Translations under genes and position numbers: made by a program
DNA from: a virus
Virus record (IMG/VR): IMGVR_UViG_3300019763_000002
Span: 1-43,893 of that record
DNA: 43,893 bases
Reading direction: 5' to 3' (one strand)
In this document: in pieces, positions 1 through 43,893 of the stretch
How positions within the stretch are numbered: position 1 is the first letter of the stretch
How the letters are laid out: each line of letters begins with the position of its first letter
The notes under the pieces: model-generated
The model's database searches: none
What the model was told of the DNA's origin: nothing
Seen by the model: the letters and a program-made list of their open reading frames with translations, nothing else

Positions 1-123
1 AAATAAGTAGTTGTTTTCTTTTTAATTCGAGGTGAACCCTCCACACAATCACGCACTTGCTCGACCGCTTTTATCGTATCGCTGTAGTCTGTGTGTGTCG
101 GTAGCTTTAAGTTATCAGTCATG
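1..123. repeat. Terminal direct repeat, left copy (assembly overlap)
   Basis: These 123 bases are identical to 43771-43893. They hold the first 40 codons of the portal gene on the minus strand (start codon at 120-122), which is cut here and complete at the other end. An exact short repeat at both ends of a phage contig usually means a circular or circularly permuted molecule closed by the assembler. A real short terminal repeat is possible but less likely, because the repeat boundaries fall inside a coding region. Confidence 0.95.
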
Positions 124-179
124 TATAGAGGATCCAAAAAAGTTATAACGTAATTGTAAGCTTTACGGTGTATATGGTC

Positions 180-219
180 AACTGGTCGGAGTTGTTGTAT
201 CGAATAAGTGTGTTATAGT
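180..219 (+). promoter_or_regulatory. FadR-like operator/promoter module, copy P1
   Basis: The operator AACTGGTCGGAGTTGTT lies at 180-196, followed by 17 bp and the -10 hexamer TATAGT at 214-219, with TGT just before it (extended -10). The predicted start is about 226. No good -35 box is present; the right half of the operator occupies that place. It heads the plus-strand island 323-1488. The leader is about 97 nt, against 20-26 nt at six of the other copies. Confidence 0.8.
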
Positions 220-225
220 TAATTT

Positions 226-322
226 CGCTAAAGGTGGGTGATTAGATTAGCGGTGCCACACGAACCATCTTCGAACAACGCACAAATGAGTAACCGCATT
301 TTTTTTAATTTAGGAGAATGAA
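226..322 (+). promoter_or_regulatory. Long untranslated leader of island 1, possible attenuator
   Basis: This is the stretch between the predicted start of P1 and the first gene. GCGGT (250-254) can pair with ACCGC (293-297), which is followed by eight T residues, and a small CGAA/TTCG hairpin lies inside. The outer stem is short and its loop long, so this is a weak terminator or attenuator candidate only. A TTCGAAC heptamer at 270-276 recalls a tRNA T-loop, but no flanking T-stem forms. Confidence 0.25.
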
Positions 323-448
323 ATGAGTGAGGAGACAAAACGCATAATTGCAATATTTAAATATGCCGCGAGCAATCCGAAATTAAAGATTGACCATAAG
401 GCATGCGGGCTAAGTTTTAGTGAATTAATGAAGGAGTTAAACAAATGA
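323..448 (+). CDS. Small hypothetical protein, 41 aa
   Basis: This short frame starts MSEETKRIIAIFKYAASNPK and ends LMKELNK. The start is supported by TAGGAGAATGAA immediately upstream, and the stop overlaps the next gene by ATGA, so the two are probably translationally coupled. It is the first gene of the P1 island. The product is small, mixed-charge and probably helical, with no signal peptide or membrane segment. I do not recognise the family. Its reality rests on the ribosome binding site, the coupling and the promoter context. Confidence 0.65.
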   Translation: MSEETKRIIAIFKYAASNPKLKIDHKACGLSFSELMKELNK

Positions 449-927
449 ACAAACAAGAGTTATTTGAAAAAGCGTTGAATGAGTTTAATAAATGGCCTTA
501 CGTTAATCGAGCTTCGATGGTATACGATATTCATGGAGGAGTTTACGCTGACTTTTATGGCGCTAGCGACGATGGATTAAATGAATCTTGGTTTTCTTTC
601 GTCTGCACGCGTGAAGAATTTGAATCGGCAAAGGCTGAGCGTAGTAAAAAGTTTACAAAAGAATTTAATGTAAGAGGCGGCACAAATGTTCCAGAGGTTT
701 GGCAACCTTGCGAGGTTTTGTTTTCTGGTACAAGGTATATTGTAGTTAAAAATGAAAATGGTCGTGAGTTTTCAAGACGCAAAGCTAAAATAAAAATACG
801 CGACATCGACAAACGCACAGATAAAGAAAAGGCTGTTGATGATATGTTAATGAGAATAAATAAAAGAGAACATCTTGGCGATATATTGGGTTTTGTTTAC
901 GATAAATGGGTTGGAGATAAAAAATGA
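445..927 (+). CDS. Hypothetical phage protein, 160 aa
   Basis: A soluble mixed alpha/beta protein with no family I can name. The middle (about residues 80-110) reads like a small beta domain (EVWQPCEVLFSGTRYIVVKN), and the C-terminal third is basic and helical. It overlaps its upstream neighbour by ATGA and is overlapped in turn by the next gene (924), so it sits inside a tightly coupled operon under P1. It is probably an early accessory gene, inserted between the MuF-like gene and the portal gene. Function unknown. Confidence 0.75.
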   Translation: MNKQELFEKALNEFNKWPYVNRASMVYDIHGGVYADFYGASDDGLNESWFSFVCTREEFESAKAERSKKFTKEFNVRGGTNVPEVWQPCEVLFSGTRYIVVKNENGREFSRRKAKIKIRDIDKRTDKEKAVDDMLMRINKREHLGDILGFVYDKWVGDKK

Positions 928-1139
928 AAGAGCTTTTACTAATTTTTATACCACGATTTATCACTGATAGAGTAGCTTTAAATTTTAATGATGGTGTTTG
1001 GTTTGTTTTTTGTTTGGAGTCTCAAGTAGAAGATGATGATTTAATTTCAATAAGCGCTTACGGAACTATAAAAACCTTTACATGGCTTGGTTTTGCAAAA
1101 GGCGGGATGGTTAAATTAGATAAGGGAGATAAAAAATGA
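924..1139 (+). CDS. Hypothetical protein, 71 aa
   Basis: The start ATG overlaps the upstream stop (ATGA), and the stop overlaps the following start in the same way. The N-terminus (MKELLLIFIPRFITDR) is hydrophobic but contains charged residues, so it is a poor signal peptide. The rest alternates hydrophobic and polar residues, like a small beta protein. No family recognised. It is the third gene of the P1 island. Confidence 0.65.
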   Translation: MKELLLIFIPRFITDRVALNFNDGVWFVFCLESQVEDDDLISISAYGTIKTFTWLGFAKGGMVKLDKGDKK

Positions 1140-1303
1140 ACACATACGAAAGACTATTAGAAGTTAACGCAAAAATACGCAAAGAGCGTAAGGCTAAACG
1201 CTTGAGTGAATCGCAACAAAGAATATTAGCGCGTAAAAAGAAAGCTGATGATGTGGCGTTTATGCGCGAGATGAATAAAATTGATGAGGGGTTTGTGTTG
1301 TGA
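1136..1303 (+). CDS. Small basic helical protein, 55 aa
   Basis: This frame starts MNTYERLLEVNAKIRKERKA and ends KIDEGFVL. It is almost entirely charged and helical, with a lysine/arginine-rich centre, so it could be a nucleic-acid-binding or partner-binding peptide, but nothing shows which. The start overlaps the upstream stop and the stop overlaps the GTG start of the next gene. Coupling on both sides is the main evidence that it is real. Confidence 0.6.
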   Translation: MNTYERLLEVNAKIRKERKAKRLSESQQRILARKKKADDVAFMREMNKIDEGFVL

Positions 1304-1488
1304 TTGAATTAATGCTTTTATATTGTGCGTTTATGTATACTTTCGCTGGTGGTTTTGTTTATGTTTGCCTTGAGCGCGGAGTGAATCAGGATTTTTATGA
1401 TAAATGTACGTTATCTTTAAGTCTTATATTGGCGCCGTTAGTTATGCCAATGATATTTGGCGTTATTTACGCTCACGAAAATCTTTAA
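1300..1488 (+). CDS. Small membrane protein, 62 aa
   Basis: The GTG start overlaps the upstream stop (GTGA). Two hydrophobic segments, about residues 3-24 and 40-57, are separated by a short polar loop with a Cys and several charges, which predicts a two-span inner-membrane protein. It ends the P1 island and runs 4 bp into the 3' end of the convergent MuF-like gene. It might affect the host envelope or exclude other phages, but that is a guess from topology alone. Confidence 0.6.
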   Translation: MIELMLLYCAFMYTFAGGFVYVCLERGVNQDFYDKCTLSLSLILAPLVMPMIFGVIYAHENL

Positions 1489-2621
1489 CCTAAAACCCTA
1501 TCAGCAACAACAGGATGCCGCTTGATAATTTCGTCTAATGTCAGCGGTCGCCCTGCTAAATCAGCAAATGACTTCATAGACAAGCCACCTTCTTTAAATA
1601 ACTTATACTTAGTAGCGCCTAACGTATCTTTAATATAATAATCAGGTTGTGAGCGCAACCAAGCATCATACGTTGTATTTGCGTTAATCTGTTCAGGCTT
1701 GAATATATTATTATCTTTACGTCCACGATATCTAACTTGAGAAGCCTTTCTGCGTGCAGCATCTCTTTTATTAAATGCTTCCTCGCCTGACTCTTTAGCG
1801 CTCATTACTGCACGTGTGCCTGTTAATTCAGCGCCTTTTTGTACACCAATACGACGAGTGCGACAATTAAAATGCAACGGTGGATTAGGCGCTTGTGGGT
1901 CGGTTGTTTTGTAGCGATTGTCGACCGTATTTTTTGTGCTTATGGCTTGACACTGCTCGCTTGTCCTTGAATCAAAAACTACGACATAAAACCATTCGTT
2001 GAGAATATCTAGGTTGTCATTAACCATTGCTGTATTGGCTGCGCTGGCATAATGAATATACCCAGTCCTAGCCAATGTTTCAGCTTCACGCTTTAACACA
2101 CCATTAAAGTTAGTGCGTATCTTTTGCGACATCTGATTAATAGTTTCGCCGCGTGAATAGCCTGTTCGAATAATGGAGTTGATTGCTCTTTTTCGACTAT
2201 CCAAATTAGCGCGATAGAATTGCTCCCACGTACCAGAATTTACACGCTGCCCTGATTCTAGCGACATTAACGCTTTATTGACGTATGAGAGTATTTTCTT
2301 TTCGGCTGGAGATTTAATTGCTGTAGCTAATGCCGCGCCGATGAACTGCGCTTGCCATGATGCCTCGTAAACAGCTAATGATTTTAACGAATCATCTGTT
2401 AATGTTACCCATCCGCCATTGTCATCAATAGCTTTTGATACGGCAGCAACTATTTTATTAAGTTGTGCTTGTGTGGTTATTACTTCTTCATCTTGTAATA
2501 AACGTCGAATAGCTTTGTATGTTGCCTCTAACGATGGATAGACATGCGCATTTATACCGCCACTTGCTAAGCGGCTAAGGTATAATTCATGCTGCTCTAA
2601 TTCTGTTAGATTTATTGGCAC
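1485..2621 (-). CDS. MuF-like minor head protein (head morphogenesis)
   Basis: 378 aa, the usual size for the phage Mu gpF / SPP1 gp7 family, which enters the capsid with the portal. The central region (about residues 180-260) carries the typical FDSRTSEQC segment followed by PPLHFNCRTRR, the cysteine-containing end of the MuF domain. It follows small head proteins and, read through the genome join, comes just before the portal gene. It overlaps the upstream 61-aa gene by 10 bp. No C-terminal toxin domain is evident; the last 120 residues are ordinary and basic. Confidence 0.85.
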   Translation of the reverse strand: MPINLTELEQHELYLSRLASGGINAHVYPSLEATYKAIRRLLQDEEVITTQAQLNKIVAAVSKAIDDNGGWVTLTDDSLKSLAVYEASWQAQFIGAALATAIKSPAEKKILSYVNKALMSLESGQRVNSGTWEQFYRANLDSRKRAINSIIRTGYSRGETINQMSQKIRTNFNGVLKREAETLARTGYIHYASAANTAMVNDNLDILNEWFYVVVFDSRTSEQCQAISTKNTVDNRYKTTDPQAPNPPLHFNCRTRRIGVQKGAELTGTRAVMSAKESGEEAFNKRDAARRKASQVRYRGRKDNNIFKPEQINANTTYDAWLRSQPDYYIKDTLGATKYKLFKEGGLSMKSFADLAGRPLTLDEIIKRHPVVADRVLG

Positions 2622-2797
2622 TTTTCATTCCATATCTGCAAAAAAGCCTTCGCAATAATGCACGAAAGCTCATCATCTATTCTGTCACCGCGAGCAATGC
2701 CGCGAATAGCATTAAGCGTTACAAGATGAACTTCGCCTGTCTCATAATCAACTACTGACAAGTGAGGCTGTTTTTGTATGATATTTTTAACAGTCAT
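2612..2797 (-). CDS. Hypothetical protein, 61 aa
   Basis: A small soluble protein, MTVKNIIQKQPHLSVVDYET at its start, overlapping the genes on both sides by about 10 bp. This implies coupled translation within the late operon between the fibre gene and the MuF-like gene. No motif recognised. By position it is a minor structural or assembly factor. Confidence 0.65.
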   Translation of the reverse strand: MTVKNIIQKQPHLSVVDYETGEVHLVTLNAIRGIARGDRIDDELSCIIAKAFLQIWNEKCQ

Positions 2798-3062
2798 CTA
2801 ATACGACTACAATAGCCTTGTAACAATCAGAGCGTGTTGCAGTTGTATAGTCGAAATGAATTTCAGCCGCGCCCGTTGAAACGCCTGTTAGCAAAACTGT
2901 TAACAAGTTATTAGTAAACGTGTTAGCGCCGATTGATACAAGCGAACCGCCTGGCTCAGTTATTGTTAAACTCGTAACAACTTCATCACCAGCCCACGTC
3001 GACACATCAAGCGTAAAGCTATCGGTTTTATTTACTTTTAGTCTGCGCTCGAATGCTGCCAT
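2787..3062 (-). CDS. Small beta-rich structural protein, 91 aa
   Basis: Alternating hydrophobic and polar residues throughout and almost no helix suggest an all-beta, perhaps Ig-like, domain. The sequence around residues 30-60 (TITEPGGSLVSIGANTF) is typical of short phage virion or fibre-attachment proteins. It lies 8 bp after the next gene upstream and overlaps the one downstream. A decoration or fibre-associated role is inferred from position and composition only. Confidence 0.65.
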   Translation of the reverse strand: MAAFERRLKVNKTDSFTLDVSTWAGDEVVTSLTITEPGGSLVSIGANTFTNNLLTVLLTGVSTGAAEIHFDYTTATRSDCYKAIVVVLDDC

Positions 3063-3070
3063 GATTTAGC

Positions 3071-3427
3071 CTACGCTGGGAATCTAACGACAAATGAAGT
3101 AATACTTGATGTTTCACCGTTTACATAAGTTAAGGTAGATAAATTCAAGTCTGCACCACTTGTGCCTACTGTTAACGTGTACGACTTTCCACCAGCCGTT
3201 ACTACCGCGCTATCTGCTGTTTGAGTACCTGTACCAGTAATAGAAACATCTGCTATGGTGTTTGCTGTAGCTAGACCATCATCTGTGTCATTTGATGTAA
3301 CAAAACCAGCTAACGTATGCGTAGCTAAAGTATTAGCGCCAGACTTAATTGTTAATGTCGCTGTGGTGTAATCAGCGGAAAAATCATCCGCTCGCTCTAA
3401 TGTTGCCGCTGCATCTGCTGTAGCCAT
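3071..3427 (-). CDS. Beta-rich virion protein, 118 aa
   Basis: Rich in Thr, Ser, Ala and Gly with repeated beta-strand patterns (TLTIKSGANTLATHTLAGF). There is no catalytic motif. It follows the beta-helix/repeat fibre gene by 24 bp with a ribosome binding site upstream. It looks like a capsid decoration, collar or fibre-accessory protein. I cannot assign a family. Confidence 0.65.
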   Translation of the reverse strand: MATADAAATLERADDFSADYTTATLTIKSGANTLATHTLAGFVTSNDTDDGLATANTIADVSITGTGTQTADSAVVTAGGKSYTLTVGTSGADLNLSTLTYVNGETSSITSFVVRFPA

Positions 3428-3451
3428 TGTAAAAACCTCTTAATAATTTAG

Positions 3452-4906
3452 TTATAGTTTAATTGTATTCGATGTGTAAGGCAATTTTATAGTGTTGCTA
3501 CCGAACGTTGGAGTTAGTACTGTTCCTATTGGTATTTCTAATCCGCTAACTGTGCCTGTCGCTGCAAATACTGGCTTACTTACGCTAAACGACACAGAGC
3601 CAGAAGGTTGCGGCAATGTTACAGAGCCAGTCACAGAAAACTGCGGCTTATTTACTGTAAAGCTCACACTTCCCTGTGGGTAAGGCAAAGTAACTGAACC
3701 AGTAGCGCTAAAAATAGGTTTATCAATAGTGAAATCGACGATACCACTTGGGTTTGGTAATGTCGCTTCTCCTGTAGCGCTAAATACTGGCTTGTTTATC
3801 TCAAAATCAATTGATCCACTAGGGCTTGGCTGTGTTGCTGAGCCTGTAGCACTAAACAAAGGCTTGTTAACAGTAAAAGCAATATCACCTTGCGGAAATG
3901 GCACGGTAGCCGATCCACTAGCAGTAAATACAGGTTTATTAACACTAAAAGATACAACGCCGCTAGGTTGTGGCAATGTAGCGCTACCATCTGCACTGAA
4001 TATTGGCTTGCTAACAATAAATGATACATCACCAGACGGCTGTGGAAGTGTTGCAGATCCACTCGCTGTAAATACTGGCTTGTCAATTGTAAAACTAATG
4101 TCACCACTTGGTGCTGGAAGTGTTGCTGTGCCAGATGCAGAAAACACAGGCTTGCTGATTGTGAAATCAACATCGCCTGTTACGCCACCTGTCGCTACAT
4201 TTATAAATGCACCAGCGCCAGCCACCCCGGGCGAGCTTGTTGACTTTATTCTATAATCACCTGCTGCGTAATCTTCAAATATATCAGTAGGAGGGCTTTC
4301 TGTTATTGTATTAGTGCCTGTACCATCATGCTCCCAATTGTTAGCGCTGCCTGATTGCTCATTAAAAAAGCCTTGGTTCGCGGAGTTAACATCAACGCAA
4401 TTAGTAAAAACACCTTGAGCAAAACCAAAACGACCAGCCCCAACAACAGTACATTTGTTTATTGTGTTTAATGTTCTTACTACGCTAGATAAAAATCCAT
4501 CGTCACAGTTGTGTATTAAAATATCTTCTGCATCGATTGAGTTAGGGAAAATAACACCATCAGCACCGCCAGAGTCAACAACTAATCTTCTTATCACAGG
4601 GTTTGTTGCGCTTGTTAAGGTTACTGATGCTGTTCTTAAATCTGTTATTTGACAGTCAGCAACAGTACTTGTTATTGCTGCTGTAGTCCCTGCACCTACT
4701 GCTATATCTCCAGTTGTTTCTTCTCCTGCTTTTGCAGTATATTTGAATGAATCTGGATGGTCGATTTGCGTGAATATTACCGAGGTAGTTGACGTTCCAG
4801 ATTGTTCATATAGCGTAAAAGTTCCGTAACTTGTCCCGCCCTCAGACGCAACAGCCGAAGCAATATCAGCATAAGTTACACCAGAGTTAACGCATAAAAC
4901 AGTCAT
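3452..4906 (-). CDS. Beta-helix plus nine-repeat fibre protein
   Basis: 484 aa in three parts. Residues 1-240 look like a right-handed parallel beta-helix: short strands rich in Asn, Asp and Gly, ending in DYRIKSTSSPGVAGAGAFI, a phrase typical of beta-helix proteins. Residues 244-459 are nine tandem 24-residue repeats with the core KPxFxAxGxATLPxPS. The last 25 residues contain SNTIKL twice. It probably forms an extended virion fibre or spike. Its place next to the terminase and MuF genes, rather than in the tail-tip block, points to a head or collar appendage. No catalytic site is visible. Confidence 0.7.
   Translation of the reverse strand: MTVLCVNSGVTYADIASAVASEGGTSYGTFTLYEQSGTSTTSVIFTQIDHPDSFKYTAKAGEETTGDIAVGAGTTAAITSTVADCQITDLRTASVTLTSATNPVIRRLVVDSGGADGVIFPNSIDAEDILIHNCDDGFLSSVVRTLNTINKCTVVGAGRFGFAQGVFTNCVDVNSANQGFFNEQSGSANNWEHDGTGTNTITESPPTDIFEDYAAGDYRIKSTSSPGVAGAGAFINVATGGVTGDVDFTISKPVFSASGTATLPAPSGDISFTIDKPVFTASGSATLPQPSGDVSFIVSKPIFSADGSATLPQPSGVVSFSVNKPVFTASGSATVPFPQGDIAFTVNKPLFSATGSATQPSPSGSIDFEINKPVFSATGEATLPNPSGIVDFTIDKPIFSATGSVTLPYPQGSVSFTVNKPQFSVTGSVTLPQPSGSVSFSVSKPVFAATGTVSGLEIPIGTVLTPTFGSNTIKLPYTSNTIKL
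3530..4177 (-). repeat. Nine tandem 72-bp coding repeats
   Basis: Nine in-frame 24-codon units encode G-x-[VI]-x-F-x-[IV]-x-KP-x-F-x-A-x-G-x-ATLP-x-P. The unit length never varies. The units differ at many synonymous and some coding positions, so the array is not a very recent expansion and is under selection for the protein pattern. Such arrays can change copy number by recombination and so alter fibre length. Confidence 0.9.
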
Positions 4907-5283
4907 TAGCTATGCTCTGCTATTAATGCTTGAACTTCCGCCCATGTAACGCTAGATTGACCAGTATTACGTATTGAAATTCTATGAGGATTATTTTCAT
5001 CGCTAGGTAATGTTATATAGTATTTACGATTAAAAGGAGCATTTAAATCATCACTAAATCTTTCAACAAGTACTTGTACTTCTGACTCTGTTCCATCCAT
5101 GTTTTCATCAGTAACATACAAAATCGCAAAAGGGTGTGCCCATGATTCTTTAGTGCGGCCACTTTCAATCCACTTTTCCAAACAATCACCCTCGAAATAT
5201 TCAAAACCATAAGGTCGAATAGCGACAACATCACCTTGCCGATAACTGTTAGCGTTGTTTTTTACTTGTAGCGAAAATGGCAT
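4906..5283 (-). CDS. Hypothetical structural-region protein, 125 aa
   Basis: A compact, probably beta-rich soluble protein (RQGDVVAIRPYGFEYFEGDC near the start). It lies between the large terminase gene and the fibre gene, overlapping the latter's start codon by one base. Proteins of this size beside terminase genes are often virion or packaging accessories. I do not recognise the family, and no active site is visible. Confidence 0.65.
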   Translation of the reverse strand: MPFSLQVKNNANSYRQGDVVAIRPYGFEYFEGDCLEKWIESGRTKESWAHPFAILYVTDENMDGTESEVQVLVERFSDDLNAPFNRKYYITLPSDENNPHRISIRNTGQSSVTWAEVQALIAEHS

Positions 5284-5332
5284 TATCTAACCAACCTCTA
5301 TATTTTTAATTACTAAATAATACCACGTGACA

Positions 5333-6580
5333 TTAATTGTAGCCAACTGGTTTGGATGGTCGCAATATTTGAAAGCGTCTATGAATAAAATAGCCTGTTG
5401 CGTCGTTCCAATCATCAATAGCTGGATGGTCATTAAACTTTTCAGGCTCGTTCTTATCTGTATAGCCTTGTGTTTCTAACGAGTGAGTTAATTCAGGGCA
5501 TTTGTTTGTATTAACTAATATCTTTTCATGAGCAAATAAAGCATTCATACAATTAATTCTGTCGCGTACATAAGGGTTAGCAAGTGGGGCATCAACAGCA
5601 AAGCCAGCGTTGTTTATGATGTCAATATCAGAGGCGACCGCGTTGCTTGTGTTCTTGCTTCCACTAGCATCAGGATAAACGATTAATTTATTGTCTCTAT
5701 ATCTCGATGCTAAGTTGTTAACAAAATCTTGCGTGTCATGGCTAAGAAATTCGTCAACAGCTATCGGTATATTACCATCAATAACCCAAACAGTCGCACA
5801 ACAGCCGCCAACGTTAAAATCCACACCAATATAAATGCGCTCACCTTTTTGTAATGTGCGGTCAGTATTGTGTTTTTCTCTATCAAAGAAGTGGTAGACT
5901 TTTTTGTCGTTGAGCGATACAAATTCACCATTGATATAAAGCTCGGCTAATATTGGGTCGTAGTTGTTTCGTATTTGTTGAACATAACTATCAGGCAAGT
6001 AAGGGTTAGATAACGTTGATGCTTTTATTAACTCATAACCTTCTTGCGCTTGTTTAACCCACTTCTGATAAACAAACCCGTTAATACCTTGGTCTGGTGT
6101 TGTTACCACTCCAATGCTATTGCCTGACTTACATTTTTGACGTGTACGCTCTGACGCTTTACGCCATACCAGTTCCGCTTTTTCTTTTGGCAGTGTATCG
6201 ATCTCATCTAATAAAGTTTTAGCAACTTCAAAAGCAACCCAACGCTCAGGACGGTCATAACTACGAAAGTATATTTTCCCGTAACCAATAACATCAATGA
6301 AATATTCAGACTTGTTTGTTTTAAATGGCAAGCCGATTTGTGTTAACACTTCCTCAAAGCCTGGCATTGCTCGCATACGCAATAAGTCATAAGTTGGCAT
6401 GCCAAGCAATGTATTAATTCCTTTTTCCTGCATCATTTGAATAGTGAAGCGAACCGTCGCGGCGTATGTTTTACCTGCACCCAACCCAGCAACCATAGCG
6501 GGATAAGGTGACTGGCACATAACAAATTCTTTTTGCGGGCCCGTTAGTGGGATATCAATCTGCATCTGGCTTCTTAGCAT
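5333..6580 (-). CDS. terL: Terminase large subunit
   Basis: The packaging motor ATPase and nuclease. The Walker A motif GLGAGKT is near residues 32-38, a Walker B TLLDEID near 122-128, and the C-terminal nuclease begins with GVDFN near residue 255, with further acidic residues (YPDAS; DDWND near the end). About 415 aa is normal for the family. Two in-frame ATGs, at 6580 and 6565, are possible starts; I give the longer, and the reading frame overlaps terS by about 26 bp. A single intact gene, with no split or intein. Confidence 0.92.
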   Translation of the reverse strand: MLRSQMQIDIPLTGPQKEFVMCQSPYPAMVAGLGAGKTYAATVRFTIQMMQEKGINTLLGMPTYDLLRMRAMPGFEEVLTQIGLPFKTNKSEYFIDVIGYGKIYFRSYDRPERWVAFEVAKTLLDEIDTLPKEKAELVWRKASERTRQKCKSGNSIGVVTTPDQGINGFVYQKWVKQAQEGYELIKASTLSNPYLPDSYVQQIRNNYDPILAELYINGEFVSLNDKKVYHFFDREKHNTDRTLQKGERIYIGVDFNVGGCCATVWVIDGNIPIAVDEFLSHDTQDFVNNLASRYRDNKLIVYPDASGSKNTSNAVASDIDIINNAGFAVDAPLANPYVRDRINCMNALFAHEKILVNTNKCPELTHSLETQGYTDKNEPEKFNDHPAIDDWNDATGYFIHRRFQILRPSKPVGYN

Positions 6581-6980
6581 CAACAAGGTTAATTACTATT
6601 GATGTGTCTTGCTCTTTTTGTTTTTCACCGTCAAAAGCTTTAACATTAGTGTGTTTTCCTACTAATTCCAAGAACTTAGATGCGGACGCTGCATTAATCA
6701 TCTTTGGATTCCCGTCAGTATCAAAAACCTCTTGTTTGTTGAACTCGTAAGACTCTGCCGCCTCTTTTAAAACCCAATCAGCATCAATCTTTAAACGCTC
6801 ATTTCTATCACGCATTAATCGTGCCAATTCCGCTTGTATCAACGGTTTTGTAAGGTTTTCTGCCCCAATAGATTGGGCTGTTTTTTCAGAATATCCGGCC
6901 GCAATTGTAGACCTTGTGGCATTAAAGTCTTTTATATACTCCTTGCAAAATATAGCTTGTTTTTCTGTAAGGTTAGCCAC
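6555..6980 (-). CDS. terS: Terminase small subunit
   Basis: 141 aa, beginning at a GTG with AAGGGG about 8 bp upstream. The N-terminal half (TEKQAIFCKEYIKDFNATRS, then AAGYSEKTA) is the helix-turn-helix of the terminase_2 family, which binds the packaging site. The C-terminal part, with GKHTNVKAF, is the typical oligomerisation region. It is the first late gene after the terminator at 7027-7055 and overlaps terL. No late promoter could be assigned with confidence in the AT-rich 45 bp upstream. Confidence 0.9.
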   Translation of the reverse strand: MANLTEKQAIFCKEYIKDFNATRSTIAAGYSEKTAQSIGAENLTKPLIQAELARLMRDRNERLKIDADWVLKEAAESYEFNKQEVFDTDGNPKMINAASASKFLELVGKHTNVKAFDGEKQKEQDTSIVINLVDAKKPDAD

Positions 6981-7026
6981 TGACTGAACCCCTTATAATT
7001 ACTAATTAATACTAGTATTTTAGAGT

Positions 7027-7055
7027 AAAAAAAGCCCACTAACAAGTAATGGGCT
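7027..7055 (-). terminator. Rho-independent terminator of the left minus-strand operon
   Basis: On the minus strand AGCCCA pairs with TGGGCT around an 11-nt loop, followed by seven T residues. It lies between the stop of the 160-aa gene (7073) and the terS start (6980), so it would separate transcription of the 10087-7073 operon from the packaging genes. Confidence 0.75.
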
Positions 7056-7072
7056 AAAGTTTGGGATTATTG

Positions 7073-7555
7073 TTATTTTAACGGCTTGCACTCTTCTAAC
7101 CACGCTTTAAATTTAAGTGCGTTTTCTTTTGTCATGTAGATTGTGCCATTGTAGTTGAATGATGCATGCTTGGTTACTTCATTCTTTCCTTTAGCATCAA
7201 TATAAACACACCAGTTATCACCGCCTAACTCCCACTCATACCCATCTGCAAATTCGATAGCTTTTCTTATGAACCAATTATTATTCTTGTAATACTCACC
7301 TACTCGTTCAGCTATGTGCTTGTCTTTTTCTACGTAGTAATTTGCTAAGTCGTAGAGTTTATTGTCTATGTTATAGTTATCCTCATTAGTGTGGGATACG
7401 GAGAAAGTATCATTTATATAAAAGTATTTTTCACCATCTTCAACACGATCAAACATCGGTTTAGGCTTACTAGCTTCTTGTTTTAGTCCTTCAAGCTCTG
7501 ATTGTGCTTTGTTAATGGTTTGCTCTAACTGCTCAATTTGTTTTTGTATGTTCAT
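7073..7555 (-). CDS. Hypothetical protein with N-terminal coiled coil, 160 aa
   Basis: Residues 1-30 (MNIQKQIEQLEQTINKAQSE) form a heptad-type coiled coil. The rest is an aromatic-rich alpha/beta domain containing WELGGDNWCVYID and ending EECKPLK. The layout is common among unnamed phage proteins, but I cannot name the family. It is the last gene of the left minus-strand operon, overlapping the upstream gene by 4 bp and followed by a terminator. Confidence 0.75.
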   Translation of the reverse strand: MNIQKQIEQLEQTINKAQSELEGLKQEASKPKPMFDRVEDGEKYFYINDTFSVSHTNEDNYNIDNKLYDLANYYVEKDKHIAERVGEYYKNNNWFIRKAIEFADGYEWELGGDNWCVYIDAKGKNEVTKHASFNYNGTIYMTKENALKFKAWLEECKPLK

Positions 7556-7998
7556 TTTTGTTCCTCTAAATATCTAATGTTGATCCCTAAAGCTTCAGCA
7601 AATAGTATTTCTCTTAGAGTGGACTTACCTATATACCCGTTTTTATTGATAACGAGTATTTCATCTGAAATACTTATTTTGTCTAGATGCATACAATCTA
7701 AACCTTCCTTTGTGTCTGACTCCATATCTAAACCTTCTATATGACCGAAAAGCCCAACAGATAAAACTATATTCCCTTTTAATGTTTCATCCCTGTTAGC
7801 TTTTATGTATTCACATTTAAATTTTGTAGACCCACATAAACATACAACCTTTCTGTTTGATGATTTTTGCTTTAACAGGGATGATAGTTCACTTCTTGTA
7901 TTATACATTTTTTCAGGGAAGTCATCATCTACTGGTGTTGTCGATAATAATTCTCTAACTGTGTTTGTAAACTTAACTAAATTACTATATCTCATCAC
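7552..7998 (-). CDS. Deoxyribosyltransferase-like (DUF4406-type) protein
   Basis: 148 aa. After a 48-residue helical N-terminus, VVCLCGSTKFKCEYIKAN starts a Rossmann-like fold with the GST turn seen in nucleoside 2-deoxyribosyltransferase-like and DUF4406 proteins. It continues through CMHLDKISISDEILVINKNG and STLREILFAEALG, which match the later strands and the Glu-bearing helix of that superfamily. A role in nucleotide metabolism or NAD/nucleotide-linked defence escape is possible; the substrate is unknown. It overlaps both neighbours. Confidence 0.65.
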   Translation of the reverse strand: MMRYSNLVKFTNTVRELLSTTPVDDDFPEKMYNTRSELSSLLKQKSSNRKVVCLCGSTKFKCEYIKANRDETLKGNIVLSVGLFGHIEGLDMESDTKEGLDCMHLDKISISDEILVINKNGYIGKSTLREILFAEALGINIRYLEEQK

Positions 7999-8360
7999 TC
8001 ATCCTCCAAACCATAACCAACAGGGAATTGTGATAGGTCGATGCAGGCTATTCTTTCAGCATTCGCATGAGTTTCTGCACTATCTCTTGTTTTGTATATC
8101 TCAACATAATTGTCATCATCTACATTAACAAAGCCACTCATCATTTCAGGAGCCATGAAGAGGTCTAGCTCACTACAATCATCGGAAGATATATAACACC
8201 CATCTTTAGTAAAAAAACGTATATCACCATCAACAACACAAGCTAACGGTGTTTTATAATTAATAGTATCGTTAAAATAAGTAACCTGTGTGGCATCTCT
8301 ACCACCTCTAGTTATAACCTTCGCACCATTTAGCGCTTTTTCTAAGTTGAATTTAATCAT
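7995..8360 (-). CDS. Hypothetical protein, 121 aa
   Basis: A soluble acidic protein. Residues 1-45 contain ALNGAKVITRGGRDATQVTY, the form of a common small beta domain in phage accessory proteins (a Gly-Arg-Asp turn between strands). No catalytic motif. The start is supported by AGGAG upstream, and the stop overlaps the next gene by ATGA-type coupling. Function unknown. Confidence 0.7.
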   Translation of the reverse strand: MIKFNLEKALNGAKVITRGGRDATQVTYFNDTINYKTPLACVVDGDIRFFTKDGCYISSDDCSELDLFMAPEMMSGFVNVDDDNYVEIYKTRDSAETHANAERIACIDLSQFPVGYGLEDE

Positions 8361-8375
8361 TGTTTACTCTCCTAT

Positions 8376-8417
8376 ACGCCATTCTAAGGCGTTTAAATGT
8401 TAAACCCTAAGTAGGGT
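8376..8417. repeat. Two adjacent intergenic hairpins
   Basis: ACCCTA-AG-TAGGGT (8404-8417) and ACGCC-N7-GGCGT (8376-8380 with 8388-8392) lie between the 68-aa gene and the 121-aa gene of the left operon. Neither has a clear U-tract in the minus direction, so these are more likely mRNA-stability or processing structures, or operators, than terminators. Confidence 0.5.
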
Positions 8418-8418
8418 G

Positions 8419-8625
8419 TTAAATATACCAAACAATAGCTGATATCGTTGTTTTGGTTCGGTAAACGTCACATGCAACCTTATCTCCGTAAACCGTGCCT
8501 TCATAACTCCAATATGAGTCGTTATTTGCTTTTAAATACTTAATTACACATTTATTGGCGAAATTGATCTGGTCTGTTGTCAACTTTTTGTTTTGATGCT
8601 TGCTTTTTCTTATTGATATTTTCAT
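8419..8625 (-). CDS. Small basic hypothetical protein, 68 aa
   Basis: The frame is open further upstream, but AGGAGG lies just before the ATG at 8625 and the longer version would overlap the previous gene heavily, so I take MKISIRKSKHQNKK as the start. The N-terminus is strongly basic. The rest is a small alpha/beta domain with several aromatic residues ending TISAIVWYI. No family recognised. It lies 13 bp after its upstream neighbour. Confidence 0.6.
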   Translation of the reverse strand: MKISIRKSKHQNKKLTTDQINFANKCVIKYLKANNDSYWSYEGTVYGDKVACDVYRTKTTISAIVWYI

Positions 8626-8638
8626 AAAACCTCCTAAT

Positions 8639-9214
8639 CTAAACAATATTCCTGTCAAATTCTTGCTCTTCATAAACACAAGTCCAATAAAGACCTCTGT
8701 TATTGTAGCTTTCAATTTCTTTTTTGTAGTGCTTGTTTGTTTTTGCTGTTCCTCCGCCAGTGACATAATTGTCATAATTTTGTTTAGAGTATAGTTCTAA
8801 TATGCGCTCTTTTGCTCCGTCAAGCATGTACTGCGCTAACTTAGGGTTTGCGCCTTTTTTTATTCTTGACCAATCAAGCTTTAAATCAACTAAAACATTG
8901 ACCATATTTGGCTGGTGTACTATAGAGCAACCATCGAGTGAATAATGCTCAAGTTCGCAACCAACATCTATACCAGTGTAAAATGTTAACTCTATCTCAA
9001 AATCACTTTCTTCCTGCTCTTTATAAATACTTATGTGATAACTGTAATTCAGCGCATCATGCTTTTCTTTGCAAAACCTAGAATTCCATCCGTAGTAATC
9101 TGTTAATGTTTTTTCATCTTCTAGCGCAAGCAATACTAATTTATCAATATGATTAAAATCTTCTTTTGATAATCGATCTATGCATTCTTCTCTAAAATCT
9201 TCGTATTTACTCAT
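8639..9214 (-). CDS. Hypothetical protein, 191 aa
   Basis: An acidic soluble protein. A helical N-terminus is followed by a beta-rich centre (ESDFEIELTFYTGIDVGC) and a basic C-terminal part containing GGGTAKTNKHYKK. The start has AGGAGGGG upstream at good spacing. I recognise no family. It belongs to the left minus-strand operon, presumably early, whose members look like host-takeover or anti-defence genes by size and position only. Confidence 0.7.
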   Translation of the reverse strand: MSKYEDFREECIDRLSKEDFNHIDKLVLLALEDEKTLTDYYGWNSRFCKEKHDALNYSYHISIYKEQEESDFEIELTFYTGIDVGCELEHYSLDGCSIVHQPNMVNVLVDLKLDWSRIKKGANPKLAQYMLDGAKERILELYSKQNYDNYVTGGGTAKTNKHYKKEIESYNNRGLYWTCVYEEQEFDRNIV

Positions 9215-9260
9215 CGTTATCCCCTCCTAATTTTAAATAATTATAGAACTAAAAATAATA

Positions 9261-9446
9261 CTATGTGGCCTGTCCATTAAACCTAACAGCATCTTTACGA
9301 ACTGCAACAAAGCTACCGTCTTTTAATTCTTCAACTTCAACACCTTTATAAACCATGTTGTTGAGTTGAAAAATACTTATACCAGCCTGTTCAGCTATAG
9401 CGGCACGATTGCCGCCTAACTTTTTAATCATGTCGATTGTTTTCAT
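9261..9446 (-). CDS. Small HTH-like protein, 61 aa
   Basis: The first 35 residues (MIKKLGGNRAAIAEQAGIS followed by IFQLNNMVYKG) have the spacing of a YdaS/Cro-type helix-turn-helix: a Gly turn, then a recognition helix. The C-terminal part is a short beta hairpin. It could regulate the control region around 10100-10640. It overlaps the end of the upstream gene by 23 bp. The assignment rests on pattern only. Confidence 0.55.
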   Translation of the reverse strand: MKTIDMIKKLGGNRAAIAEQAGISIFQLNNMVYKGVEVEELKDGSFVAVRKDAVRFNGQAT

Positions 9447-9837
9447 AAATAGATCGAGCCTCTTTTATATGTTCTTCTTGTAAATAAAATTTTCCATAAC
9501 CAAAATCAACACCTATGTGAGATACTGCTTTAACTATTGATAGCATTCTATCTCGTTCGGTTGGCTTACCTTGAACCAAATCATGCACTTTATTCAAGAG
9601 TGGCGCTGGTAACTCCGCTTGATACTTATCCAATAAAAACAGTAAATCTTTGACCTTTTTTGTTTCTGTAGCTTTTACGTTTATCGTTATGTTGCCTTTT
9701 GCCATGTTGTGATCCTCGTAATAATCTCTTAAAAGATACCCGTTAACGCCATTAAGTCCACAAAGCAAAATGGCTTCGCAGTCTTCTGTTAGATGGGCGC
9801 GACCATATCCATCAACACCCCATGTGTACTCGCTCAA
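9424..9837 (-). CDS. Hypothetical protein, 137 aa
   Basis: No recognised domain. The N-terminus (WGVDGYGRAHLTEDCEAILL) looks beta-rich and the remainder helical, with an EERA-like repeat of charges at the end. It is the second gene of the left operon, 1 bp after the 82-aa gene, and its 3' end overlaps the HTH-like gene. Function unknown. Confidence 0.7.
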   Translation of the reverse strand: MSEYTWGVDGYGRAHLTEDCEAILLCGLNGVNGYLLRDYYEDHNMAKGNITINVKATETKKVKDLLFLLDKYQAELPAPLLNKVHDLVQGKPTERDRMLSIVKAVSHIGVDFGYGKFYLQEEHIKEARSIYENNRHD

Positions 9838-9838
9838 A

Positions 9839-10087
9839 CTATGCTGCTATTAAAAATTTGAAATAATTATCATTTATTTCGCACACTTTAGAATAAACCT
9901 TCTTCCCGCTATCTGTCATTCTAGAACTGAAAGCAATATTAACAAGGTGCTTTCTTATTTCGTCTTCTGTTTCTATTTGGTTGTGCTCATCAATTAAATT
10001 ATTTAAGCTAACCGCTTCACATAAATCCATTGCGCTCATCTCTAGTACTTCCATCATTTCGTTAATCGCTTTAGTTAATCTAGTCAT
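9839..10087 (-). CDS. Hypothetical helical protein, 82 aa
   Basis: First gene of the left minus-strand operon, about 45 nt downstream of the predicted start of the promoter at 10139-10167. The protein is helical and acidic (INEMMEVLEMSAMDLCEAVS), without Cys-rich, membrane or HTH features I can defend. First place behind a near-consensus sigma70 promoter suggests expression right after infection. Confidence 0.7.
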   Translation of the reverse strand: MTRLTKAINEMMEVLEMSAMDLCEAVSLNNLIDEHNQIETEDEIRKHLVNIAFSSRMTDSGKKVYSKVCEINDNYFKFLIAA

Positions 10088-10138
10088 AATCTTCTCACTT
10101 TGTTTATTGTTTCGGGCTATTCCCTAACTCTTGAAACT

Positions 10139-10167
10139 ATTATAATACGTGAGTTATGATAATACAA
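10139..10167 (-). promoter_or_regulatory. Sigma70-type promoter of the left operon
   Basis: On the minus strand, TTGTAT (plus coordinates 10162-10167), exactly 17 bp, then a perfect TATAAT (10139-10144), giving a start near 10132. It has no copy of the AACTGGTC palindrome, so this operon appears to use plain host sigma70 signals, unlike the plus-strand islands. Confidence 0.7.
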
Positions 10168-10349
10168 GGGTTATTTTGAAATAAATGTAAAATAATTTCG
10201 GGTATTTTCGGGTAAATCGCCCCTATTTTTAAACATTTGTTTTTATTGGTCTTTTTGTGTTTAATTGAAGTTTTGGGTAAATTTGGGGTTTTCATTTACC
10301 CAGTCTACATCCTTTATTCTATATAGTAATCTTATATGTTTTGGGTAAA

Positions 10350-10389
<40 letters not shown>

Positions 10390-10412
10390 CAAAATTTATA
10401 TACATATAAGAG

Positions 10413-10424
10413 GTGTGATCACAC
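10413..10424. promoter_or_regulatory. 12-bp perfect palindrome, possible operator
   Basis: GTGTGATCACAC is a perfect palindrome in the middle of the control region. It contains TGTGATCACA but lacks the 6-bp centre of a CRP site, so it is more likely an operator for a small phage HTH protein, such as those encoded at 10639 or 9446. No evidence beyond symmetry. Confidence 0.4.
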
Positions 10425-10638
10425 ATACATATATACACGTACAGCAAAAAACCTCCCCAATTTACCCAAAATAGCAAAAATCCTTTATATACCGTGGTCT
10501 AGGCGTTGGGTAAATGCGCTCCCCAAAGCTTACCCAAAACCGAAATATTTACCCAAAATTGAGCTTTTATCATTTACAGTGTTTACATTTGTTTATATTG
10601 TTTGTTACTATTACCTTATAATTAAAAGAGGAATTAAC

Positions 10639-10869
10639 ATGAATATTCAAGAACAACAAAAATCAGCACTCGGTATTTTATGGCGAACATTTGAATTTAA
10701 TAAGTCAATGTTAGCGAAGGAGTTAGGTGTTAGCCGTCAAACTGTTAACAATTGGTTTTCTCGTGGAAGAATAAGTGCAACATATGCGATCATTGCCAGC
10801 GAGCATAAGAAAGTAAAAATAACAAAAGAGGAAATGCGCCCAGACGTCAAAGAATGGTTTGGAGTTTAA
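10639..10869 (+). CDS. Cro/YdaS-like HTH regulator, 76 aa
   Basis: I take the ATG at 10639 (GAGGAA upstream) rather than the earlier in-frame start. Residues 23-45 (MLAKELGVSRQTVNNWFSRG) form a clear helix-turn-helix, and the C-terminus KKVKITKEEMRPDVKEWFG is the typical end of Cro/YdaS-type proteins. It is the first gene of the replication operon and lies beside the iteron/palindrome region. It probably controls this divergent region, and may repress its own operon. There is no CI partner, so it need not mean lysogeny. Confidence 0.8.
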   Translation: MNIQEQQKSALGILWRTFEFNKSMLAKELGVSRQTVNNWFSRGRISATYAIIASEHKKVKITKEEMRPDVKEWFGV

Positions 10870-10872
10870 TCT

Positions 10873-12390
10873 ATGTCTGATATTACTAGCTTACAAAAAC
10901 ATAGGTTAATGCAATCGGGGTTTAATGAGATGGAAATAGGATCGGGATTTGATAGCCACCCAGAGCCAAAAGAGCTAATAAAAAATGATGCTGTAAATTT
11001 AAACTTAGTTGATTTTGAAAGTAATGATTTACTCACTATGTCGGTTGTTGATTTATGTAATAGTGTACAGTTTCCATATGCAACAGCTTATATGCACGGT
11101 TTAGGCGTTATTAGTTGCGCGATGAATAAAAGCTTTAGTGTTGAATTGTTTGGCTCTGAGATGCCAGTAGCGCTTTATGTTGTTACGAGTCAGCCACCAT
11201 CAACGGGCAAAAGCGCGATTAATAGTTATTTTACCTCTCCGTTTCGATTAGAAATGAATGAGTTAAACGAGAAAAACAAACCTATTAGAGGCGCAATTTT
11301 TGAGCGCATAAAATCACTTAGTAAAGCGTTAAAAGAAGCATCAAGCCAAGACGAGGTTGACGCGCTTTGTGGTGATTTAGCAGAGGCAGAAAGTGAACTA
11401 TTAAATATTCCAATATGGAAAGCAATTCTGACCAACGCAACGCCAGAATCAATGGAGAAGATAGCATTCAACCAAAAAGGAATATTCAACATTATATCTG
11501 ATGAAGCTGGGGCAATTAATAGTTCGCTTGGGTTATCTTATGGTGAAAAGGGGCGACCAAGTAATTCTGATATGGTGCTACAGGGTTGGGACGGTAACTA
11601 TTTTAGCTCTGCACGTATAACGCGGGATTCTAACGACGGCATTGTTAAAGGTGGTTTTTCTGTTATCGCCCAGGATGAAACAATTACCGCAATACTAGAG
11701 CAGGGGCAGCGCGGTAATGGTGTAAGTGAGCGTTTTTTGTTGTGTATGGAGCAAAATCTTTTAGGCACTCGAGACCTGCTGAATTACAAAAAGCAGGATT
11801 TTAAACTTAAACAACGCTATGCAAAATTAATACACAATATAGTACATAGTGATGATATTGTTTTAAAAGTTAATGATGATGCCATGGTGTTTTTAAAACA
11901 AAAAGCGCAAGACTTAGAACCGCACTTAGCAGATTTAGGCAAGTATAGTGATTCAATGTTGCGCGGTTTTATTGGGAAAATGGTTAAGCATGTCGTTAAG
12001 ATTGCAAGCGTTATTCATGCTGTTGATAATTTTGAGGTGTCTATAGGTAGTGTAAATATTACAAAAAGTACAACAAAACGCGCTTATGAAATATTCACTG
12101 AGCTAACAAAACTTTATATACAAGCTGCAGAGGATAAAGGAATAACAGGCGATAACGCGCAACTTGAAGCATTAAGATCGTACATGCAACGATGTATAGC
12201 GAAAGGGCAATATATTATTAAAGTAAGTCAGTTGCTTGATAATGTTAAAAAGCAAATGTGCTTTTCACGCCAGCAAAAACTAACGAGTCATTTTAGGGGT
12301 AATATAATGCCTAAAATGTCGAAAATGTATTGGTGTGATTATGACCCAATAAAGGGAATTAATTATATAAGGATTAACCCTAAGTTATGA
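10873..12390 (+). CDS. DUF3987-type ATPase/helicase
   Basis: 505 aa, matching the form of DUF3987 proteins, which act as replicative helicase-like ATPases in phages and mobile elements. The Walker A variant QPPSTGKS is at residues 107-114, a helical insertion at 140-178, the Walker B segment GIFNIISDEAG near 203-213, and the family's GGNG-like turn as EQGQRGNGVSERFL. The C-terminal 150 residues are helical and probably bind DNA. It overlaps the primase gene by 4 bp, so helicase and primase are coupled. Confidence 0.8.
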   Translation: MSDITSLQKHRLMQSGFNEMEIGSGFDSHPEPKELIKNDAVNLNLVDFESNDLLTMSVVDLCNSVQFPYATAYMHGLGVISCAMNKSFSVELFGSEMPVALYVVTSQPPSTGKSAINSYFTSPFRLEMNELNEKNKPIRGAIFERIKSLSKALKEASSQDEVDALCGDLAEAESELLNIPIWKAILTNATPESMEKIAFNQKGIFNIISDEAGAINSSLGLSYGEKGRPSNSDMVLQGWDGNYFSSARITRDSNDGIVKGGFSVIAQDETITAILEQGQRGNGVSERFLLCMEQNLLGTRDLLNYKKQDFKLKQRYAKLIHNIVHSDDIVLKVNDDAMVFLKQKAQDLEPHLADLGKYSDSMLRGFIGKMVKHVVKIASVIHAVDNFEVSIGSVNITKSTTKRAYEIFTELTKLYIQAAEDKGITGDNAQLEALRSYMQRCIAKGQYIIKVSQLLDNVKKQMCFSRQQKLTSHFRGNIMPKMSKMYWCDYDPIKGINYIRINPKL

Positions 12391-13145
12391 TAGATGTTGA
12401 GCAATTAAAGTCATCATTAAACATTGTTGATGTCATAGATAATTATGTGCCACTTAAAAAAGCTGGCAAAAATTACACTGCTTGCTGCCCGTTTCATGGT
12501 GAAAAAACACCAAGCTTTACAGTTGATGAGAATAAACAGTTTTATCATTGTTTTGGTTGTGGAGCACATGGTGACGCTATTGGTTTTATTCAAGATTACT
12601 TTAATATGGAGTTTATCGAAGCTGTAAAGATGCTAGGAGGTGAAAGCGATAAAATACCAGTCGATAAGGTTAGGCAGAATATAACACGATCTAAAATACG
12701 ATTACCGCTTAACAAAGATCCGCACAATGCAAATGATGTTGATAAATTTTTATCGCGCTGTGAATTAATGAGCGGTCACTATTTTTATAATCAATGGCAA
12801 GTACTGCGACTAACTGACATTAATAAAAACAACATATCAATTGCGCTTTATGACGGGTTTGAAATTAAATTTTTTAACAAGGAGTTTTTGTATGGTAGTT
12901 GTCATATTTTTGGAGATTTAAGCGACAAAGAAATTATTTTATGTGAAACATACAAAGACGCTTTAAAAGCTAGGGCTGCTATGAATAAAACATGTGTATG
13001 TTTTTTTAATGATAAAAATTTATTTTTTATTGCTAGTCAATTAAAAGATAAAAAGTTAATGGTCATTAGTAATTCGCAAGAATGTGATCACAAAGCTGAT
13101 GATTTAAATTTAATTTATGGGAGATTTAAGGAATGTATGAACTAA
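12387..13145 (+). CDS. CHC2 zinc-finger primase with degenerate Toprim
   Basis: 252 aa. The N-terminus is a DnaG-like CHC2 zinc finger: CPFHGEKTPSF and FYHCFGCGAHGD give ligands Cys34, His37, Cys55 and Cys58. The second half looks like a reduced Toprim domain: IILCETYKDALKAR supplies the Glu motif, but the expected DxD strand reads VISNSQECDHKADDL, with the first Asp missing. It may still synthesise primers using the later acidic residues, or may mainly recognise template. At about half the size of DnaG it lacks a helicase-binding tail. It overlaps both neighbours. Confidence 0.8.
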   Translation: MIDVEQLKSSLNIVDVIDNYVPLKKAGKNYTACCPFHGEKTPSFTVDENKQFYHCFGCGAHGDAIGFIQDYFNMEFIEAVKMLGGESDKIPVDKVRQNITRSKIRLPLNKDPHNANDVDKFLSRCELMSGHYFYNQWQVLRLTDINKNNISIALYDGFEIKFFNKEFLYGSCHIFGDLSDKEIILCETYKDALKARAAMNKTCVCFFNDKNLFFIASQLKDKKLMVISNSQECDHKADDLNLIYGRFKECMN

Positions 13146-14911
13146 GAGATTACCAACAAAAGGCACACGACGCGACAATCGAACATTGCAAAAACAGCAA
13201 AGAACCAGCTTTTATTGGTTGCACGGTTGGTGGCGGTAAAACTGTATTAATTGCTGCAATAGCTAAACACGTTTCAGAAAAAGGTGGCAAGGTTTTAGTT
13301 TTGGCTAGACAGGGAGAATTGGTTGAACAAGGCAGTTTAACTGGCTGGGAGTGTGGAATAAAAAACAGCGTATACAGCGCTAGTTTAAATAAAAAATCAA
13401 CATACTACCCTGTCATATATGGCACAGAGGGTACAGTTCAGCGATCGCTTGAAACAACATTTAATGATTTTAAATTTAGTGTGATATTAGTTGATGAATG
13501 CCACCATTTGGACCCGTTAGACTGCTTACAAGATGAGCCAGAAAGCCAGTACGGGAAAATAATAAAACACTTTCGCACACTAAACCATAATTTGCGTGTA
13601 ATTGGCTATACAGGCTCACCTTATCGAGGTAAGGATTCTATATTAGGCGAATTCTGGAAAAAACAATTGTCAGATGTAAGCACCTTTGAATTGATAAACA
13701 AAGGCTTTTTGGTTCCACCTGTTTTTGGATTTGGCGATGATGAACATGCTTATGATTTATCTGCTTTCAATAAAAAAGATGAAACAGAGGATTATACGCA
13801 AAAAGAATTACAGGCTATGGGCAGAGCTATAACCAAAGAAAAAGATAAAACACAGATGATCATGGAAGAAGTCATTGAACGAACCAAAGACAAATTAGGC
13901 GTTATGATAACTTGCGCAAGCAAAAAACACTGCGAACAAGTCGCTGAATGCTTACCTGATGGGACGTGGGGCATAGTTACTGATTCAACAAACACAAAAG
14001 AAAGACGAAAAATACTTTTAGATATAAAAACAGGTAAACGTAAATTTGTAATTCAAATTGGATGTTTAACAACTGGTATTGATTTAAGTCTTTTACAGGT
14101 TTCTGTGATTTTAAGAAAAATCGGCTCTTTATCTCTTTTAATTCAATTGATGGGTAGGGTTTTTCGCACATTAAAACCGCACGAAATAGACGCTGGACTA
14201 GTTAAAGATGAAGCTTTAATTCTCGATTATACTGACACTATGATGTCATTTGGCGACATATTCGACGATCCAATTGTCGGCCAAGCAATAGCGCAAAAAG
14301 CAAAACAAAAAGATGCTGTTTTAGAGTGTCCAGCGTGTAGTACATATAATAGTGAATATGCGGTTAGATGTTGCGGAACTGATTTAAATAGCACTGACGG
14401 ACGTTGTGAATATTTCTTTAAATATAATGAGTGTAAAAACTGTGGTGCAAAAAACGCGCCAACATCAAAAAGCTGTCGTAATTGTGATGCTGTAATGATT
14501 GATCCAAATAGCGCTTTAGTACACAAAGCTTATACTGATGCAGATTATAAAAGCGTTAAACAAATGACATTTACCACAACTAAAAACGGTAAATTAAAAA
14601 TAACCTACGATTTGGATAGTACATATTTTAAAGACGGCGAAGAATTTCCAGAATTTGCGGTCGAGATGTTTGCAATAGGTGGTGATGTGCAACAATACGA
14701 ACGCGCTAGATGGTTTAAATTTGTCGATCAACATATCAACGGGCGCGAGTTTAAACGCAAGGCAGCGGCGTTTAGAAGCGTACAGGACGTTATAACAATG
14801 AAAGCTATGTTTGATAAGCCGACAGAAATAACGCACCGCAAAAATGACAAAGGCTTTAGTATAATATCGCGTAAAAAGTTTAATAGTGGGAGAGAGGCGT
14901 TTAGTAGTTAA
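13133..14911 (+). CDS. SF2 DNA helicase with zinc ribbons
   Basis: 592 aa. Superfamily 2 motifs in order: Q-like LRDYQQKA at the start, Walker A GCTVGGGKT (29-37), DECH box (121-124), GYTGSPYRG (motif III), and QLMGRVFRT (motif VI). A cysteine-rich region of about 60 residues follows, with CPAC and CKNCGAKNAPTSKSCRNC, two probable zinc ribbons that contact DNA. The C-terminal 140 residues are unassigned. It resembles phage UvsW/RadD-type helicases used in replication and recombination. Its stop codon lies inside the next promoter's operator. Confidence 0.85.
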   Translation: MYELRDYQQKAHDATIEHCKNSKEPAFIGCTVGGGKTVLIAAIAKHVSEKGGKVLVLARQGELVEQGSLTGWECGIKNSVYSASLNKKSTYYPVIYGTEGTVQRSLETTFNDFKFSVILVDECHHLDPLDCLQDEPESQYGKIIKHFRTLNHNLRVIGYTGSPYRGKDSILGEFWKKQLSDVSTFELINKGFLVPPVFGFGDDEHAYDLSAFNKKDETEDYTQKELQAMGRAITKEKDKTQMIMEEVIERTKDKLGVMITCASKKHCEQVAECLPDGTWGIVTDSTNTKERRKILLDIKTGKRKFVIQIGCLTTGIDLSLLQVSVILRKIGSLSLLIQLMGRVFRTLKPHEIDAGLVKDEALILDYTDTMMSFGDIFDDPIVGQAIAQKAKQKDAVLECPACSTYNSEYAVRCCGTDLNSTDGRCEYFFKYNECKNCGAKNAPTSKSCRNCDAVMIDPNSALVHKAYTDADYKSVKQMTFTTTKNGKLKITYDLDSTYFKDGEEFPEFAVEMFAIGGDVQQYERARWFKFVDQHINGREFKRKAAAFRSVQDVITMKAMFDKPTEITHRKNDKGFSIISRKKFNSGREAFSS

Positions 14912-14949
14912 CTGGTCGGAGCAGTTAATTTAAAATAGTGTGTTAGTAT
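14910..14949 (+). promoter_or_regulatory. FadR-like operator/promoter module, copy P2
   Basis: Operator AACTGGTCGGAGCAGTT (14910-14926), 17 bp, TGT and the -10 TAGTAT (14944-14949). The predicted start is 14956, one base before the tRNA-like element. The operator overlaps the helicase stop codon. It gives the recombination genes (exonuclease, SSB, resolvase) their own promoter inside the replication block. Confidence 0.8.
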
Positions 14950-14956
14950 TTGTTTT

Positions 14957-15032
14957 GTGTCGGTGGCGCAATAGAGTAGACGCGATTGGTAGCTCCAATA
15001 TGTTCTAGGTTCGAATCCTAGTCGGCACACCA
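14957..15032 (+). tRNA. tRNA-like element, 76 nt with encoded CCA
   Basis: The seven-pair acceptor GTGTCGG/TCGGCAC (two G-U pairs), the T-arm CTAGG-TTCGAAT-CCTAG, a discriminator A and an encoded CCA are all clear, and the total length is exactly 76. The D-arm is weak: a 3-bp GCG/CGC stem with a 12-nt loop lacking the GG pair. The anticodon arm ATTGG/CCAAT closes on only five bases, TAGCT. If its last pair opens, the loop is GTAGCTC with U33 in place and anticodon AGC (Ala), but U37 is abnormal. It may be a degenerate tRNA or a tRNA mimic. Confidence 0.6.
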
Positions 15033-15051
15033 TTTTTACTAAGGAATAATT

Positions 15052-15891
15052 ATGATAAAAAACATATCAATGCAAGAATATCGCGAAAATGAAGCGCTTT
15101 CTAATCACGAATTGCAAATATTTAAAAACAATCCAAGTAGCTATATTTGGAATAAAAAAGCGCCAAGCGATCCAAATAAAACAGGAACCAGTGATTTAGG
15201 CACAGCCTTACATGCTAAACTATTAGAGCCTGAAACATACGACGATTTAATTATTGTCGCTGATGTTAAGGGCCGTAGCACTGTAGCATTTAGCAAATTG
15301 CAAATTGAAAACCCCGAAAACATTGTGTTAACTGAAATTGAAGCCGAGCAAGTTAGAATTATGGCAGACTCAGCAGGTCACGACCCAATGTTTAAAGCAA
15401 TTCTAGACTGTGACGGGCAAGCAGAAGCGAGTGTTTTTGTAATAGACCCTAACACTGGCTTAAAACTTAAAATACGCCCTGACAAGGTTTTATACGGCTT
15501 TTTAGGTCAGTCTGTAACATTAGCAGACGTAAAAACCACATCAAACATTGATGATTGGCGCAATACTGCAAAATGGAAAAATCCGTTATTTACGTTTGGT
15601 TATGGATTTACAGCGGCATATTATTTGTATGTTGGTTCAATTCACTTTGACACAGAGTTAACAGAATATTTATTCCCGATTGTACAAACTAGCTCATGCT
15701 TAGGTAAGTATCCTGTATCAGTGTTTAAAATCACTAAGCAAGAATTAATCGAGATGGGATTTTGGTATGAAATGCTAGAAACGTTGCAATACTTTGCACA
15801 CTGTAAAGCTGAAAATGAATTTACGACGTTTGAATATTTTCCTAATTTTGGAAATTACGACGATGAAATTATAATTAATGATGTGGAGTAA
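15052..15891 (+). CDS. RecE/YqaJ-type PD-(D/E)XK exonuclease
   Basis: 279 aa. LSNHELQIFKNNPSSY followed by GTALHAKLLEP is the N-terminal signature of DUF3799/RecE-type 5'-3' exonucleases. The active site can be read as His54, Glu125, Asp144 (KIRPD) and Asp159-x-Lys161 (LADVKTT), with the trailing FGYGFTAAYYLYV helix. It would resect double-stranded ends for single-strand annealing. No RecT/Beta protein is recognised beside it; the next gene could supply a partner. Start chosen at the ATG with AAGGA upstream. Confidence 0.85.
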   Translation: MIKNISMQEYRENEALSNHELQIFKNNPSSYIWNKKAPSDPNKTGTSDLGTALHAKLLEPETYDDLIIVADVKGRSTVAFSKLQIENPENIVLTEIEAEQVRIMADSAGHDPMFKAILDCDGQAEASVFVIDPNTGLKLKIRPDKVLYGFLGQSVTLADVKTTSNIDDWRNTAKWKNPLFTFGYGFTAAYYLYVGSIHFDTELTEYLFPIVQTSSCLGKYPVSVFKITKQELIEMGFWYEMLETLQYFAHCKAENEFTTFEYFPNFGNYDDEIIINDVE

Positions 15892-15895
15892 AAAA

Positions 15896-16477
15896 ATGGA
15901 TATATCAGATTTAAGTGATACTATTATAGCAAAATCAGACCAGTTAAATGCAGAAGATTTAATAACTGGCGATAGAGTTTTAAAAGTAACAAATGTTGTT
16001 CGTTATAGCCATAATGGCGAGCAAAGTTTTTATTTAAATTATGACGGTGATGATGGCCGCCCTTACAAGCCATGTTTGACTATGCGTAGAATGATACAAG
16101 CTTTGTGGGGCAAAGATGGTAGGAGTTATATTAATGGGCTTATACAGGTTTACCTTGATCCTGATGTTGATTATGGGAAGCAAAAGGGCTGTGGCGGCAT
16201 AAGAATTAACGGTGTATCTGGAATAGACTCACCAAAAGATGTTACTTTGACAGTTCGTAGAGGCATTAAAAAAACCTATCGAGTAAATCAGCTGCAATTA
16301 GCAGAAAAGCCACCCTATCCAGAAGATAAATTCAACGCTGGTTTTGAAGCAATGAAAGCGCAAATACAAAACGGTAAAATGACAACAGAGCAAGTTATTA
16401 ATCGTTGTGAAGCTAGCGGCAAGCTAAGCGAACAACAAAGACAAATGATTCGAGAATTAGACGAGAGTGAGGGTTAG
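15896..16477 (+). CDS. Recombination-operon protein, 193 aa
   Basis: The frame is open from 15878, but GGAG eight bases before the ATG at 15896 favours the start MDISDLSDT. About residues 30-130 look beta-rich and OB-like ([20 protein letters not shown]), with [12 protein letters not shown] and a Gly-rich turn. The C-terminal 60 residues are helical ([20 protein letters not shown]). Between an exonuclease and SSB it may act as the annealing or loading partner, but it does not look like RecT, Beta or Erf. I do not recognise the family. Confidence 0.75.
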
Positions 16478-16479
16478 AA

Positions 16480-16995
16480 ATGGCTGGCGTTAATAAAGCA
16501 ATAATTTTAGGTAATTTAGGGCAAGATCCGGAAGTGCGATTTATGCCAAGTGGCGAGGCTGTTGCGAATCTATCAATAGCAACTTCTGAAACATGGAAAG
16601 ACAAGCAAACTGGCGAGCAAAAAGAAAAAACAGAATGGCATCGCGTATCTGTTTTTGGTAAATCAGCTGAAATAGCTGGAGAATATCTTAAAAAAGGCTC
16701 TAAAGTTTATATCGAGGGTAAAATCCAGACTCGCAAATGGACTGACCAGCAAGGTCAAGATAAATACACAACCGAAATTGTATTACAAGGTTTTGGTGGA
16801 GTCATGCAAATGCTTGATGGTAAAAATAATAGCGGTGGACAGCAAGTTACGCAACCAAGTTATCAGCAACAAGCGCCAACTCAGCAACCGATACATAAAG
16901 TTAACCCACAAGAGCCAACTATCGACTTTGATGATGATATCCCATTTGCCCCAATCGGATTAATGCACAATAATTTATTAATTCACTGCATATAA
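16480..16995 (+). CDS. ssb: Single-stranded DNA-binding protein
   Basis: 171 aa. The OB fold starts [20 protein letters not shown] and contains [20 protein letters not shown] and [12 protein letters not shown], all standard SSB signatures. A Gln/Pro-rich linker follows, then DFDDDIPF, the acidic tip that recruits partner proteins. Here the tip is not terminal: [15 protein letters not shown] follows. I recall similar tails in other phage SSBs, so it may be a phage-specific interaction tail. It is preceded by GAGGG and lies 2 bp after its neighbour. Confidence 0.93.
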
Positions 16996-17032
16996 CAACA
17001 AAGCCAAGGACGGCTATTTTAAGAGGTGTAAT

Positions 17033-17488
17033 ATGAAAATAATAGGTATTGATCCAGACGTAAGAAAGTGCGGTTTATGCGTTATGCATGACGGAGTTAT
17101 TATAGAGTTAAGCTGTACCACACCATCAAAAATAATAGAAGATATTAAAATTTACCATGAGCGAGGTTATATTTTTGCTATTGAAGACCTGGAAAGCAGT
17201 AAGGCAACTTATTATAGGGGAAAGCAAAACCAAGCGCAGATGATGAAAATAGCTCAAAATGTAGGAATGGCAAAAGGCGCTTATGAAATAATAAAGCAAG
17301 CGATTATTGAGTGCACAGGTAATAATCCGTTTTTATCACCACAAGGTTGTGGAAAGTTAGTTAAAAAAGATAAAGATTATTTCAATCAAATATCTGGCTG
17401 GAGTGAAAATAGCAATGAGGATAAGCGTGATGCATGGGCTGTAGCTAATTTCGCTTATAAAAATTATAAAGGTATAAAAAATGTTTAA
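17033..17488 (+). CDS. RuvC-like Holliday junction resolvase
   Basis: 151 aa. The RNase H-like fold begins IGIDPDVRKCGL (Asp7), followed by AIEDLES (Glu51/Asp52), and ends with EDKRDAWAVANFA, the acidic helix that completes the metal site in RuvC. It would cut branched DNA before packaging. Preceded by AAGAGGTG at normal spacing and followed by a 60-aa gene overlapping it by 8 bp. Confidence 0.85.
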   Translation: MKIIGIDPDVRKCGLCVMHDGVIIELSCTTPSKIIEDIKIYHERGYIFAIEDLESSKATYYRGKQNQAQMMKIAQNVGMAKGAYEIIKQAIIECTGNNPFLSPQGCGKLVKKDKDYFNQISGWSENSNEDKRDAWAVANFAYKNYKGIKNV

Positions 17489-17663
17489 ATTACCAAAATT
17501 AACAAACTACAAAACACTATACAATAAAGAAAAACTACGCGCTGATTTATTGCAGCATGATTTGGATATAGTTGACGAGTTGCATTATGACGAAATTAAA
17601 AAGCTAGAAAATTGTATTGATAAATTGCGTGGCCAACTGGTCAGAATGGCTAAGGAAAAATAA
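17481..17663 (+). CDS. Small coiled-coil protein, 60 aa
   Basis: Highly charged and helical throughout (DLDIVDELHYDEIKKLENCI, then DKLRGQLVRMAKEK) with heptad spacing. It overlaps the end of the resolvase gene by 8 bp, suggesting coupled expression and perhaps an accessory role. The last codons contain an AACTGGTCAGA half-operator, but without a second half or a -10. Confidence 0.6.
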   Translation: MFKLPKLTNYKTLYNKEKLRADLLQHDLDIVDELHYDEIKKLENCIDKLRGQLVRMAKEK

Positions 17664-17705
17664 AGAGCATAACCCTTAGTTAAAACGTGAATGGAGCAAA
17701 GCGTA

Positions 17706-17885
17706 ATGAATCTTTTTGAACGTGTTGTTATGTTTTTTAAGCCTAAAACTAGCAAGCAAATAGTGGAGGAGTTTATTGAGGTATTTCCGGATCGCTGCAT
17801 GATTTGCAGTATGCACGATTTTGGATTAAATAACGGTTTATGCACTGGCGACGCAAAACCACATAAATGTATAGAGAAAACATAA
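17706..17885 (+). CDS. Small Cys-rich protein, 59 aa
   Basis: Two starts are possible, 17691 and 17706. GGAG lies about 9 bp before the second, which I chose (MNLFERVVMFFKPKTS). The C-terminal half carries CMICSMHDFGLNNGLC and then HKC, giving four Cys and two His that could hold one zinc ion. The short hydrophobic N-terminus is probably an amphipathic helix. It is the last gene before promoter P3. Function unknown. Confidence 0.55.
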   Translation: MNLFERVVMFFKPKTSKQIVEEFIEVFPDRCMICSMHDFGLNNGLCTGDAKPHKCIEKT

Positions 17886-17943
17886 CACTGTAATTCAGAG
17901 GATATACAGCCGACTTTCACGCATCAGGCCATTTTATCAATAC

Positions 17944-17983
17944 AACTGGTCGGAGTTGTTAAATCAAAATAGTGTGTTATATT
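17944..17983 (+). promoter_or_regulatory. FadR-like operator/promoter module, copy P3
   Basis: Operator AACTGGTCGGAGTTGTT (17944-17960, identical to P1), 17 bp, TGT and the -10 TATATT (17978-17983). Predicted start about 17990, 20 nt before the ATG of the next gene, which has AGGAG in between. Confidence 0.8.
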
Positions 17984-18009
17984 AAATAAAAATCAGTTAG
18001 GAGAATAAA

Positions 18010-18204
18010 ATGAAATATTTAAATTACGACCAAACTAGCGGACAAGTGACAGACAAGTCAGGAACGCTTATTACCACTTATATTGGCGCTACCCCTGTAG
18101 AAATAGAAAAATCTTCAACAGTTGATGATATTATCAAGTTAAAAAATGCTGGCTTTACAGCGGAAGATATTATCGCCATTAAAAAAGCTAATTTGGATAA
18201 ATAA
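18010..18204 (+). CDS. Hypothetical protein, 64 aa
   Basis: First gene under P3, with TTAGGAGAATAAA before the ATG. The N-terminal half is beta-like (GQVTDKSGTLITTYIGATPV). The second half (STVDDIIKLKNAGFTAEDII) looks like a small helical UBA/SHOCT-like unit that could bind a partner. No firm family. It lies 1 bp before the following gene. Confidence 0.65.
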   Translation: MKYLNYDQTSGQVTDKSGTLITTYIGATPVEIEKSSTVDDIIKLKNAGFTAEDIIAIKKANLDK

Positions 18205-18205
18205 A

Positions 18206-18481
18206 ATGAAAACACCTGAAAAAATGACAGTAACCTTATTTTTCTACAAGATGCCTTATTATGACCATTTTAAATGGACAGATGCGTCAGAGATGGAAAA
18301 ATTCGGATGGGAACTTTTAGCGACTAAAGAAATTGAAATTGAGACACCAGAAATTAATAGTTCTGATTTATTACAAAGAAAACGTGATAGACTTGAAGAG
18401 CAGAAACAAAAAGCGATTGAATCCAAAGAAATTGAAATTGCAGCTATTGACGATCATTTGGCGGCTTTAAAAAAGATTTAA
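18206..18481 (+). CDS. Hypothetical coiled-coil protein, 91 aa
   Basis: I take the ATG at 18206, one base after the upstream stop. The N-terminal part is a small alpha/beta region (VTLFFYKMPYYDHFKW). Residues 50-91 form a charged coiled coil (RKRDRLEEQKQKAIESKEIE). No family recognised. Part of the P3 transcript. Confidence 0.6.
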   Translation: MKTPEKMTVTLFFYKMPYYDHFKWTDASEMEKFGWELLATKEIEIETPEINSSDLLQRKRDRLEEQKQKAIESKEIEIAAIDDHLAALKKI

Positions 18482-18671
18482 TCACCAACTTGGGTTTTGT
18501 GCTGCTCATTATCACAAACAGTCTCGCTAGTATCAGTGATGTGCAACTCCTTAGCACTAGACCTCAGCGATAAAAGACAAAGCACTAGCCAAGGGTTTTA
18601 ACTTTCCCTTCATAGCTGGTAGCCCCGCCAGCGGCGACAGAGTGGCATTTATTTTAATAAAGGTTATAAAA
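18482..18671 (+). other. 190-bp spacer before the lysozyme-like gene
   Basis: No convincing gene. Short frames (about 20-27 codons) exist but lack ribosome binding sites. The segment is locally GC-richer around 18615-18640, where GCTGG-N8-CCAGC and CCGC-CA-GCGG can form alternative hairpins, and CACTAG occurs twice about 50 bp apart. It could be a structured leader or a decayed gene. No promoter module was found in it. Confidence 0.4.
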
Positions 18672-19139
18672 ATGAACAAAGAACAACTACAAACACTAAT
18701 CGCTGAGCCTGTAATGCGTAAAATACCGCACGGCTACAGTGAAGAAGCGGTAACAGCTTTTATGATGTGTATCGCGCACGAGTCAAAACGGTGCACGTAT
18801 ATTAAGCAAATTAATGGCCCAGCTTTAGGTTTTATTCAGATGGAGCCAGCGACGCATAATGACACATGGAAATATGGCGACTCAATATGGGATAATGCTT
18901 TGACGCTTGGTATCATTAATGAAGTTGAGCACATGCAAAAAATACACCCAAAGCCTGAGCGATTAGTTTATGATATTGCTTATAATGTATTTATGTTTAG
19001 GCAGCGAATGTTTATGAAAAAAGGCGCTATACCTAAAGATTTGCATGGCATTAGCGCTTATTTAAAAACTCACTGGAATAGCGCAGAAGGTAAGGCGCAT
19101 TTTGGTAGCTACTACGATGATTATATTAATTGGAAATAA
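18672..19139 (+). CDS. Lysozyme/transglycosylase-like protein, probable endolysin
   Basis: 155 aa. CIAHESKRCTYIKQINGPAL and then GFIQMEPATHNDTW follow the pattern of lysozyme-fold muramidases: a catalytic Glu in the AHES helix, then the G-[FL]-x-Q-M strand. The size fits a phage endolysin without a cell-wall-binding domain. There is no signal peptide, so release would need one of the holin candidates (37224 or 33522). The family is inferred from motif shape, and a structural virion muramidase is the alternative. The in-frame GTG at 18642 is less likely than this ATG. Confidence 0.55.
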   Translation: MNKEQLQTLIAEPVMRKIPHGYSEEAVTAFMMCIAHESKRCTYIKQINGPALGFIQMEPATHNDTWKYGDSIWDNALTLGIINEVEHMQKIHPKPERLVYDIAYNVFMFRQRMFMKKGAIPKDLHGISAYLKTHWNSAEGKAHFGSYYDDYINWK

Positions 19140-19140
19140 C

Positions 19141-19677
19141 CTAAAATCGATAAACTAAATTTAAACTATGACTACGCGTCCATTCATCATAAGGTTTTTC
19201 TGTTATTCTTGAGTGTGACGAGTAGCTATATCTAATTATAAAATCACTAGATATAACATAATCTAAGTTAATAAAATAACCTTTATCGTCATCTCTATCA
19301 TAATCATAATAACCCGTAGATTTATTTCTAACGCTTGAATCAACATAGCTCCAACTAATGCCTGGAGAAATATAAAAATCACTAATTTCAAAGCGGTAAA
19401 ATAAACCTACGCTAACAACGTTGTCCATTTCTAAATATAGTTCTTTATATTTCCCTTCTGTTCGTCCATTGCTTTTAGCTTTGTAGTGAGTTAGTGAAAA
19501 GCCTATATTGTTGTTATTTATATAAGCTAAGCCGTAATTATCAGCATAAAAAGAAAAGTTTGCTACATTATCAGTGCCACGCCACGCATGTTCAAATTTA
19601 GATTGACCAACGCTAAATTGATACTCACTAGCAACAGCGCTAAACGATAACAAAAAACATAATAAATATTTAATCAT
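19141..19677 (-). CDS. Lom-like outer-membrane beta-barrel
   Basis: 178 aa. A clear Sec signal peptide (MIKYLLCFLLSFSAVAS) is followed by alternating strands rich in Tyr and Ser, and it ends LNLVYRF with the C-terminal Phe used by the BAM machinery. Eight strands are plausible, the OmpX/Ail/Lom size. Phage-encoded barrels of this kind (lambda Lom) alter the host surface and may block re-adsorption or aid adhesion. It is the last gene of the tail operon, convergent with the lysozyme-like gene, and overlaps its neighbour by 8 bp. Confidence 0.75.
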   Translation of the reverse strand: MIKYLLCFLLSFSAVASEYQFSVGQSKFEHAWRGTDNVANFSFYADNYGLAYINNNNIGFSLTHYKAKSNGRTEGKYKELYLEMDNVVSVGLFYRFEISDFYISPGISWSYVDSSVRNKSTGYYDYDRDDDKGYFINLDYVISSDFIIRYSYSSHSRITEKPYDEWTRSHSLNLVYRF

Positions 19678-20083
19678 GACTAATCATCCATAAGATATCG
19701 GCAGTTACGCGACTATTACGCTCTTTTCTAAACAATCCACTAGCAGCCGCTATTAGCTCGAAGCAATACCATTTGTCCTTGTGGTTCGGTAATAACTTAA
19801 ATAATAAGCTAGATGCTGCAAAGTAATCGTATGATTTGCCAATTTGAGCATTTAAAAACTCAAAAGCTTTTTTGTCATCACAACCAATATTAAAAAAATC
19901 AACAGTTGAATATCTAGCTTTAAACTCAGCAATAGGCGTTTTTACAACGCCATTTTTGAACACAGATTCAATGACAAACTTACCGTCTTTAGTTACTGCA
20001 CCGCCATGATGCCAGCGCGACCATGTAACTAATCTGATAATTAAAGATCCGATTGTTCTATTTCGTACTAGCGCTATTTTCAT
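19670..20083 (-). CDS. Permuted NlpC/P60 (YiiX-like) hydrolase
   Basis: 137 aa. The order of the catalytic residues is that of circularly permuted papain-like proteins: His first (TWSRWHHGGAV, His25/26), then Cys (KWYCFELIAAA, Cys107). YiiX/YebB-type members act on peptide or acyl bonds, and many phage tail operons carry one near the tip genes. It may help cross the cell wall or act in the infected cell. No signal peptide. It lies 1 bp after the 110-aa gene. Confidence 0.65.
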   Translation of the reverse strand: MKIALVRNRTIGSLIIRLVTWSRWHHGGAVTKDGKFVIESVFKNGVVKTPIAEFKARYSTVDFFNIGCDDKKAFEFLNAQIGKSYDYFAASSLLFKLLPNHKDKWYCFELIAAASGLFRKERNSRVTADILWMISHD

Positions 20084-20084
20084 T

Positions 20085-20417
20085 TTATTTTATCTCTAAA
20101 TGCTGTGTAGTCTCATTAAATGCTAGCTTTGTTTTTACTGCATACGACAATCGTTCTTTAATTGTAGAGTTATCATCTGGCACTTCTGGCTCACCAAATA
20201 TTTCATCTAAAACCTTATTCACAGCATTAATAAAATCTTCTAGAAATTTCATTTCATCACCGCCAAACAGCATTGGGATATCATCAGTATCACGCAGTAC
20301 AGGCCACCTTTCACGTGATTGAGTCTCGTCAAAAAAAGATAGCACTAAAAAGTTATTATTGTCGGCATCACCATACTTTACTGTATATTTTATTCCGCCT
20401 CGTGTAAATTCAAACAT
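20085..20417 (-). CDS. Hypothetical tail-region protein, 110 aa
   Basis: A small acidic protein. The N-terminal half is beta-rich (FEFTRGGIKYTVKYGDADNN) and the C-terminal half helical. It lies within the distal-tail gene group, spaced 1-2 bp from both neighbours. Possibly a fibre-assembly chaperone by size and position; no sequence motif supports that. Confidence 0.65.
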   Translation of the reverse strand: MFEFTRGGIKYTVKYGDADNNNFLVLSFFDETQSRERWPVLRDTDDIPMLFGGDEMKFLEDFINAVNKVLDEIFGEPEVPDDNSTIKERLSYAVKTKLAFNETTQHLEIK

Positions 20418-20419
20418 AA

Positions 20420-20953
20420 TTATCTCACTATAAAATCAACACTTAAAGAATCAATACCCCAATCAGAACCAATAGCTTTTAACGACTTATTGATGCGATG
20501 GGTTTCGAGTTTCCAGTTTCCAGCGCTCGGTAATGTTCCAGTAGCTGAAATAACACCGTTAGTTAATGTTGTCTCGAAATAAACTTCATCAATAATTGTG
20601 CCACTTGACCCACCAGCATATTTTGTCAAAGGTAAAGCTAAAACAGGTGGATAGCCTAAAGCTGTTTGGTCTAACTGCGATTGTACATCGTTATTATCAT
20701 CAATAATATTGGCTGTCATTGTTATAGCATCACCATTATCTACAAAATAAATTGGCGAATATGATGCTGGAGGGTTTCCATTGATTGTTGTTTCTACTGA
20801 GTCAATAGAAAATACATCATCTTTTTGTTCAACAGTAAAATTACACTCTTGCCAAACTCCTGACACAACTTCTTTTTTTATTCTGTCACCATTAATTAGA
20901 TCTTCAAAATTAACCGGAACAAAAGCGCCATTTTCAAGTCTTTGGTAATTCAT
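20420..20953 (-). CDS. Tail-tip/fibre-associated protein, 177 aa
   Basis: All-beta composition with repeated Asn, Gly and Thr turns. The middle (FVDNGDAITMTANIIDDNND) resembles Ig-like or carbohydrate-binding modules found on tail tips. No enzymatic motif. It abuts its neighbours (stop to start within 2 bp). Host-recognition function is inferred from operon position. Confidence 0.65.
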   Translation of the reverse strand: MNYQRLENGAFVPVNFEDLINGDRIKKEVVSGVWQECNFTVEQKDDVFSIDSVETTINGNPPASYSPIYFVDNGDAITMTANIIDDNNDVQSQLDQTALGYPPVLALPLTKYAGGSSGTIIDEVYFETTLTNGVISATGTLPSAGNWKLETHRINKSLKAIGSDWGIDSLSVDFIVR

Positions 20954-21364
20954 TTATACATACTCCCCTATTTCATACGCGTAAACTATATCGCGCCCTG
21001 TATTTCCTGCGTTTTTATCTACAGAAAATGAAGTACATTCAATCACGTCATAAACCTTAAGGCCAGCGCTTGGTGATGAAATATTAACAAAGTTTCTTAT
21101 GACTGCGAATTGCGTGCTGTCTGCCGAGTTAGCGTGAACTAATTCTTTTTCTGACTCAATAACCGTGCCGTTAACAGTTAATGATATTCCAACCTGACCA
21201 GAGACTAATGAAGTTAGTAAAAATATTCTGTAAACCTTGCTACCACTCTCTGCAACCGATAATAAATTCCCAGTTTGCCCTAGTGTAATAGTTCCAGATG
21301 AAATCCCCTCAGAAACAAAATAAGTTTTATCTCCTGCGACCTGTGTTAATGGTATGTCAGCCAT
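20954..21364 (-). CDS. Tail-associated beta protein, 136 aa
   Basis: Beta-rich throughout (GTITLGQTGNLLSVAESGSK), Ser/Thr/Val-rich, with no Cys pairs except one. Directly adjacent to the 177-aa gene. It is probably a small tail or fibre component. No family recognised. Confidence 0.65.
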   Translation of the reverse strand: MADIPLTQVAGDKTYFVSEGISSGTITLGQTGNLLSVAESGSKVYRIFLLTSLVSGQVGISLTVNGTVIESEKELVHANSADSTQFAVIRNFVNISSPSAGLKVYDVIECTSFSVDKNAGNTGRDIVYAYEIGEYV

Positions 21365-21366
21365 GA

Positions 21367-22059
21367 TTAAACCGCCTCTAAAATTGTTGATGTTCTTGCG
21401 TAAAGATGAATAGTCGAGCCAGCATTTATCACTAAATTATCACCCGCTGACACTGTGCCTTTTTCAAAAATAAGTGTATTACTAGGATTTAATAACCTGA
21501 CCGTTTGTGTACTTGCTTTGCTGTTGCTAATAACAATAAAATCACCAGATGCAAATGTCGGTTGCGTAAAATCACTTGCCGCACCTGTTGCACTAATAAA
21601 GTTTTGACTATTGGTATTAAGCGTCGCACTAGCTGTATATGGTGGCAACCATCTTGTGCCGCTGTAGTATTGCCAGTCTGCATTTGTTGGCGATGGCTCG
21701 CTCGCTGTTACATCAGCTAAATTAGTCATCAACTGCCAGAAAGCACCATCATGATAAACGCTTGCAGGGGTATTTAACGCACCTGTTAATGTTGACCATT
21801 CTGTTTTAAAATTAGATGCTGACAGTGCTATAATTTCACTATTCGCAGCATTAGTCGCTGCAGTTTCTGCGTCTGTTTTAGCGGTATTAACCAATCCAAA
21901 ATCAATGTTAAATTCACCAATTGATGTATTTATACTGCTAACTAGCGTATTGGCTTGGTACGTTGTCCAGTTAACCGCATTAGTGCTAAAAGCACCAGCC
22001 GCTTGTGTGAATGGATCTGGTACTGTGCCGCCATATTCTGTTATTGTTGATACAGTCAT
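21367..22059 (-). CDS. Tail-fibre-like protein, 230 aa
   Basis: An N-terminal attachment-like region is followed by an Ala/Asn-rich helical stalk (NTAKTDAETAATNAANSEII) typical of phage fibre trimers, then a beta-rich domain with the phrase ASVYHDGAFWQLMTNLADVT, often seen in tail fibres. The C-terminal 70 residues are a compact beta domain. It is short for a receptor-binding fibre, so it may work with the adjacent beta proteins as a multi-protein tip. Confidence 0.7.
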   Translation of the reverse strand: MTVSTITEYGGTVPDPFTQAAGAFSTNAVNWTTYQANTLVSSINTSIGEFNIDFGLVNTAKTDAETAATNAANSEIIALSASNFKTEWSTLTGALNTPASVYHDGAFWQLMTNLADVTASEPSPTNADWQYYSGTRWLPPYTASATLNTNSQNFISATGAASDFTQPTFASGDFIVISNSKASTQTVRLLNPSNTLIFEKGTVSAGDNLVINAGSTIHLYARTSTILEAV

Positions 22060-22977
22060 TTATATTAATTCCTGAACTTGTATAGTCATGTCGCTAACTT
22101 GCGGACCGCTTAAATTTATCTGATAGTTGTTATAATAACCGAAAGTGGCCGTTCCGTCATTTATATCATCTTCATTACCGACCCACACAGTTTCCTGTTG
22201 AGATAAAGATTTTAATTGATTTTTAACATATGGCATTTTAATAGTATCAATGAAGCAATCATAATCCATTAAATCGGCTGTTCTTCTTCTGATAATATTA
22301 AACCCACCAAACCCGTCATCTTCTCTAACACTAAAATCTAAACCTTGTACTGATGTTCCGTAGACTGTGGTTCCAAGCGCTAACGATTCACCCATTACTA
22401 GATTACCAAAGGATATTGTGCCGCCACCTGTGCAAGTGACAATAACGTCGTTTCCGATTATCGGCGGTAAGTCTAAAAGTATAAATCTAGTTATTGCCAC
22501 AACTGGCGAGAAAAAGAATTCATACCAATTTACCCGTGCGCTATTGTCTAACATGTCAATATCGCGGTCGTAAATGTCAGTTACGCCATTATTAACAGTA
22601 ACGTTAATTGTTTCAGCGCCCGTTATATTAAAGCCTGCGATACTGTTTGTTAATGTCGCAGGAATTACGGTTGTCGTTAGTGTTAACTCATCTGTTGAAG
22701 CTGTGCTGTTTTTATTGTCAAACATTCTGTAGCGATTAGTTGGACCAATTTCTACCCATGTTTGAGGATTTGCAGCAACACCAGTTTCGGGATCGTCGCT
22801 TGTGTTTGGATCTGCAACAACTTCATAAATTTTATGAGTAGTTGTTAATATCCGCTGATCGCCTAAATTGTAAGTTCCTGCCGTCCATACTGTTTCATCA
22901 GCACTAGCATCTGGCTCAGGAATGGATGACGATGATAAGTTACTATCACTAATTGTTATAGGTTTAATAACTCTCAT
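22060..22977 (-). CDS. Minor tail/tip protein, 305 aa
   Basis: Follows the tape measure gene, overlapping by one base, where distal tail proteins normally lie. Residues 25-80 contain DETVWTAGTYNLGDQRILTT and NPQTWVEIGPTNRYRMFD, a carbohydrate-binding-like pattern that I recall from phage tip proteins. The middle is beta-rich with a Gly-rich turn. The C-terminus is beta-rich as well. No lytic domain seen. Confidence 0.7.
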   Translation of the reverse strand: MRVIKPITISDSNLSSSSIPEPDASADETVWTAGTYNLGDQRILTTTHKIYEVVADPNTSDDPETGVAANPQTWVEIGPTNRYRMFDNKNSTASTDELTLTTTVIPATLTNSIAGFNITGAETINVTVNNGVTDIYDRDIDMLDNSARVNWYEFFFSPVVAITRFILLDLPPIIGNDVIVTCTGGGTISFGNLVMGESLALGTTVYGTSVQGLDFSVREDDGFGGFNIIRRRTADLMDYDCFIDTIKMPYVKNQLKSLSQQETVWVGNEDDINDGTATFGYYNNYQINLSGPQVSDMTIQVQELI

Positions 22978-25900
22978 TATGCAATCACCCTTGTATCTAA
23001 ACCACCTAGTTCCATTCGCTGTAAGATCTCAGCGGTCTTTTTAGTGTTTTTATTCATTTGACGCATTAACGCCTCGTTTTCTTCTGCTTTAACTGGATCA
23101 ACAGGTGATGGATTTGCAACAGGATTATCAACAGTAACAGTTTGAGCTTGTAATATAGCGGCATTTAAAGCCTCAATTGCTTGCGCTGTTGTCAATGTGT
23201 TTTCACTGATGCCATTTAATAAATCAATTTGCACCTGTGCGTTTTCTACAATTAAATCTAGTCTTGTTATTTCATCAAGATAATTCTGCTCAGCTATATC
23301 AAGTAAAGCTATTGCAGCTTCTTCTTGAATGCTTAACTGATTTAAAAGCTCCTCAGTATTTAGCCCATCAAGCGCTAATTGAGCCTCTTGATATTGAGTG
23401 ATAGCATCATTTAGCGATAACGTATTGTCATTAATTCCGACAAGTTGATTATATTGTCTATCTAGCGCCGCAATTTGTGACTGTGCCGATGACGCGCGGC
23501 CACTTGCTAAGTCCGCGATAGATTTCAACTGATTTTTGGCTGTAGCTTGTGCAACTCTAAAAGCAGCAGCACTTGAAAATTCATTAGCGCTTGGTAATTG
23601 ACCAGATAGAGTTTGAGCGCTTGAAAAGTCACCCTTTCTCGCTTTAGAAAGTGCGCCAGCTACATCATTGTTATTAACACTTGCCGCACCTGACAATCTG
23701 GTCGCAAGCGCAGACATACTTGATATTACTGATTGCAGTCCGCTTTTTCTGCTTTCAAATGCGCTAGATAGTGCTGATTTTGCGTTATCTAACACTGCCT
23801 CAGCAGCGCTTTGATTAGCTAAAACAGCGCTTCTTTGCGTTTCAATACGCGACATTTCAGCACTAAAAGCATCTCTTGATGATTGCAATATAACGTTAGC
23901 ACGTTCTTTTTCTAAACTAACAGATTCTCTAATTGCTGCCATAGCGTCATTTATAGCATTAGTTTGACCATTTTTAATCGCGTTGTAATAAGCATCTAAG
24001 CCAGGGACAAGTTGCATTAACGTTGCAAACATCTCTTGGCCTGACTCAGTTGTTAAATCAAGACCCTCAATCAACGCTCTAAACCCATCTCTAGTTGCTG
24101 GGATAGAAAGCCCTAGCTCATTAAAAGAAGTGTTTAAACCTTCTGTAAGTTGTGCTAATTGCTCTTGCTCACTAAAAAATGATTGATAATACTGTGAAGA
24201 TAATGAAGCAAGATTATCCAAGCCGCCAGCCAGTTCAACTATATTTGTCGACGCAATAGCCGCTTCTTTACCTACCAAACCAAAATTTAAGTTTAGCCTT
24301 TCTGATACCGCTGAAAACGCATTAAAGTTAGATACTATTCGATCTAATGTATCACTAGAAAGTTCACCCTCTTTTTTAAATTCATCTAACATACCACCAA
24401 AAACAGCATCAACCATTCCGTTGGTTGTTTTAGCAACCCATTCAGATATTGTTTGTTGGACTTCCTCTTCTGACATGTCCTTTATACTGACTGACATAGA
24501 TGTGGAAAATCCATTGATAAATTCTTCAACTGACTTTGTAACAACTGTACTTGAACCATCTAACCATCTTTTAGTGTCATCATCTATAAATTTACCTAGT
24601 GCGCCAAAACTATCAGCAATAGTTGTTTTTACTTCTGTTATATCAAAAAGCTTTGCAGCGTCTAATATTGATGCTTTCATACTATCAAAAATTGAATTAA
24701 TAGCGTCAACATCTAAGGCCGTTTCAGTTGTTCTTGTTTTTGAACCGCGAAATAAAGATTTTCTACCTTTTTCTATTAGCGTTGTTGATCCAGATGCCCC
24801 AGCAGATGAAACACCTAAATCAAGTCTTGTATCTTTTGGCTTGTATGATGACCCAAAAAGCCCACCAGTAAGTCCGCCAAGCAATCCGCCAATAGTACCA
24901 TCTCCGCCTAACTGTTTGGAAAGCCAAGAAGATGCTGTGTATATAGCAGCCGCCATTGGTATTTTAGATGCTATACTTGCCAACCCTAAAGAATCCAACA
25001 TCCCTTTACCAGCCGTAGCGCCAGCACCACCGCCGTCACCTATACCAAGACTTAACAAAATCTTTTTAGTGGTAGCTTGATGTATCATTTGCGCGATCAT
25101 TTGTTTAAAGCTATTGATAAGCGAGTCTTTCATCGACTCAAAGCCGTTAAACATATTTGACCATACGCTTTCAAAGGCTTGGTCTAGTCTATCGGCTGCG
25201 AGTTCTGACATCTTAGCCCACTCGTCAATCTCTTTATTTTGTTTTTTTACAGCTTTTGTTATTTTGTTGCTATTATCTATAATGCTTTTTGTTTTTTTAT
25301 TGCTCTCAGTTTTAACTTCACTATAAACTGACAATGTAGCATCTCGCTCAGCCATTATGCTTGTAATAACACTGTCTCTTGCCATGTTAGCATATTGTAT
25401 TTTAACATCGGCTGTTTCTATAGCGGTTGCTATTTGTTCATCTCTAGCTCTTGTGGCTGCATCAATCTGATCGTCAGCAGCTTTAAGATATGCGTTTGAC
25501 ATATCGTTAGCTAGTTTTTCAGCTTCTTTCAACGCTTTTTTGTGATCGAAAGTGTCACCATCAAAAGGGTTTAATGCGTCTTTTATTTGTAGTCCGTATA
25601 TTTTTGCTTTTTCAACAATTCCAGCTAATCTAGCGCCTAGCACATTGCCAAACGCCGTTATATGTGCCTCAACTGTCGCGGGTATTGCAGCGAATGGTGA
25701 TGCTAATGTGTCTAGAATCAATCTTGCTTTTGCAGATAAAACACTAATAACAAACCCTAACTCTACAGCTAGTATTTTAGTCATTGCACGAATATTAGCG
25801 GGTAAACTCAAAAAAGCATTACCTAAGAATTTCATCGTTTCGTCAGTGATTGCGCCCAAAGCTAAAAACTGTTGTCTAAAATTTGATTCTGTTGAATTTA

Positions 25901-26819
25901 TAGCCTCATTTGCATCATCAGCAAACCCTTGCCATTGCCCTGTCCACATTGCTATATCATTAGATATATTTCCAAGTTGACCACTTAAATTTTCAATGCC
26001 AGAGCCTATATTATCGACGGCACTGTTAAGCACTTCCGCCTCACCAACAAACTTGGTTATATTTGTTGTGGCATTTTCCATTGCCTGACCGAATGTTTTA
26101 GTTGTTTGATCTGCTAATTTTTGCGCCACTTGTTCATAGTCTTTTAATGCGTTAACCATGATTTCAGCTGTAATTCCACCAGTTGCAGCAAACGCTCGTA
26201 ATTCTCCACGAGTCATTTTTAACTTAGCAGCAAGCGCGTCCATGATTTTAGGCGCACCCTCAGCAACAGAGTTAAATTCATCACCACGTAAAGCGCCAGC
26301 CGCGAAACCTTGCGACAATTGACGAATAGCTCCGCTAACCTCACTAATTGGTTTGCCACCTGCCACAAATAGATTATTTAATGTTTTGGTAATGTTTAGT
26401 AGCTCGCCCTCTGTAACTCCTAAATCTTTTGTTGAGCGATTTAATTGAGCGTACAGGTCAACGGTATTTGTTAGCTCTGAGCGTGTGTTTTTAGATAGAT
26501 TTACAAGCTTTCCACGTACAGAAATTAATTCTTCTTCTGAATTTGTTACTTGTCGAATTTGCGAGTTGATATTCTTCCACGCATCAGATTGCTTGATTAT
26601 TTCGCTTGCTATACGTGAAGAGCCTATCGCTGTTAATGCAACGCCAGCTAAGCCAATAGTAGATTTTAGCGTCATAAAGTTAGTGTTAACTTTATCAACT
26701 GATTTATTGATACGACGCTCTGACGTTTCACCTTTACGCGCTAAGTTATCAAGCCCTTTCTCAGCTTGCTTTAAGCCTGTAACATCTGCTTTAAATCCAA
26801 TTGTTGCGAAAGTTGTCAT
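22977..26819 (-). CDS. Tape measure protein
   Basis: 1280 aa, the longest gene, as expected for the tail-length ruler. The N-terminus (ATIGFKADVTGLKQAEKGL; later FNSVAEGAPKIMDALAAKLK and LRAFAATGGI) is the conserved tape-measure domain. Long helical stretches rich in Ala, Gln and Glu alternate with hydrophobic segments near residues 330-390 and 590-650 that may cross the host membrane during DNA entry. It predicts a tail near 190 nm if the usual 0.15 nm per residue applies. No peptidase motif was recognised. Confidence 0.93.
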   Translation of the reverse strand: MTTFATIGFKADVTGLKQAEKGLDNLARKGETSERRINKSVDKVNTNFMTLKSTIGLAGVALTAIGSSRIASEIIKQSDAWKNINSQIRQVTNSEEELISVRGKLVNLSKNTRSELTNTVDLYAQLNRSTKDLGVTEGELLNITKTLNNLFVAGGKPISEVSGAIRQLSQGFAAGALRGDEFNSVAEGAPKIMDALAAKLKMTRGELRAFAATGGITAEIMVNALKDYEQVAQKLADQTTKTFGQAMENATTNITKFVGEAEVLNSAVDNIGSGIENLSGQLGNISNDIAMWTGQWQGFADDANEAINSTESNFRQQFLALGAITDETMKFLGNAFLSLPANIRAMTKILAVELGFVISVLSAKARLILDTLASPFAAIPATVEAHITAFGNVLGARLAGIVEKAKIYGLQIKDALNPFDGDTFDHKKALKEAEKLANDMSNAYLKAADDQIDAATRARDEQIATAIETADVKIQYANMARDSVITSIMAERDATLSVYSEVKTESNKKTKSIIDNSNKITKAVKKQNKEIDEWAKMSELAADRLDQAFESVWSNMFNGFESMKDSLINSFKQMIAQMIHQATTKKILLSLGIGDGGGAGATAGKGMLDSLGLASIASKIPMAAAIYTASSWLSKQLGGDGTIGGLLGGLTGGLFGSSYKPKDTRLDLGVSSAGASGSTTLIEKGRKSLFRGSKTRTTETALDVDAINSIFDSMKASILDAAKLFDITEVKTTIADSFGALGKFIDDDTKRWLDGSSTVVTKSVEEFINGFSTSMSVSIKDMSEEEVQQTISEWVAKTTNGMVDAVFGGMLDEFKKEGELSSDTLDRIVSNFNAFSAVSERLNLNFGLVGKEAAIASTNIVELAGGLDNLASLSSQYYQSFFSEQEQLAQLTEGLNTSFNELGLSIPATRDGFRALIEGLDLTTESGQEMFATLMQLVPGLDAYYNAIKNGQTNAINDAMAAIRESVSLEKERANVILQSSRDAFSAEMSRIETQRSAVLANQSAAEAVLDNAKSALSSAFESRKSGLQSVISSMSALATRLSGAASVNNNDVAGALSKARKGDFSSAQTLSGQLPSANEFSSAAAFRVAQATAKNQLKSIADLASGRASSAQSQIAALDRQYNQLVGINDNTLSLNDAITQYQEAQLALDGLNTEELLNQLSIQEEAAIALLDIAEQNYLDEITRLDLIVENAQVQIDLLNGISENTLTTAQAIEALNAAILQAQTVTVDNPVANPSPVDPVKAEENEALMRQMNKNTKKTAEILQRMELGGLDTRVIA

Positions 26820-26855
26820 AAAAAGTCACCATATAAATAATATTGTTAGTATATC

Positions 26856-26895
26856 AACTGGTCGTACCACTTAGCAATTAAGACTGTGTTAGTAT
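26856..26895 (+). promoter_or_regulatory. FadR-like operator/promoter module, copy P4
   Basis: Operator AACTGGTCGTACCACTT (26856-26872), 17 bp, TGT and the -10 TAGTAT (26890-26895). Predicted start about 26902, 20 nt before the ATG at 26922. It lies just upstream of the divergent tape-measure start codon, so a protein bound here could also affect minus-strand read-through. Confidence 0.8.
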
Positions 26896-26921
26896 TTAAA
26901 AAAACAACGGAGGATATGAAT

Positions 26922-27122
26922 ATGAATAAAAAAGAAGCAGCTATTGTTGGTGCATATACTGGGATTTTAATCGGTGATTTTTCAGATATGCACAAATATA
27001 TTGAGGAAAAGCTAGGGCGACCTGTATTTACCCATGAATTGGCAAATAGTGGAACTGTAAAGAAAATAAAAAATGCTTCTAAAAATGATTTTTTAGAAAT
27101 TTGCCAAAACCTTAAGGATTAA
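26922..27122 (+). CDS. DUF7736-like small phage protein, 66 aa
   Basis: Start chosen at the second of two close ATGs, 8 bp after CGGAGG. The sequence AAIVGAYTGILIGDFSDMHK then YIEEKLGRPVFTHEL is a phrase I recall from a widespread family of small phage proteins (DUF7736 type) of unknown role. It is the first gene of the P4 island, which sits between the tape-measure and tail-chaperone genes. Confidence 0.7.
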   Translation: MNKKEAAIVGAYTGILIGDFSDMHKYIEEKLGRPVFTHELANSGTVKKIKNASKNDFLEICQNLKD

Positions 27123-27123
27123 C

Positions 27124-27306
27124 ATGCTACCACCCGACAGAAGATACCATTGCCGCGGCTTGTGGTATAAAAAAGGCTTATTTGATTTTATGTATTATTG
27201 GCTTGATGATAAATGGGTTAGAAGCTCAGAGACAGAGCAAGAAATAATCGACGAAGTTAAACGAGAAAAACGAATTGAAGATAATTTAAATAAAAAAGCC
27301 TCATAA
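27124..27306 (+). CDS. Hypothetical protein, 60 aa
   Basis: A Trp/Tyr-rich N-terminal half (CRGLWYKKGLFDFMYYWLDD) and a charged helical C-terminus. It starts 1 bp after the previous stop, and its own stop lies in the loop of the bidirectional terminator. No family recognised. Confidence 0.6.
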   Translation: MLPPDRRYHCRGLWYKKGLFDFMYYWLDDKWVRSSETEQEIIDEVKREKRIEDNLNKKAS

Positions 27307-27320
27307 CGAGGCTTTATTTT
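27295..27320. terminator. Bidirectional terminator containing both stop codons
   Basis: AAAGCCTC-ATAAC-GAGGCTTT followed by ATTTTT on the plus strand and preceded by A residues that give a U-tract on the minus strand. The plus-strand stop (27304-27306) and the minus-strand stop (27301-27303) both fall in the hairpin, a very compact convergent end between the P4 island and the tail-chaperone transcript. Confidence 0.85.
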
Positions 27321-27768
27321 TACGTAGAATATTTTTAGCATTTAAAGCGGCTTGTGCTTTTATTTCTTGCTCTTGTTCTTCTGTTAATTCTGGTGAGTAT
27401 GGTGAAGCACAACTAATATCATCTGCTCGTCTACTCATGTTAACATAAGCTTTTGACATGTTGATTATCTGTTCAGACTCCCAGCCATCAACTTCTGAGC
27501 CACTTCTTCGACAATAAGCATCTAACTCTTGCCATGTCAAAGGTATTGCGCCGCTCATACCAGATAAACAAATACCGCATTTCTGCCAATGACTAACAAG
27601 ATATTCACCACCTTTTACTGATGGCATTTCTCGTCGATAATCACCTTTTGGCATCAATTCAATACGTGAATTTACTTTGTCAGTTTTTGAGTTTGGAGGC
27701 TTTGGTCTACCCTGCAACCAAGCTAAATATTCAGCATATAAGACTAAGCTTTCACTTAGTCTTTGATA
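27301..27768 (-). CDS. Tail assembly chaperone T domain (frameshift product)
   Basis: This frame is read by -1 slippage from the G gene. From the slip codon it runs TAT CAA AGA without a stop for 155 codons and joins as ...ENFYQRLSESLVLYAEYLAW. Its only internal start is a TTG at 27717 without a good ribosome binding site, so independent translation is unlikely. The fusion would be about 290 aa, like lambda gpGT, which coats the tape measure protein and recruits tail tube subunits. The domain holds CGICLSGMSGAIPLTWQELD. Confidence 0.75.
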   Translation of the reverse strand, partial: YQRLSESLVLYAEYLAWLQGRPKPPNSKTDKVNSRIELMPKGDYRREMPSVKGGEYLVSHWQKCGICLSGMSGAIPLTWQELDAYCRRSGSEVDGWESEQIINMSKAYVNMSRRADDISCASPYSPELTEEQEQEIKAQAALNAKNILRKNKASL

Positions 27769-27774
27769 AAATTT
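27742..27774 (-). promoter_or_regulatory. Programmed -1 frameshift signal
   Basis: On the minus strand the in-frame heptamer A-AAT-TTT (27774-27768) fits the X-XXY-YYZ rule. Six nt later a perfect 7-bp hairpin follows, GACTAAG-TGAAAG-CTTAGTC (27761-27742), which contains the zero-frame stop TAA. The -1 frame is open on both sides. Signal, spacing and gene context (tail chaperones before the tape measure) all match the known G/GT system. Confidence 0.85.
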
Positions 27775-28172
27775 TCTTTTTCAGATATAAAATCGCCCAC
27801 TTGCACACGAATATCTTTATACTTCATATATAATTCAAACGCAGCCTTTTGGCTAAACTCTAAAGTTTTGCCGTCATCACCGGGTATATTTTTAAATCCA
27901 ACGGTCAATTTAGAATATAACTCGCAAGCTTCACGTACATTTTTTTCTAAATCAATTTCACTAGCGTTATTCTTTTGACGACGAAGTTCTTTAGCTTTTT
28001 TCTGAATTTCTTTTGTATAAACATCAGAGTCAGAGCCAAGCAACGAAATTGTGATCGCTTTTGTTTCTTTTTCGTCTAAATAAACAGGTGTTTTTGTCAC
28101 TGGATGTAACAAGTGTAATTCTGAGCCAGCGTTTGCATGTGACACAGTATCAAATACATTTAAGTTAAACAT
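27756..28172 (-). CDS. Tail assembly chaperone G
   Basis: 138 aa, between the tail tube gene and the T frame, the place of lambda gpG. Mostly helical and charged with AITISLLGSDSDVYTKEIQK in the first half; small chaperones of this kind diverge quickly, so the call rests on order, size and the frameshift signal at its end. Its leader contains a pseudoknot-like fold (28179-28260), and its ribosome binding site AAAGGG sits in a hairpin loop. Confidence 0.75.
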   Translation of the reverse strand: MFNLNVFDTVSHANAGSELHLLHPVTKTPVYLDEKETKAITISLLGSDSDVYTKEIQKKAKELRRQKNNASEIDLEKNVREACELYSKLTVGFKNIPGDDGKTLEFSQKAAFELYMKYKDIRVQVGDFISEKENFIKD

Positions 28173-28178
28173 TATAGT

Positions 28179-28260
28179 TTACCCTTTAACTATCCCGATA
28201 AAATTTGTGGCAGCTTGCATCGGGTGTAACAAGTTTTCGACTGCGCGAGTCTAGCCACAA
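28179..28260 (-). promoter_or_regulatory. Pseudoknot-like mRNA leader of the tail chaperone gene
   Basis: In minus-strand order: TTGTGGC (28260-28254), hairpin GACT-CGCGC-AGTC, CCCGAT (28224-28219), GCCACAA (28211-28205), ATCGGG (28199-28194). The two pairs interleave, which is the order of an H-type pseudoknot. It is followed by ATAGTT-loop-AACTAT, with the Shine-Dalgarno AAAGGG in the loop, then the start codon. This could be a translational control element. Pairings are perfect, but only this one sequence supports them. Confidence 0.45.
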
Positions 28261-28270
28261 GTGAATTATG

Positions 28271-28310
28271 CACTGGTCGGAGCAGTTGGGCAAATAATGT
28301 GTGTTATGAT
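28271..28310 (+). promoter_or_regulatory. FadR-like operator/promoter module, copy P5
   Basis: Operator CACTGGTCGGAGCAGTT (28271-28287), 17 bp, TGT and the -10 TATGAT (28305-28310). Predicted start about 28317, 24 nt before the ATG of the PAPS-reductase-like gene. It drives the five-gene IbrA/EctC-like/IbrB cassette. Confidence 0.8.
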
Positions 28311-28340
28311 GCTTTTCAAGTTAATTGATTAGGGGTTTAT

Positions 28341-29672
28341 ATGAAAAGAGTATATAAAGACAAGAATGTTTTTGATGCAGCTTATGAAAGGATGGATTTC
28401 ATTTGGAAGAATTTCGAGCGTGTATATTTAAGTCTTTCAGGCGGCAAAGATTCTGGCGTAATGATGAATCTATGTCTTAAATACATGAGAGAAAATAAAG
28501 ATATCGTCGCGGGAAGGAAACTTGGCATCCAAATAATGGATAATGAAGCTAATTATGATGAATCGATAGAGTTTATGGAGCGTATAATAAATGACAATAT
28601 AGAATATCTTGATGTTTATTGGTGCTGTCTTCCGATTACATTACCTTGCACAGTATCCGCTTATCATATGGATTGGCAGTGCTGGGGTGAAAGAGACAAA
28701 GATCGCTGGATAAGGCCAATGTATGATTATCCGTATGTTGTAAATATGTCAAATCACCCTTTTGGTGATTTATTCAAAGAGGATATGGGTTATGATGAAT
28801 TTTGGGATATGTTCGCAGAATGGTATAGTCAAGGCAAATCTTGCGCCAATATGATAGGCATTAGAACCCAGGAGTCATTAAATCGCTTCAGAGCATTGAT
28901 GAATGAAAGAAAGCAAACAGTTAAAGGTCGCATGTGGACAAAGAAAAACACAGAACACACGTATAATGTTTATCCGATTTATGATTGGAAAGTTGATGAT
29001 GTTTGGATTTCTACAGGGCAATATGACTGGGATTACAACAAGCTTTACGACTTATTTTACAAAGCAGGAATTCCAATAAACTCTATGCGTGTTGCATCAC
29101 CTTTTATGAGTGAAGCAAAGTCGAGTTTAGGGCTTTACCGAGTTATAAATCCACATATATGGGCTAGATTATGCGCCAGGGTTCAGGGTGCTAATTTTGT
29201 CGCGACATATGGCAAGCAGCTTGATTACAAATCGATAAAATTACCTGATGGGCATACATGGAAATCATTTGTTAAGTTTCTTCTTGATACTCTACCTCAA
29301 GAGTCAGCAGAAAATTTTAAATTGCGCTTTGCTCAATCAATAAAGTTCTGGGCTAGAGTTGGGCGCGGGTTGCATGATGATGTAATTGAAGAGCTTAGAA
29401 GTATTGGCGTTAAGTTTAGGTTGAATGGATTAACCCCCCACGGCTCTAAAAAGCTTAGTCGGGTGTGTATAACGGTGCCGCCAGACCACGTTGACGGGCT
29501 TAAAAAAAATAACAGCGATGTTACAAGCTGGAAACGATTCGCTATAACGATATTGAAGAATGACCACACATGTAAATACATGGGGTTACAACCAACACAT
29601 GAGCAAGCAAAAAGACAGCGCGCGATCATGGAGAAATACAAAAATATAGGGATAAAAGGAGAAAAGAAATGA
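28341..29672 (+). CDS. PAPS-reductase-like DUF3440 protein (IbrA type)
   Basis: 443 aa. The PP-loop SLSGGKDS at residues 31-38 binds a nucleotide in the adenine-nucleotide alpha-hydrolase fold; NMIGIRTQESLNR and FYKAGIPINSMRVASPFM are typical of the phage/IbrA-type DUF3440 branch. Family members pair with ParB-like IbrB, as here, and in E. coli IbrA/IbrB affect gene expression. True PAPS reduction is unproven; AMP-transfer or sulfur chemistry is possible. It is the first gene of the P5 cassette and overlaps the next by 4 bp. The C-terminus has an ITILKNDHTCKYMGLQPT segment echoed in the gene at 30945. Confidence 0.85.
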   Translation: MKRVYKDKNVFDAAYERMDFIWKNFERVYLSLSGGKDSGVMMNLCLKYMRENKDIVAGRKLGIQIMDNEANYDESIEFMERIINDNIEYLDVYWCCLPITLPCTVSAYHMDWQCWGERDKDRWIRPMYDYPYVVNMSNHPFGDLFKEDMGYDEFWDMFAEWYSQGKSCANMIGIRTQESLNRFRALMNERKQTVKGRMWTKKNTEHTYNVYPIYDWKVDDVWISTGQYDWDYNKLYDLFYKAGIPINSMRVASPFMSEAKSSLGLYRVINPHIWARLCARVQGANFVATYGKQLDYKSIKLPDGHTWKSFVKFLLDTLPQESAENFKLRFAQSIKFWARVGRGLHDDVIEELRSIGVKFRLNGLTPHGSKKLSRVCITVPPDHVDGLKKNNSDVTSWKRFAITILKNDHTCKYMGLQPTHEQAKRQRAIMEKYKNIGIKGEKK

Positions 29673-30061
29673 AAGTAGTTAACTATAAAAATCTAGAGAA
29701 AGAAAGAGTTGTTGAATTCCATGCGGGTGTCAGTCATAGAATAATTCTAAAAAGTGACAACATGGGTTTTGGCTTGACTAGAACAACAATATTACCTGAA
29801 GCTGGCAGAGTTTTTCAGCATTATAAGAATCATCAAGAATCTTGCTATTGTGTCAATGGCTTGGCTATCCTTGAATGCGCTGAAACAGGTAAGCAACACT
29901 TCATTAAGCCAGGGGACACTTATATTCTTGCAAATAATGAACCTCATTATTTTACAGCGTTAGAAGAGACTGTTCTTATTTGCTCATGGAATCCACCATT
30001 AATTGGTAAAGAGGTCCATAGAAAAGATGGTTCATATTCAACTGACGGGAGTAACGACTAA
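29669..30061 (+). CDS. Ectoine-synthase-like cupin (EctC family)
   Basis: 130 aa, the full EctC length. HYKNHQES, GDTYILANNEPHYF and WNPPLIGKEVHRKDGSY follow ectoine synthase closely. From memory of the Paenibacillus lautus enzyme, the iron ligands Glu57, Tyr85 and His93 are present at the same positions, as are Tyr52, His55, Gly64, Leu87, Glu115 and His117; Phe107 is Trp here. EctC closes N-gamma-acetyl-diaminobutyrate to ectoine. No ectA or ectB is in the genome, so it may use a host precursor or another substrate. It overlaps both neighbours. Confidence 0.8.
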   Translation: MKVVNYKNLEKERVVEFHAGVSHRIILKSDNMGFGLTRTTILPEAGRVFQHYKNHQESCYCVNGLAILECAETGKQHFIKPGDTYILANNEPHYFTALEETVLICSWNPPLIGKEVHRKDGSYSTDGSND

Positions 30062-30588
30062 TGACAAAATTTAAATCACCGGTTTACAATGTAATACCAG
30101 TTCCAATTGAAAAGGTTACTGCTAACGACTACAACCCTAACAGCGTAGCCCCACCTGAAATGGCGTTACTGGAAACATCAATCTGGGAAGATGGGTACAC
30201 TCAACCAGTTGTTACCGTTTACGACAAAGAAAATGATAAGTATGTTGTTGTTGATGGTTTCCATCGTTTTCTCACATTAAAAAACTCAAAGCGTATATTG
30301 GAGCGAGAGGGAGGTGTTTTACCTTGTGTTGTTCTTGATAAAGAAATGCACGACCGTATGGCATCAACAATTAGACACAATAGAGCTAGGGGTTCACACA
30401 ACATTGAGTTGATGAGTACAATAGTTTCAGAGCTTGTCGAGATGGGTAAAGGGGATAGATGGATTTGTCAGCACGTAGGTATGTCACCTGACGAGCTACT
30501 TAGAATGAAGCAAATAACAGGTATTGCCGCATTATTCCAAAATAAGGATTTTTCTGATAGTTGGGAAGTAGAGGATGAGGAAGTTTAA
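30061..30588 (+). CDS. ParB-like nuclease-domain protein (IbrB type)
   Basis: 175 aa. IEKVTANDYNPNSV starts the ParB/Srx-like fold, and YVVVDGFHRFLTLK (residues 61-74) is the ParB box, where known members bind or hydrolyse nucleotides. TIRHNRARGSHNIELM and MGKGDRWICQHVGMSPDELL form a helical DNA-binding-like part. It belongs with the PAPS-reductase-like gene as in IbrA/IbrB pairs, here with the EctC-like gene between them. It overlaps the upstream stop by one base and the next gene by 14 bp. Confidence 0.8.
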   Translation: MTKFKSPVYNVIPVPIEKVTANDYNPNSVAPPEMALLETSIWEDGYTQPVVTVYDKENDKYVVVDGFHRFLTLKNSKRILEREGGVLPCVVLDKEMHDRMASTIRHNRARGSHNIELMSTIVSELVEMGKGDRWICQHVGMSPDELLRMKQITGIAALFQNKDFSDSWEVEDEEV

Positions 30589-30985
30589 AAGAGTTTGGCA
30601 TCCTTATGAAAATTGGGAAGAGGTAAAGTTTAACATGTGGGGGTCTGTCAATGACAGGTCCTCATGGATAAAAAAAGCAGTTATTTTTACTAGTGACCAC
30701 AAATTATACGGAACTTATATGCAAAAAGTCGTAAATGAGTGGCCTATAAGTTGTGAAAACGCATTAACTGATTATTACATGAATAGAAAGGCGTGGATTG
30801 GTCATGCTGCTTGCGCTATGGCCATGAATTGTCCCGAAGATATAACGAGGCAGGCTTGGAAAGAATTAAGTTATGAGCAACAATATTTGGCAAATCAGGA
30901 AGCAATCAGAGCAATACGAACATGGGAGAACATGTATATCGAGAGTGAACAGTTACGTGAAAGTATGGGAGGAACGCTGCTATGA
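30575..30985 (+). CDS. Cassette protein, 136 aa, unknown
   Basis: Aromatic-rich alpha-helical protein (RVWHPYENWEEVKFNMWGSV), with TDYYMNRKAWIGHAACAMAM in the middle. Its start overlaps the IbrB-like gene by 14 bp, which ties it to the cassette. I recall similar small proteins beside phage DUF3440/ParB pairs but cannot name a family. No membrane or zinc features. Probably a partner of the IbrA/IbrB-like proteins. Confidence 0.7.
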   Translation: MRKFKRVWHPYENWEEVKFNMWGSVNDRSSWIKKAVIFTSDHKLYGTYMQKVVNEWPISCENALTDYYMNRKAWIGHAACAMAMNCPEDITRQAWKELSYEQQYLANQEAIRAIRTWENMYIESEQLRESMGGTLL

Positions 30986-31184
30986 AAATGGTATACCTGA
31001 CGAGATTGAAGCAGGGTTGATGAATTCTATGAGAGTTCCAAGCTACAAAGCGCTTGCTATGTGCATACTTAACAATGATCTTCATCTATACGGTGTAGGT
31101 TTTTCCCCGCATATAAGTCATTGGTACAGGGTGGTAAAACAAATAAACCAGCCTAAAACATCTCAGATTGATATGTTCGAGTAA
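30945..31184 (+). CDS. Cassette protein, about 79 aa
   Basis: The frame is open from 30873, but the coding signal begins near VWEERCYENGIPDEIEAGL; GTG codons at 30945 or 30957 are the likely starts, giving a short overlap with the gene upstream. The segment SYKALAMCILNNDLHLYGVG resembles the C-terminal SWKRFAITILKNDHTCKYMG of the DUF3440 protein in the same operon, so it may be a detached or duplicated domain of it. Ends in DMFE just before the terminator. Confidence 0.65.
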   Translation: MNSYVKVWEERCYENGIPDEIEAGLMNSMRVPSYKALAMCILNNDLHLYGVGFSPHISHWYRVVKQINQPKTSQIDMFE

Positions 31185-31186
31185 CA

Positions 31187-31214
31187 AAAAAGCCCTCAAT
31201 CAAGAGGGCTTTTT
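31187..31214. terminator. Bidirectional terminator of the P5 cassette and tail tube gene
   Basis: An 11-bp perfect stem AAAAAGCCCTC / GAGGGCTTTTT around AATCAA, 2 bp after the last cassette gene and 15 bp past the 3' end of the minus-strand tail tube gene. A runs on one side and T runs on the other make it work in both directions. Confidence 0.92.
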
Positions 31215-31229
31215 AATTTCTACCGCTAT

Positions 31230-31679
31230 TTACTGAATATCAATAATATTCGAGTTAATGCCGATATTTGTAGACGCTGAAACAATAGAGTTGATAGCAC
31301 CTGGGTTTTTATTGAAACCAAAAATTAAACCTTGGAAAGCATCAATGTCACCCTGTGGGTATTCGATTTTGATTGAATGCACTGTAAATTTAGCAGCACC
31401 ATTCGCACCAGCATCAAGCAGTAATTGGCCTGCATCAGTGGCATCTTTACCCATCTCGATTGCTAAAGAACCATTATCAGTAGCGCCTTTGTACTTTTCG
31501 ACTAAGCCTGTTTTAAGTGGCGTGTGGTTCACTTCTTCTTGTGAAGGACCGTATTCACCAATTGAAACAATTTCACCAACCTCAGTCCAAGTTAGGGCGT
31601 CATACCCAACCTTGTCTTCTGTCGCTGGTAGTGCGGCCGATACGCTTAATATCAGACCTGTACTAGTTTGAACAGCCAT
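31230..31679 (-). CDS. Major tail tube protein
   Basis: 149 aa. The N-terminus (TSTGLILSVSAALPATEDKV) and WTEVGEIVSIGEYGPSQEEV with later KGATDNGSLAIEMGKD are typical of siphovirus tail tube proteins of the lambda gpV/YSD1 kind. It is followed in the late order by the tail chaperones and tape measure, which confirms the role. It has a GAGGTAATA ribosome binding site and no extra C-terminal Ig domain. Confidence 0.85.
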   Translation of the reverse strand: MAVQTSTGLILSVSAALPATEDKVGYDALTWTEVGEIVSIGEYGPSQEEVNHTPLKTGLVEKYKGATDNGSLAIEMGKDATDAGQLLLDAGANGAAKFTVHSIKIEYPQGDIDAFQGLIFGFNKNPGAINSIVSASTNIGINSNIIDIQ

Positions 31680-31729
31680 GTATTACCTCTTACTATATAG
31701 TTAAATTTTACCCGATAAGAGCATTATAC

Positions 31730-31769
31730 AACTGGTCGTACCAGTTAGGCAAAGTTAGTGTGTTATAGT
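31730..31769 (+). promoter_or_regulatory. FadR-like operator/promoter module, copy P6 (best palindrome)
   Basis: Operator AACTGGTCGTACCAGTT (31730-31746) has perfect 7-bp arms, AACTGGT and ACCAGTT, around CGT. Then 17 bp, TGT and the -10 TATAGT (31764-31769). Predicted start about 31776, 22 nt before the only gene of this island. Confidence 0.85.
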
Positions 31770-31797
31770 TGGTTTTTATTATGCTAAGGAAGTAAAT

Positions 31798-32058
31798 ATG
31801 ACAAAACTAGCAAAGCCAACAAAGCAAGAGTGTTTAGATAAACTGAAAGATATGCAATCTGGATTAATTGATATAATTAGTTATGTAGAATCTTCTGATG
31901 ATGTCATTGATTTTAGTTTTTACGATTCTAGTATTGCTATAAAAAATACAATGAAAGAGATGTTTAAAAATGATTACGCAAAAGTATACGGATTAGGTAA
32001 TAACGTAATGATTGATACAAGGCTTAATATTAAGATAGATTTGAGAGTTAACCCCTAA
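31798..32058 (+). CDS. Hypothetical single-gene island protein, 86 aa
   Basis: The sole gene behind P6, with AAGGAAG before the ATG. Soluble, mixed alpha/beta, acidic N-terminal helix (TKQECLDKLKDMQSGLIDII). No family recognised. A whole promoter for one small gene suggests a dose-sensitive or conditionally useful product. Its end overlaps the convergent tail-completion gene by 11 bp. Confidence 0.65.
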   Translation: MTKLAKPTKQECLDKLKDMQSGLIDIISYVESSDDVIDFSFYDSSIAIKNTMKEMFKNDYAKVYGLGNNVMIDTRLNIKIDLRVNP

Positions 32059-32443
32059 CCTCCCTAACGCGCTTTTCAACAATCTGTGGAAAGTCATTAA
32101 TGGTCACTCGTACTACACCGCTCGGGGCTTGGTCTGAGTGGCCATCCTCTAATGGTTTTGCATATGGCGATGAGTTAGTAAAATAAAATGAAGCGTCATT
32201 ACTTAGTCCTCCAACCGTTACAGTCAACCTTCCTTGAGATTCCGTTATGTTTGTTTTTGCTTTATCAAAAGTGTAATCACCAGAGTTTAAAGCTGCTAAC
32301 CAGTTCGCCTGAAATACCCCAGTATCTTTTGGCGACGTAGTTATCATCTGATTGCTAACATCAAACATAGAACCTCTATAAACTTGATTTAGAGACATTT
32401 TATTTTTCTTAGCTATCTTTCGTAAGTCAGCGCTTAAACTCAT
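32048..32443 (-). CDS. HK97 gp10-like tail completion protein
   Basis: 131 aa. SPKDTGVFQANW and FTNSSPYAKPLEDGHSDQAP are the conserved blocks of the HK97 gp10/lambda gpZ-type family that finishes the tail end for head joining. It lies between the tail terminator gene and the tail tube gene, as expected. Starts 2 bp after the previous stop. Confidence 0.8.
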   Translation of the reverse strand: MSLSADLRKIAKKNKMSLNQVYRGSMFDVSNQMITTSPKDTGVFQANWLAALNSGDYTFDKAKTNITESQGRLTVTVGGLSNDASFYFTNSSPYAKPLEDGHSDQAPSGVVRVTINDFPQIVEKRVREVRG

Positions 32444-32445
32444 AA

Positions 32446-32856
32446 CTACACTCGCGGAACAAACGCATAAAATGAAACGTCAATACTCATTCTGTGCCAA
32501 TTGTCATCGTTAATTTGTCTAGGCTGTGTGATTGTACGAATAAAAACCTCTGTCGAGCCATTGATTAAAGGGGTGCCGTTTTTAGGTAATCCGCTTGTTA
32601 AAATATCAGACACAATATAAGCATCATTTTCACCGCCTAATTTTGGCATCATTACATCAATTTGCACTAATCCGTTAACCCTGTCTAACGAGCTGTAAGT
32701 CTGCTCGAACACTTGACCTGTCATTACGTTAAACTTGAGCCACGTTTCATTGTTTGGCGTTGTGAATTTAGAATTGGGCCATTTAACCTTATAGACAGAT
32801 AGTAAGCTATTAAACTCAGCGGTTAATGCGTGTTTTATTTCGATGCTATAGTTCAT
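32446..32856 (-). CDS. Tail terminator protein (gpU/DUF4128-like)
   Basis: 136 aa, with ALTAEFNSLLSVYKVKWPNS at the start, ETWLKFNVMTGQ, and a C-terminal RMSIDVSFYAFVPRV strand. This beta-alpha layout and ending match lambda gpU-like terminators, which cap the tail tube. Position before the gp10-like gene fits. It overlaps the upstream gene by 11 bp. Confidence 0.75.
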   Translation of the reverse strand: MNYSIEIKHALTAEFNSLLSVYKVKWPNSKFTTPNNETWLKFNVMTGQVFEQTYSSLDRVNGLVQIDVMMPKLGGENDAYIVSDILTSGLPKNGTPLINGSTEVFIRTITQPRQINDDNWHRMSIDVSFYAFVPRV

Positions 32857-33163
32857 AAGGCACTATCTGTTGTTCGCCAAACTCATCAAGATATAAATCT
32901 AGTCCGAAATCATTCATTCTTTTTATATTTATCTCTTCTGATGATTGTATGTATAATTTAACAAGACCATTCACTTTTTTAGTATAAACCTCATCATTAA
33001 CAACTCTAACCGGAAATGGCGCAAACTCAATAAAACCATCCTTACCTATTTTTGTATATGTAACATTATCAAAATCAATATTCACATCGTCACAAGTCAG
33101 TTTAAATTTGTGGTTTTTATCTTGTAATCCTGATGATTTAAATAAATCTATATCTATATTCAT
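32846..33163 (-). CDS. Neck-region hypothetical protein, 105 aa
   Basis: Small alpha/beta protein with a basic-acidic mixture (YTKIGKDGFIEFAPFPVRVV). It lies among head-tail connector genes, overlapping the tail terminator gene. A head-closure role is possible by position; no motif confirms it. Confidence 0.65.
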   Translation of the reverse strand: MNIDIDLFKSSGLQDKNHKFKLTCDDVNIDFDNVTYTKIGKDGFIEFAPFPVRVVNDEVYTKKVNGLVKLYIQSSEEINIKRMNDFGLDLYLDEFGEQQIVPYEL

Positions 33164-33166
33164 GTG

Positions 33167-33535
33167 TTAACCCGCCTTAACATGTATTGTATAAACCGCA
33201 TCAGCAGCATCTAGCTCTGCGTGTGCGATAGTCGTTACCTTGTCATTAATCGTTAGCTTAACGCCATCTGTACGTGGATCAAGCTTTGTGAAATCTACAT
33301 ATTGCGCTAATAGCTTATAATCGCCGCGCTGTATGTTGTCGTTGTTTCTGCTCATCTCGCTATATTCTTCACGAATGCAATCGATAGTTTCTGTTATACT
33401 TGCAGCGTTGGTTTCTAAAACTGGATCGTAATCACCTAGCAATTCAAATACACAACTAATAATTAAATCGCCATCACTGGCTTTTTGAAATAACTTAGCC
33501 GCAACAGATTGGAATTTTGTTTTACTTAGTGCCAT
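33167..33535 (-). CDS. Probable head-tail connector protein, 122 aa
   Basis: N-terminal helices (FQSVAAKLFQKASDGDLIIS) are followed by a short beta part (DGVKLTINDKVTTI) and end AVYTIHVKAG, a layout seen in phage neck or stopper proteins. Order in the operon (after a DnaT-like adaptor-type protein, before the tail terminator) supports a connector. It overlaps the holin gene by 14 bp. Confidence 0.6.
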   Translation of the reverse strand: MALSKTKFQSVAAKLFQKASDGDLIISCVFELLGDYDPVLETNAASITETIDCIREEYSEMSRNNDNIQRGDYKLLAQYVDFTKLDPRTDGVKLTINDKVTTIAHAELDAADAVYTIHVKAG

Positions 33536-33881
33536 TTACTTTAAAACCTTGTTGCTTGAAATACCAACGTAACCCAAAGCTAGCCGCGATAATCCCAAAC
33601 ATGCCGAATTGATACCACATAGGCAACTCTTGGACGAATTGAACCCACCTGATCGCTTTTTCTTCATCAAACCAAGCAGCTATCAATGGTGCGAACCATA
33701 TCACAGTAATAAATTCATCCTTCCAAGAGTATCTAGCTTGCTTTTGAGCCTCTAAGTCCCAATCCTGCTCGCCTGTTAATGCTTGGCGATTATAAGCCGC
33801 CTCTGCTTCATTCTTTGATTTTTTAAGGTCAATCCAGCTTGAGAATATGCCAGATATACCATTGATTATCATGCCCCACAT
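33522..33881 (-). CDS. 3-TM holin (GTA-holin-like)
   Basis: 119 aa. After a charged, helical first half (LKKSKNEAEAAYNRQAL), DEFITVIWFAPLIAAWF and MWYQFGMFGIIAASFGLRWY give two strong membrane helices, and a weaker one lies at the N-terminus. This is the layout of the GTA_holin_3TM family. The genome also has a second holin candidate at 37224. Its ribosome binding site GAGGTT abuts the P7 operator on the other strand. Confidence 0.7.
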   Translation of the reverse strand: MWGMIINGISGIFSSWIDLKKSKNEAEAAYNRQALTGEQDWDLEAQKQARYSWKDEFITVIWFAPLIAAWFDEEKAIRWVQFVQELPMWYQFGMFGIIAASFGLRWYFKQQGFKVNGTK

Positions 33882-33890
33882 ATAAACCTC

Positions 33891-33930
33891 AACTGGTTAG
33901 ACCACTTTAACAATAAATGTAGTGTACTAT
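33891..33930 (+). promoter_or_regulatory. FadR-like operator/promoter module, copy P7
   Basis: Operator AACTGGTTAGACCACTT (33891-33907), 17 bp and the -10 TACTAT (33925-33930). It is the only copy where the TG before the -10 is shifted by one base, so it lacks the extended -10. Predicted start about 33937. It heads the longest island (33963-36759). Confidence 0.75.
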
Positions 33931-33962
33931 ATATGCAGTTAGTTAACAAAAAGGAAATGATT

Positions 33963-34100
33963 ATGAAAAACAAAATCAGTAAATTTTTCGAAATTGATAT
34001 ATTTGAAGAAGAAAATCTTCAAAAAACATACAGTATATTTGTAAATATAACGGGAGTAGTGATCGTTTGTTTGCTTGCGCTTTTATGGTGGTTGGGATGA
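33963..34100 (+). CDS. Small single-span membrane protein, 45 aa
   Basis: AAGGA lies 8 bp before this ATG; another in-frame ATG is at 33957. A charged N-terminal half (KFFEIDIFEEENLQKTY) is followed by one membrane helix (VVIVCLLALLWWLG) at the very C-terminus, a tail-anchored layout. The stop overlaps the next start (ATGA). It is the first gene of the P7 island. Function unknown. Confidence 0.65.
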   Translation: MKNKISKFFEIDIFEEENLQKTYSIFVNITGVVIVCLLALLWWLG

Positions 34101-34471
34101 GAGAGATTAAGTTTGAAATAATGTTCGAATGGAGCAACAAAGACTTTACTAAGTCTATCGGTAAGCATTACACAACATTAGATAGAATTATAGATGGTAG
34201 AGATAATTGTGATTACTCTGCTATAGATATTATAGCTAAACGCCAATACACAGGACTAAAAGACATTAACGGAAAGGAAATTTATGAGGGTGATATTATA
34301 AATAGAGAGCTTAATTGTCTATTTTACAATGGAACAGTTAATGATGTGGTTGTATTTGATGATGGCTGTTTTAAGGCTGGCGATTGCTCCAATATAAAAA
34401 TGCTAGTTAATTATTATGAAGCTACTGTAATCGGAAACGTTCACGAAAATACAGAACTTTTGGAGGGTTAG
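34097..34471 (+). CDS. YopX family protein, copy 1
   Basis: 124 aa from the ATG at 34097. MREIKFEIMF at the start, RQYTGLKDINGKEIYEGDII in the middle and TVIGNVHENTELLE at the end are YopX-family signatures. The family is common in phages of both Gram types; no function is established. It overlaps the membrane gene by 4 bp and is followed 1 bp later by a second copy, so the pair looks like a tandem duplication. Confidence 0.85.
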   Translation: MREIKFEIMFEWSNKDFTKSIGKHYTTLDRIIDGRDNCDYSAIDIIAKRQYTGLKDINGKEIYEGDIINRELNCLFYNGTVNDVVVFDDGCFKAGDCSNIKMLVNYYEATVIGNVHENTELLEG

Positions 34472-34472
34472 G

Positions 34473-34946
34473 ATGAGAGAGATTAAATTTAGAGCGCTGT
34501 GTGACGGCGAATTGATTTATCAATCTGCTACACACTCTTTTAATATAGGTGGACCACATGGTGATGAGTGTCTAGCATGGCTCGGGTTCGACCTTATTGG
34601 CTCAAAAAAGATAGATAAACTTGAGCAATATACAGGACTAAAAGACACTAACGGCAAGGAAATTTATGATGGTGATGTTTTATCTGTTGACTGGCTTTAT
34701 CAAGCAAATGATAAGCCTTACATTTCAGATTCAACAGGGATTAAATTCATAGTTAATTGGTCACAAGGGAAGTTTATAGCTTCTGGCGGAACATCGTCTT
34801 TTGATTTATCAGAAATAAATCAGGCAACATTCGAGAGATTTTGGAGGGAGGATTACCGCAGCGCAAAACCAGAGTACTTTAAAATGGTTAATATAAAAGT
34901 AATCGGAAATATTCACGAAAATCCAGAACTTTTGGAGGATTTATGA
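34473..34946 (+). CDS. YopX family protein, copy 2
   Basis: 157 aa. It shares MREIKF, QYTGLKD.NGKEIY.GD and VIGN.HENPELLE with the gene before it, including near-identical DNA at both ends and in the centre, but the regions between differ in length and sequence. This mosaic pattern fits duplication followed by domain exchange with other YopX genes. The stop overlaps the tiny membrane gene by 4 bp. Confidence 0.85.
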   Translation: MREIKFRALCDGELIYQSATHSFNIGGPHGDECLAWLGFDLIGSKKIDKLEQYTGLKDTNGKEIYDGDVLSVDWLYQANDKPYISDSTGIKFIVNWSQGKFIASGGTSSFDLSEINQATFERFWREDYRSAKPEYFKMVNIKVIGNIHENPELLEDL

Positions 34947-35017
34947 ACAAACGAACATTACTATGGGCAACATCGGCTTTAATTAGCTTAACAGTTTTAT
35001 TTTTGATAATCGGGTGA
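34943..35017 (+). CDS. Tiny membrane peptide, 24 aa
   Basis: TTGGAGGATTT precedes the ATG, and the start overlaps the YopX stop (ATGA). After MNKR the peptide is one hydrophobic helix ending at the stop (LLWATSALISLTVLFLIIG). The size fits a membrane-inserted regulator or toxin-like peptide, but no function can be read. The ribosome binding site and coupling support it. Confidence 0.55.
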   Translation: MNKRTLLWATSALISLTVLFLIIG

Positions 35018-35021
35018 ACGA

Positions 35022-36221
35022 ATGACTTTAACAGATAAGATTGACGATCATATTATTAATAATTATATGACGAAAGTATGGCGCGATAGAATGAAGCACA
35101 TTAAAGATGTTGGACTTAGAGCCGCATCAAGAAATATGAGCTTTGATAATAGTAACGCTGTAAAAGCAATGAATAAAGCGTTAAATGCAGCAAGTAAAGA
35201 CGGTTATATTGTTGGAATGCCACCGATGGTTGTCGCTAATGATAAGCAACTAGGAAAAGTTACAACCCAGACTGACGCACAAGGTAATATTAAGCAGATA
35301 TGGTATAGGCAGTCTGATAAATTAAGCCAACTTGAAAATGCAATAGAATCAATTTTTGCAGATTTAGAAATTGAAGCGCCAAAAGTTAAATCGCCGAAAC
35401 ATGCACTAAAAGATGTGCTTTCTTGTTACTGTATTGGTGATATGCACATTGCTATGCACTCATGGCATGAGGAAACTGGCACAGATTTTGATGTGCAAAT
35501 AGCAGTAAAAGATTTACTTAATGCTATGTCAGACTTGATAGCTCGTTCTGCAAAATCAGAAACCGCAATTATATTAAATCTAGGTGATGCAATTCACTTT
35601 CACGATGACACGCATTCAACTAAAGCAAATAAAAACCCACTAGATGCGGATGGACGAGTCGATAAAGCTTTCCGCATAACATGTGCACTAATGAATAAGT
35701 TTGTTGAGATGGCGCTACAAAAGCATAAAAAAGTAGTAGTGCGGAATGTGTTAGGCAATCACGATGAAGAACTAGCAATGTGTTTGCGCTATCAAATGCA
35801 AGCTTATTGGAGGAATGAAAGCCGAGTAAGTATTGAGATGTCACCGTCTGACACATGGTTTTATGAGTTTGGAAAAGTGATGTTAATGGCAACACATGGT
35901 CACACGATGAAACCTGATAAGATGATAGCTTATATGTCTGCGAAAATGCCTGAAATGTGGGGTAGAACAAAATTAAGACGCGCTTTGCATGGTCACTTTC
36001 ATTCTAAGTCAATTGTAGAAGCGCTAGGCGGTAAAGCAGAGGGCTTTTCTAACCTTGCACCTAACGACGCATGGCACGAATCAAAAGGCTACCTTAGTGA
36101 GCTTGAGTGTGTATGTGTGATGTACCATAAGTGCGGCAAAGAAATAGGACGACAAAACTACATGCTACACCATAGCGAAGTTGGAAAATCAGATAATAGT
36201 GGAATGAAGGGTAAATACTAA
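35022..36221 (+). CDS. Calcineurin-like metallophosphoesterase
   Basis: 399 aa. The metal-site motifs come in order: CIGDMH (about 138-142), LGDAIHFHD (187-195), GNHDE (245-249), HGHT (292-295) and HGHFH (323-327). About 125 N-terminal residues precede the enzyme and look helical and partly disordered. The family includes SbcD-like nucleases and phosphodiesterases; a nuclease or cyclic-nucleotide hydrolase that counters host defence is a reasonable guess. It has no SbcC partner. Fifth gene of the P7 island. Confidence 0.85.
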   Translation: MTLTDKIDDHIINNYMTKVWRDRMKHIKDVGLRAASRNMSFDNSNAVKAMNKALNAASKDGYIVGMPPMVVANDKQLGKVTTQTDAQGNIKQIWYRQSDKLSQLENAIESIFADLEIEAPKVKSPKHALKDVLSCYCIGDMHIAMHSWHEETGTDFDVQIAVKDLLNAMSDLIARSAKSETAIILNLGDAIHFHDDTHSTKANKNPLDADGRVDKAFRITCALMNKFVEMALQKHKKVVVRNVLGNHDEELAMCLRYQMQAYWRNESRVSIEMSPSDTWFYEFGKVMLMATHGHTMKPDKMIAYMSAKMPEMWGRTKLRRALHGHFHSKSIVEALGGKAEGFSNLAPNDAWHESKGYLSELECVCVMYHKCGKEIGRQNYMLHHSEVGKSDNSGMKGKY

Positions 36222-36430
36222 TGGCACACTACGACGAACAATACGAAGAAGATCAACTAAACGAAGCATTCAAAGGCGCAACTGTTATTGATTGCACTGG
36301 TGAAAGCAATGATAAAGAGTTGCTAAAAAAACAAATAGAGGAAAACGCATTATTATACAAAGAAAATGCAAAACTTAGACGATGGAAAGAAAGTGTTATT
36401 AATTTGATTAGTGAAAAGGTGGGAGAGTAG
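36221..36430 (+). CDS. Acidic coiled-coil protein, 69 aa
   Basis: The start overlaps the phosphoesterase stop by one base. Residues 30-65 (LLKKQIEENALLYKENAKLR) are a coiled coil; the N-terminus is acidic. It may be a partner of the phosphoesterase, judged by coupling alone. Confidence 0.65.
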   Translation: MAHYDEQYEEDQLNEAFKGATVIDCTGESNDKELLKKQIEENALLYKENAKLRRWKESVINLISEKVGE

Positions 36431-36432
36431 TT

Positions 36433-36759
36433 ATGAGTGAAACAGAGCACGTAAGAGGGAAATTAATTCCAACTAACAAAACAATCCAAGAGTTTATTGG
36501 CGACATTGAGTTTGACTCTTACCATTCAAATGCGAAAGAATATTTCGAAGATGAATTTTATGAAAAAGCTACCGAAATTAATGGTAAAGTTTTCATTGTA
36601 GAAAAAAAAGAAATAGAGCCTTACGAAGATATATTTGAATCAAAACTTAATGACGATGGTTCAATAGATTTTGAGTTAAGGTATTATAGCGGCGGATGCG
36701 GATTTGGCGAGGCTATTGATTACGCCTTGAAAAAACTAACCCCTAACCAACCCACCTAA
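36433..36759 (+). CDS. Hypothetical phage protein, 108 aa
   Basis: Acidic alpha/beta protein. NGKVFIVEKKEIEPYEDIFE and the later FELRYYSGGCGFGEAIDYAL are phrases I associate with small phage proteins of unknown role. It is the last gene of the P7 island, convergent with and overlapping the DnaT-like gene by 24 bp; no terminator lies between them. Confidence 0.7.
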   Translation: MSETEHVRGKLIPTNKTIQEFIGDIEFDSYHSNAKEYFEDEFYEKATEINGKVFIVEKKEIEPYEDIFESKLNDDGSIDFELRYYSGGCGFGEAIDYALKKLTPNQPT

Positions 36760-37224
36760 ACCTGAACCTATAGAATATTTGCTTAATATTCTATCAATTG
36801 AAGTAGTGGGGTATTTTGTTGTGTAAGATGCCCCATCTTCTTGATAAACAGTTTTATCAGATAATGAGCCTACTTTGCTTTCTTCTTCAATAACTACACG
36901 TTGAGTTACATCGGTAGGGGTAACAAATAAGCGGCTTTTTAAATGAAGCACAGAAGCCATAGCACACGCACGTTTGATGTCAGCAAAGACTTCAACTTCA
37001 TCAGTAGGAATTTGCATGCCTTGAGTAGTTGTCAGCGATGTGCCTGTGAATGTAAAATAAGTGTCAATATAATCTTGTGAGGCTATAATAATTGCAGCTT
37101 GTTTTTCACTGTCGATATTAGCGTAAATATCCTCGCCTCTATCCGACATATAAGTATTTAATTCTGCAACACTGATTAGCGCGTTTGCATCTGTAACGCC
37201 TGTTCCATCTTCTAGTATAAACAT
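36736..37224 (-). CDS. DnaT-like/neck adaptor protein, 162 aa
   Basis: GTGVTDANALISVAELNTYM near the start, helical QAAIIIASQDYID and the segment AMASVLHLKSRLF match the small head-tail adaptor proteins often annotated as DnaT-like. Its place between capsid-side and tail-side genes supports a neck role over replication. One-base overlap with the holin-like gene upstream. Confidence 0.65.
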   Translation of the reverse strand: MFILEDGTGVTDANALISVAELNTYMSDRGEDIYANIDSEKQAAIIIASQDYIDTYFTFTGTSLTTTQGMQIPTDEVEVFADIKRACAMASVLHLKSRLFVTPTDVTQRVVIEEESKVGSLSDKTVYQEDGASYTTKYPTTSIDRILSKYSIGSGLGGLVRG

Positions 37225-37514
37225 TACTCGCCGCCTAATTCTTTGTTGTGTTGCTCTTGTTCGCGCTTATCTTTTTTGCGTGCAAAGTAGACATCTATAA
37301 CAAGGTTTTTTACAGCCAATACAATAAACCCGCCAACACCACACAATAAACCTATATCAGTATTAGATCCTCCATTTTCACTTACTGCTTTTGCAACACC
37401 ATCAGCAACACCAATACCTGATCCGCTAACTCCAACATAAAGCGTCCACTTGCTTAAAATTGCATTGCCTTGGTCACTTATCTGCATCATTGCGTTGCTT
37501 ATATAGTCTCTCAT
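37224..37514 (-). CDS. S21-type (class II) holin candidate
   Basis: 96 aa. Two membrane helices (LYVGVSGSGIGVADGVAKAV and GLLCGVGGFIVLAVKNLVID) and a charged tail (FARKKDKREQEQHNKEL) are the class II holin layout of phage 21. It lies in the head-to-neck region rather than beside the lysozyme-like gene. Together with the 3-TM candidate at 33522, the phage may have a holin and an antiholin. Confidence 0.65.
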   Translation of the reverse strand: MRDYISNAMMQISDQGNAILSKWTLYVGVSGSGIGVADGVAKAVSENGGSNTDIGLLCGVGGFIVLAVKNLVIDVYFARKKDKREQEQHNKELGGE

Positions 37515-37549
37515 GCTCTTTATCTTCTCTACACGATTTTATAACGTGC

Positions 37550-37960
37550 CTAATTAAGTTTAGAATCATTATACCAACAATTATCAGCATTATAAAATCC
37601 ATCTTTTACGCCTCTGGTTATTGTTAGCATTAACGCCAAGTTTAGCATGAAAGTTACAAATGGATAAACCTGGTAGAGTGTTGTTTCAACTGTTGGATTT
37701 AGATAATAATCCCACGCCATAATGTAGTAAAAAATAACCATAACCAGAGAGCAAACCTTTATATATTTGTCTTTTAACAGACACAATGACGAATAAATCA
37801 CAGCAAAAATAATGTAATCATAGTTATTGTCTGTCATATAACTGTAATCATAGCTTACAATATTTATAGATATAGCGAACAAAAAAAGAGCCAGCAATGC
37901 CGACCCTTTCCATGTTTTAACAAAGCATATTAAATACAAAAGTATTAATATAATATCCAT
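37550..37960 (-). CDS. Multi-span membrane protein, 136 aa
   Basis: Four or five hydrophobic segments: MDIILILLYLICFV, ALLALFLFAISINIV, IIFAVIYSSLCLL, CSLVMVIFYYIMAW and FVTFMLNLALMLTI. There are few charged residues between them and the cytosolic end is polar. No transporter or lysis motif. Next to a holin-like gene it may serve in lysis control or superinfection exclusion. Its start overlaps the stop of the 18-codon frame by one base. Confidence 0.65.
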   Translation of the reverse strand: MDIILILLYLICFVKTWKGSALLALFLFAISINIVSYDYSYMTDNNYDYIIFAVIYSSLCLLKDKYIKVCSLVMVIFYYIMAWDYYLNPTVETTLYQVYPFVTFMLNLALMLTITRGVKDGFYNADNCWYNDSKLN

Positions 37961-38016
37961 TATTTTTTAGGTGGTCGCGTATTTGTGCCGCGTGGTTTTT
38001 GTCGTGTTGTAGCCAT
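37960..38016 (-). CDS. Very small basic peptide, 18 aa
   Basis: MATTRQKPRGTNTRPPKK, with GAGGTAAATA before the ATG. Start and stop each overlap neighbouring genes by one base. It is too short to judge by coding bias, so the ribosome binding site and tight packing are the evidence. The composition (Lys/Arg/Pro/Thr) suggests nucleic-acid or capsid-interior binding. Confidence 0.45.
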   Translation of the reverse strand: MATTRQKPRGTNTRPPKK

Positions 38017-38255
38017 TATTTACCTCTTTTAGTTATTTGCTTAAATCTTTTAAAATTGTAACATTGATTGCCGAAATATTCAGCTATGATATTTTGCAAT
38101 TCTATATGATCGCTTCTTGTGAATTCATCACATTTTAATAGCTCAACATCAACACCATTAACAGATTTTGTTATTACAGCAACACCTGTTAGTGGTTCGC
38201 CAAATTCGTCAGTACGTCGAACAAATAATTGTTTAACCTCTGCCGACCAAGCCAT
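38016..38255 (-). CDS. Hypothetical head-region protein, 79 aa
   Basis: The frame extends further upstream into the 187-aa gene; I chose the ATG at 38255, just past that gene's stop. Small alpha/beta protein (VKQLFVRRTDEFGEPLTGVA) with a basic C-terminus. It may be a minor head component. No strong ribosome binding site, so translation is probably coupled to the gene upstream. Confidence 0.55.
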   Translation of the reverse strand: MAWSAEVKQLFVRRTDEFGEPLTGVAVITKSVNGVDVELLKCDEFTRSDHIELQNIIAEYFGNQCYNFKRFKQITKRGK

Positions 38256-38262
38256 TATGTTA

Positions 38263-38826
38263 TTATCGCGCTTTGTGTGTTCTAGTGATAATATAACCGA
38301 TACTGTGTATATCAACCGTATTATTCGCTCTCACCTTTACAACAGCGCCATTGGCTTCCCAAGTGTCAAGCGTGTAACCATTAACTGTAAAGTTGATTCT
38401 ACGCTCAACACCAGTGCCTTTAGGGAATGTTAATATGCGCCTGTAAAGGTTAGCTAGGGTCTCTGGCGTACCTGCTCCGCCTGTTATATCGAGCCATACC
38501 TCGATTTGACTTGTACCTGCATTCGTTGGAACAGCTGTGAAGTCGACAGCGATTGATATGCCATCGCCATTTCTGCCAGCAATCGTTGTGCCATCGTAAA
38601 ATGTGGCTATATCTGTAGGTTTTTGCGACTCAATAACTGAACCTTTGTTGTTAGGTAATGCTGTATCTGTATCAGCCGCAACAGAAAACGGAGCGACAGA
38701 CGTATACTGAGTGTCCGCATAATTACCCCAGCCTGTACGCCCAAATATTACATCGAACATAGAATTAAATGATGAGGCTATAGATGACCATAGTCCGCTT
38801 GTTGGTATGTTTACTTGATCAGTCAT
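38263..38826 (-). CDS. Virion structural protein, 187 aa
   Basis: Beta-rich with IEVWLDITGGAGTPETLANL and a C-terminal RINFTVNGYTLDTWEANG, the kind of jelly-roll/decoration domain found after capsid genes. The N-terminus is helical and probably an anchor (TSGLWSSIASSFNSMFD). It overlaps the previous gene by 8 bp. A head decoration or head-fibre role is inferred. Confidence 0.65.
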   Translation of the reverse strand: MTDQVNIPTSGLWSSIASSFNSMFDVIFGRTGWGNYADTQYTSVAPFSVAADTDTALPNNKGSVIESQKPTDIATFYDGTTIAGRNGDGISIAVDFTAVPTNAGTSQIEVWLDITGGAGTPETLANLYRRILTFPKGTGVERRINFTVNGYTLDTWEANGAVVKVRANNTVDIHSIGYIITRTHKAR

Positions 38827-39385
38827 AATTACTCATCTCTGTAGTTGCTTCCAGTTGTGTGTCGGATTTAATGCCATAAGGCGTTATAAAATCACCGTTT
38901 GGCAATAAGATTATAGAAACCTCAGTGCTAACATGTGACCCTGTGTTATTAGTTGCTGTTGCATAAACTTCATCTTCTGTGAACACCCCAATAGAAAATG
39001 GAGAATCACCAGCAACGACAACTTCATTATCTGTTACTGATGATTTATCTAGTCTTGTATAATAAGCAATAAATCCTGAATCTTTTGATAAATTCAAGCT
39101 ATTAGAATTACCAAGCTTTGAAACGTCGCCAGTTGCAGCTTTAGAATATTTAACTGTTAATCCGTCGGCATAAAATTCTTTAATAAAAACACCGCCAGGT
39201 GAATTTATTTTATATGTTACTGACTCTCCATCTGGGATGCTTAATATATCAGCTATAGCTTGGGTGTTGCCTTTTAATGTCTCTGTATCAATGGTTGATA
39301 AGGTTGATACTTTTATTCGACGCTCACCCTCAACCGCCGAACTCAATAAGTCAGATGGCCCAAAGTCAGGAATTGTATAAGCCAC
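38819..39385 (-). CDS. Virion structural protein, 188 aa
   Basis: N-terminal helical section, then beta-rich sequence (ESVTYKINSPGGVFIKEFYA). Third gene after the major capsid gene; it pairs with the next gene by an 8-bp overlap. Probably a capsid accessory or fibre protein. No family recognised. Confidence 0.65.
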   Translation of the reverse strand: MAYTIPDFGPSDLLSSAVEGERRIKVSTLSTIDTETLKGNTQAIADILSIPDGESVTYKINSPGGVFIKEFYADGLTVKYSKAATGDVSKLGNSNSLNLSKDSGFIAYYTRLDKSSVTDNEVVVAGDSPFSIGVFTEDEVYATATNNTGSHVSTEVSIILLPNGDFITPYGIKSDTQLEATTEMSNYD

Positions 39386-39395
39386 TACTTATTCC

Positions 39396-39605
39396 TCAGC
39401 TTGTGCTTTTCGTTTTTTTCTTGCTTGCTGGCTTAGGTGTATCTTGAAGTTCGGGCTCGTCACTGGTGCGAACGCTGGCTTTTTCTTTTCTTTCTCGTTG
39501 CTTTCCATCTGATTTAACCTCTTTGTTTTGGTTTTTGATTTTCATCAATGTTTCAAAATCAACGCTTTGACCTGGCGCTAATCCGTCTTTATTTAAATCC
39601 GACAT
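39396..39605 (-). CDS. Disordered Lys-rich protein, 69 aa
   Basis: Charged, low-complexity and almost surely unfolded (RERKEKASVRTSDEPELQDT), with a Lys/Ser-rich tail. It is the first gene after the major capsid gene, and its Shine-Dalgarno AGAGGT lies in the stem of the capsid-gene terminator. A scaffolding or DNA-neutralising role inside the head is possible, not shown. Confidence 0.6.
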   Translation of the reverse strand: MSDLNKDGLAPGQSVDFETLMKIKNQNKEVKSDGKQRERKEKASVRTSDEPELQDTPKPASKKKTKSTS

Positions 39606-39609
39606 AAAA

Positions 39610-39643
39610 AAATACCTCTTTGATGCTATCTTAGAGGTATTTT
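39610..39643 (-). terminator. Terminator after the capsid gene, masking the next ribosome site
   Basis: An 11-bp perfect stem AAAATACCTCT / AGAGGTATTTT with a 13-nt loop, followed on the minus strand by a run of seven T residues that ends at the ATG of the 69-aa gene. The stem contains that gene's Shine-Dalgarno (AGAGGT). It should cut both transcription and translation past the capsid gene. Confidence 0.8.
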
Positions 39644-39668
39644 ATAACAGTTAGCTAGTTATTACTAA

Positions 39669-40679
39669 TTAGTTAGTGATCAAGTAAGCTAACGGAATAT
39701 TTTTACGTTCAATCACTCGATCCCACACGCCAGCAGTTCCTAACTCAGCTAATGTAAAGCTATGGCCAGATGGTGTGCCTGTTTGTTGGAAGCCAAATGG
39801 ATGTAAAATCCAAGTGTTACGCAACCATAAAGTTTCGATGCCGCCACCGTCACCTTGAGCAGCTTCGCGCTCAACTTCAACAGGAGTATCAGGAGAACCA
39901 ACACCGTAACCGAATGCACCAGCGCCAAATAATACAGAAGTATATTTGAAGCCATCGGTTGAGCCAGCCGTTACAGTCATGCCATCGTCAACGATTACAC
40001 GCAAACCCATGTAAGTTGGGATAGTTAATTGACCTTGTGAGTCTGGAATATAAACAATATCGTCATTCTTAACCATCTGTTGCATAACTTGAGAGTGTAC
40101 AGCCATTGCAGATAACTGTGTTGCCATATCACCAAGCGAATAAACTGCTTCTGTAAACGCATCGCGGTTAAATCTAGTTGCCGCAGATTGCCCAGCGATT
40201 GACTCGCTAGCAACATCGTTAACCATGTCGCCTGAATCATTAGCCACGTTATCAGCTAAAACACCGTTAGACGCAGCAATTAAGCGACGTTGCCATTGGC
40301 GCATGAAATATGTGTCGGTACGTGCACGGATGTGATCCATCGCTTTTGCGCCCATCGCCAATTCAGATGCTAAATCAGCAACTTGCCAACCTTGGTTAAC
40401 AAAAGCTTTACGTGTGATTTGCTCACCTTGATCTGTTTTTTGAGGAGTTGCAGAAGAAGTTGGATCATCGCTTGAGTAGTTAGTCTCAACTGATCCGTCT
40501 AAATCTTTCCAGAATGGTAACTCGGCAGTTTTACCAGCCGCGTTTGCTAACTCATCTAAAAGCGCGTTGCGTGTAACAATACCGCTTTGAAAAAAAGCTG
40601 TTTTTTCTGGACCGTTTACCGCTGGTAAGTCGCGGAATACTGTGACATCAATGATGTCTGATAGTTTTGTAGTAGCCAT
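39669..40679 (-). CDS. Major capsid protein
   Basis: 336 aa, an HK97-fold coat protein judged by length, the place after scaffold, and sequence such as GWQVADLASELAMGAKAMDH, TDTYFMRQWQRRLI and AMAVHSQVMQQMVKND, typical of coat proteins without a protease-cleaved arm. The C-terminal part ends in RNTWILHPFGFQQTG, characteristic of these coats. Good ribosome binding site (AGAGGCACTTAA). The terminator just downstream suggests a much higher level than the following genes. Confidence 0.9.
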   Translation of the reverse strand: MATTKLSDIIDVTVFRDLPAVNGPEKTAFFQSGIVTRNALLDELANAAGKTAELPFWKDLDGSVETNYSSDDPTSSATPQKTDQGEQITRKAFVNQGWQVADLASELAMGAKAMDHIRARTDTYFMRQWQRRLIAASNGVLADNVANDSGDMVNDVASESIAGQSAATRFNRDAFTEAVYSLGDMATQLSAMAVHSQVMQQMVKNDDIVYIPDSQGQLTIPTYMGLRVIVDDGMTVTAGSTDGFKYTSVLFGAGAFGYGVGSPDTPVEVEREAAQGDGGGIETLWLRNTWILHPFGFQQTGTPSGHSFTLAELGTAGVWDRVIERKNIPLAYLITN

Positions 40680-40695
40680 TTAAGTGCCTCTTGTA

Positions 40696-41421
40696 TTAGT
40701 TGTAATACGCTGTTTTAAGCTGTTCATAACGTTGCGGATCGTCTTTCAATAATGCGCTAAGTTCAGCTCCAGAATATTCATTAAATTTTTTGTCAGGGGC
40801 ACGGCCTCCTTGATTGTTCGAGCCTTTAGCATTGCCGCCATTTTCGGTTGCAATATCAGCTTTCGTTAATGGCATCAATAAAGCGTTCTTTCTCAATTCA
40901 GCTTCAAAATCTGCCTGTTTTAGTGATGTAGCACGGCCACTATCATCTAAAAAAGTTACTTCGTCTGTCTCTGGGTCAATTTCTATATACCGTGAAACTA
41001 ACATTTTATAAGCATCAGAACCGCCTTTTACGGCATACTTGCTAGCCAATTCAGCCGCCATTGCTGACTTCTGTTTTTCTGCAAGCTTTTTCATTCGCTC
41101 TTTAAATTGATTTTCTGACTCGGTTGCTCGCTTTTCTGCATCTGCGATTTTCTGTGTCAAACGGCTTTCAATTTCTTCCGTATTACCCTCAGCTTTTGCT
41201 TTTTCATAAGCTTTTAATTCAGCCTGTGAAATTCGCTCAGCCTCGTTGTTCTTGTACTCAGCCAATTCCGCAGCGGTTAACTTAGTTTGTTTATCTAAAT
41301 CGTCAGCCGTTCTTTTGACTTTTAATAACCCAGCATGTGAATAACCGTCACCATCTTTAACATAATCGTTTTTAAGAAATTCTGGTAATTCGCTATACTG
41401 TTCTTCTGTTAGTTTCGACAT
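40696..41421 (-). CDS. Capsid scaffolding protein
   Basis: About 241 aa from the ATG at 41421 (a GTG two codons earlier is less likely). Long charged coiled-coil region (AELKAYEKAKAEGNTEEIES; QFKERMKKLAEKQKSAMAAE) is the hallmark of phage scaffolds; it lies between portal and capsid genes. The C-terminus is Gly/Asn-rich and then amphipathic, as in proteins that bind coat subunits. No protease domain. Confidence 0.85.
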   Translation of the reverse strand: MSKLTEEQYSELPEFLKNDYVKDGDGYSHAGLLKVKRTADDLDKQTKLTAAELAEYKNNEAERISQAELKAYEKAKAEGNTEEIESRLTQKIADAEKRATESENQFKERMKKLAEKQKSAMAAELASKYAVKGGSDAYKMLVSRYIEIDPETDEVTFLDDSGRATSLKQADFEAELRKNALLMPLTKADIATENGGNAKGSNNQGGRAPDKKFNEYSGAELSALLKDDPQRYEQLKTAYYN

Positions 41422-41454
41422 AATCACGGACCTGTCTTTGTTAGTTAAAAATAC

Positions 41455-41467
41455 GTATCACTGATAC
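41455..41467. promoter_or_regulatory. Palindrome GTATCACTGATAC upstream of scaffold
   Basis: A 6-bp inverted repeat with a 1-bp centre, 34 bp upstream of the scaffold start on the minus strand and 18 bp from the P8 operator on the plus strand. The core TATCACTGATA matches the tet operator core, probably by chance. It may be an operator for the late capsid transcript or nothing. Confidence 0.3.
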
Positions 41468-41484
41468 ACATAACGCTATAATAC

Positions 41485-41524
41485 TACTGGTCAGACCACT
41501 TGACAACTTTTAGTATGTTATAGT
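41485..41524 (+). promoter_or_regulatory. FadR-like operator/promoter module, copy P8
   Basis: Operator TACTGGTCAGACCACTT (41485-41501), 17 bp, TGT and the -10 TATAGT (41519-41524). Predicted start about 41531, 24 nt before the ATG at 41555, with AGGAGA between. It heads the island between scaffold and portal. Confidence 0.8.
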
Positions 41525-41554
41525 TGGTTTTGTCAAACGATTAGGAGATAAGAA

Positions 41555-41776
41555 ATGATAGAAAGAACGATGAAAACAGAAATACAATTAACCCCATCTG
41601 AGTTAGCGGAAGAATTTTGGTCAATGAATGCAACACAACAAGTAGGCTTCTTTACAGAGCTGCACAAGATATCAGAGGGAAGACTGCCATTTCAGTTGCA
41701 AAATGTAATTGAAGATGATTCGTTTAATGGTTATGCAAAATCAATTATGAGCACAATTGGTCAATACGGAGAATAA
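41555..41776 (+). CDS. Hypothetical phage protein, 73 aa
   Basis: Start supported by AGGAG. Helical protein with TPSELAEEFWSMNATQQVGF then FTELHKISEGRLPFQLQNVI, a layout seen in several small phage accessory proteins. No function known to me. First gene of the P8 island, 3 bp before the next. Confidence 0.65.
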   Translation: MIERTMKTEIQLTPSELAEEFWSMNATQQVGFFTELHKISEGRLPFQLQNVIEDDSFNGYAKSIMSTIGQYGE

Positions 41777-41779
41777 GAA

Positions 41780-41992
41780 ATGAAAAACAAAGATATGCCA
41801 GCGATGCCGCACATTAACAAGATGGGTGATATGGAAATGTCATATGGCGGGCTAACAAAACGCGAACAAGCAGCAATTACCATTCTTGCTGGGTTGGTTG
41901 CTAATCAGTTTAATTGTAATGATACAGCGGATTCGTTAACGGACAGAGCCGTAGAGTTGGCTGATAAGCTTTTTTATAAGTTGGAGGGTTGA
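41780..41992 (+). CDS. Widespread small phage protein, 70 aa
   Basis: DMPAMPHINKMG then GLTKREQAAITILAGLVAN and a C-terminal AVELADKLFYKLE make up a pattern I recall from many tailed phages of Gram-negative hosts, always unnamed. It lies between two other small genes with good ribosome binding sites. Function unknown. Confidence 0.7.
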   Translation: MKNKDMPAMPHINKMGDMEMSYGGLTKREQAAITILAGLVANQFNCNDTADSLTDRAVELADKLFYKLEG

Positions 41993-41994
41993 TT

Positions 41995-42240
41995 ATGAAA
42001 ACAATAACACTACCGCTTGAAGAGTATGAGCAATTAATAACGGAAAACGAAAAATTTAAAAAGAGCTTTGCTAACGACGATATAAGATGTGTTATCCATT
42101 TTGAGAAAACTATATTATTTAATCAATACATGTCTATTCTTGAGATAGATGGATTAAAAGAAAAGTGGATTGAAAAAAGTAATGACGTTATAGAAAAACT
42201 AAATAATGAATTAAGTAAAAAACCTTGGTGGAAATTCTAA
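41995..42240 (+). CDS. Helical hypothetical protein, 81 aa
   Basis: I take the ATG at 41995, 7 bp after GGAGG; it begins 2 bp after the previous stop. MKTITLPLEEYEQLITENEK is followed by a charged coiled coil ending KKPWWKF. The N-terminal phrase resembles small phage coiled-coil proteins that bind host factors, without identification. Confidence 0.65.
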   Translation: MKTITLPLEEYEQLITENEKFKKSFANDDIRCVIHFEKTILFNQYMSILEIDGLKEKWIEKSNDVIEKLNNELSKKPWWKF

Positions 42241-42241
42241 C

Positions 42242-42439
42242 ATGAAAATACCAACATACAACAAGAAAACAATTAAACTTAAATGGAGTGACGAACAAAA
42301 GCGCACACTCATTAGAGAATCAAAAAACATGCCAGTTAATGAACTAGCTAAGCTTGTAGGTGAATCACAATCGCGAACAATAACAATGTGTTCGCGGTTG
42401 GGTTGTGGTTATGTTACTGCTGTATTGGAGGAAGCATAA
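42242..42439 (+). CDS. Small HTH-like protein, 65 aa
   Basis: Residues 14-55 (WSDEQKRTLIRESKNMPVN, then ELAKLVGESQSRTITMCSRL) have the look of a Myb/SANT- or sigma-like helix-turn-helix, with a basic N-terminus. It could bind DNA and is one of the few candidate regulators in this genome. It starts 1 bp after its neighbour, and its end overlaps the portal gene by 26 bp. Confidence 0.6.
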   Translation: MKIPTYNKKTIKLKWSDEQKRTLIRESKNMPVNELAKLVGESQSRTITMCSRLGCGYVTAVLEEA

Positions 42440-43892
42440 CACCACCATCATTTTCTAACTCAGCCAGAGTTTCTTCTGCACTCTGGCTATCCCATCCACC
42501 GTTAGCCATTGCTCGAACAACTTGGTCACGTGTTCTAACGCCCATCTGATAAGCTTCAAATAACGCTTTAACTTCTTCAACTGTTAATTTAGGCGTAGAG
42601 AAATCACGCGGCATTTCAATAATAATATCTTCGTAGTTATTCACATCATCAGGCGACACTAAGCCTTCGAACATTGCACAAAAAGCACATATACGATTGA
42701 AGCTTTCTTCTGCATTGTCTGCAATAGTATTTAATAAGGCATTCTGGGCGCTTGCGACAATATCCGCCTCGGTAGCTGTCATGTTGCTAGCTTGAGCGCC
42801 CGACTTGCCACCCATCTCTGACACTTGTTTTTTGCTTGAATCAAAGTACCAGTGAAAATCATCCATTTCTGCTTGTGTACTTTCAACAGATACCTCAACG
42901 TTATTTGGTAAAGCGTTTACTGAATATGGCCCTGACTCTATGTGTTTGCGCTCGTTTAGTTGCTCAAATAAATCATCATCACCAGTTCGCCAACCTTTTG
43001 TGTAAGTAGTTGGTAGTAACGCTTTTTGCGCTTCTTTATAATCAGCGCTTACACGATATCGAGCTAATACTTTTTCACTAATGCCGTACAAGTAACCAAG
43101 CTGCCGAGGTAATGCGCCGACCGGTAATTCTTCATCACATACAATTTCAGCTGGGATAAAGTTTAATCGTGAGCCGCCAACAGTCATATAGTCGCGTTCA
43201 CCTGGCGTTCCTGTGCCGTCGCCACCATAAACTATTTTTTGTTGATAGTATTCGCCATCTTCATCAAGCGCCAAAATCAAGTAGGACAATACTTCTTCTG
43301 GCTTGTAACTGTCTTGATTAAAATTAGTGCCACGCTCAAGCAATGCCATAAATGACAATTTCATAGCACCATTAACGCGCGTAAAATCCCAATTGACAAG
43401 ATTTTCACGCGAATATTGTTTTACAACAGCGCGAGGATTTAATTGTTTAGCGTCACTAATGCTAATACTCTCTAAATCAACACCGCTCAACCCCTGATAG
43501 TCTGCAACAAGAACTTGGAATTTTACTTGCAATACATTATTAACAGCACACTCAATCGCGCTATTTAATGTAGTGCCGTCGTTGTCGATGTTATCTTGTA
43601 GATATTCAATCTTAGATGGGAAATCGCTTTCGGTATCGCTTATACGCATCTTACCAAGCAATTCGCGTCTTGTATCATCTGTGTCGCTATCAAACTCTGC
43701 GCCTAGTAAGTATGTGTCATATCTATTTATAGCCCTTGTGCTTGTTGTATCAACTTGCGAGGGATGCGGTAAATAAGTAGTTGTTTTCTTTTTAATTCGA
43801 GGTGAACCCTCCACACAATCACGCACTTGCTCGACCGCTTTTATCGTATCGCTGTAGTCTGTGTGTGTCGGTAGCTTTAAGTTATCAGTCAT
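42414..43892 (-). CDS. Portal protein (DUF4055 family)
   Basis: 492 aa, normal for a siphovirus portal. LNFIPAEIVCDEELPVGALP, YGISEKVLARYRVSADYKEA and QNALLNTIADNAEESFNRIC match the DUF4055 portal layout: clip, wing and the long crown helix. It forms the dodecameric DNA gate at the capsid vertex. Read through the join it follows the MuF-like gene, and it precedes scaffold and capsid. Its first 40 codons are repeated at 1-123. Confidence 0.88.
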   Translation of the reverse strand: MTDNLKLPTHTDYSDTIKAVEQVRDCVEGSPRIKKKTTTYLPHPSQVDTTSTRAINRYDTYLLGAEFDSDTDDTRRELLGKMRISDTESDFPSKIEYLQDNIDNDGTTLNSAIECAVNNVLQVKFQVLVADYQGLSGVDLESISISDAKQLNPRAVVKQYSRENLVNWDFTRVNGAMKLSFMALLERGTNFNQDSYKPEEVLSYLILALDEDGEYYQQKIVYGGDGTGTPGERDYMTVGGSRLNFIPAEIVCDEELPVGALPRQLGYLYGISEKVLARYRVSADYKEAQKALLPTTYTKGWRTGDDDLFEQLNERKHIESGPYSVNALPNNVEVSVESTQAEMDDFHWYFDSSKKQVSEMGGKSGAQASNMTATEADIVASAQNALLNTIADNAEESFNRICAFCAMFEGLVSPDDVNNYEDIIIEMPRDFSTPKLTVEEVKALFEAYQMGVRTRDQVVRAMANGGWDSQSAEETLAELENDGGVMLPPIQQ

Positions 43893-43893
43893 G
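43771..43893. repeat. Terminal direct repeat, right copy
   Basis: Identical to bases 1-123. This copy is joined to the intact portal gene. With the left copy it shows that the contig closes to a circle of about 43,770 bp. Confidence 0.95.

What the first reader, a model, noticed from the sequence alone, without database searches (positions are those of the whole stretch)
180..41524. Eight identical promoter modules whose 17-bp operator resembles the host FadR site
Seen: eight intergenic plus-strand copies at 180, 14910, 17944, 26856, 28271, 31730, 33891 and 41485. Each has a 17-bp palindrome near AACTGGTCGKACCAGTT, exactly 17 bp, then a TATAGT-like -10, and seven of eight have TGT before it. 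The palindrome spans about -46 to -30 and takes the place of a -35 box. Known, from memory: the GntR-family regulator FadR binds 17-bp sites of the form AnCTGGTCnGACCnGnT and activates fabA from a site near -40; the E. coli fabA site as I recall it (AACTGATCGGACTTGTT) differs from copies P1 and P3 at only two of 17 bases. Inference: the phage uses host FadR, an activator released by long-chain acyl-CoA, to switch on a dispersed regulon, tying phage gene expression to host lipid state. I know of no such phage.
Basis: partly seen in the sequence, partly recalled or inferred. Interest (0 to 1): 0.92.

Follow-up and report, generated by a model that had tools for sequence, protein, structure and literature searches.

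The report
Phage promoters built on FadR sites
A complete marine phage genome carries eight copies of a binding site that looks like the one its probable hosts use for their fatty-acid sensor FadR, six of them placed between divergent genes so that one host protein could turn the phage's accessory genes on while holding its virion genes off; this is sequence evidence only, and binding has not been tested.

Summary
Eight plus-strand modules exist: a 17-bp palindrome, exactly 17 bp, then a -10 box (extended in seven). A matrix built only from seven E. coli FadR sites ranks these eight as the eight best plus-strand positions in the window; shuffles almost never reach that score. The same geometry recurs in other phage records. 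Strongest new evidence: fabA promoters of the Alteromonadaceae-type family carry an odd half-site, GAGTTGTT, that P1 and P3 share; P1/P3 differ from one such host site by one base, and the site-to--10 distance is 18 bp there against 17 here. FadR is present in 58 of 60 genomes of that family. The window is complete (123-bp end repeat) and encodes no detectable GntR protein. New finding: at four modules a leftward promoter for minus-strand, mostly virion, genes straddles the palindrome, so a bound dimer would repress those genes while sitting where FadR activates fabA. Phages P24 and G003 encode 74- and 83-aa FadR-like or GntR-type DNA-binding domains. Host FadR is the best reading (about 0.7). 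Another host GntR protein or an unrecognised phage protein is not excluded. Function is inferred, not shown.

The parts
180..219 (+). P1: palindrome AACTGGTCGGAGTTGTT (180-196), 17-bp spacer, extended -10 TATAGT (214-219); divergent from portal gene (start at 122, minus)
   Evidence: one mismatch from host fabA site AACTGTTCGGAGTTGTT in L401
14910..14949 (+). P2: AACTGGTCGGAGCAGTT, 17 bp, TAGTAT; precedes recombination/SSB genes 15052-17885
17944..17983 (+). P3: AACTGGTCGGAGTTGTT, 17 bp, TATATT; precedes 18010-18481
   Evidence: fabA-type half-site
26856..26895 (+). P4: AACTGGTCGTACCACTT, 17 bp, TAGTAT; precedes cassette at about 26916-27306
26848..26877 (-). leftward promoter straddling P4: TTGCTA-18-TATACT, toward tape-measure gene (start 26819)
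   Evidence: -10 scored; -35 read from sequence (4 of 6), not in the list
28271..28310 (+). P5: CACTGGTCGGAGCAGTT, 17 bp, TATGAT; precedes PAPS-reductase/ectoine-synthase-like/ParB cassette 28341-31184
28265..28293 (-). leftward promoter straddling P5: TTGCCC-17-CATAAT, toward gene starting 28172
31730..31769 (+). P6: AACTGGTCGTACCAGTT, 17 bp, TATAGT; precedes 31798-32058
   Evidence: top FadR-matrix score in window
31723..31752 (-). leftward promoter straddling P6: TTGCCT-18-TATAAT, toward gene starting 31679
33891..33930 (+). P7 (weakest): AACTGGTTAGACCACTT, 17 bp, TACTAT, no TGT; 10 bp from minus-strand gene start at 33881
41485..41524 (+). P8: TACTGGTCAGACCACTT, 17 bp, TATAGT; precedes 41555-42439
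41478..41506 (-). leftward promoter straddling P8: TTGTCA-17-TATTAT, toward scaffold/capsid genes (start 41427)
10633..10869 (+). YdaS/Cro-like HTH protein, the main phage-encoded rival; no module at its own promoter

Best explanation
The palindromes are operators for the host's FadR. Before long-chain acyl-CoA builds up, a FadR dimer from the infected cell occupies them. At the rightward promoters, which lack a -35 box, the dimer sits about -46 to -30, within 1 bp of its place at host fabA, and helps RNA polymerase start accessory and recombination genes. At the divergent sites the same dimer lies between the -35 and -10 of a leftward promoter and blocks scaffold/capsid, tail and tape-measure transcription. 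Loss or acyl-CoA release of FadR would reverse both. Shown by sequence: site identity, geometry, divergent promoter-like sequences, completeness, no detectable phage GntR gene. Inferred: FadR occupancy, activation, repression, ligand response, timing.
For: E. coli-only FadR matrix ranks the eight as the eight best plus-strand positions, lowest 14.9 against next 12.1, shuffle mean 0.04. Host-family fabA promoters: 22 of 30 loci have nACTGnTCnGAGTTGTT-type sites 18 bp before TAAATT-like -10 boxes; P1/P3 are one base from L401; the degenerate half AACAACTC shared with fabA is one of 1512 possible three-mismatch halves (arithmetic). Seventeen of 30 order-level fabA loci show the same layout. FadR_C in 58/60 genomes of the family and 112/149 of the order. 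Sixty-nine sites chosen with the E. coli matrix in 15 records: -10 boxes peak at +17 (12 observed, 0.55 expected) and at +1 to +4 (16 against 2.2). No GntR domain found in window though the genome is complete. Alteromonas phages PB15 and XX1924 carry about eight sites each, several with the same GAGTTGTT half. Alteromonas phage P24 encodes a FadR-like DNA-binding domain whose gene starts 143 bp past the start of its only site. Published: E. coli and Shewanella FadR bind fabA and are released by C16-C18 acyl-CoA, and FadR activates fabA (PMC4537474); FadR represses fad promoters (PMC9329746).
Against: Spacing is 17 bp, not the 18 bp of fabA. The perfect core ACTGGTCNGACCAGT is no commoner in FadR-bearing than FadR-lacking genomes sampled (2 of 15 against 3 of 13). 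Exact palindromes sit beside other GntR genes in Marinobacter, Oceanospirillum, Thalassospira and Stutzerimonas. Phages G003, P24 and perhaps PB15 encode their own GntR-type domain, so in those the binder may be phage-made. Pseudoalteromonas phages XCL1123, TW1, H40/1 and C7 do without sites. The E. coli sites were picked in FadR target promoters by similarity to AACTGGTC, a mild circularity. Host of this record is unknown.
Confidence: 0.7

Rival explanations
1. A phage-encoded DNA-binding protein, made early, binds the palindromes and runs a middle/late switch as CI or MotA do. The obvious candidate is the YdaS/Cro-like protein 10633-10869 at the head of the replication operon; otherwise a small unrecognised protein.
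For: Dispersed repeated operators in a phage usually answer to a phage protein (general knowledge). Homologs of the HTH occur in module phages G001 and PB15 and weakly G002. G003 and P24 show that phages do encode GntR-type domains near such sites.
Against: HTH homologs as close as PB15's (47-49%) occur in H40/1 and C7, which have no sites; none found in site-bearing G003 or G004; no site at the HTH gene's own promoter. No GntR-like domain found in window, G001, G002 or XX1924. It would not explain the fabA-specific half-site.
Confidence: 0.15
2. Another host GntR regulator of the FadR subfamily, not FadR itself, binds the sites (for example a relative of the GntR genes that carry this palindrome in Marinobacter or Stutzerimonas).
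For: The exact palindrome is found next to GntR genes in several bacteria whose genomes gave no FadR_C match; the TGGT-N3-ACCA core is, from memory, common to the subfamily.
Against: The half-site AACAACTC and the position near -40 are those of fabA, a known FadR target. PdhR/LldR-type TTGGT-N3-ACCAA sites are absent from the window. P24's domain matches FadR best (4.8e-11 against 8.4e-6 for the next regulator).
Confidence: 0.1
3. Whoever binds, the palindromes are only repressor sites; the rightward extended -10 promoters work without an activator and the bound protein merely shuts both sides.
For: Rightward promoters have extended -10 boxes that can work without a -35 (general knowledge). 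Leftward sites are in repressing position.
Against: The distance from palindrome to rightward -10 peaks sharply at 17 bp across records and is within 1 bp of the fabA activation layout, which repression alone would not require.
Confidence: 0.2

Closest known systems
FadR-activated fabA promoter of Gammaproteobacteria (E. coli, Shewanella; PMC4537474)
   Same: 17-bp palindrome of the same sequence type just upstream of the -10; promoter-proximal half GAGTTGTT identical in P1/P3 to the Alteromonadaceae-type fabA sites
   Different: In a phage, repeated eight times, 17 rather than 18 bp to the -10, extended -10, no FabR site, and at several copies a divergent leftward promoter on the other side
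Cyanophage genes controlled by host PhoB (S-PM2d, P-SSM2; PMC10976474)
   Same: Phage genes carry operators of a host nutrient-sensing activator; binding there shown by gel shift
   Different: Different regulator and signal; here the sites also straddle leftward promoters and are dispersed over the genome
Lambda OR (CI/Cro) switch
   Same: Operators shared by divergent promoters, one activated and one repressed
   Different: Binder appears to be a host protein; sites are dispersed; no lysogeny genes seen here
P22 Pid and the dgo operon (PMC3573128)
   Same: A phage engages a host operon whose regulator DgoR is, from memory, a GntR protein
   Different: Pid derepresses host genes; here a host regulator would serve phage promoters

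Membership tests
FadR-regulated promoter | 17-bp site fitting a FadR matrix | tested here: met
   E. coli-only matrix, top eight plus-strand positions
FadR-regulated promoter | Activating position as at fabA | tested here: inconclusive
   17 bp here against 18 bp in 22 host fabA promoters
FadR-regulated promoter | FadR present in host | tested here: inconclusive
   58/60 genomes of the likely family; host of this record not identified
[quoted passage not shown]
   needs gel shift
FadR-regulated promoter | Promoter activity depends on fadR | not testable with these tools
   needs reporters
Operator of a phage-encoded repressor/activator | Cognate phage DNA-binding gene co-occurs with sites | tested here: not met
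   Tested for the known candidates only: HTH present without sites in H40/1 and C7, sites without HTH in G003 and G004; no GntR in window
Phage use of a host nutrient regulator (cyanophage Pho boxes) | Operators of a host metabolic regulator upstream of phage genes | tested here: met
   By sequence only:
Phage use of a host nutrient regulator (cyanophage Pho boxes) | Host regulator binds phage promoter | not testable with these tools
   needs gel shift

The most novel reading that the evidence does not exclude
Host FadR is the early/late switch of these phages: one acyl-CoA-released dimer activates accessory genes and represses virion genes from shared divergent operators, and some phages (P24, G003) carry a ligand-blind FadR-like DNA-binding domain to take over the same operators.
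Probability: 0.35. Interest if true: 0.93.

Novelty: new variant of a known kind. Interest (0 to 1): 0.82.

Why it matters
It would tie a phage's transcription programme to the host's membrane-lipid state through a known sensor, and give a directly testable case of a metabolic host regulator serving as a phage's early/late switch. Isolated Alteromonas phages with the sites (PB15, XX1924, P24) make it testable now. I found no report of a phage using FadR in the searched library, which does not cover most subscription journals.

Tried and rejected
Broad pattern scan of viral contigs: mostly single chance hits, though it brought in several true module phages. De novo search for repeated modules in named relatives and for other palindrome families in capsid relatives: no convincing alternative operator family; the latter search was weak, since it did not recover the window's own family either. 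YdaS/Cro-like HTH as binder: rejected as main candidate. GntR gene in window: not found by Pfam, FadR N-domain profile or mini-protein profiles. FadR-bearing against FadR-lacking genomes for the perfect core: no difference. FadR loci themselves carry no site. Searches for viral relatives of the G003 and PB15 mini-proteins returned only G003 itself and one poor hit. Searches failed on argument rules.

Full report
What was checked. The eight modules are at the stated coordinates, each a 17-bp palindrome, exactly 17 bp, and a -10-like hexamer; seven have TGT before it. The modules are similar, not identical: the left half is almost fixed, while the right half takes several forms (GAGTTGTT, GAGCAGTT, TACCAGTT, TACCACTT, GACCACTT). 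P2 overlaps the end of an ORF.

Completeness. The first and last 123 bp of the window are identical, so the record closes to a 43,770-bp circle. The portal gene then starts at 122 on the minus strand, 57 bp left of P1. The phage has a terminase 61% identical to those of Plesiomonas phage phiP4-7 and Kagunavirus, a capsid 54% identical to Alteromonas phage R9Y1 and a helicase about 58% identical to Pseudoalteromonas phages TW1 and XCL1123.

More than chance, and FadR-like. A matrix from seven sites in E. coli FadR target promoters, containing no phage sequence, scores the eight modules 14.9-18.7 bits. They are the eight best plus-strand positions; the next scores 12.1; 50 dinucleotide-preserving shuffles hold on average 0.04 positions at or above 14.9. 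The seven sites were picked in those promoters by similarity to AACTGGTC, so the test is not wholly independent. A matrix from fabA sites alone puts P1 and P3 first and P5 and P2 next, but ranks P4 and P7 low, as expected since their promoter-proximal half is of the other type.

The host fabA match. In fabA loci of the GTDB family of Marinifaba aquimaris, 22 of 30 carry a site such as AACTGTTCGGAGTTGTT or CACTGTTCAGAGTTGTT exactly 18 bp before a -10 such as TAAATT. At order level 17 of 30 show this layout, with GAGTTGTT or the GACTTGTT seen in E. coli. P1 and P3 differ from the L401 site at one base. The shared degenerate half (AACAACTC read inward) is one of 1512 eight-mers at three mismatches from AACTGGTC. 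FadR_C is found in 58 of 60 genomes of that family.

Two-sided promoters. Using the E. coli matrix to pick 69 sites in 15 phage records, -10 boxes peak at +17 from the palindrome (12 observed, 0.55 expected) and at +1 to +4 (16 observed, 2.2 expected). Of 39 forward modules, 9 have a strong -10 within 0-6 bp on the opposite side, against about 1 expected. In the window a mechanical scan independently lists TTGTCA-17-TATTAT, TTGCCT-18-TATAAT and TTGCCC-17-CATAAT across P8, P6 and P5, though promoter-like matches overall are no commoner than in shuffles; across P4 I read TTGCTA-18-TATACT. These lead into the scaffold/capsid region, a probable tail gene, the gene at 28172 and the tape-measure gene. 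P1 faces the portal gene with a weaker box, and P7 lies 10 bp from a minus-strand start. P2 and P3 have no leftward gene.

Who binds. The Cro-like HTH is a poor candidate: homologs of 47-49% identity in H40/1 and C7 come without sites, and sites occur without it in G003 and G004, G004 being a fragment. No GntR domain is detectable in the window, G001, G002 or XX1924. G003 does encode an 83-aa GntR domain, which resembles PdhR, NanR and FadR about equally. Alteromonas phage P24 encodes a 74-aa domain whose best family is FadR (4.8e-11; next regulator 8.4e-6) and whose best solved relatives are FadR structures (6.5e-7); its single site CACTGGTCGGAGTTGTT begins 143 bp upstream of that gene. PB15 has a weaker match in a frame without a clear start. 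So the operator is of FadR type whoever binds it; in the window a host protein is the simplest binder.

Limits. The perfect palindrome also occurs beside other GntR genes elsewhere and does not track FadR presence in the genomes sampled. No binding, expression or host data exist for this record. Known FadR chemistry is taken from PMC4537474 and PMC9329746. The nearest published principle is host PhoB acting on cyanophage promoters (PMC10976474), whose authors warn that predicted boxes in phage genomes are not reliable without binding tests.

Noticed in passing
window 1-123 and 43771-43893: Exact 123-bp terminal direct repeat although the tool's note groups the record among virus records whose ends IMG/VR may class as linear; genome closes to 43,770 bp.
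   Followed up: yes
L405 11035-11259: Alteromonas phage P24 encodes a 74-aa FadR-like DNA-binding domain without an acyl-CoA domain, downstream of its only FadR-type site.
   Followed up: partly
G003 (L033, L179), contig 21028-21279: 83-aa GntR-type mini-protein in a complete phage (144-bp end repeat) with about ten near-uniform ACTGGTCTAATCTGT sites.
   Followed up: partly
L161 28542-28811: PB15 GntR-like frame with no clear start; may be disrupted.
   Followed up: partly
L407: Alteromonas phage XX1924 has about eight FadR-type sites, several 17 or 18 bp from a -10, and no GntR gene found.
   Followed up: partly
window 28341-31184: PAPS-reductase/ectoine-synthase-like/ParB cassette 74-93% identical in protein to Pseudoalteromonas phage XCL1123, in which no FadR-type site was found.
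   Followed up: no
window 27295-27315: Terminator-like hairpin on both strands where the P4 cassette meets a convergent minus-strand gene.
   Followed up: no
L242, L211, L209, L194, L241: Exact palindrome next to GntR regulator genes in Marinobacter, Oceanospirillum, Thalassospira and Stutzerimonas.
   Followed up: partly
window 3452-4906: Protein with many repeats of a short GSATLPxPSG-type motif.
   Followed up: no

What the first reader, a model, noticed from the sequence alone, without database searches (positions are those of the whole stretch)
28341..31184. Five-gene cassette joining IbrA/IbrB-like proteins with an ectoine-synthase-like cupin
A DUF3440 PAPS-reductase-like protein, an EctC-like cupin, a ParB-like protein and two small proteins overlap one another and share promoter P5 and a strong terminator. 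IbrA/IbrB pairs are known in E. coli and phages; an EctC-family enzyme lodged between them is new to me. Coupled expression suggests one pathway, such as making or modifying a small molecule from a nucleotide-activated substrate, or a defence/counter-defence system.
Basis: partly seen in the sequence, partly recalled or inferred. Interest (0 to 1): 0.85.

Follow-up and report, generated by a model that had tools for sequence, protein, structure and literature searches.

The report
Phage five-gene cassette with ectoine-synthase-like enzyme
More than a hundred different bacterial viruses carry the same five genes together, including a relative of the enzyme that closes the ring of the stress protectant ectoine, and nobody appears to have described this set, which looks like a small assembly line for an unknown virus-made chemical group.

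Summary
Five co-oriented, overlapping genes (28341-31184) encode a DUF3440/PP-loop IbrA, an EctC-like cupin, a ParB-like IbrB and two small proteins (sm1, sm2). They follow a repeated operator/promoter motif and end at a strong terminator. The gene set is not peculiar to this genome. In IMG/VR and phage isolates, 101 of 133 de-duplicated sequence groups hold all five genes, with gene order changed at least 13 times and EctC fused to IbrB in 40 groups. sm1 is nearly confined to viruses (4 loci in 84,980 cellular species genomes, all on metagenome contigs). The phage EctCs keep the iron ligands and catalytic residues (about 111/111) but none keeps Trp21, invariant in known ectoine synthases. EctC-associated IbrAs share a five-cysteine signature (96/104 versus 1/17). 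The ectoine-hydroxylase motif WHSDFETWH occurs in only three of 2.9 million viral contigs, each time inside this cassette between IbrA and EctC. Two of these three also add a MycE-like O-methyltransferase, in one case inside an EctC-methyltransferase-IbrB fusion. Best reading: a virus-borne biosynthetic module that closes, and sometimes hydroxylates and methylates, an ectoine-like ring on an unknown substrate. DNA or nucleotide modification is the likeliest target but is unproven.

The parts
28272..28310 (+). repeated operator/promoter element: palindrome-like ACTGGTCGGAGCAGTT (28272-28287) followed by TGTGTTATGAT -10-like box
   Evidence: motif found 17 times versus 2.45 expected, 8 sites on the + strand, most just upstream of + strand genes; aligned. 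Promoter function inferred
28341..29672 (+). IbrA: PP-loop ATP-pyrophosphatase (SGGKDS) with DUF3440 domain; five-cysteine signature C95 C96 C103 C114 C278
   Evidence: fold match to CysH, FAD synthase, CysD, TtuA, NcsA, TilS; cysteine signature
29669..30061 (+). EctC-like cupin: iron ligands E57, Y85, H93 (window numbering) kept, Trp21 and Asn38 of ectoine synthase lost
30061..30588 (+). IbrB: ParB/sulfiredoxin-superfamily protein (DGFHR and TIRHNRARG motifs)
30575..30985 (+). sm1: all-helical protein with no recognised fold relative, hallmark of the cassette
   Evidence: AF2 pLDDT 94; no PDB fold match
30945..31184 (+). sm2: small protein similar to the C-terminal tail of DUF3440; start could be ATG 30873 instead of GTG 30945
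31187..31214 (+). intrinsic terminator closing the operon

Best explanation
The cassette is a virus-borne five-protein biosynthetic module. Shown: it is a conserved, co-inherited, frequently fused gene set that is almost confined to phages, and its EctC keeps the catalytic core of ectoine synthase while losing the residue that cradles ectoine synthase's natural substrate. Inferred: IbrA uses ATP, through its PP-loop and probably a metal or iron-sulfur site built from the five cysteines, to activate a group on an unknown substrate. EctC then closes an ectoine-like cyclic amidine by iron-assisted water elimination. In some phages an EctD-like dioxygenase hydroxylates that ring and a MycE-like enzyme O-methylates it. 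IbrB, a ParB-fold NTP binder, together with sm1 and sm2, presents or delivers the product. The most likely destination is the viral nucleic acid or its nucleotides, that is, a DNA hypermodification that shields the genome from host nucleases. That last step is inference only.
For: Conservation: 101 of 133 de-duplicated groups hold all five genes. All 24 groups recovered through sm1 and 48 of 51 recovered through IbrB carry EctC. Gene order changes at least 13 times and fusion state at least 6 times on the IbrA tree, where EctC-associated IbrAs form one clade with SH-aLRT 99. Virus restriction: 4 loci in 84,980 species genomes, no plasmid hit. Catalysis: E57, Y84, Y52, T40, S23, R25, E114, H116 are 111/111 and H92 110/111, while Trp21 is mostly G or F and Asn38 mostly T, H or M, against the residue functions in PMC6344544. 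IbrA-EctC co-divergence r = 0.67 and the cysteine signature 96/104 versus 1/17 tie these two proteins together. Tailoring: EctD-like proteins (best solved relative EctD, 1e-89) lie between IbrA and EctC in three contigs, which are the only viral contigs of 2.9 million with WHSDFETWH. A MycE-like O-methyltransferase (3e-27 to 3ssm) is present in two of them, standalone in L262 and inside an EctC-MT-IbrB fusion in L186. Nucleic-acid target: the closest folds of IbrA include tRNA-modifying PP-loop enzymes; IbrB's relatives include ParB-like partition and DNA-methyltransferase-fused phage families; recurrent flanking genes are mainly replication/recombination genes (identified by eye from their sequences, not by a family search).
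Against: No biochemical data exist. No gene that would make ectoine's normal precursor was seen in cassettes (EctB searched; EctA not searched by profile), so the substrate is unknown. The EctD/MT additions occur in only three of about a hundred lineages and may serve those alone. In this window the cassette sits among structural genes rather than replication genes. An IbrB-type protein could be a regulator, as IbrAB was reported to be for eib genes (title of Sandt 2002, in a reference list read). sm1 and sm2 have no assignable function.
Confidence: 0.45

Rival explanations
1. The cassette makes a free small molecule (an osmolyte-like, signalling or inhibitory cyclic amidine) that reprograms the infected cell, with no nucleic-acid attachment.
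For: EctC, EctD and MycE-type methyltransferases act on small molecules in their known families. Phage PAPS-reductase-like genes are usually reported as auxiliary metabolic genes.
Against: The strict pairing with IbrB (ParB fold), fusion of EctC and the methyltransferase to IbrB, and the mostly replication-region locations are not expected for a free metabolite pathway. Trp21, needed for N-gamma-ADABA positioning, is lost, and no EctB is present.
Confidence: 0.22
2. The cassette is a regulatory unit: IbrA/IbrB act as transcription co-activators and the cupin senses a ligand, so no enzymatic product is made.
For: IbrAB is reported to activate prophage eib genes in E. coli (cited). ParB-fold proteins bind NTPs and DNA. 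Cupins serve as ligand sensors in AraC-type regulators; a weak AraC_binding match is seen.
Against: The catalytic and metal residues of EctC and the PP-loop of IbrA are essentially invariant across about 110 lineages. A mere sensor would not be expected to recruit a hydroxylase and an O-methyltransferase into the same unit.
Confidence: 0.13
3. The cassette is a moron-type anti-defence or superinfection-exclusion system acting by a mechanism unrelated to chemistry on DNA.
For: In this window it is an isolated + strand unit with its own operator and terminator inside - strand tail genes. The cassette DNA aligns with XCL1123 with edges close to the cassette ends, as a mobile unit would.
Against: No PADLOC family matched beyond weak similarity. 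It is not found on plasmids and hardly in cellular genomes. In many relatives it sits near replication/recombination genes.
Confidence: 0.12
4. The EctC-like protein is a true ectoine synthase and the phage simply boosts (hydroxy)ectoine production from host N-gamma-acetyl-diaminobutyrate.
For: PF06339 match above cut-off, complete iron site; EctD-like gene beside EctC in three lineages.
Against: Trp21 (W21A keeps 9.7% activity) is absent in all phage EctCs; NCBIfam ectoine synthase cut-off not reached in the window (114.7 versus 128 bits); the tight link to IbrA/IbrB/sm1/sm2 is unexplained.
Confidence: 0.05

Closest known systems
IbrA/IbrB (YbdN/YbdM-like) gene pair of E. coli and phages
   Same: Same two protein families in tandem, often in phages and plasmids
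   Different: The known pair lacks EctC, and the isolate records examined (L008-L011) lack sm1/sm2; their IbrAs lie outside the EctC-bearing clade and mostly lack C103/C114/C278
Ectoine synthase EctC and orphan EctC-type proteins
   Same: Cupin fold family, iron ligands Glu57/Tyr84/His92, Thr40, Tyr52, Arg25, Ser23 conserved
   Different: Trp21 lost, Asn38 mostly replaced, no ectB neighbour, embedded with or fused to IbrB
Dnd/Ssp phosphorothioation (DndB-DndC)
   Same: PP-loop protein plus ParB-superfamily protein
   Different: No DndD/DndE among the cassette genes; DndC model far below cut-off (23 versus 290 bits)
Phage DNA hypermodification pathways (for example CmoX/CmoY)
   Same: Multi-gene phage pathways with further modification steps; ParBc proteins occur near CmoX
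   Different: No use of EctC, EctD or DUF3440 seen in the passages read here; DNA target not shown for this cassette
Mycobacterium phage Gaia gp103-gp107
   Same: Same five proteins, EctC fused to IbrB and annotated 'ectoine synthase/ParB multidomain protein' in GenBank
   Different: GIY-YIG-like gene inserted; annotation only, no study of the cassette found

Membership tests
Ectoine synthase (EctC) | Pfam PF06339 above gathering score | tested here: met
   116.3 versus 27 bits
Ectoine synthase (EctC) | NCBIfam NF009806 ectoine synthase cut-off | tested here: not met
   114.7 versus 128 bits
Ectoine synthase (EctC) | Iron ligands Glu57, Tyr84, His92 | tested here: met
   111/111, 111/111, 110/111
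Ectoine synthase (EctC) | Trp21, conserved in bona fide and orphan EctC | tested here: not met
   G 54, F 51, other 6; no W in that column; literature
Ectoine synthase (EctC) | ectA/ectB in neighbourhood | tested here: not met
   EctB searched: found only in the non-cassette L007 control; EctA not searched by profile, none recognised
IbrA / DUF3440 | DUF3440 domain plus PP-loop PAPS_reduct domain | tested here: met
   197.3 and 45 bits versus 25 and 22.5
PAPS reductase CysH | CysH curated cut-off | tested here: not met
   21.2 versus 165.1 bits; fold similar
Partition protein ParB | TIGR00180 and PF02195 cut-offs; ParA partner | tested here: not met
   16.9 versus 58.45 and 20.1 versus 26.3 bits; no ParA recognised in cassette
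Phage IbrB/ParB-like family phrog_2159 | PHROG profile match | tested here: met
   8e-78
Dnd phosphorothioation | DndC equivalog score and DndD/E partners | tested here: not met
   23.1 versus 290.4 bits; partners absent from cassette
Ectoine hydroxylase EctD (accessory gene in three relatives, not in the window) | TIGR02408 equivalog cut-off | tested here: not met
   284.5, 188.6, 172.8 versus 336.5 bits, yet best family by far and best PDB relatives are EctD
Phage DNA hypermodification system | modified base in virion DNA | not testable with these tools
   needs mass spectrometry
Anti-phage defence system | match to known defence family or protection phenotype | tested here: inconclusive
   PADLOC only weak similarity, DndC best; phenotype not testable

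The most novel reading that the evidence does not exclude
Phages encode a previously undescribed pathway that builds an ectoine-like cyclic amidine, in some lineages hydroxylated and O-methylated, and attaches it to their nucleic acid (or nucleotides), a new chemical class of genome modification.
Probability: 0.33. Interest if true: 0.95.

Novelty: new variant of a known kind. Interest (0 to 1): 0.84.

Why it matters
IbrA/IbrB homologues (DUF3440 plus ParB-like) are widespread in phages, plasmids and enterobacteria, and no biochemical function for them was found in the papers searched. The EctC, EctD and MycE-type partners are a chemical clue to what such a pair might do, and two cultured phage systems (Pseudoalteromonas phage XCL1123 and Mycobacterium phage Gaia) make it directly testable. 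It also adds a distinct branch to the orphan EctC-type proteins, whose role has been called unresolved (PMC5924519).

Tried and rejected
sm1 fold search in the PDB gave nothing (best E 2.3). A combined sm1/sm2 alignment (A5) was misaligned and not used. The PAPS-reductase auxiliary-metabolic reading is rejected: the CysH cut-off is far from met. Dnd membership is rejected. MT835761, hit by EctC in the phage collection, is an ordinary bacterial ectoine locus with EctB and was used only as a control. Recurring flanking genes gave no further constant partner. Nuclease-like genes between IbrA and IbrB occur only in EctC-less lineages and were not taken as cassette parts. The generic sigma-70 scan found no promoter; the repeated motif was found by comparison within the genome instead.

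Full report
WHAT IS THERE. The window is a 43,893-base viral record. They encode IbrA (DUF3440 plus PP-loop), an EctC-like cupin, a ParB-like IbrB, and two small proteins that I call sm1 and sm2. The unit is bounded by a strong terminator and by one of eight + strand copies of a repeated motif, ACTGGTCGNANCAGTT plus a TGTGTTATA-like box. Against Pseudoalteromonas phage XCL1123 the cassette aligns at 76.8% nucleotide identity from 28323 to 31143. Otherwise the two genomes align only in three short stretches around the helicase gene, and the cassette sits at a different place in XCL1123, so it behaves as a transferable unit. dN is 0.07-0.19 with dS near or beyond saturation, so all five frames are under purifying selection.

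CONSERVATION. Scans of 2.9 million viral contigs with IbrB, sm1, EctC and sm2 alignments, de-duplicated by shared 80-mers, gave 133 groups including phage isolates. Of these, 101 hold all five genes. Common arrangements are IbrA-EctC-IbrB-sm1-sm2 (38), the same with EctC fused to IbrB (37), sm1-sm2-IbrA-EctC-IbrB (6), IbrA-EctC-sm1-sm2-IbrB (5), IbrB-sm1-sm2-IbrA-EctC (4) and EctC-IbrB-sm1-sm2-IbrA (4). On an IbrA tree the EctC-bearing members form one clade (SH-aLRT 99) containing a single EctC-less member. Gene order needs at least 13 changes and the fusion state at least 6. Membership is therefore kept while order is not, the usual sign of functional coupling. sm1 occurs at only four loci in 84,980 cellular species genomes (all metagenome contigs; the one read in detail, L300, is a phage contig with the whole cassette) and on no plasmid. 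Mycobacterium phages Gaia and Nebkiss carry the system with an EctC-IbrB fusion and a GIY-YIG-like insertion. The scans were seeded with cassette genes, and the IbrB scan kept only the 80 best of at least 591 hits, so the proportions describe near relatives of these genes, not all IbrAB pairs. IbrAB without EctC is common in Streptococcus, Lactobacillus and E. coli phages and on plasmids.

ACTIVE SITES. Mapping onto Paenibacillus lautus EctC (residue roles from PMC6344544): iron ligands Glu57, Tyr84 and His92, plus Ser23, Arg25, Thr40, Tyr52, Glu114 and His116, are conserved in essentially all 111 phage sequences. Trp21, described as conserved in both bona fide and orphan EctC, is absent from all 111 (Gly or Phe in 105; one sequence has a Trp shifted by one place). 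Asn38, which holds the substrate carboxylate, is replaced in 108 of 111. Catalysis is therefore expected to remain, on a different and perhaps bulkier substrate. IbrA keeps the SGGKDS PP-loop. Its AlphaFold2 model (pLDDT 84) matches CysH, FAD synthase, CysD and the tRNA enzymes TtuA, NcsA and TilS. EctC-associated IbrAs carry C95-C96-C103-C114-C278 in 96 of 104 cases, against 1 of 17 EctC-less IbrAs; that one (L241) lies inside the EctC clade and has presumably lost EctC. Pairwise divergence of IbrA and EctC is strongly correlated (Mantel r = 0.67, best of 200 permutations 0.05). A metal or iron-sulfur site is a prediction from the cysteines only, and because the signature also marks a clade it is not independent evidence of function.

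ACCESSORY TAILORING GENES. Three contigs (L186, L230, L262) have an EctD-like dioxygenase directly between IbrA and EctC. Its best solved relatives are EctD structures (1e-89), although the curated EctD cut-off is not reached. A scan of all viral contigs for DNA encoding WHSDFETWH returned exactly these three contigs. L186 and L230 are sisters and L262 is distant, so the gene was probably acquired at least twice. L262 and L186 also carry a methyltransferase, 64% identical between them, whose best solved relatives are 3ssm (MycE, name from my own knowledge) and a demethylmacrocin O-methyltransferase. In L186 it forms the middle of an EctC-methyltransferase-IbrB fusion. This fits ring closure, then hydroxylation, then O-methylation of one scaffold.

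MECHANISM. Shown by sequence: a co-selected, virus-borne enzyme set with an intact EctC metal site and optional EctD-like and O-methyltransferase-like steps. Inferred: IbrA activates a carbonyl or similar group with ATP, as PP-loop enzymes do (established family knowledge); EctC closes a cyclic amidine; IbrB/sm1/sm2 recruit or deliver. The target is unknown. I favour nucleic acid or nucleotides because of IbrB's ParB fold and its similarity to ParB domains of phage methyltransferase proteins, the nucleic-acid-modifying relatives of IbrA's fold, and the replication/recombination neighbourhoods of many relatives, at moderate confidence.

KNOWN OR NEW. The EctC-between-IbrAB arrangement already exists as an annotation in Gaia and XCL1123. 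None of the papers found appears to describe the cassette, its distribution or the EctD/methyltransferase variants; papers that mention the IbrA-like gene treat it as PAPS reductase or as a prophage co-activator. The library excludes most subscription papers, so absence there is not proof of novelty.

Noticed in passing
window 181, 14911, 17945, 26857, 28272, 31731, 33892, 41486: Repeated palindrome-like operator ACTGGTCGNANCAGTT followed by a TGTGTTATA-like box, mostly just upstream of + strand genes: probably a phage-wide regulon of early or moron units.
   Followed up: partly
L276:6735-7259, L277:2823-3347, L293:7813-8367: In EctC-less relatives a 174-184 aa protein that looks like a PD-(D/E)XK nuclease by eye (no Pfam match for L293) sits between IbrA and IbrB; a Pfam-supported PD-(D/E)XK gene (L228:5515-6213) sits between IbrB and sm1 in one EctC cassette.
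   Followed up: partly
L241:3868-4617: A 1-Cys peroxiredoxin gene sits where EctC would be, in a lineage whose IbrA keeps the EctC-type five cysteines.
   Followed up: partly
L006:4890-5264, L203:5666-5983, L094:2532-2852, L201:5509-5844, L229:1391-1666, L049:4510-5262: GIY-YIG-like genes inserted repeatedly inside the cassette, suggesting it is a favoured target of homing endonucleases.
   Followed up: no
L082:5601-6029, L091:931-1494: A GNAT acetyltransferase and a small methyltransferase lie between IbrA and IbrB in EctC-less lineages, hinting at alternative tailoring.
   Followed up: partly
L272:3547-4614: A second ParB-superfamily (DGQHR, DndB-like) protein sits inside an EctC cassette.
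   Followed up: partly
L225:4340-6004, L252:1799-3409: IbrA proteins with about 100-residue N-terminal extensions and no Pfam match in the extension.
   Followed up: no
L001:22565-22873: The sm2 ORF is unannotated in XCL1123 although conserved.
   Followed up: no
L007 (MT835761): Record labelled Bacteriophage sp. carries EctB and a canonical EctC; probably bacterial chromosomal DNA.
   Followed up: partly
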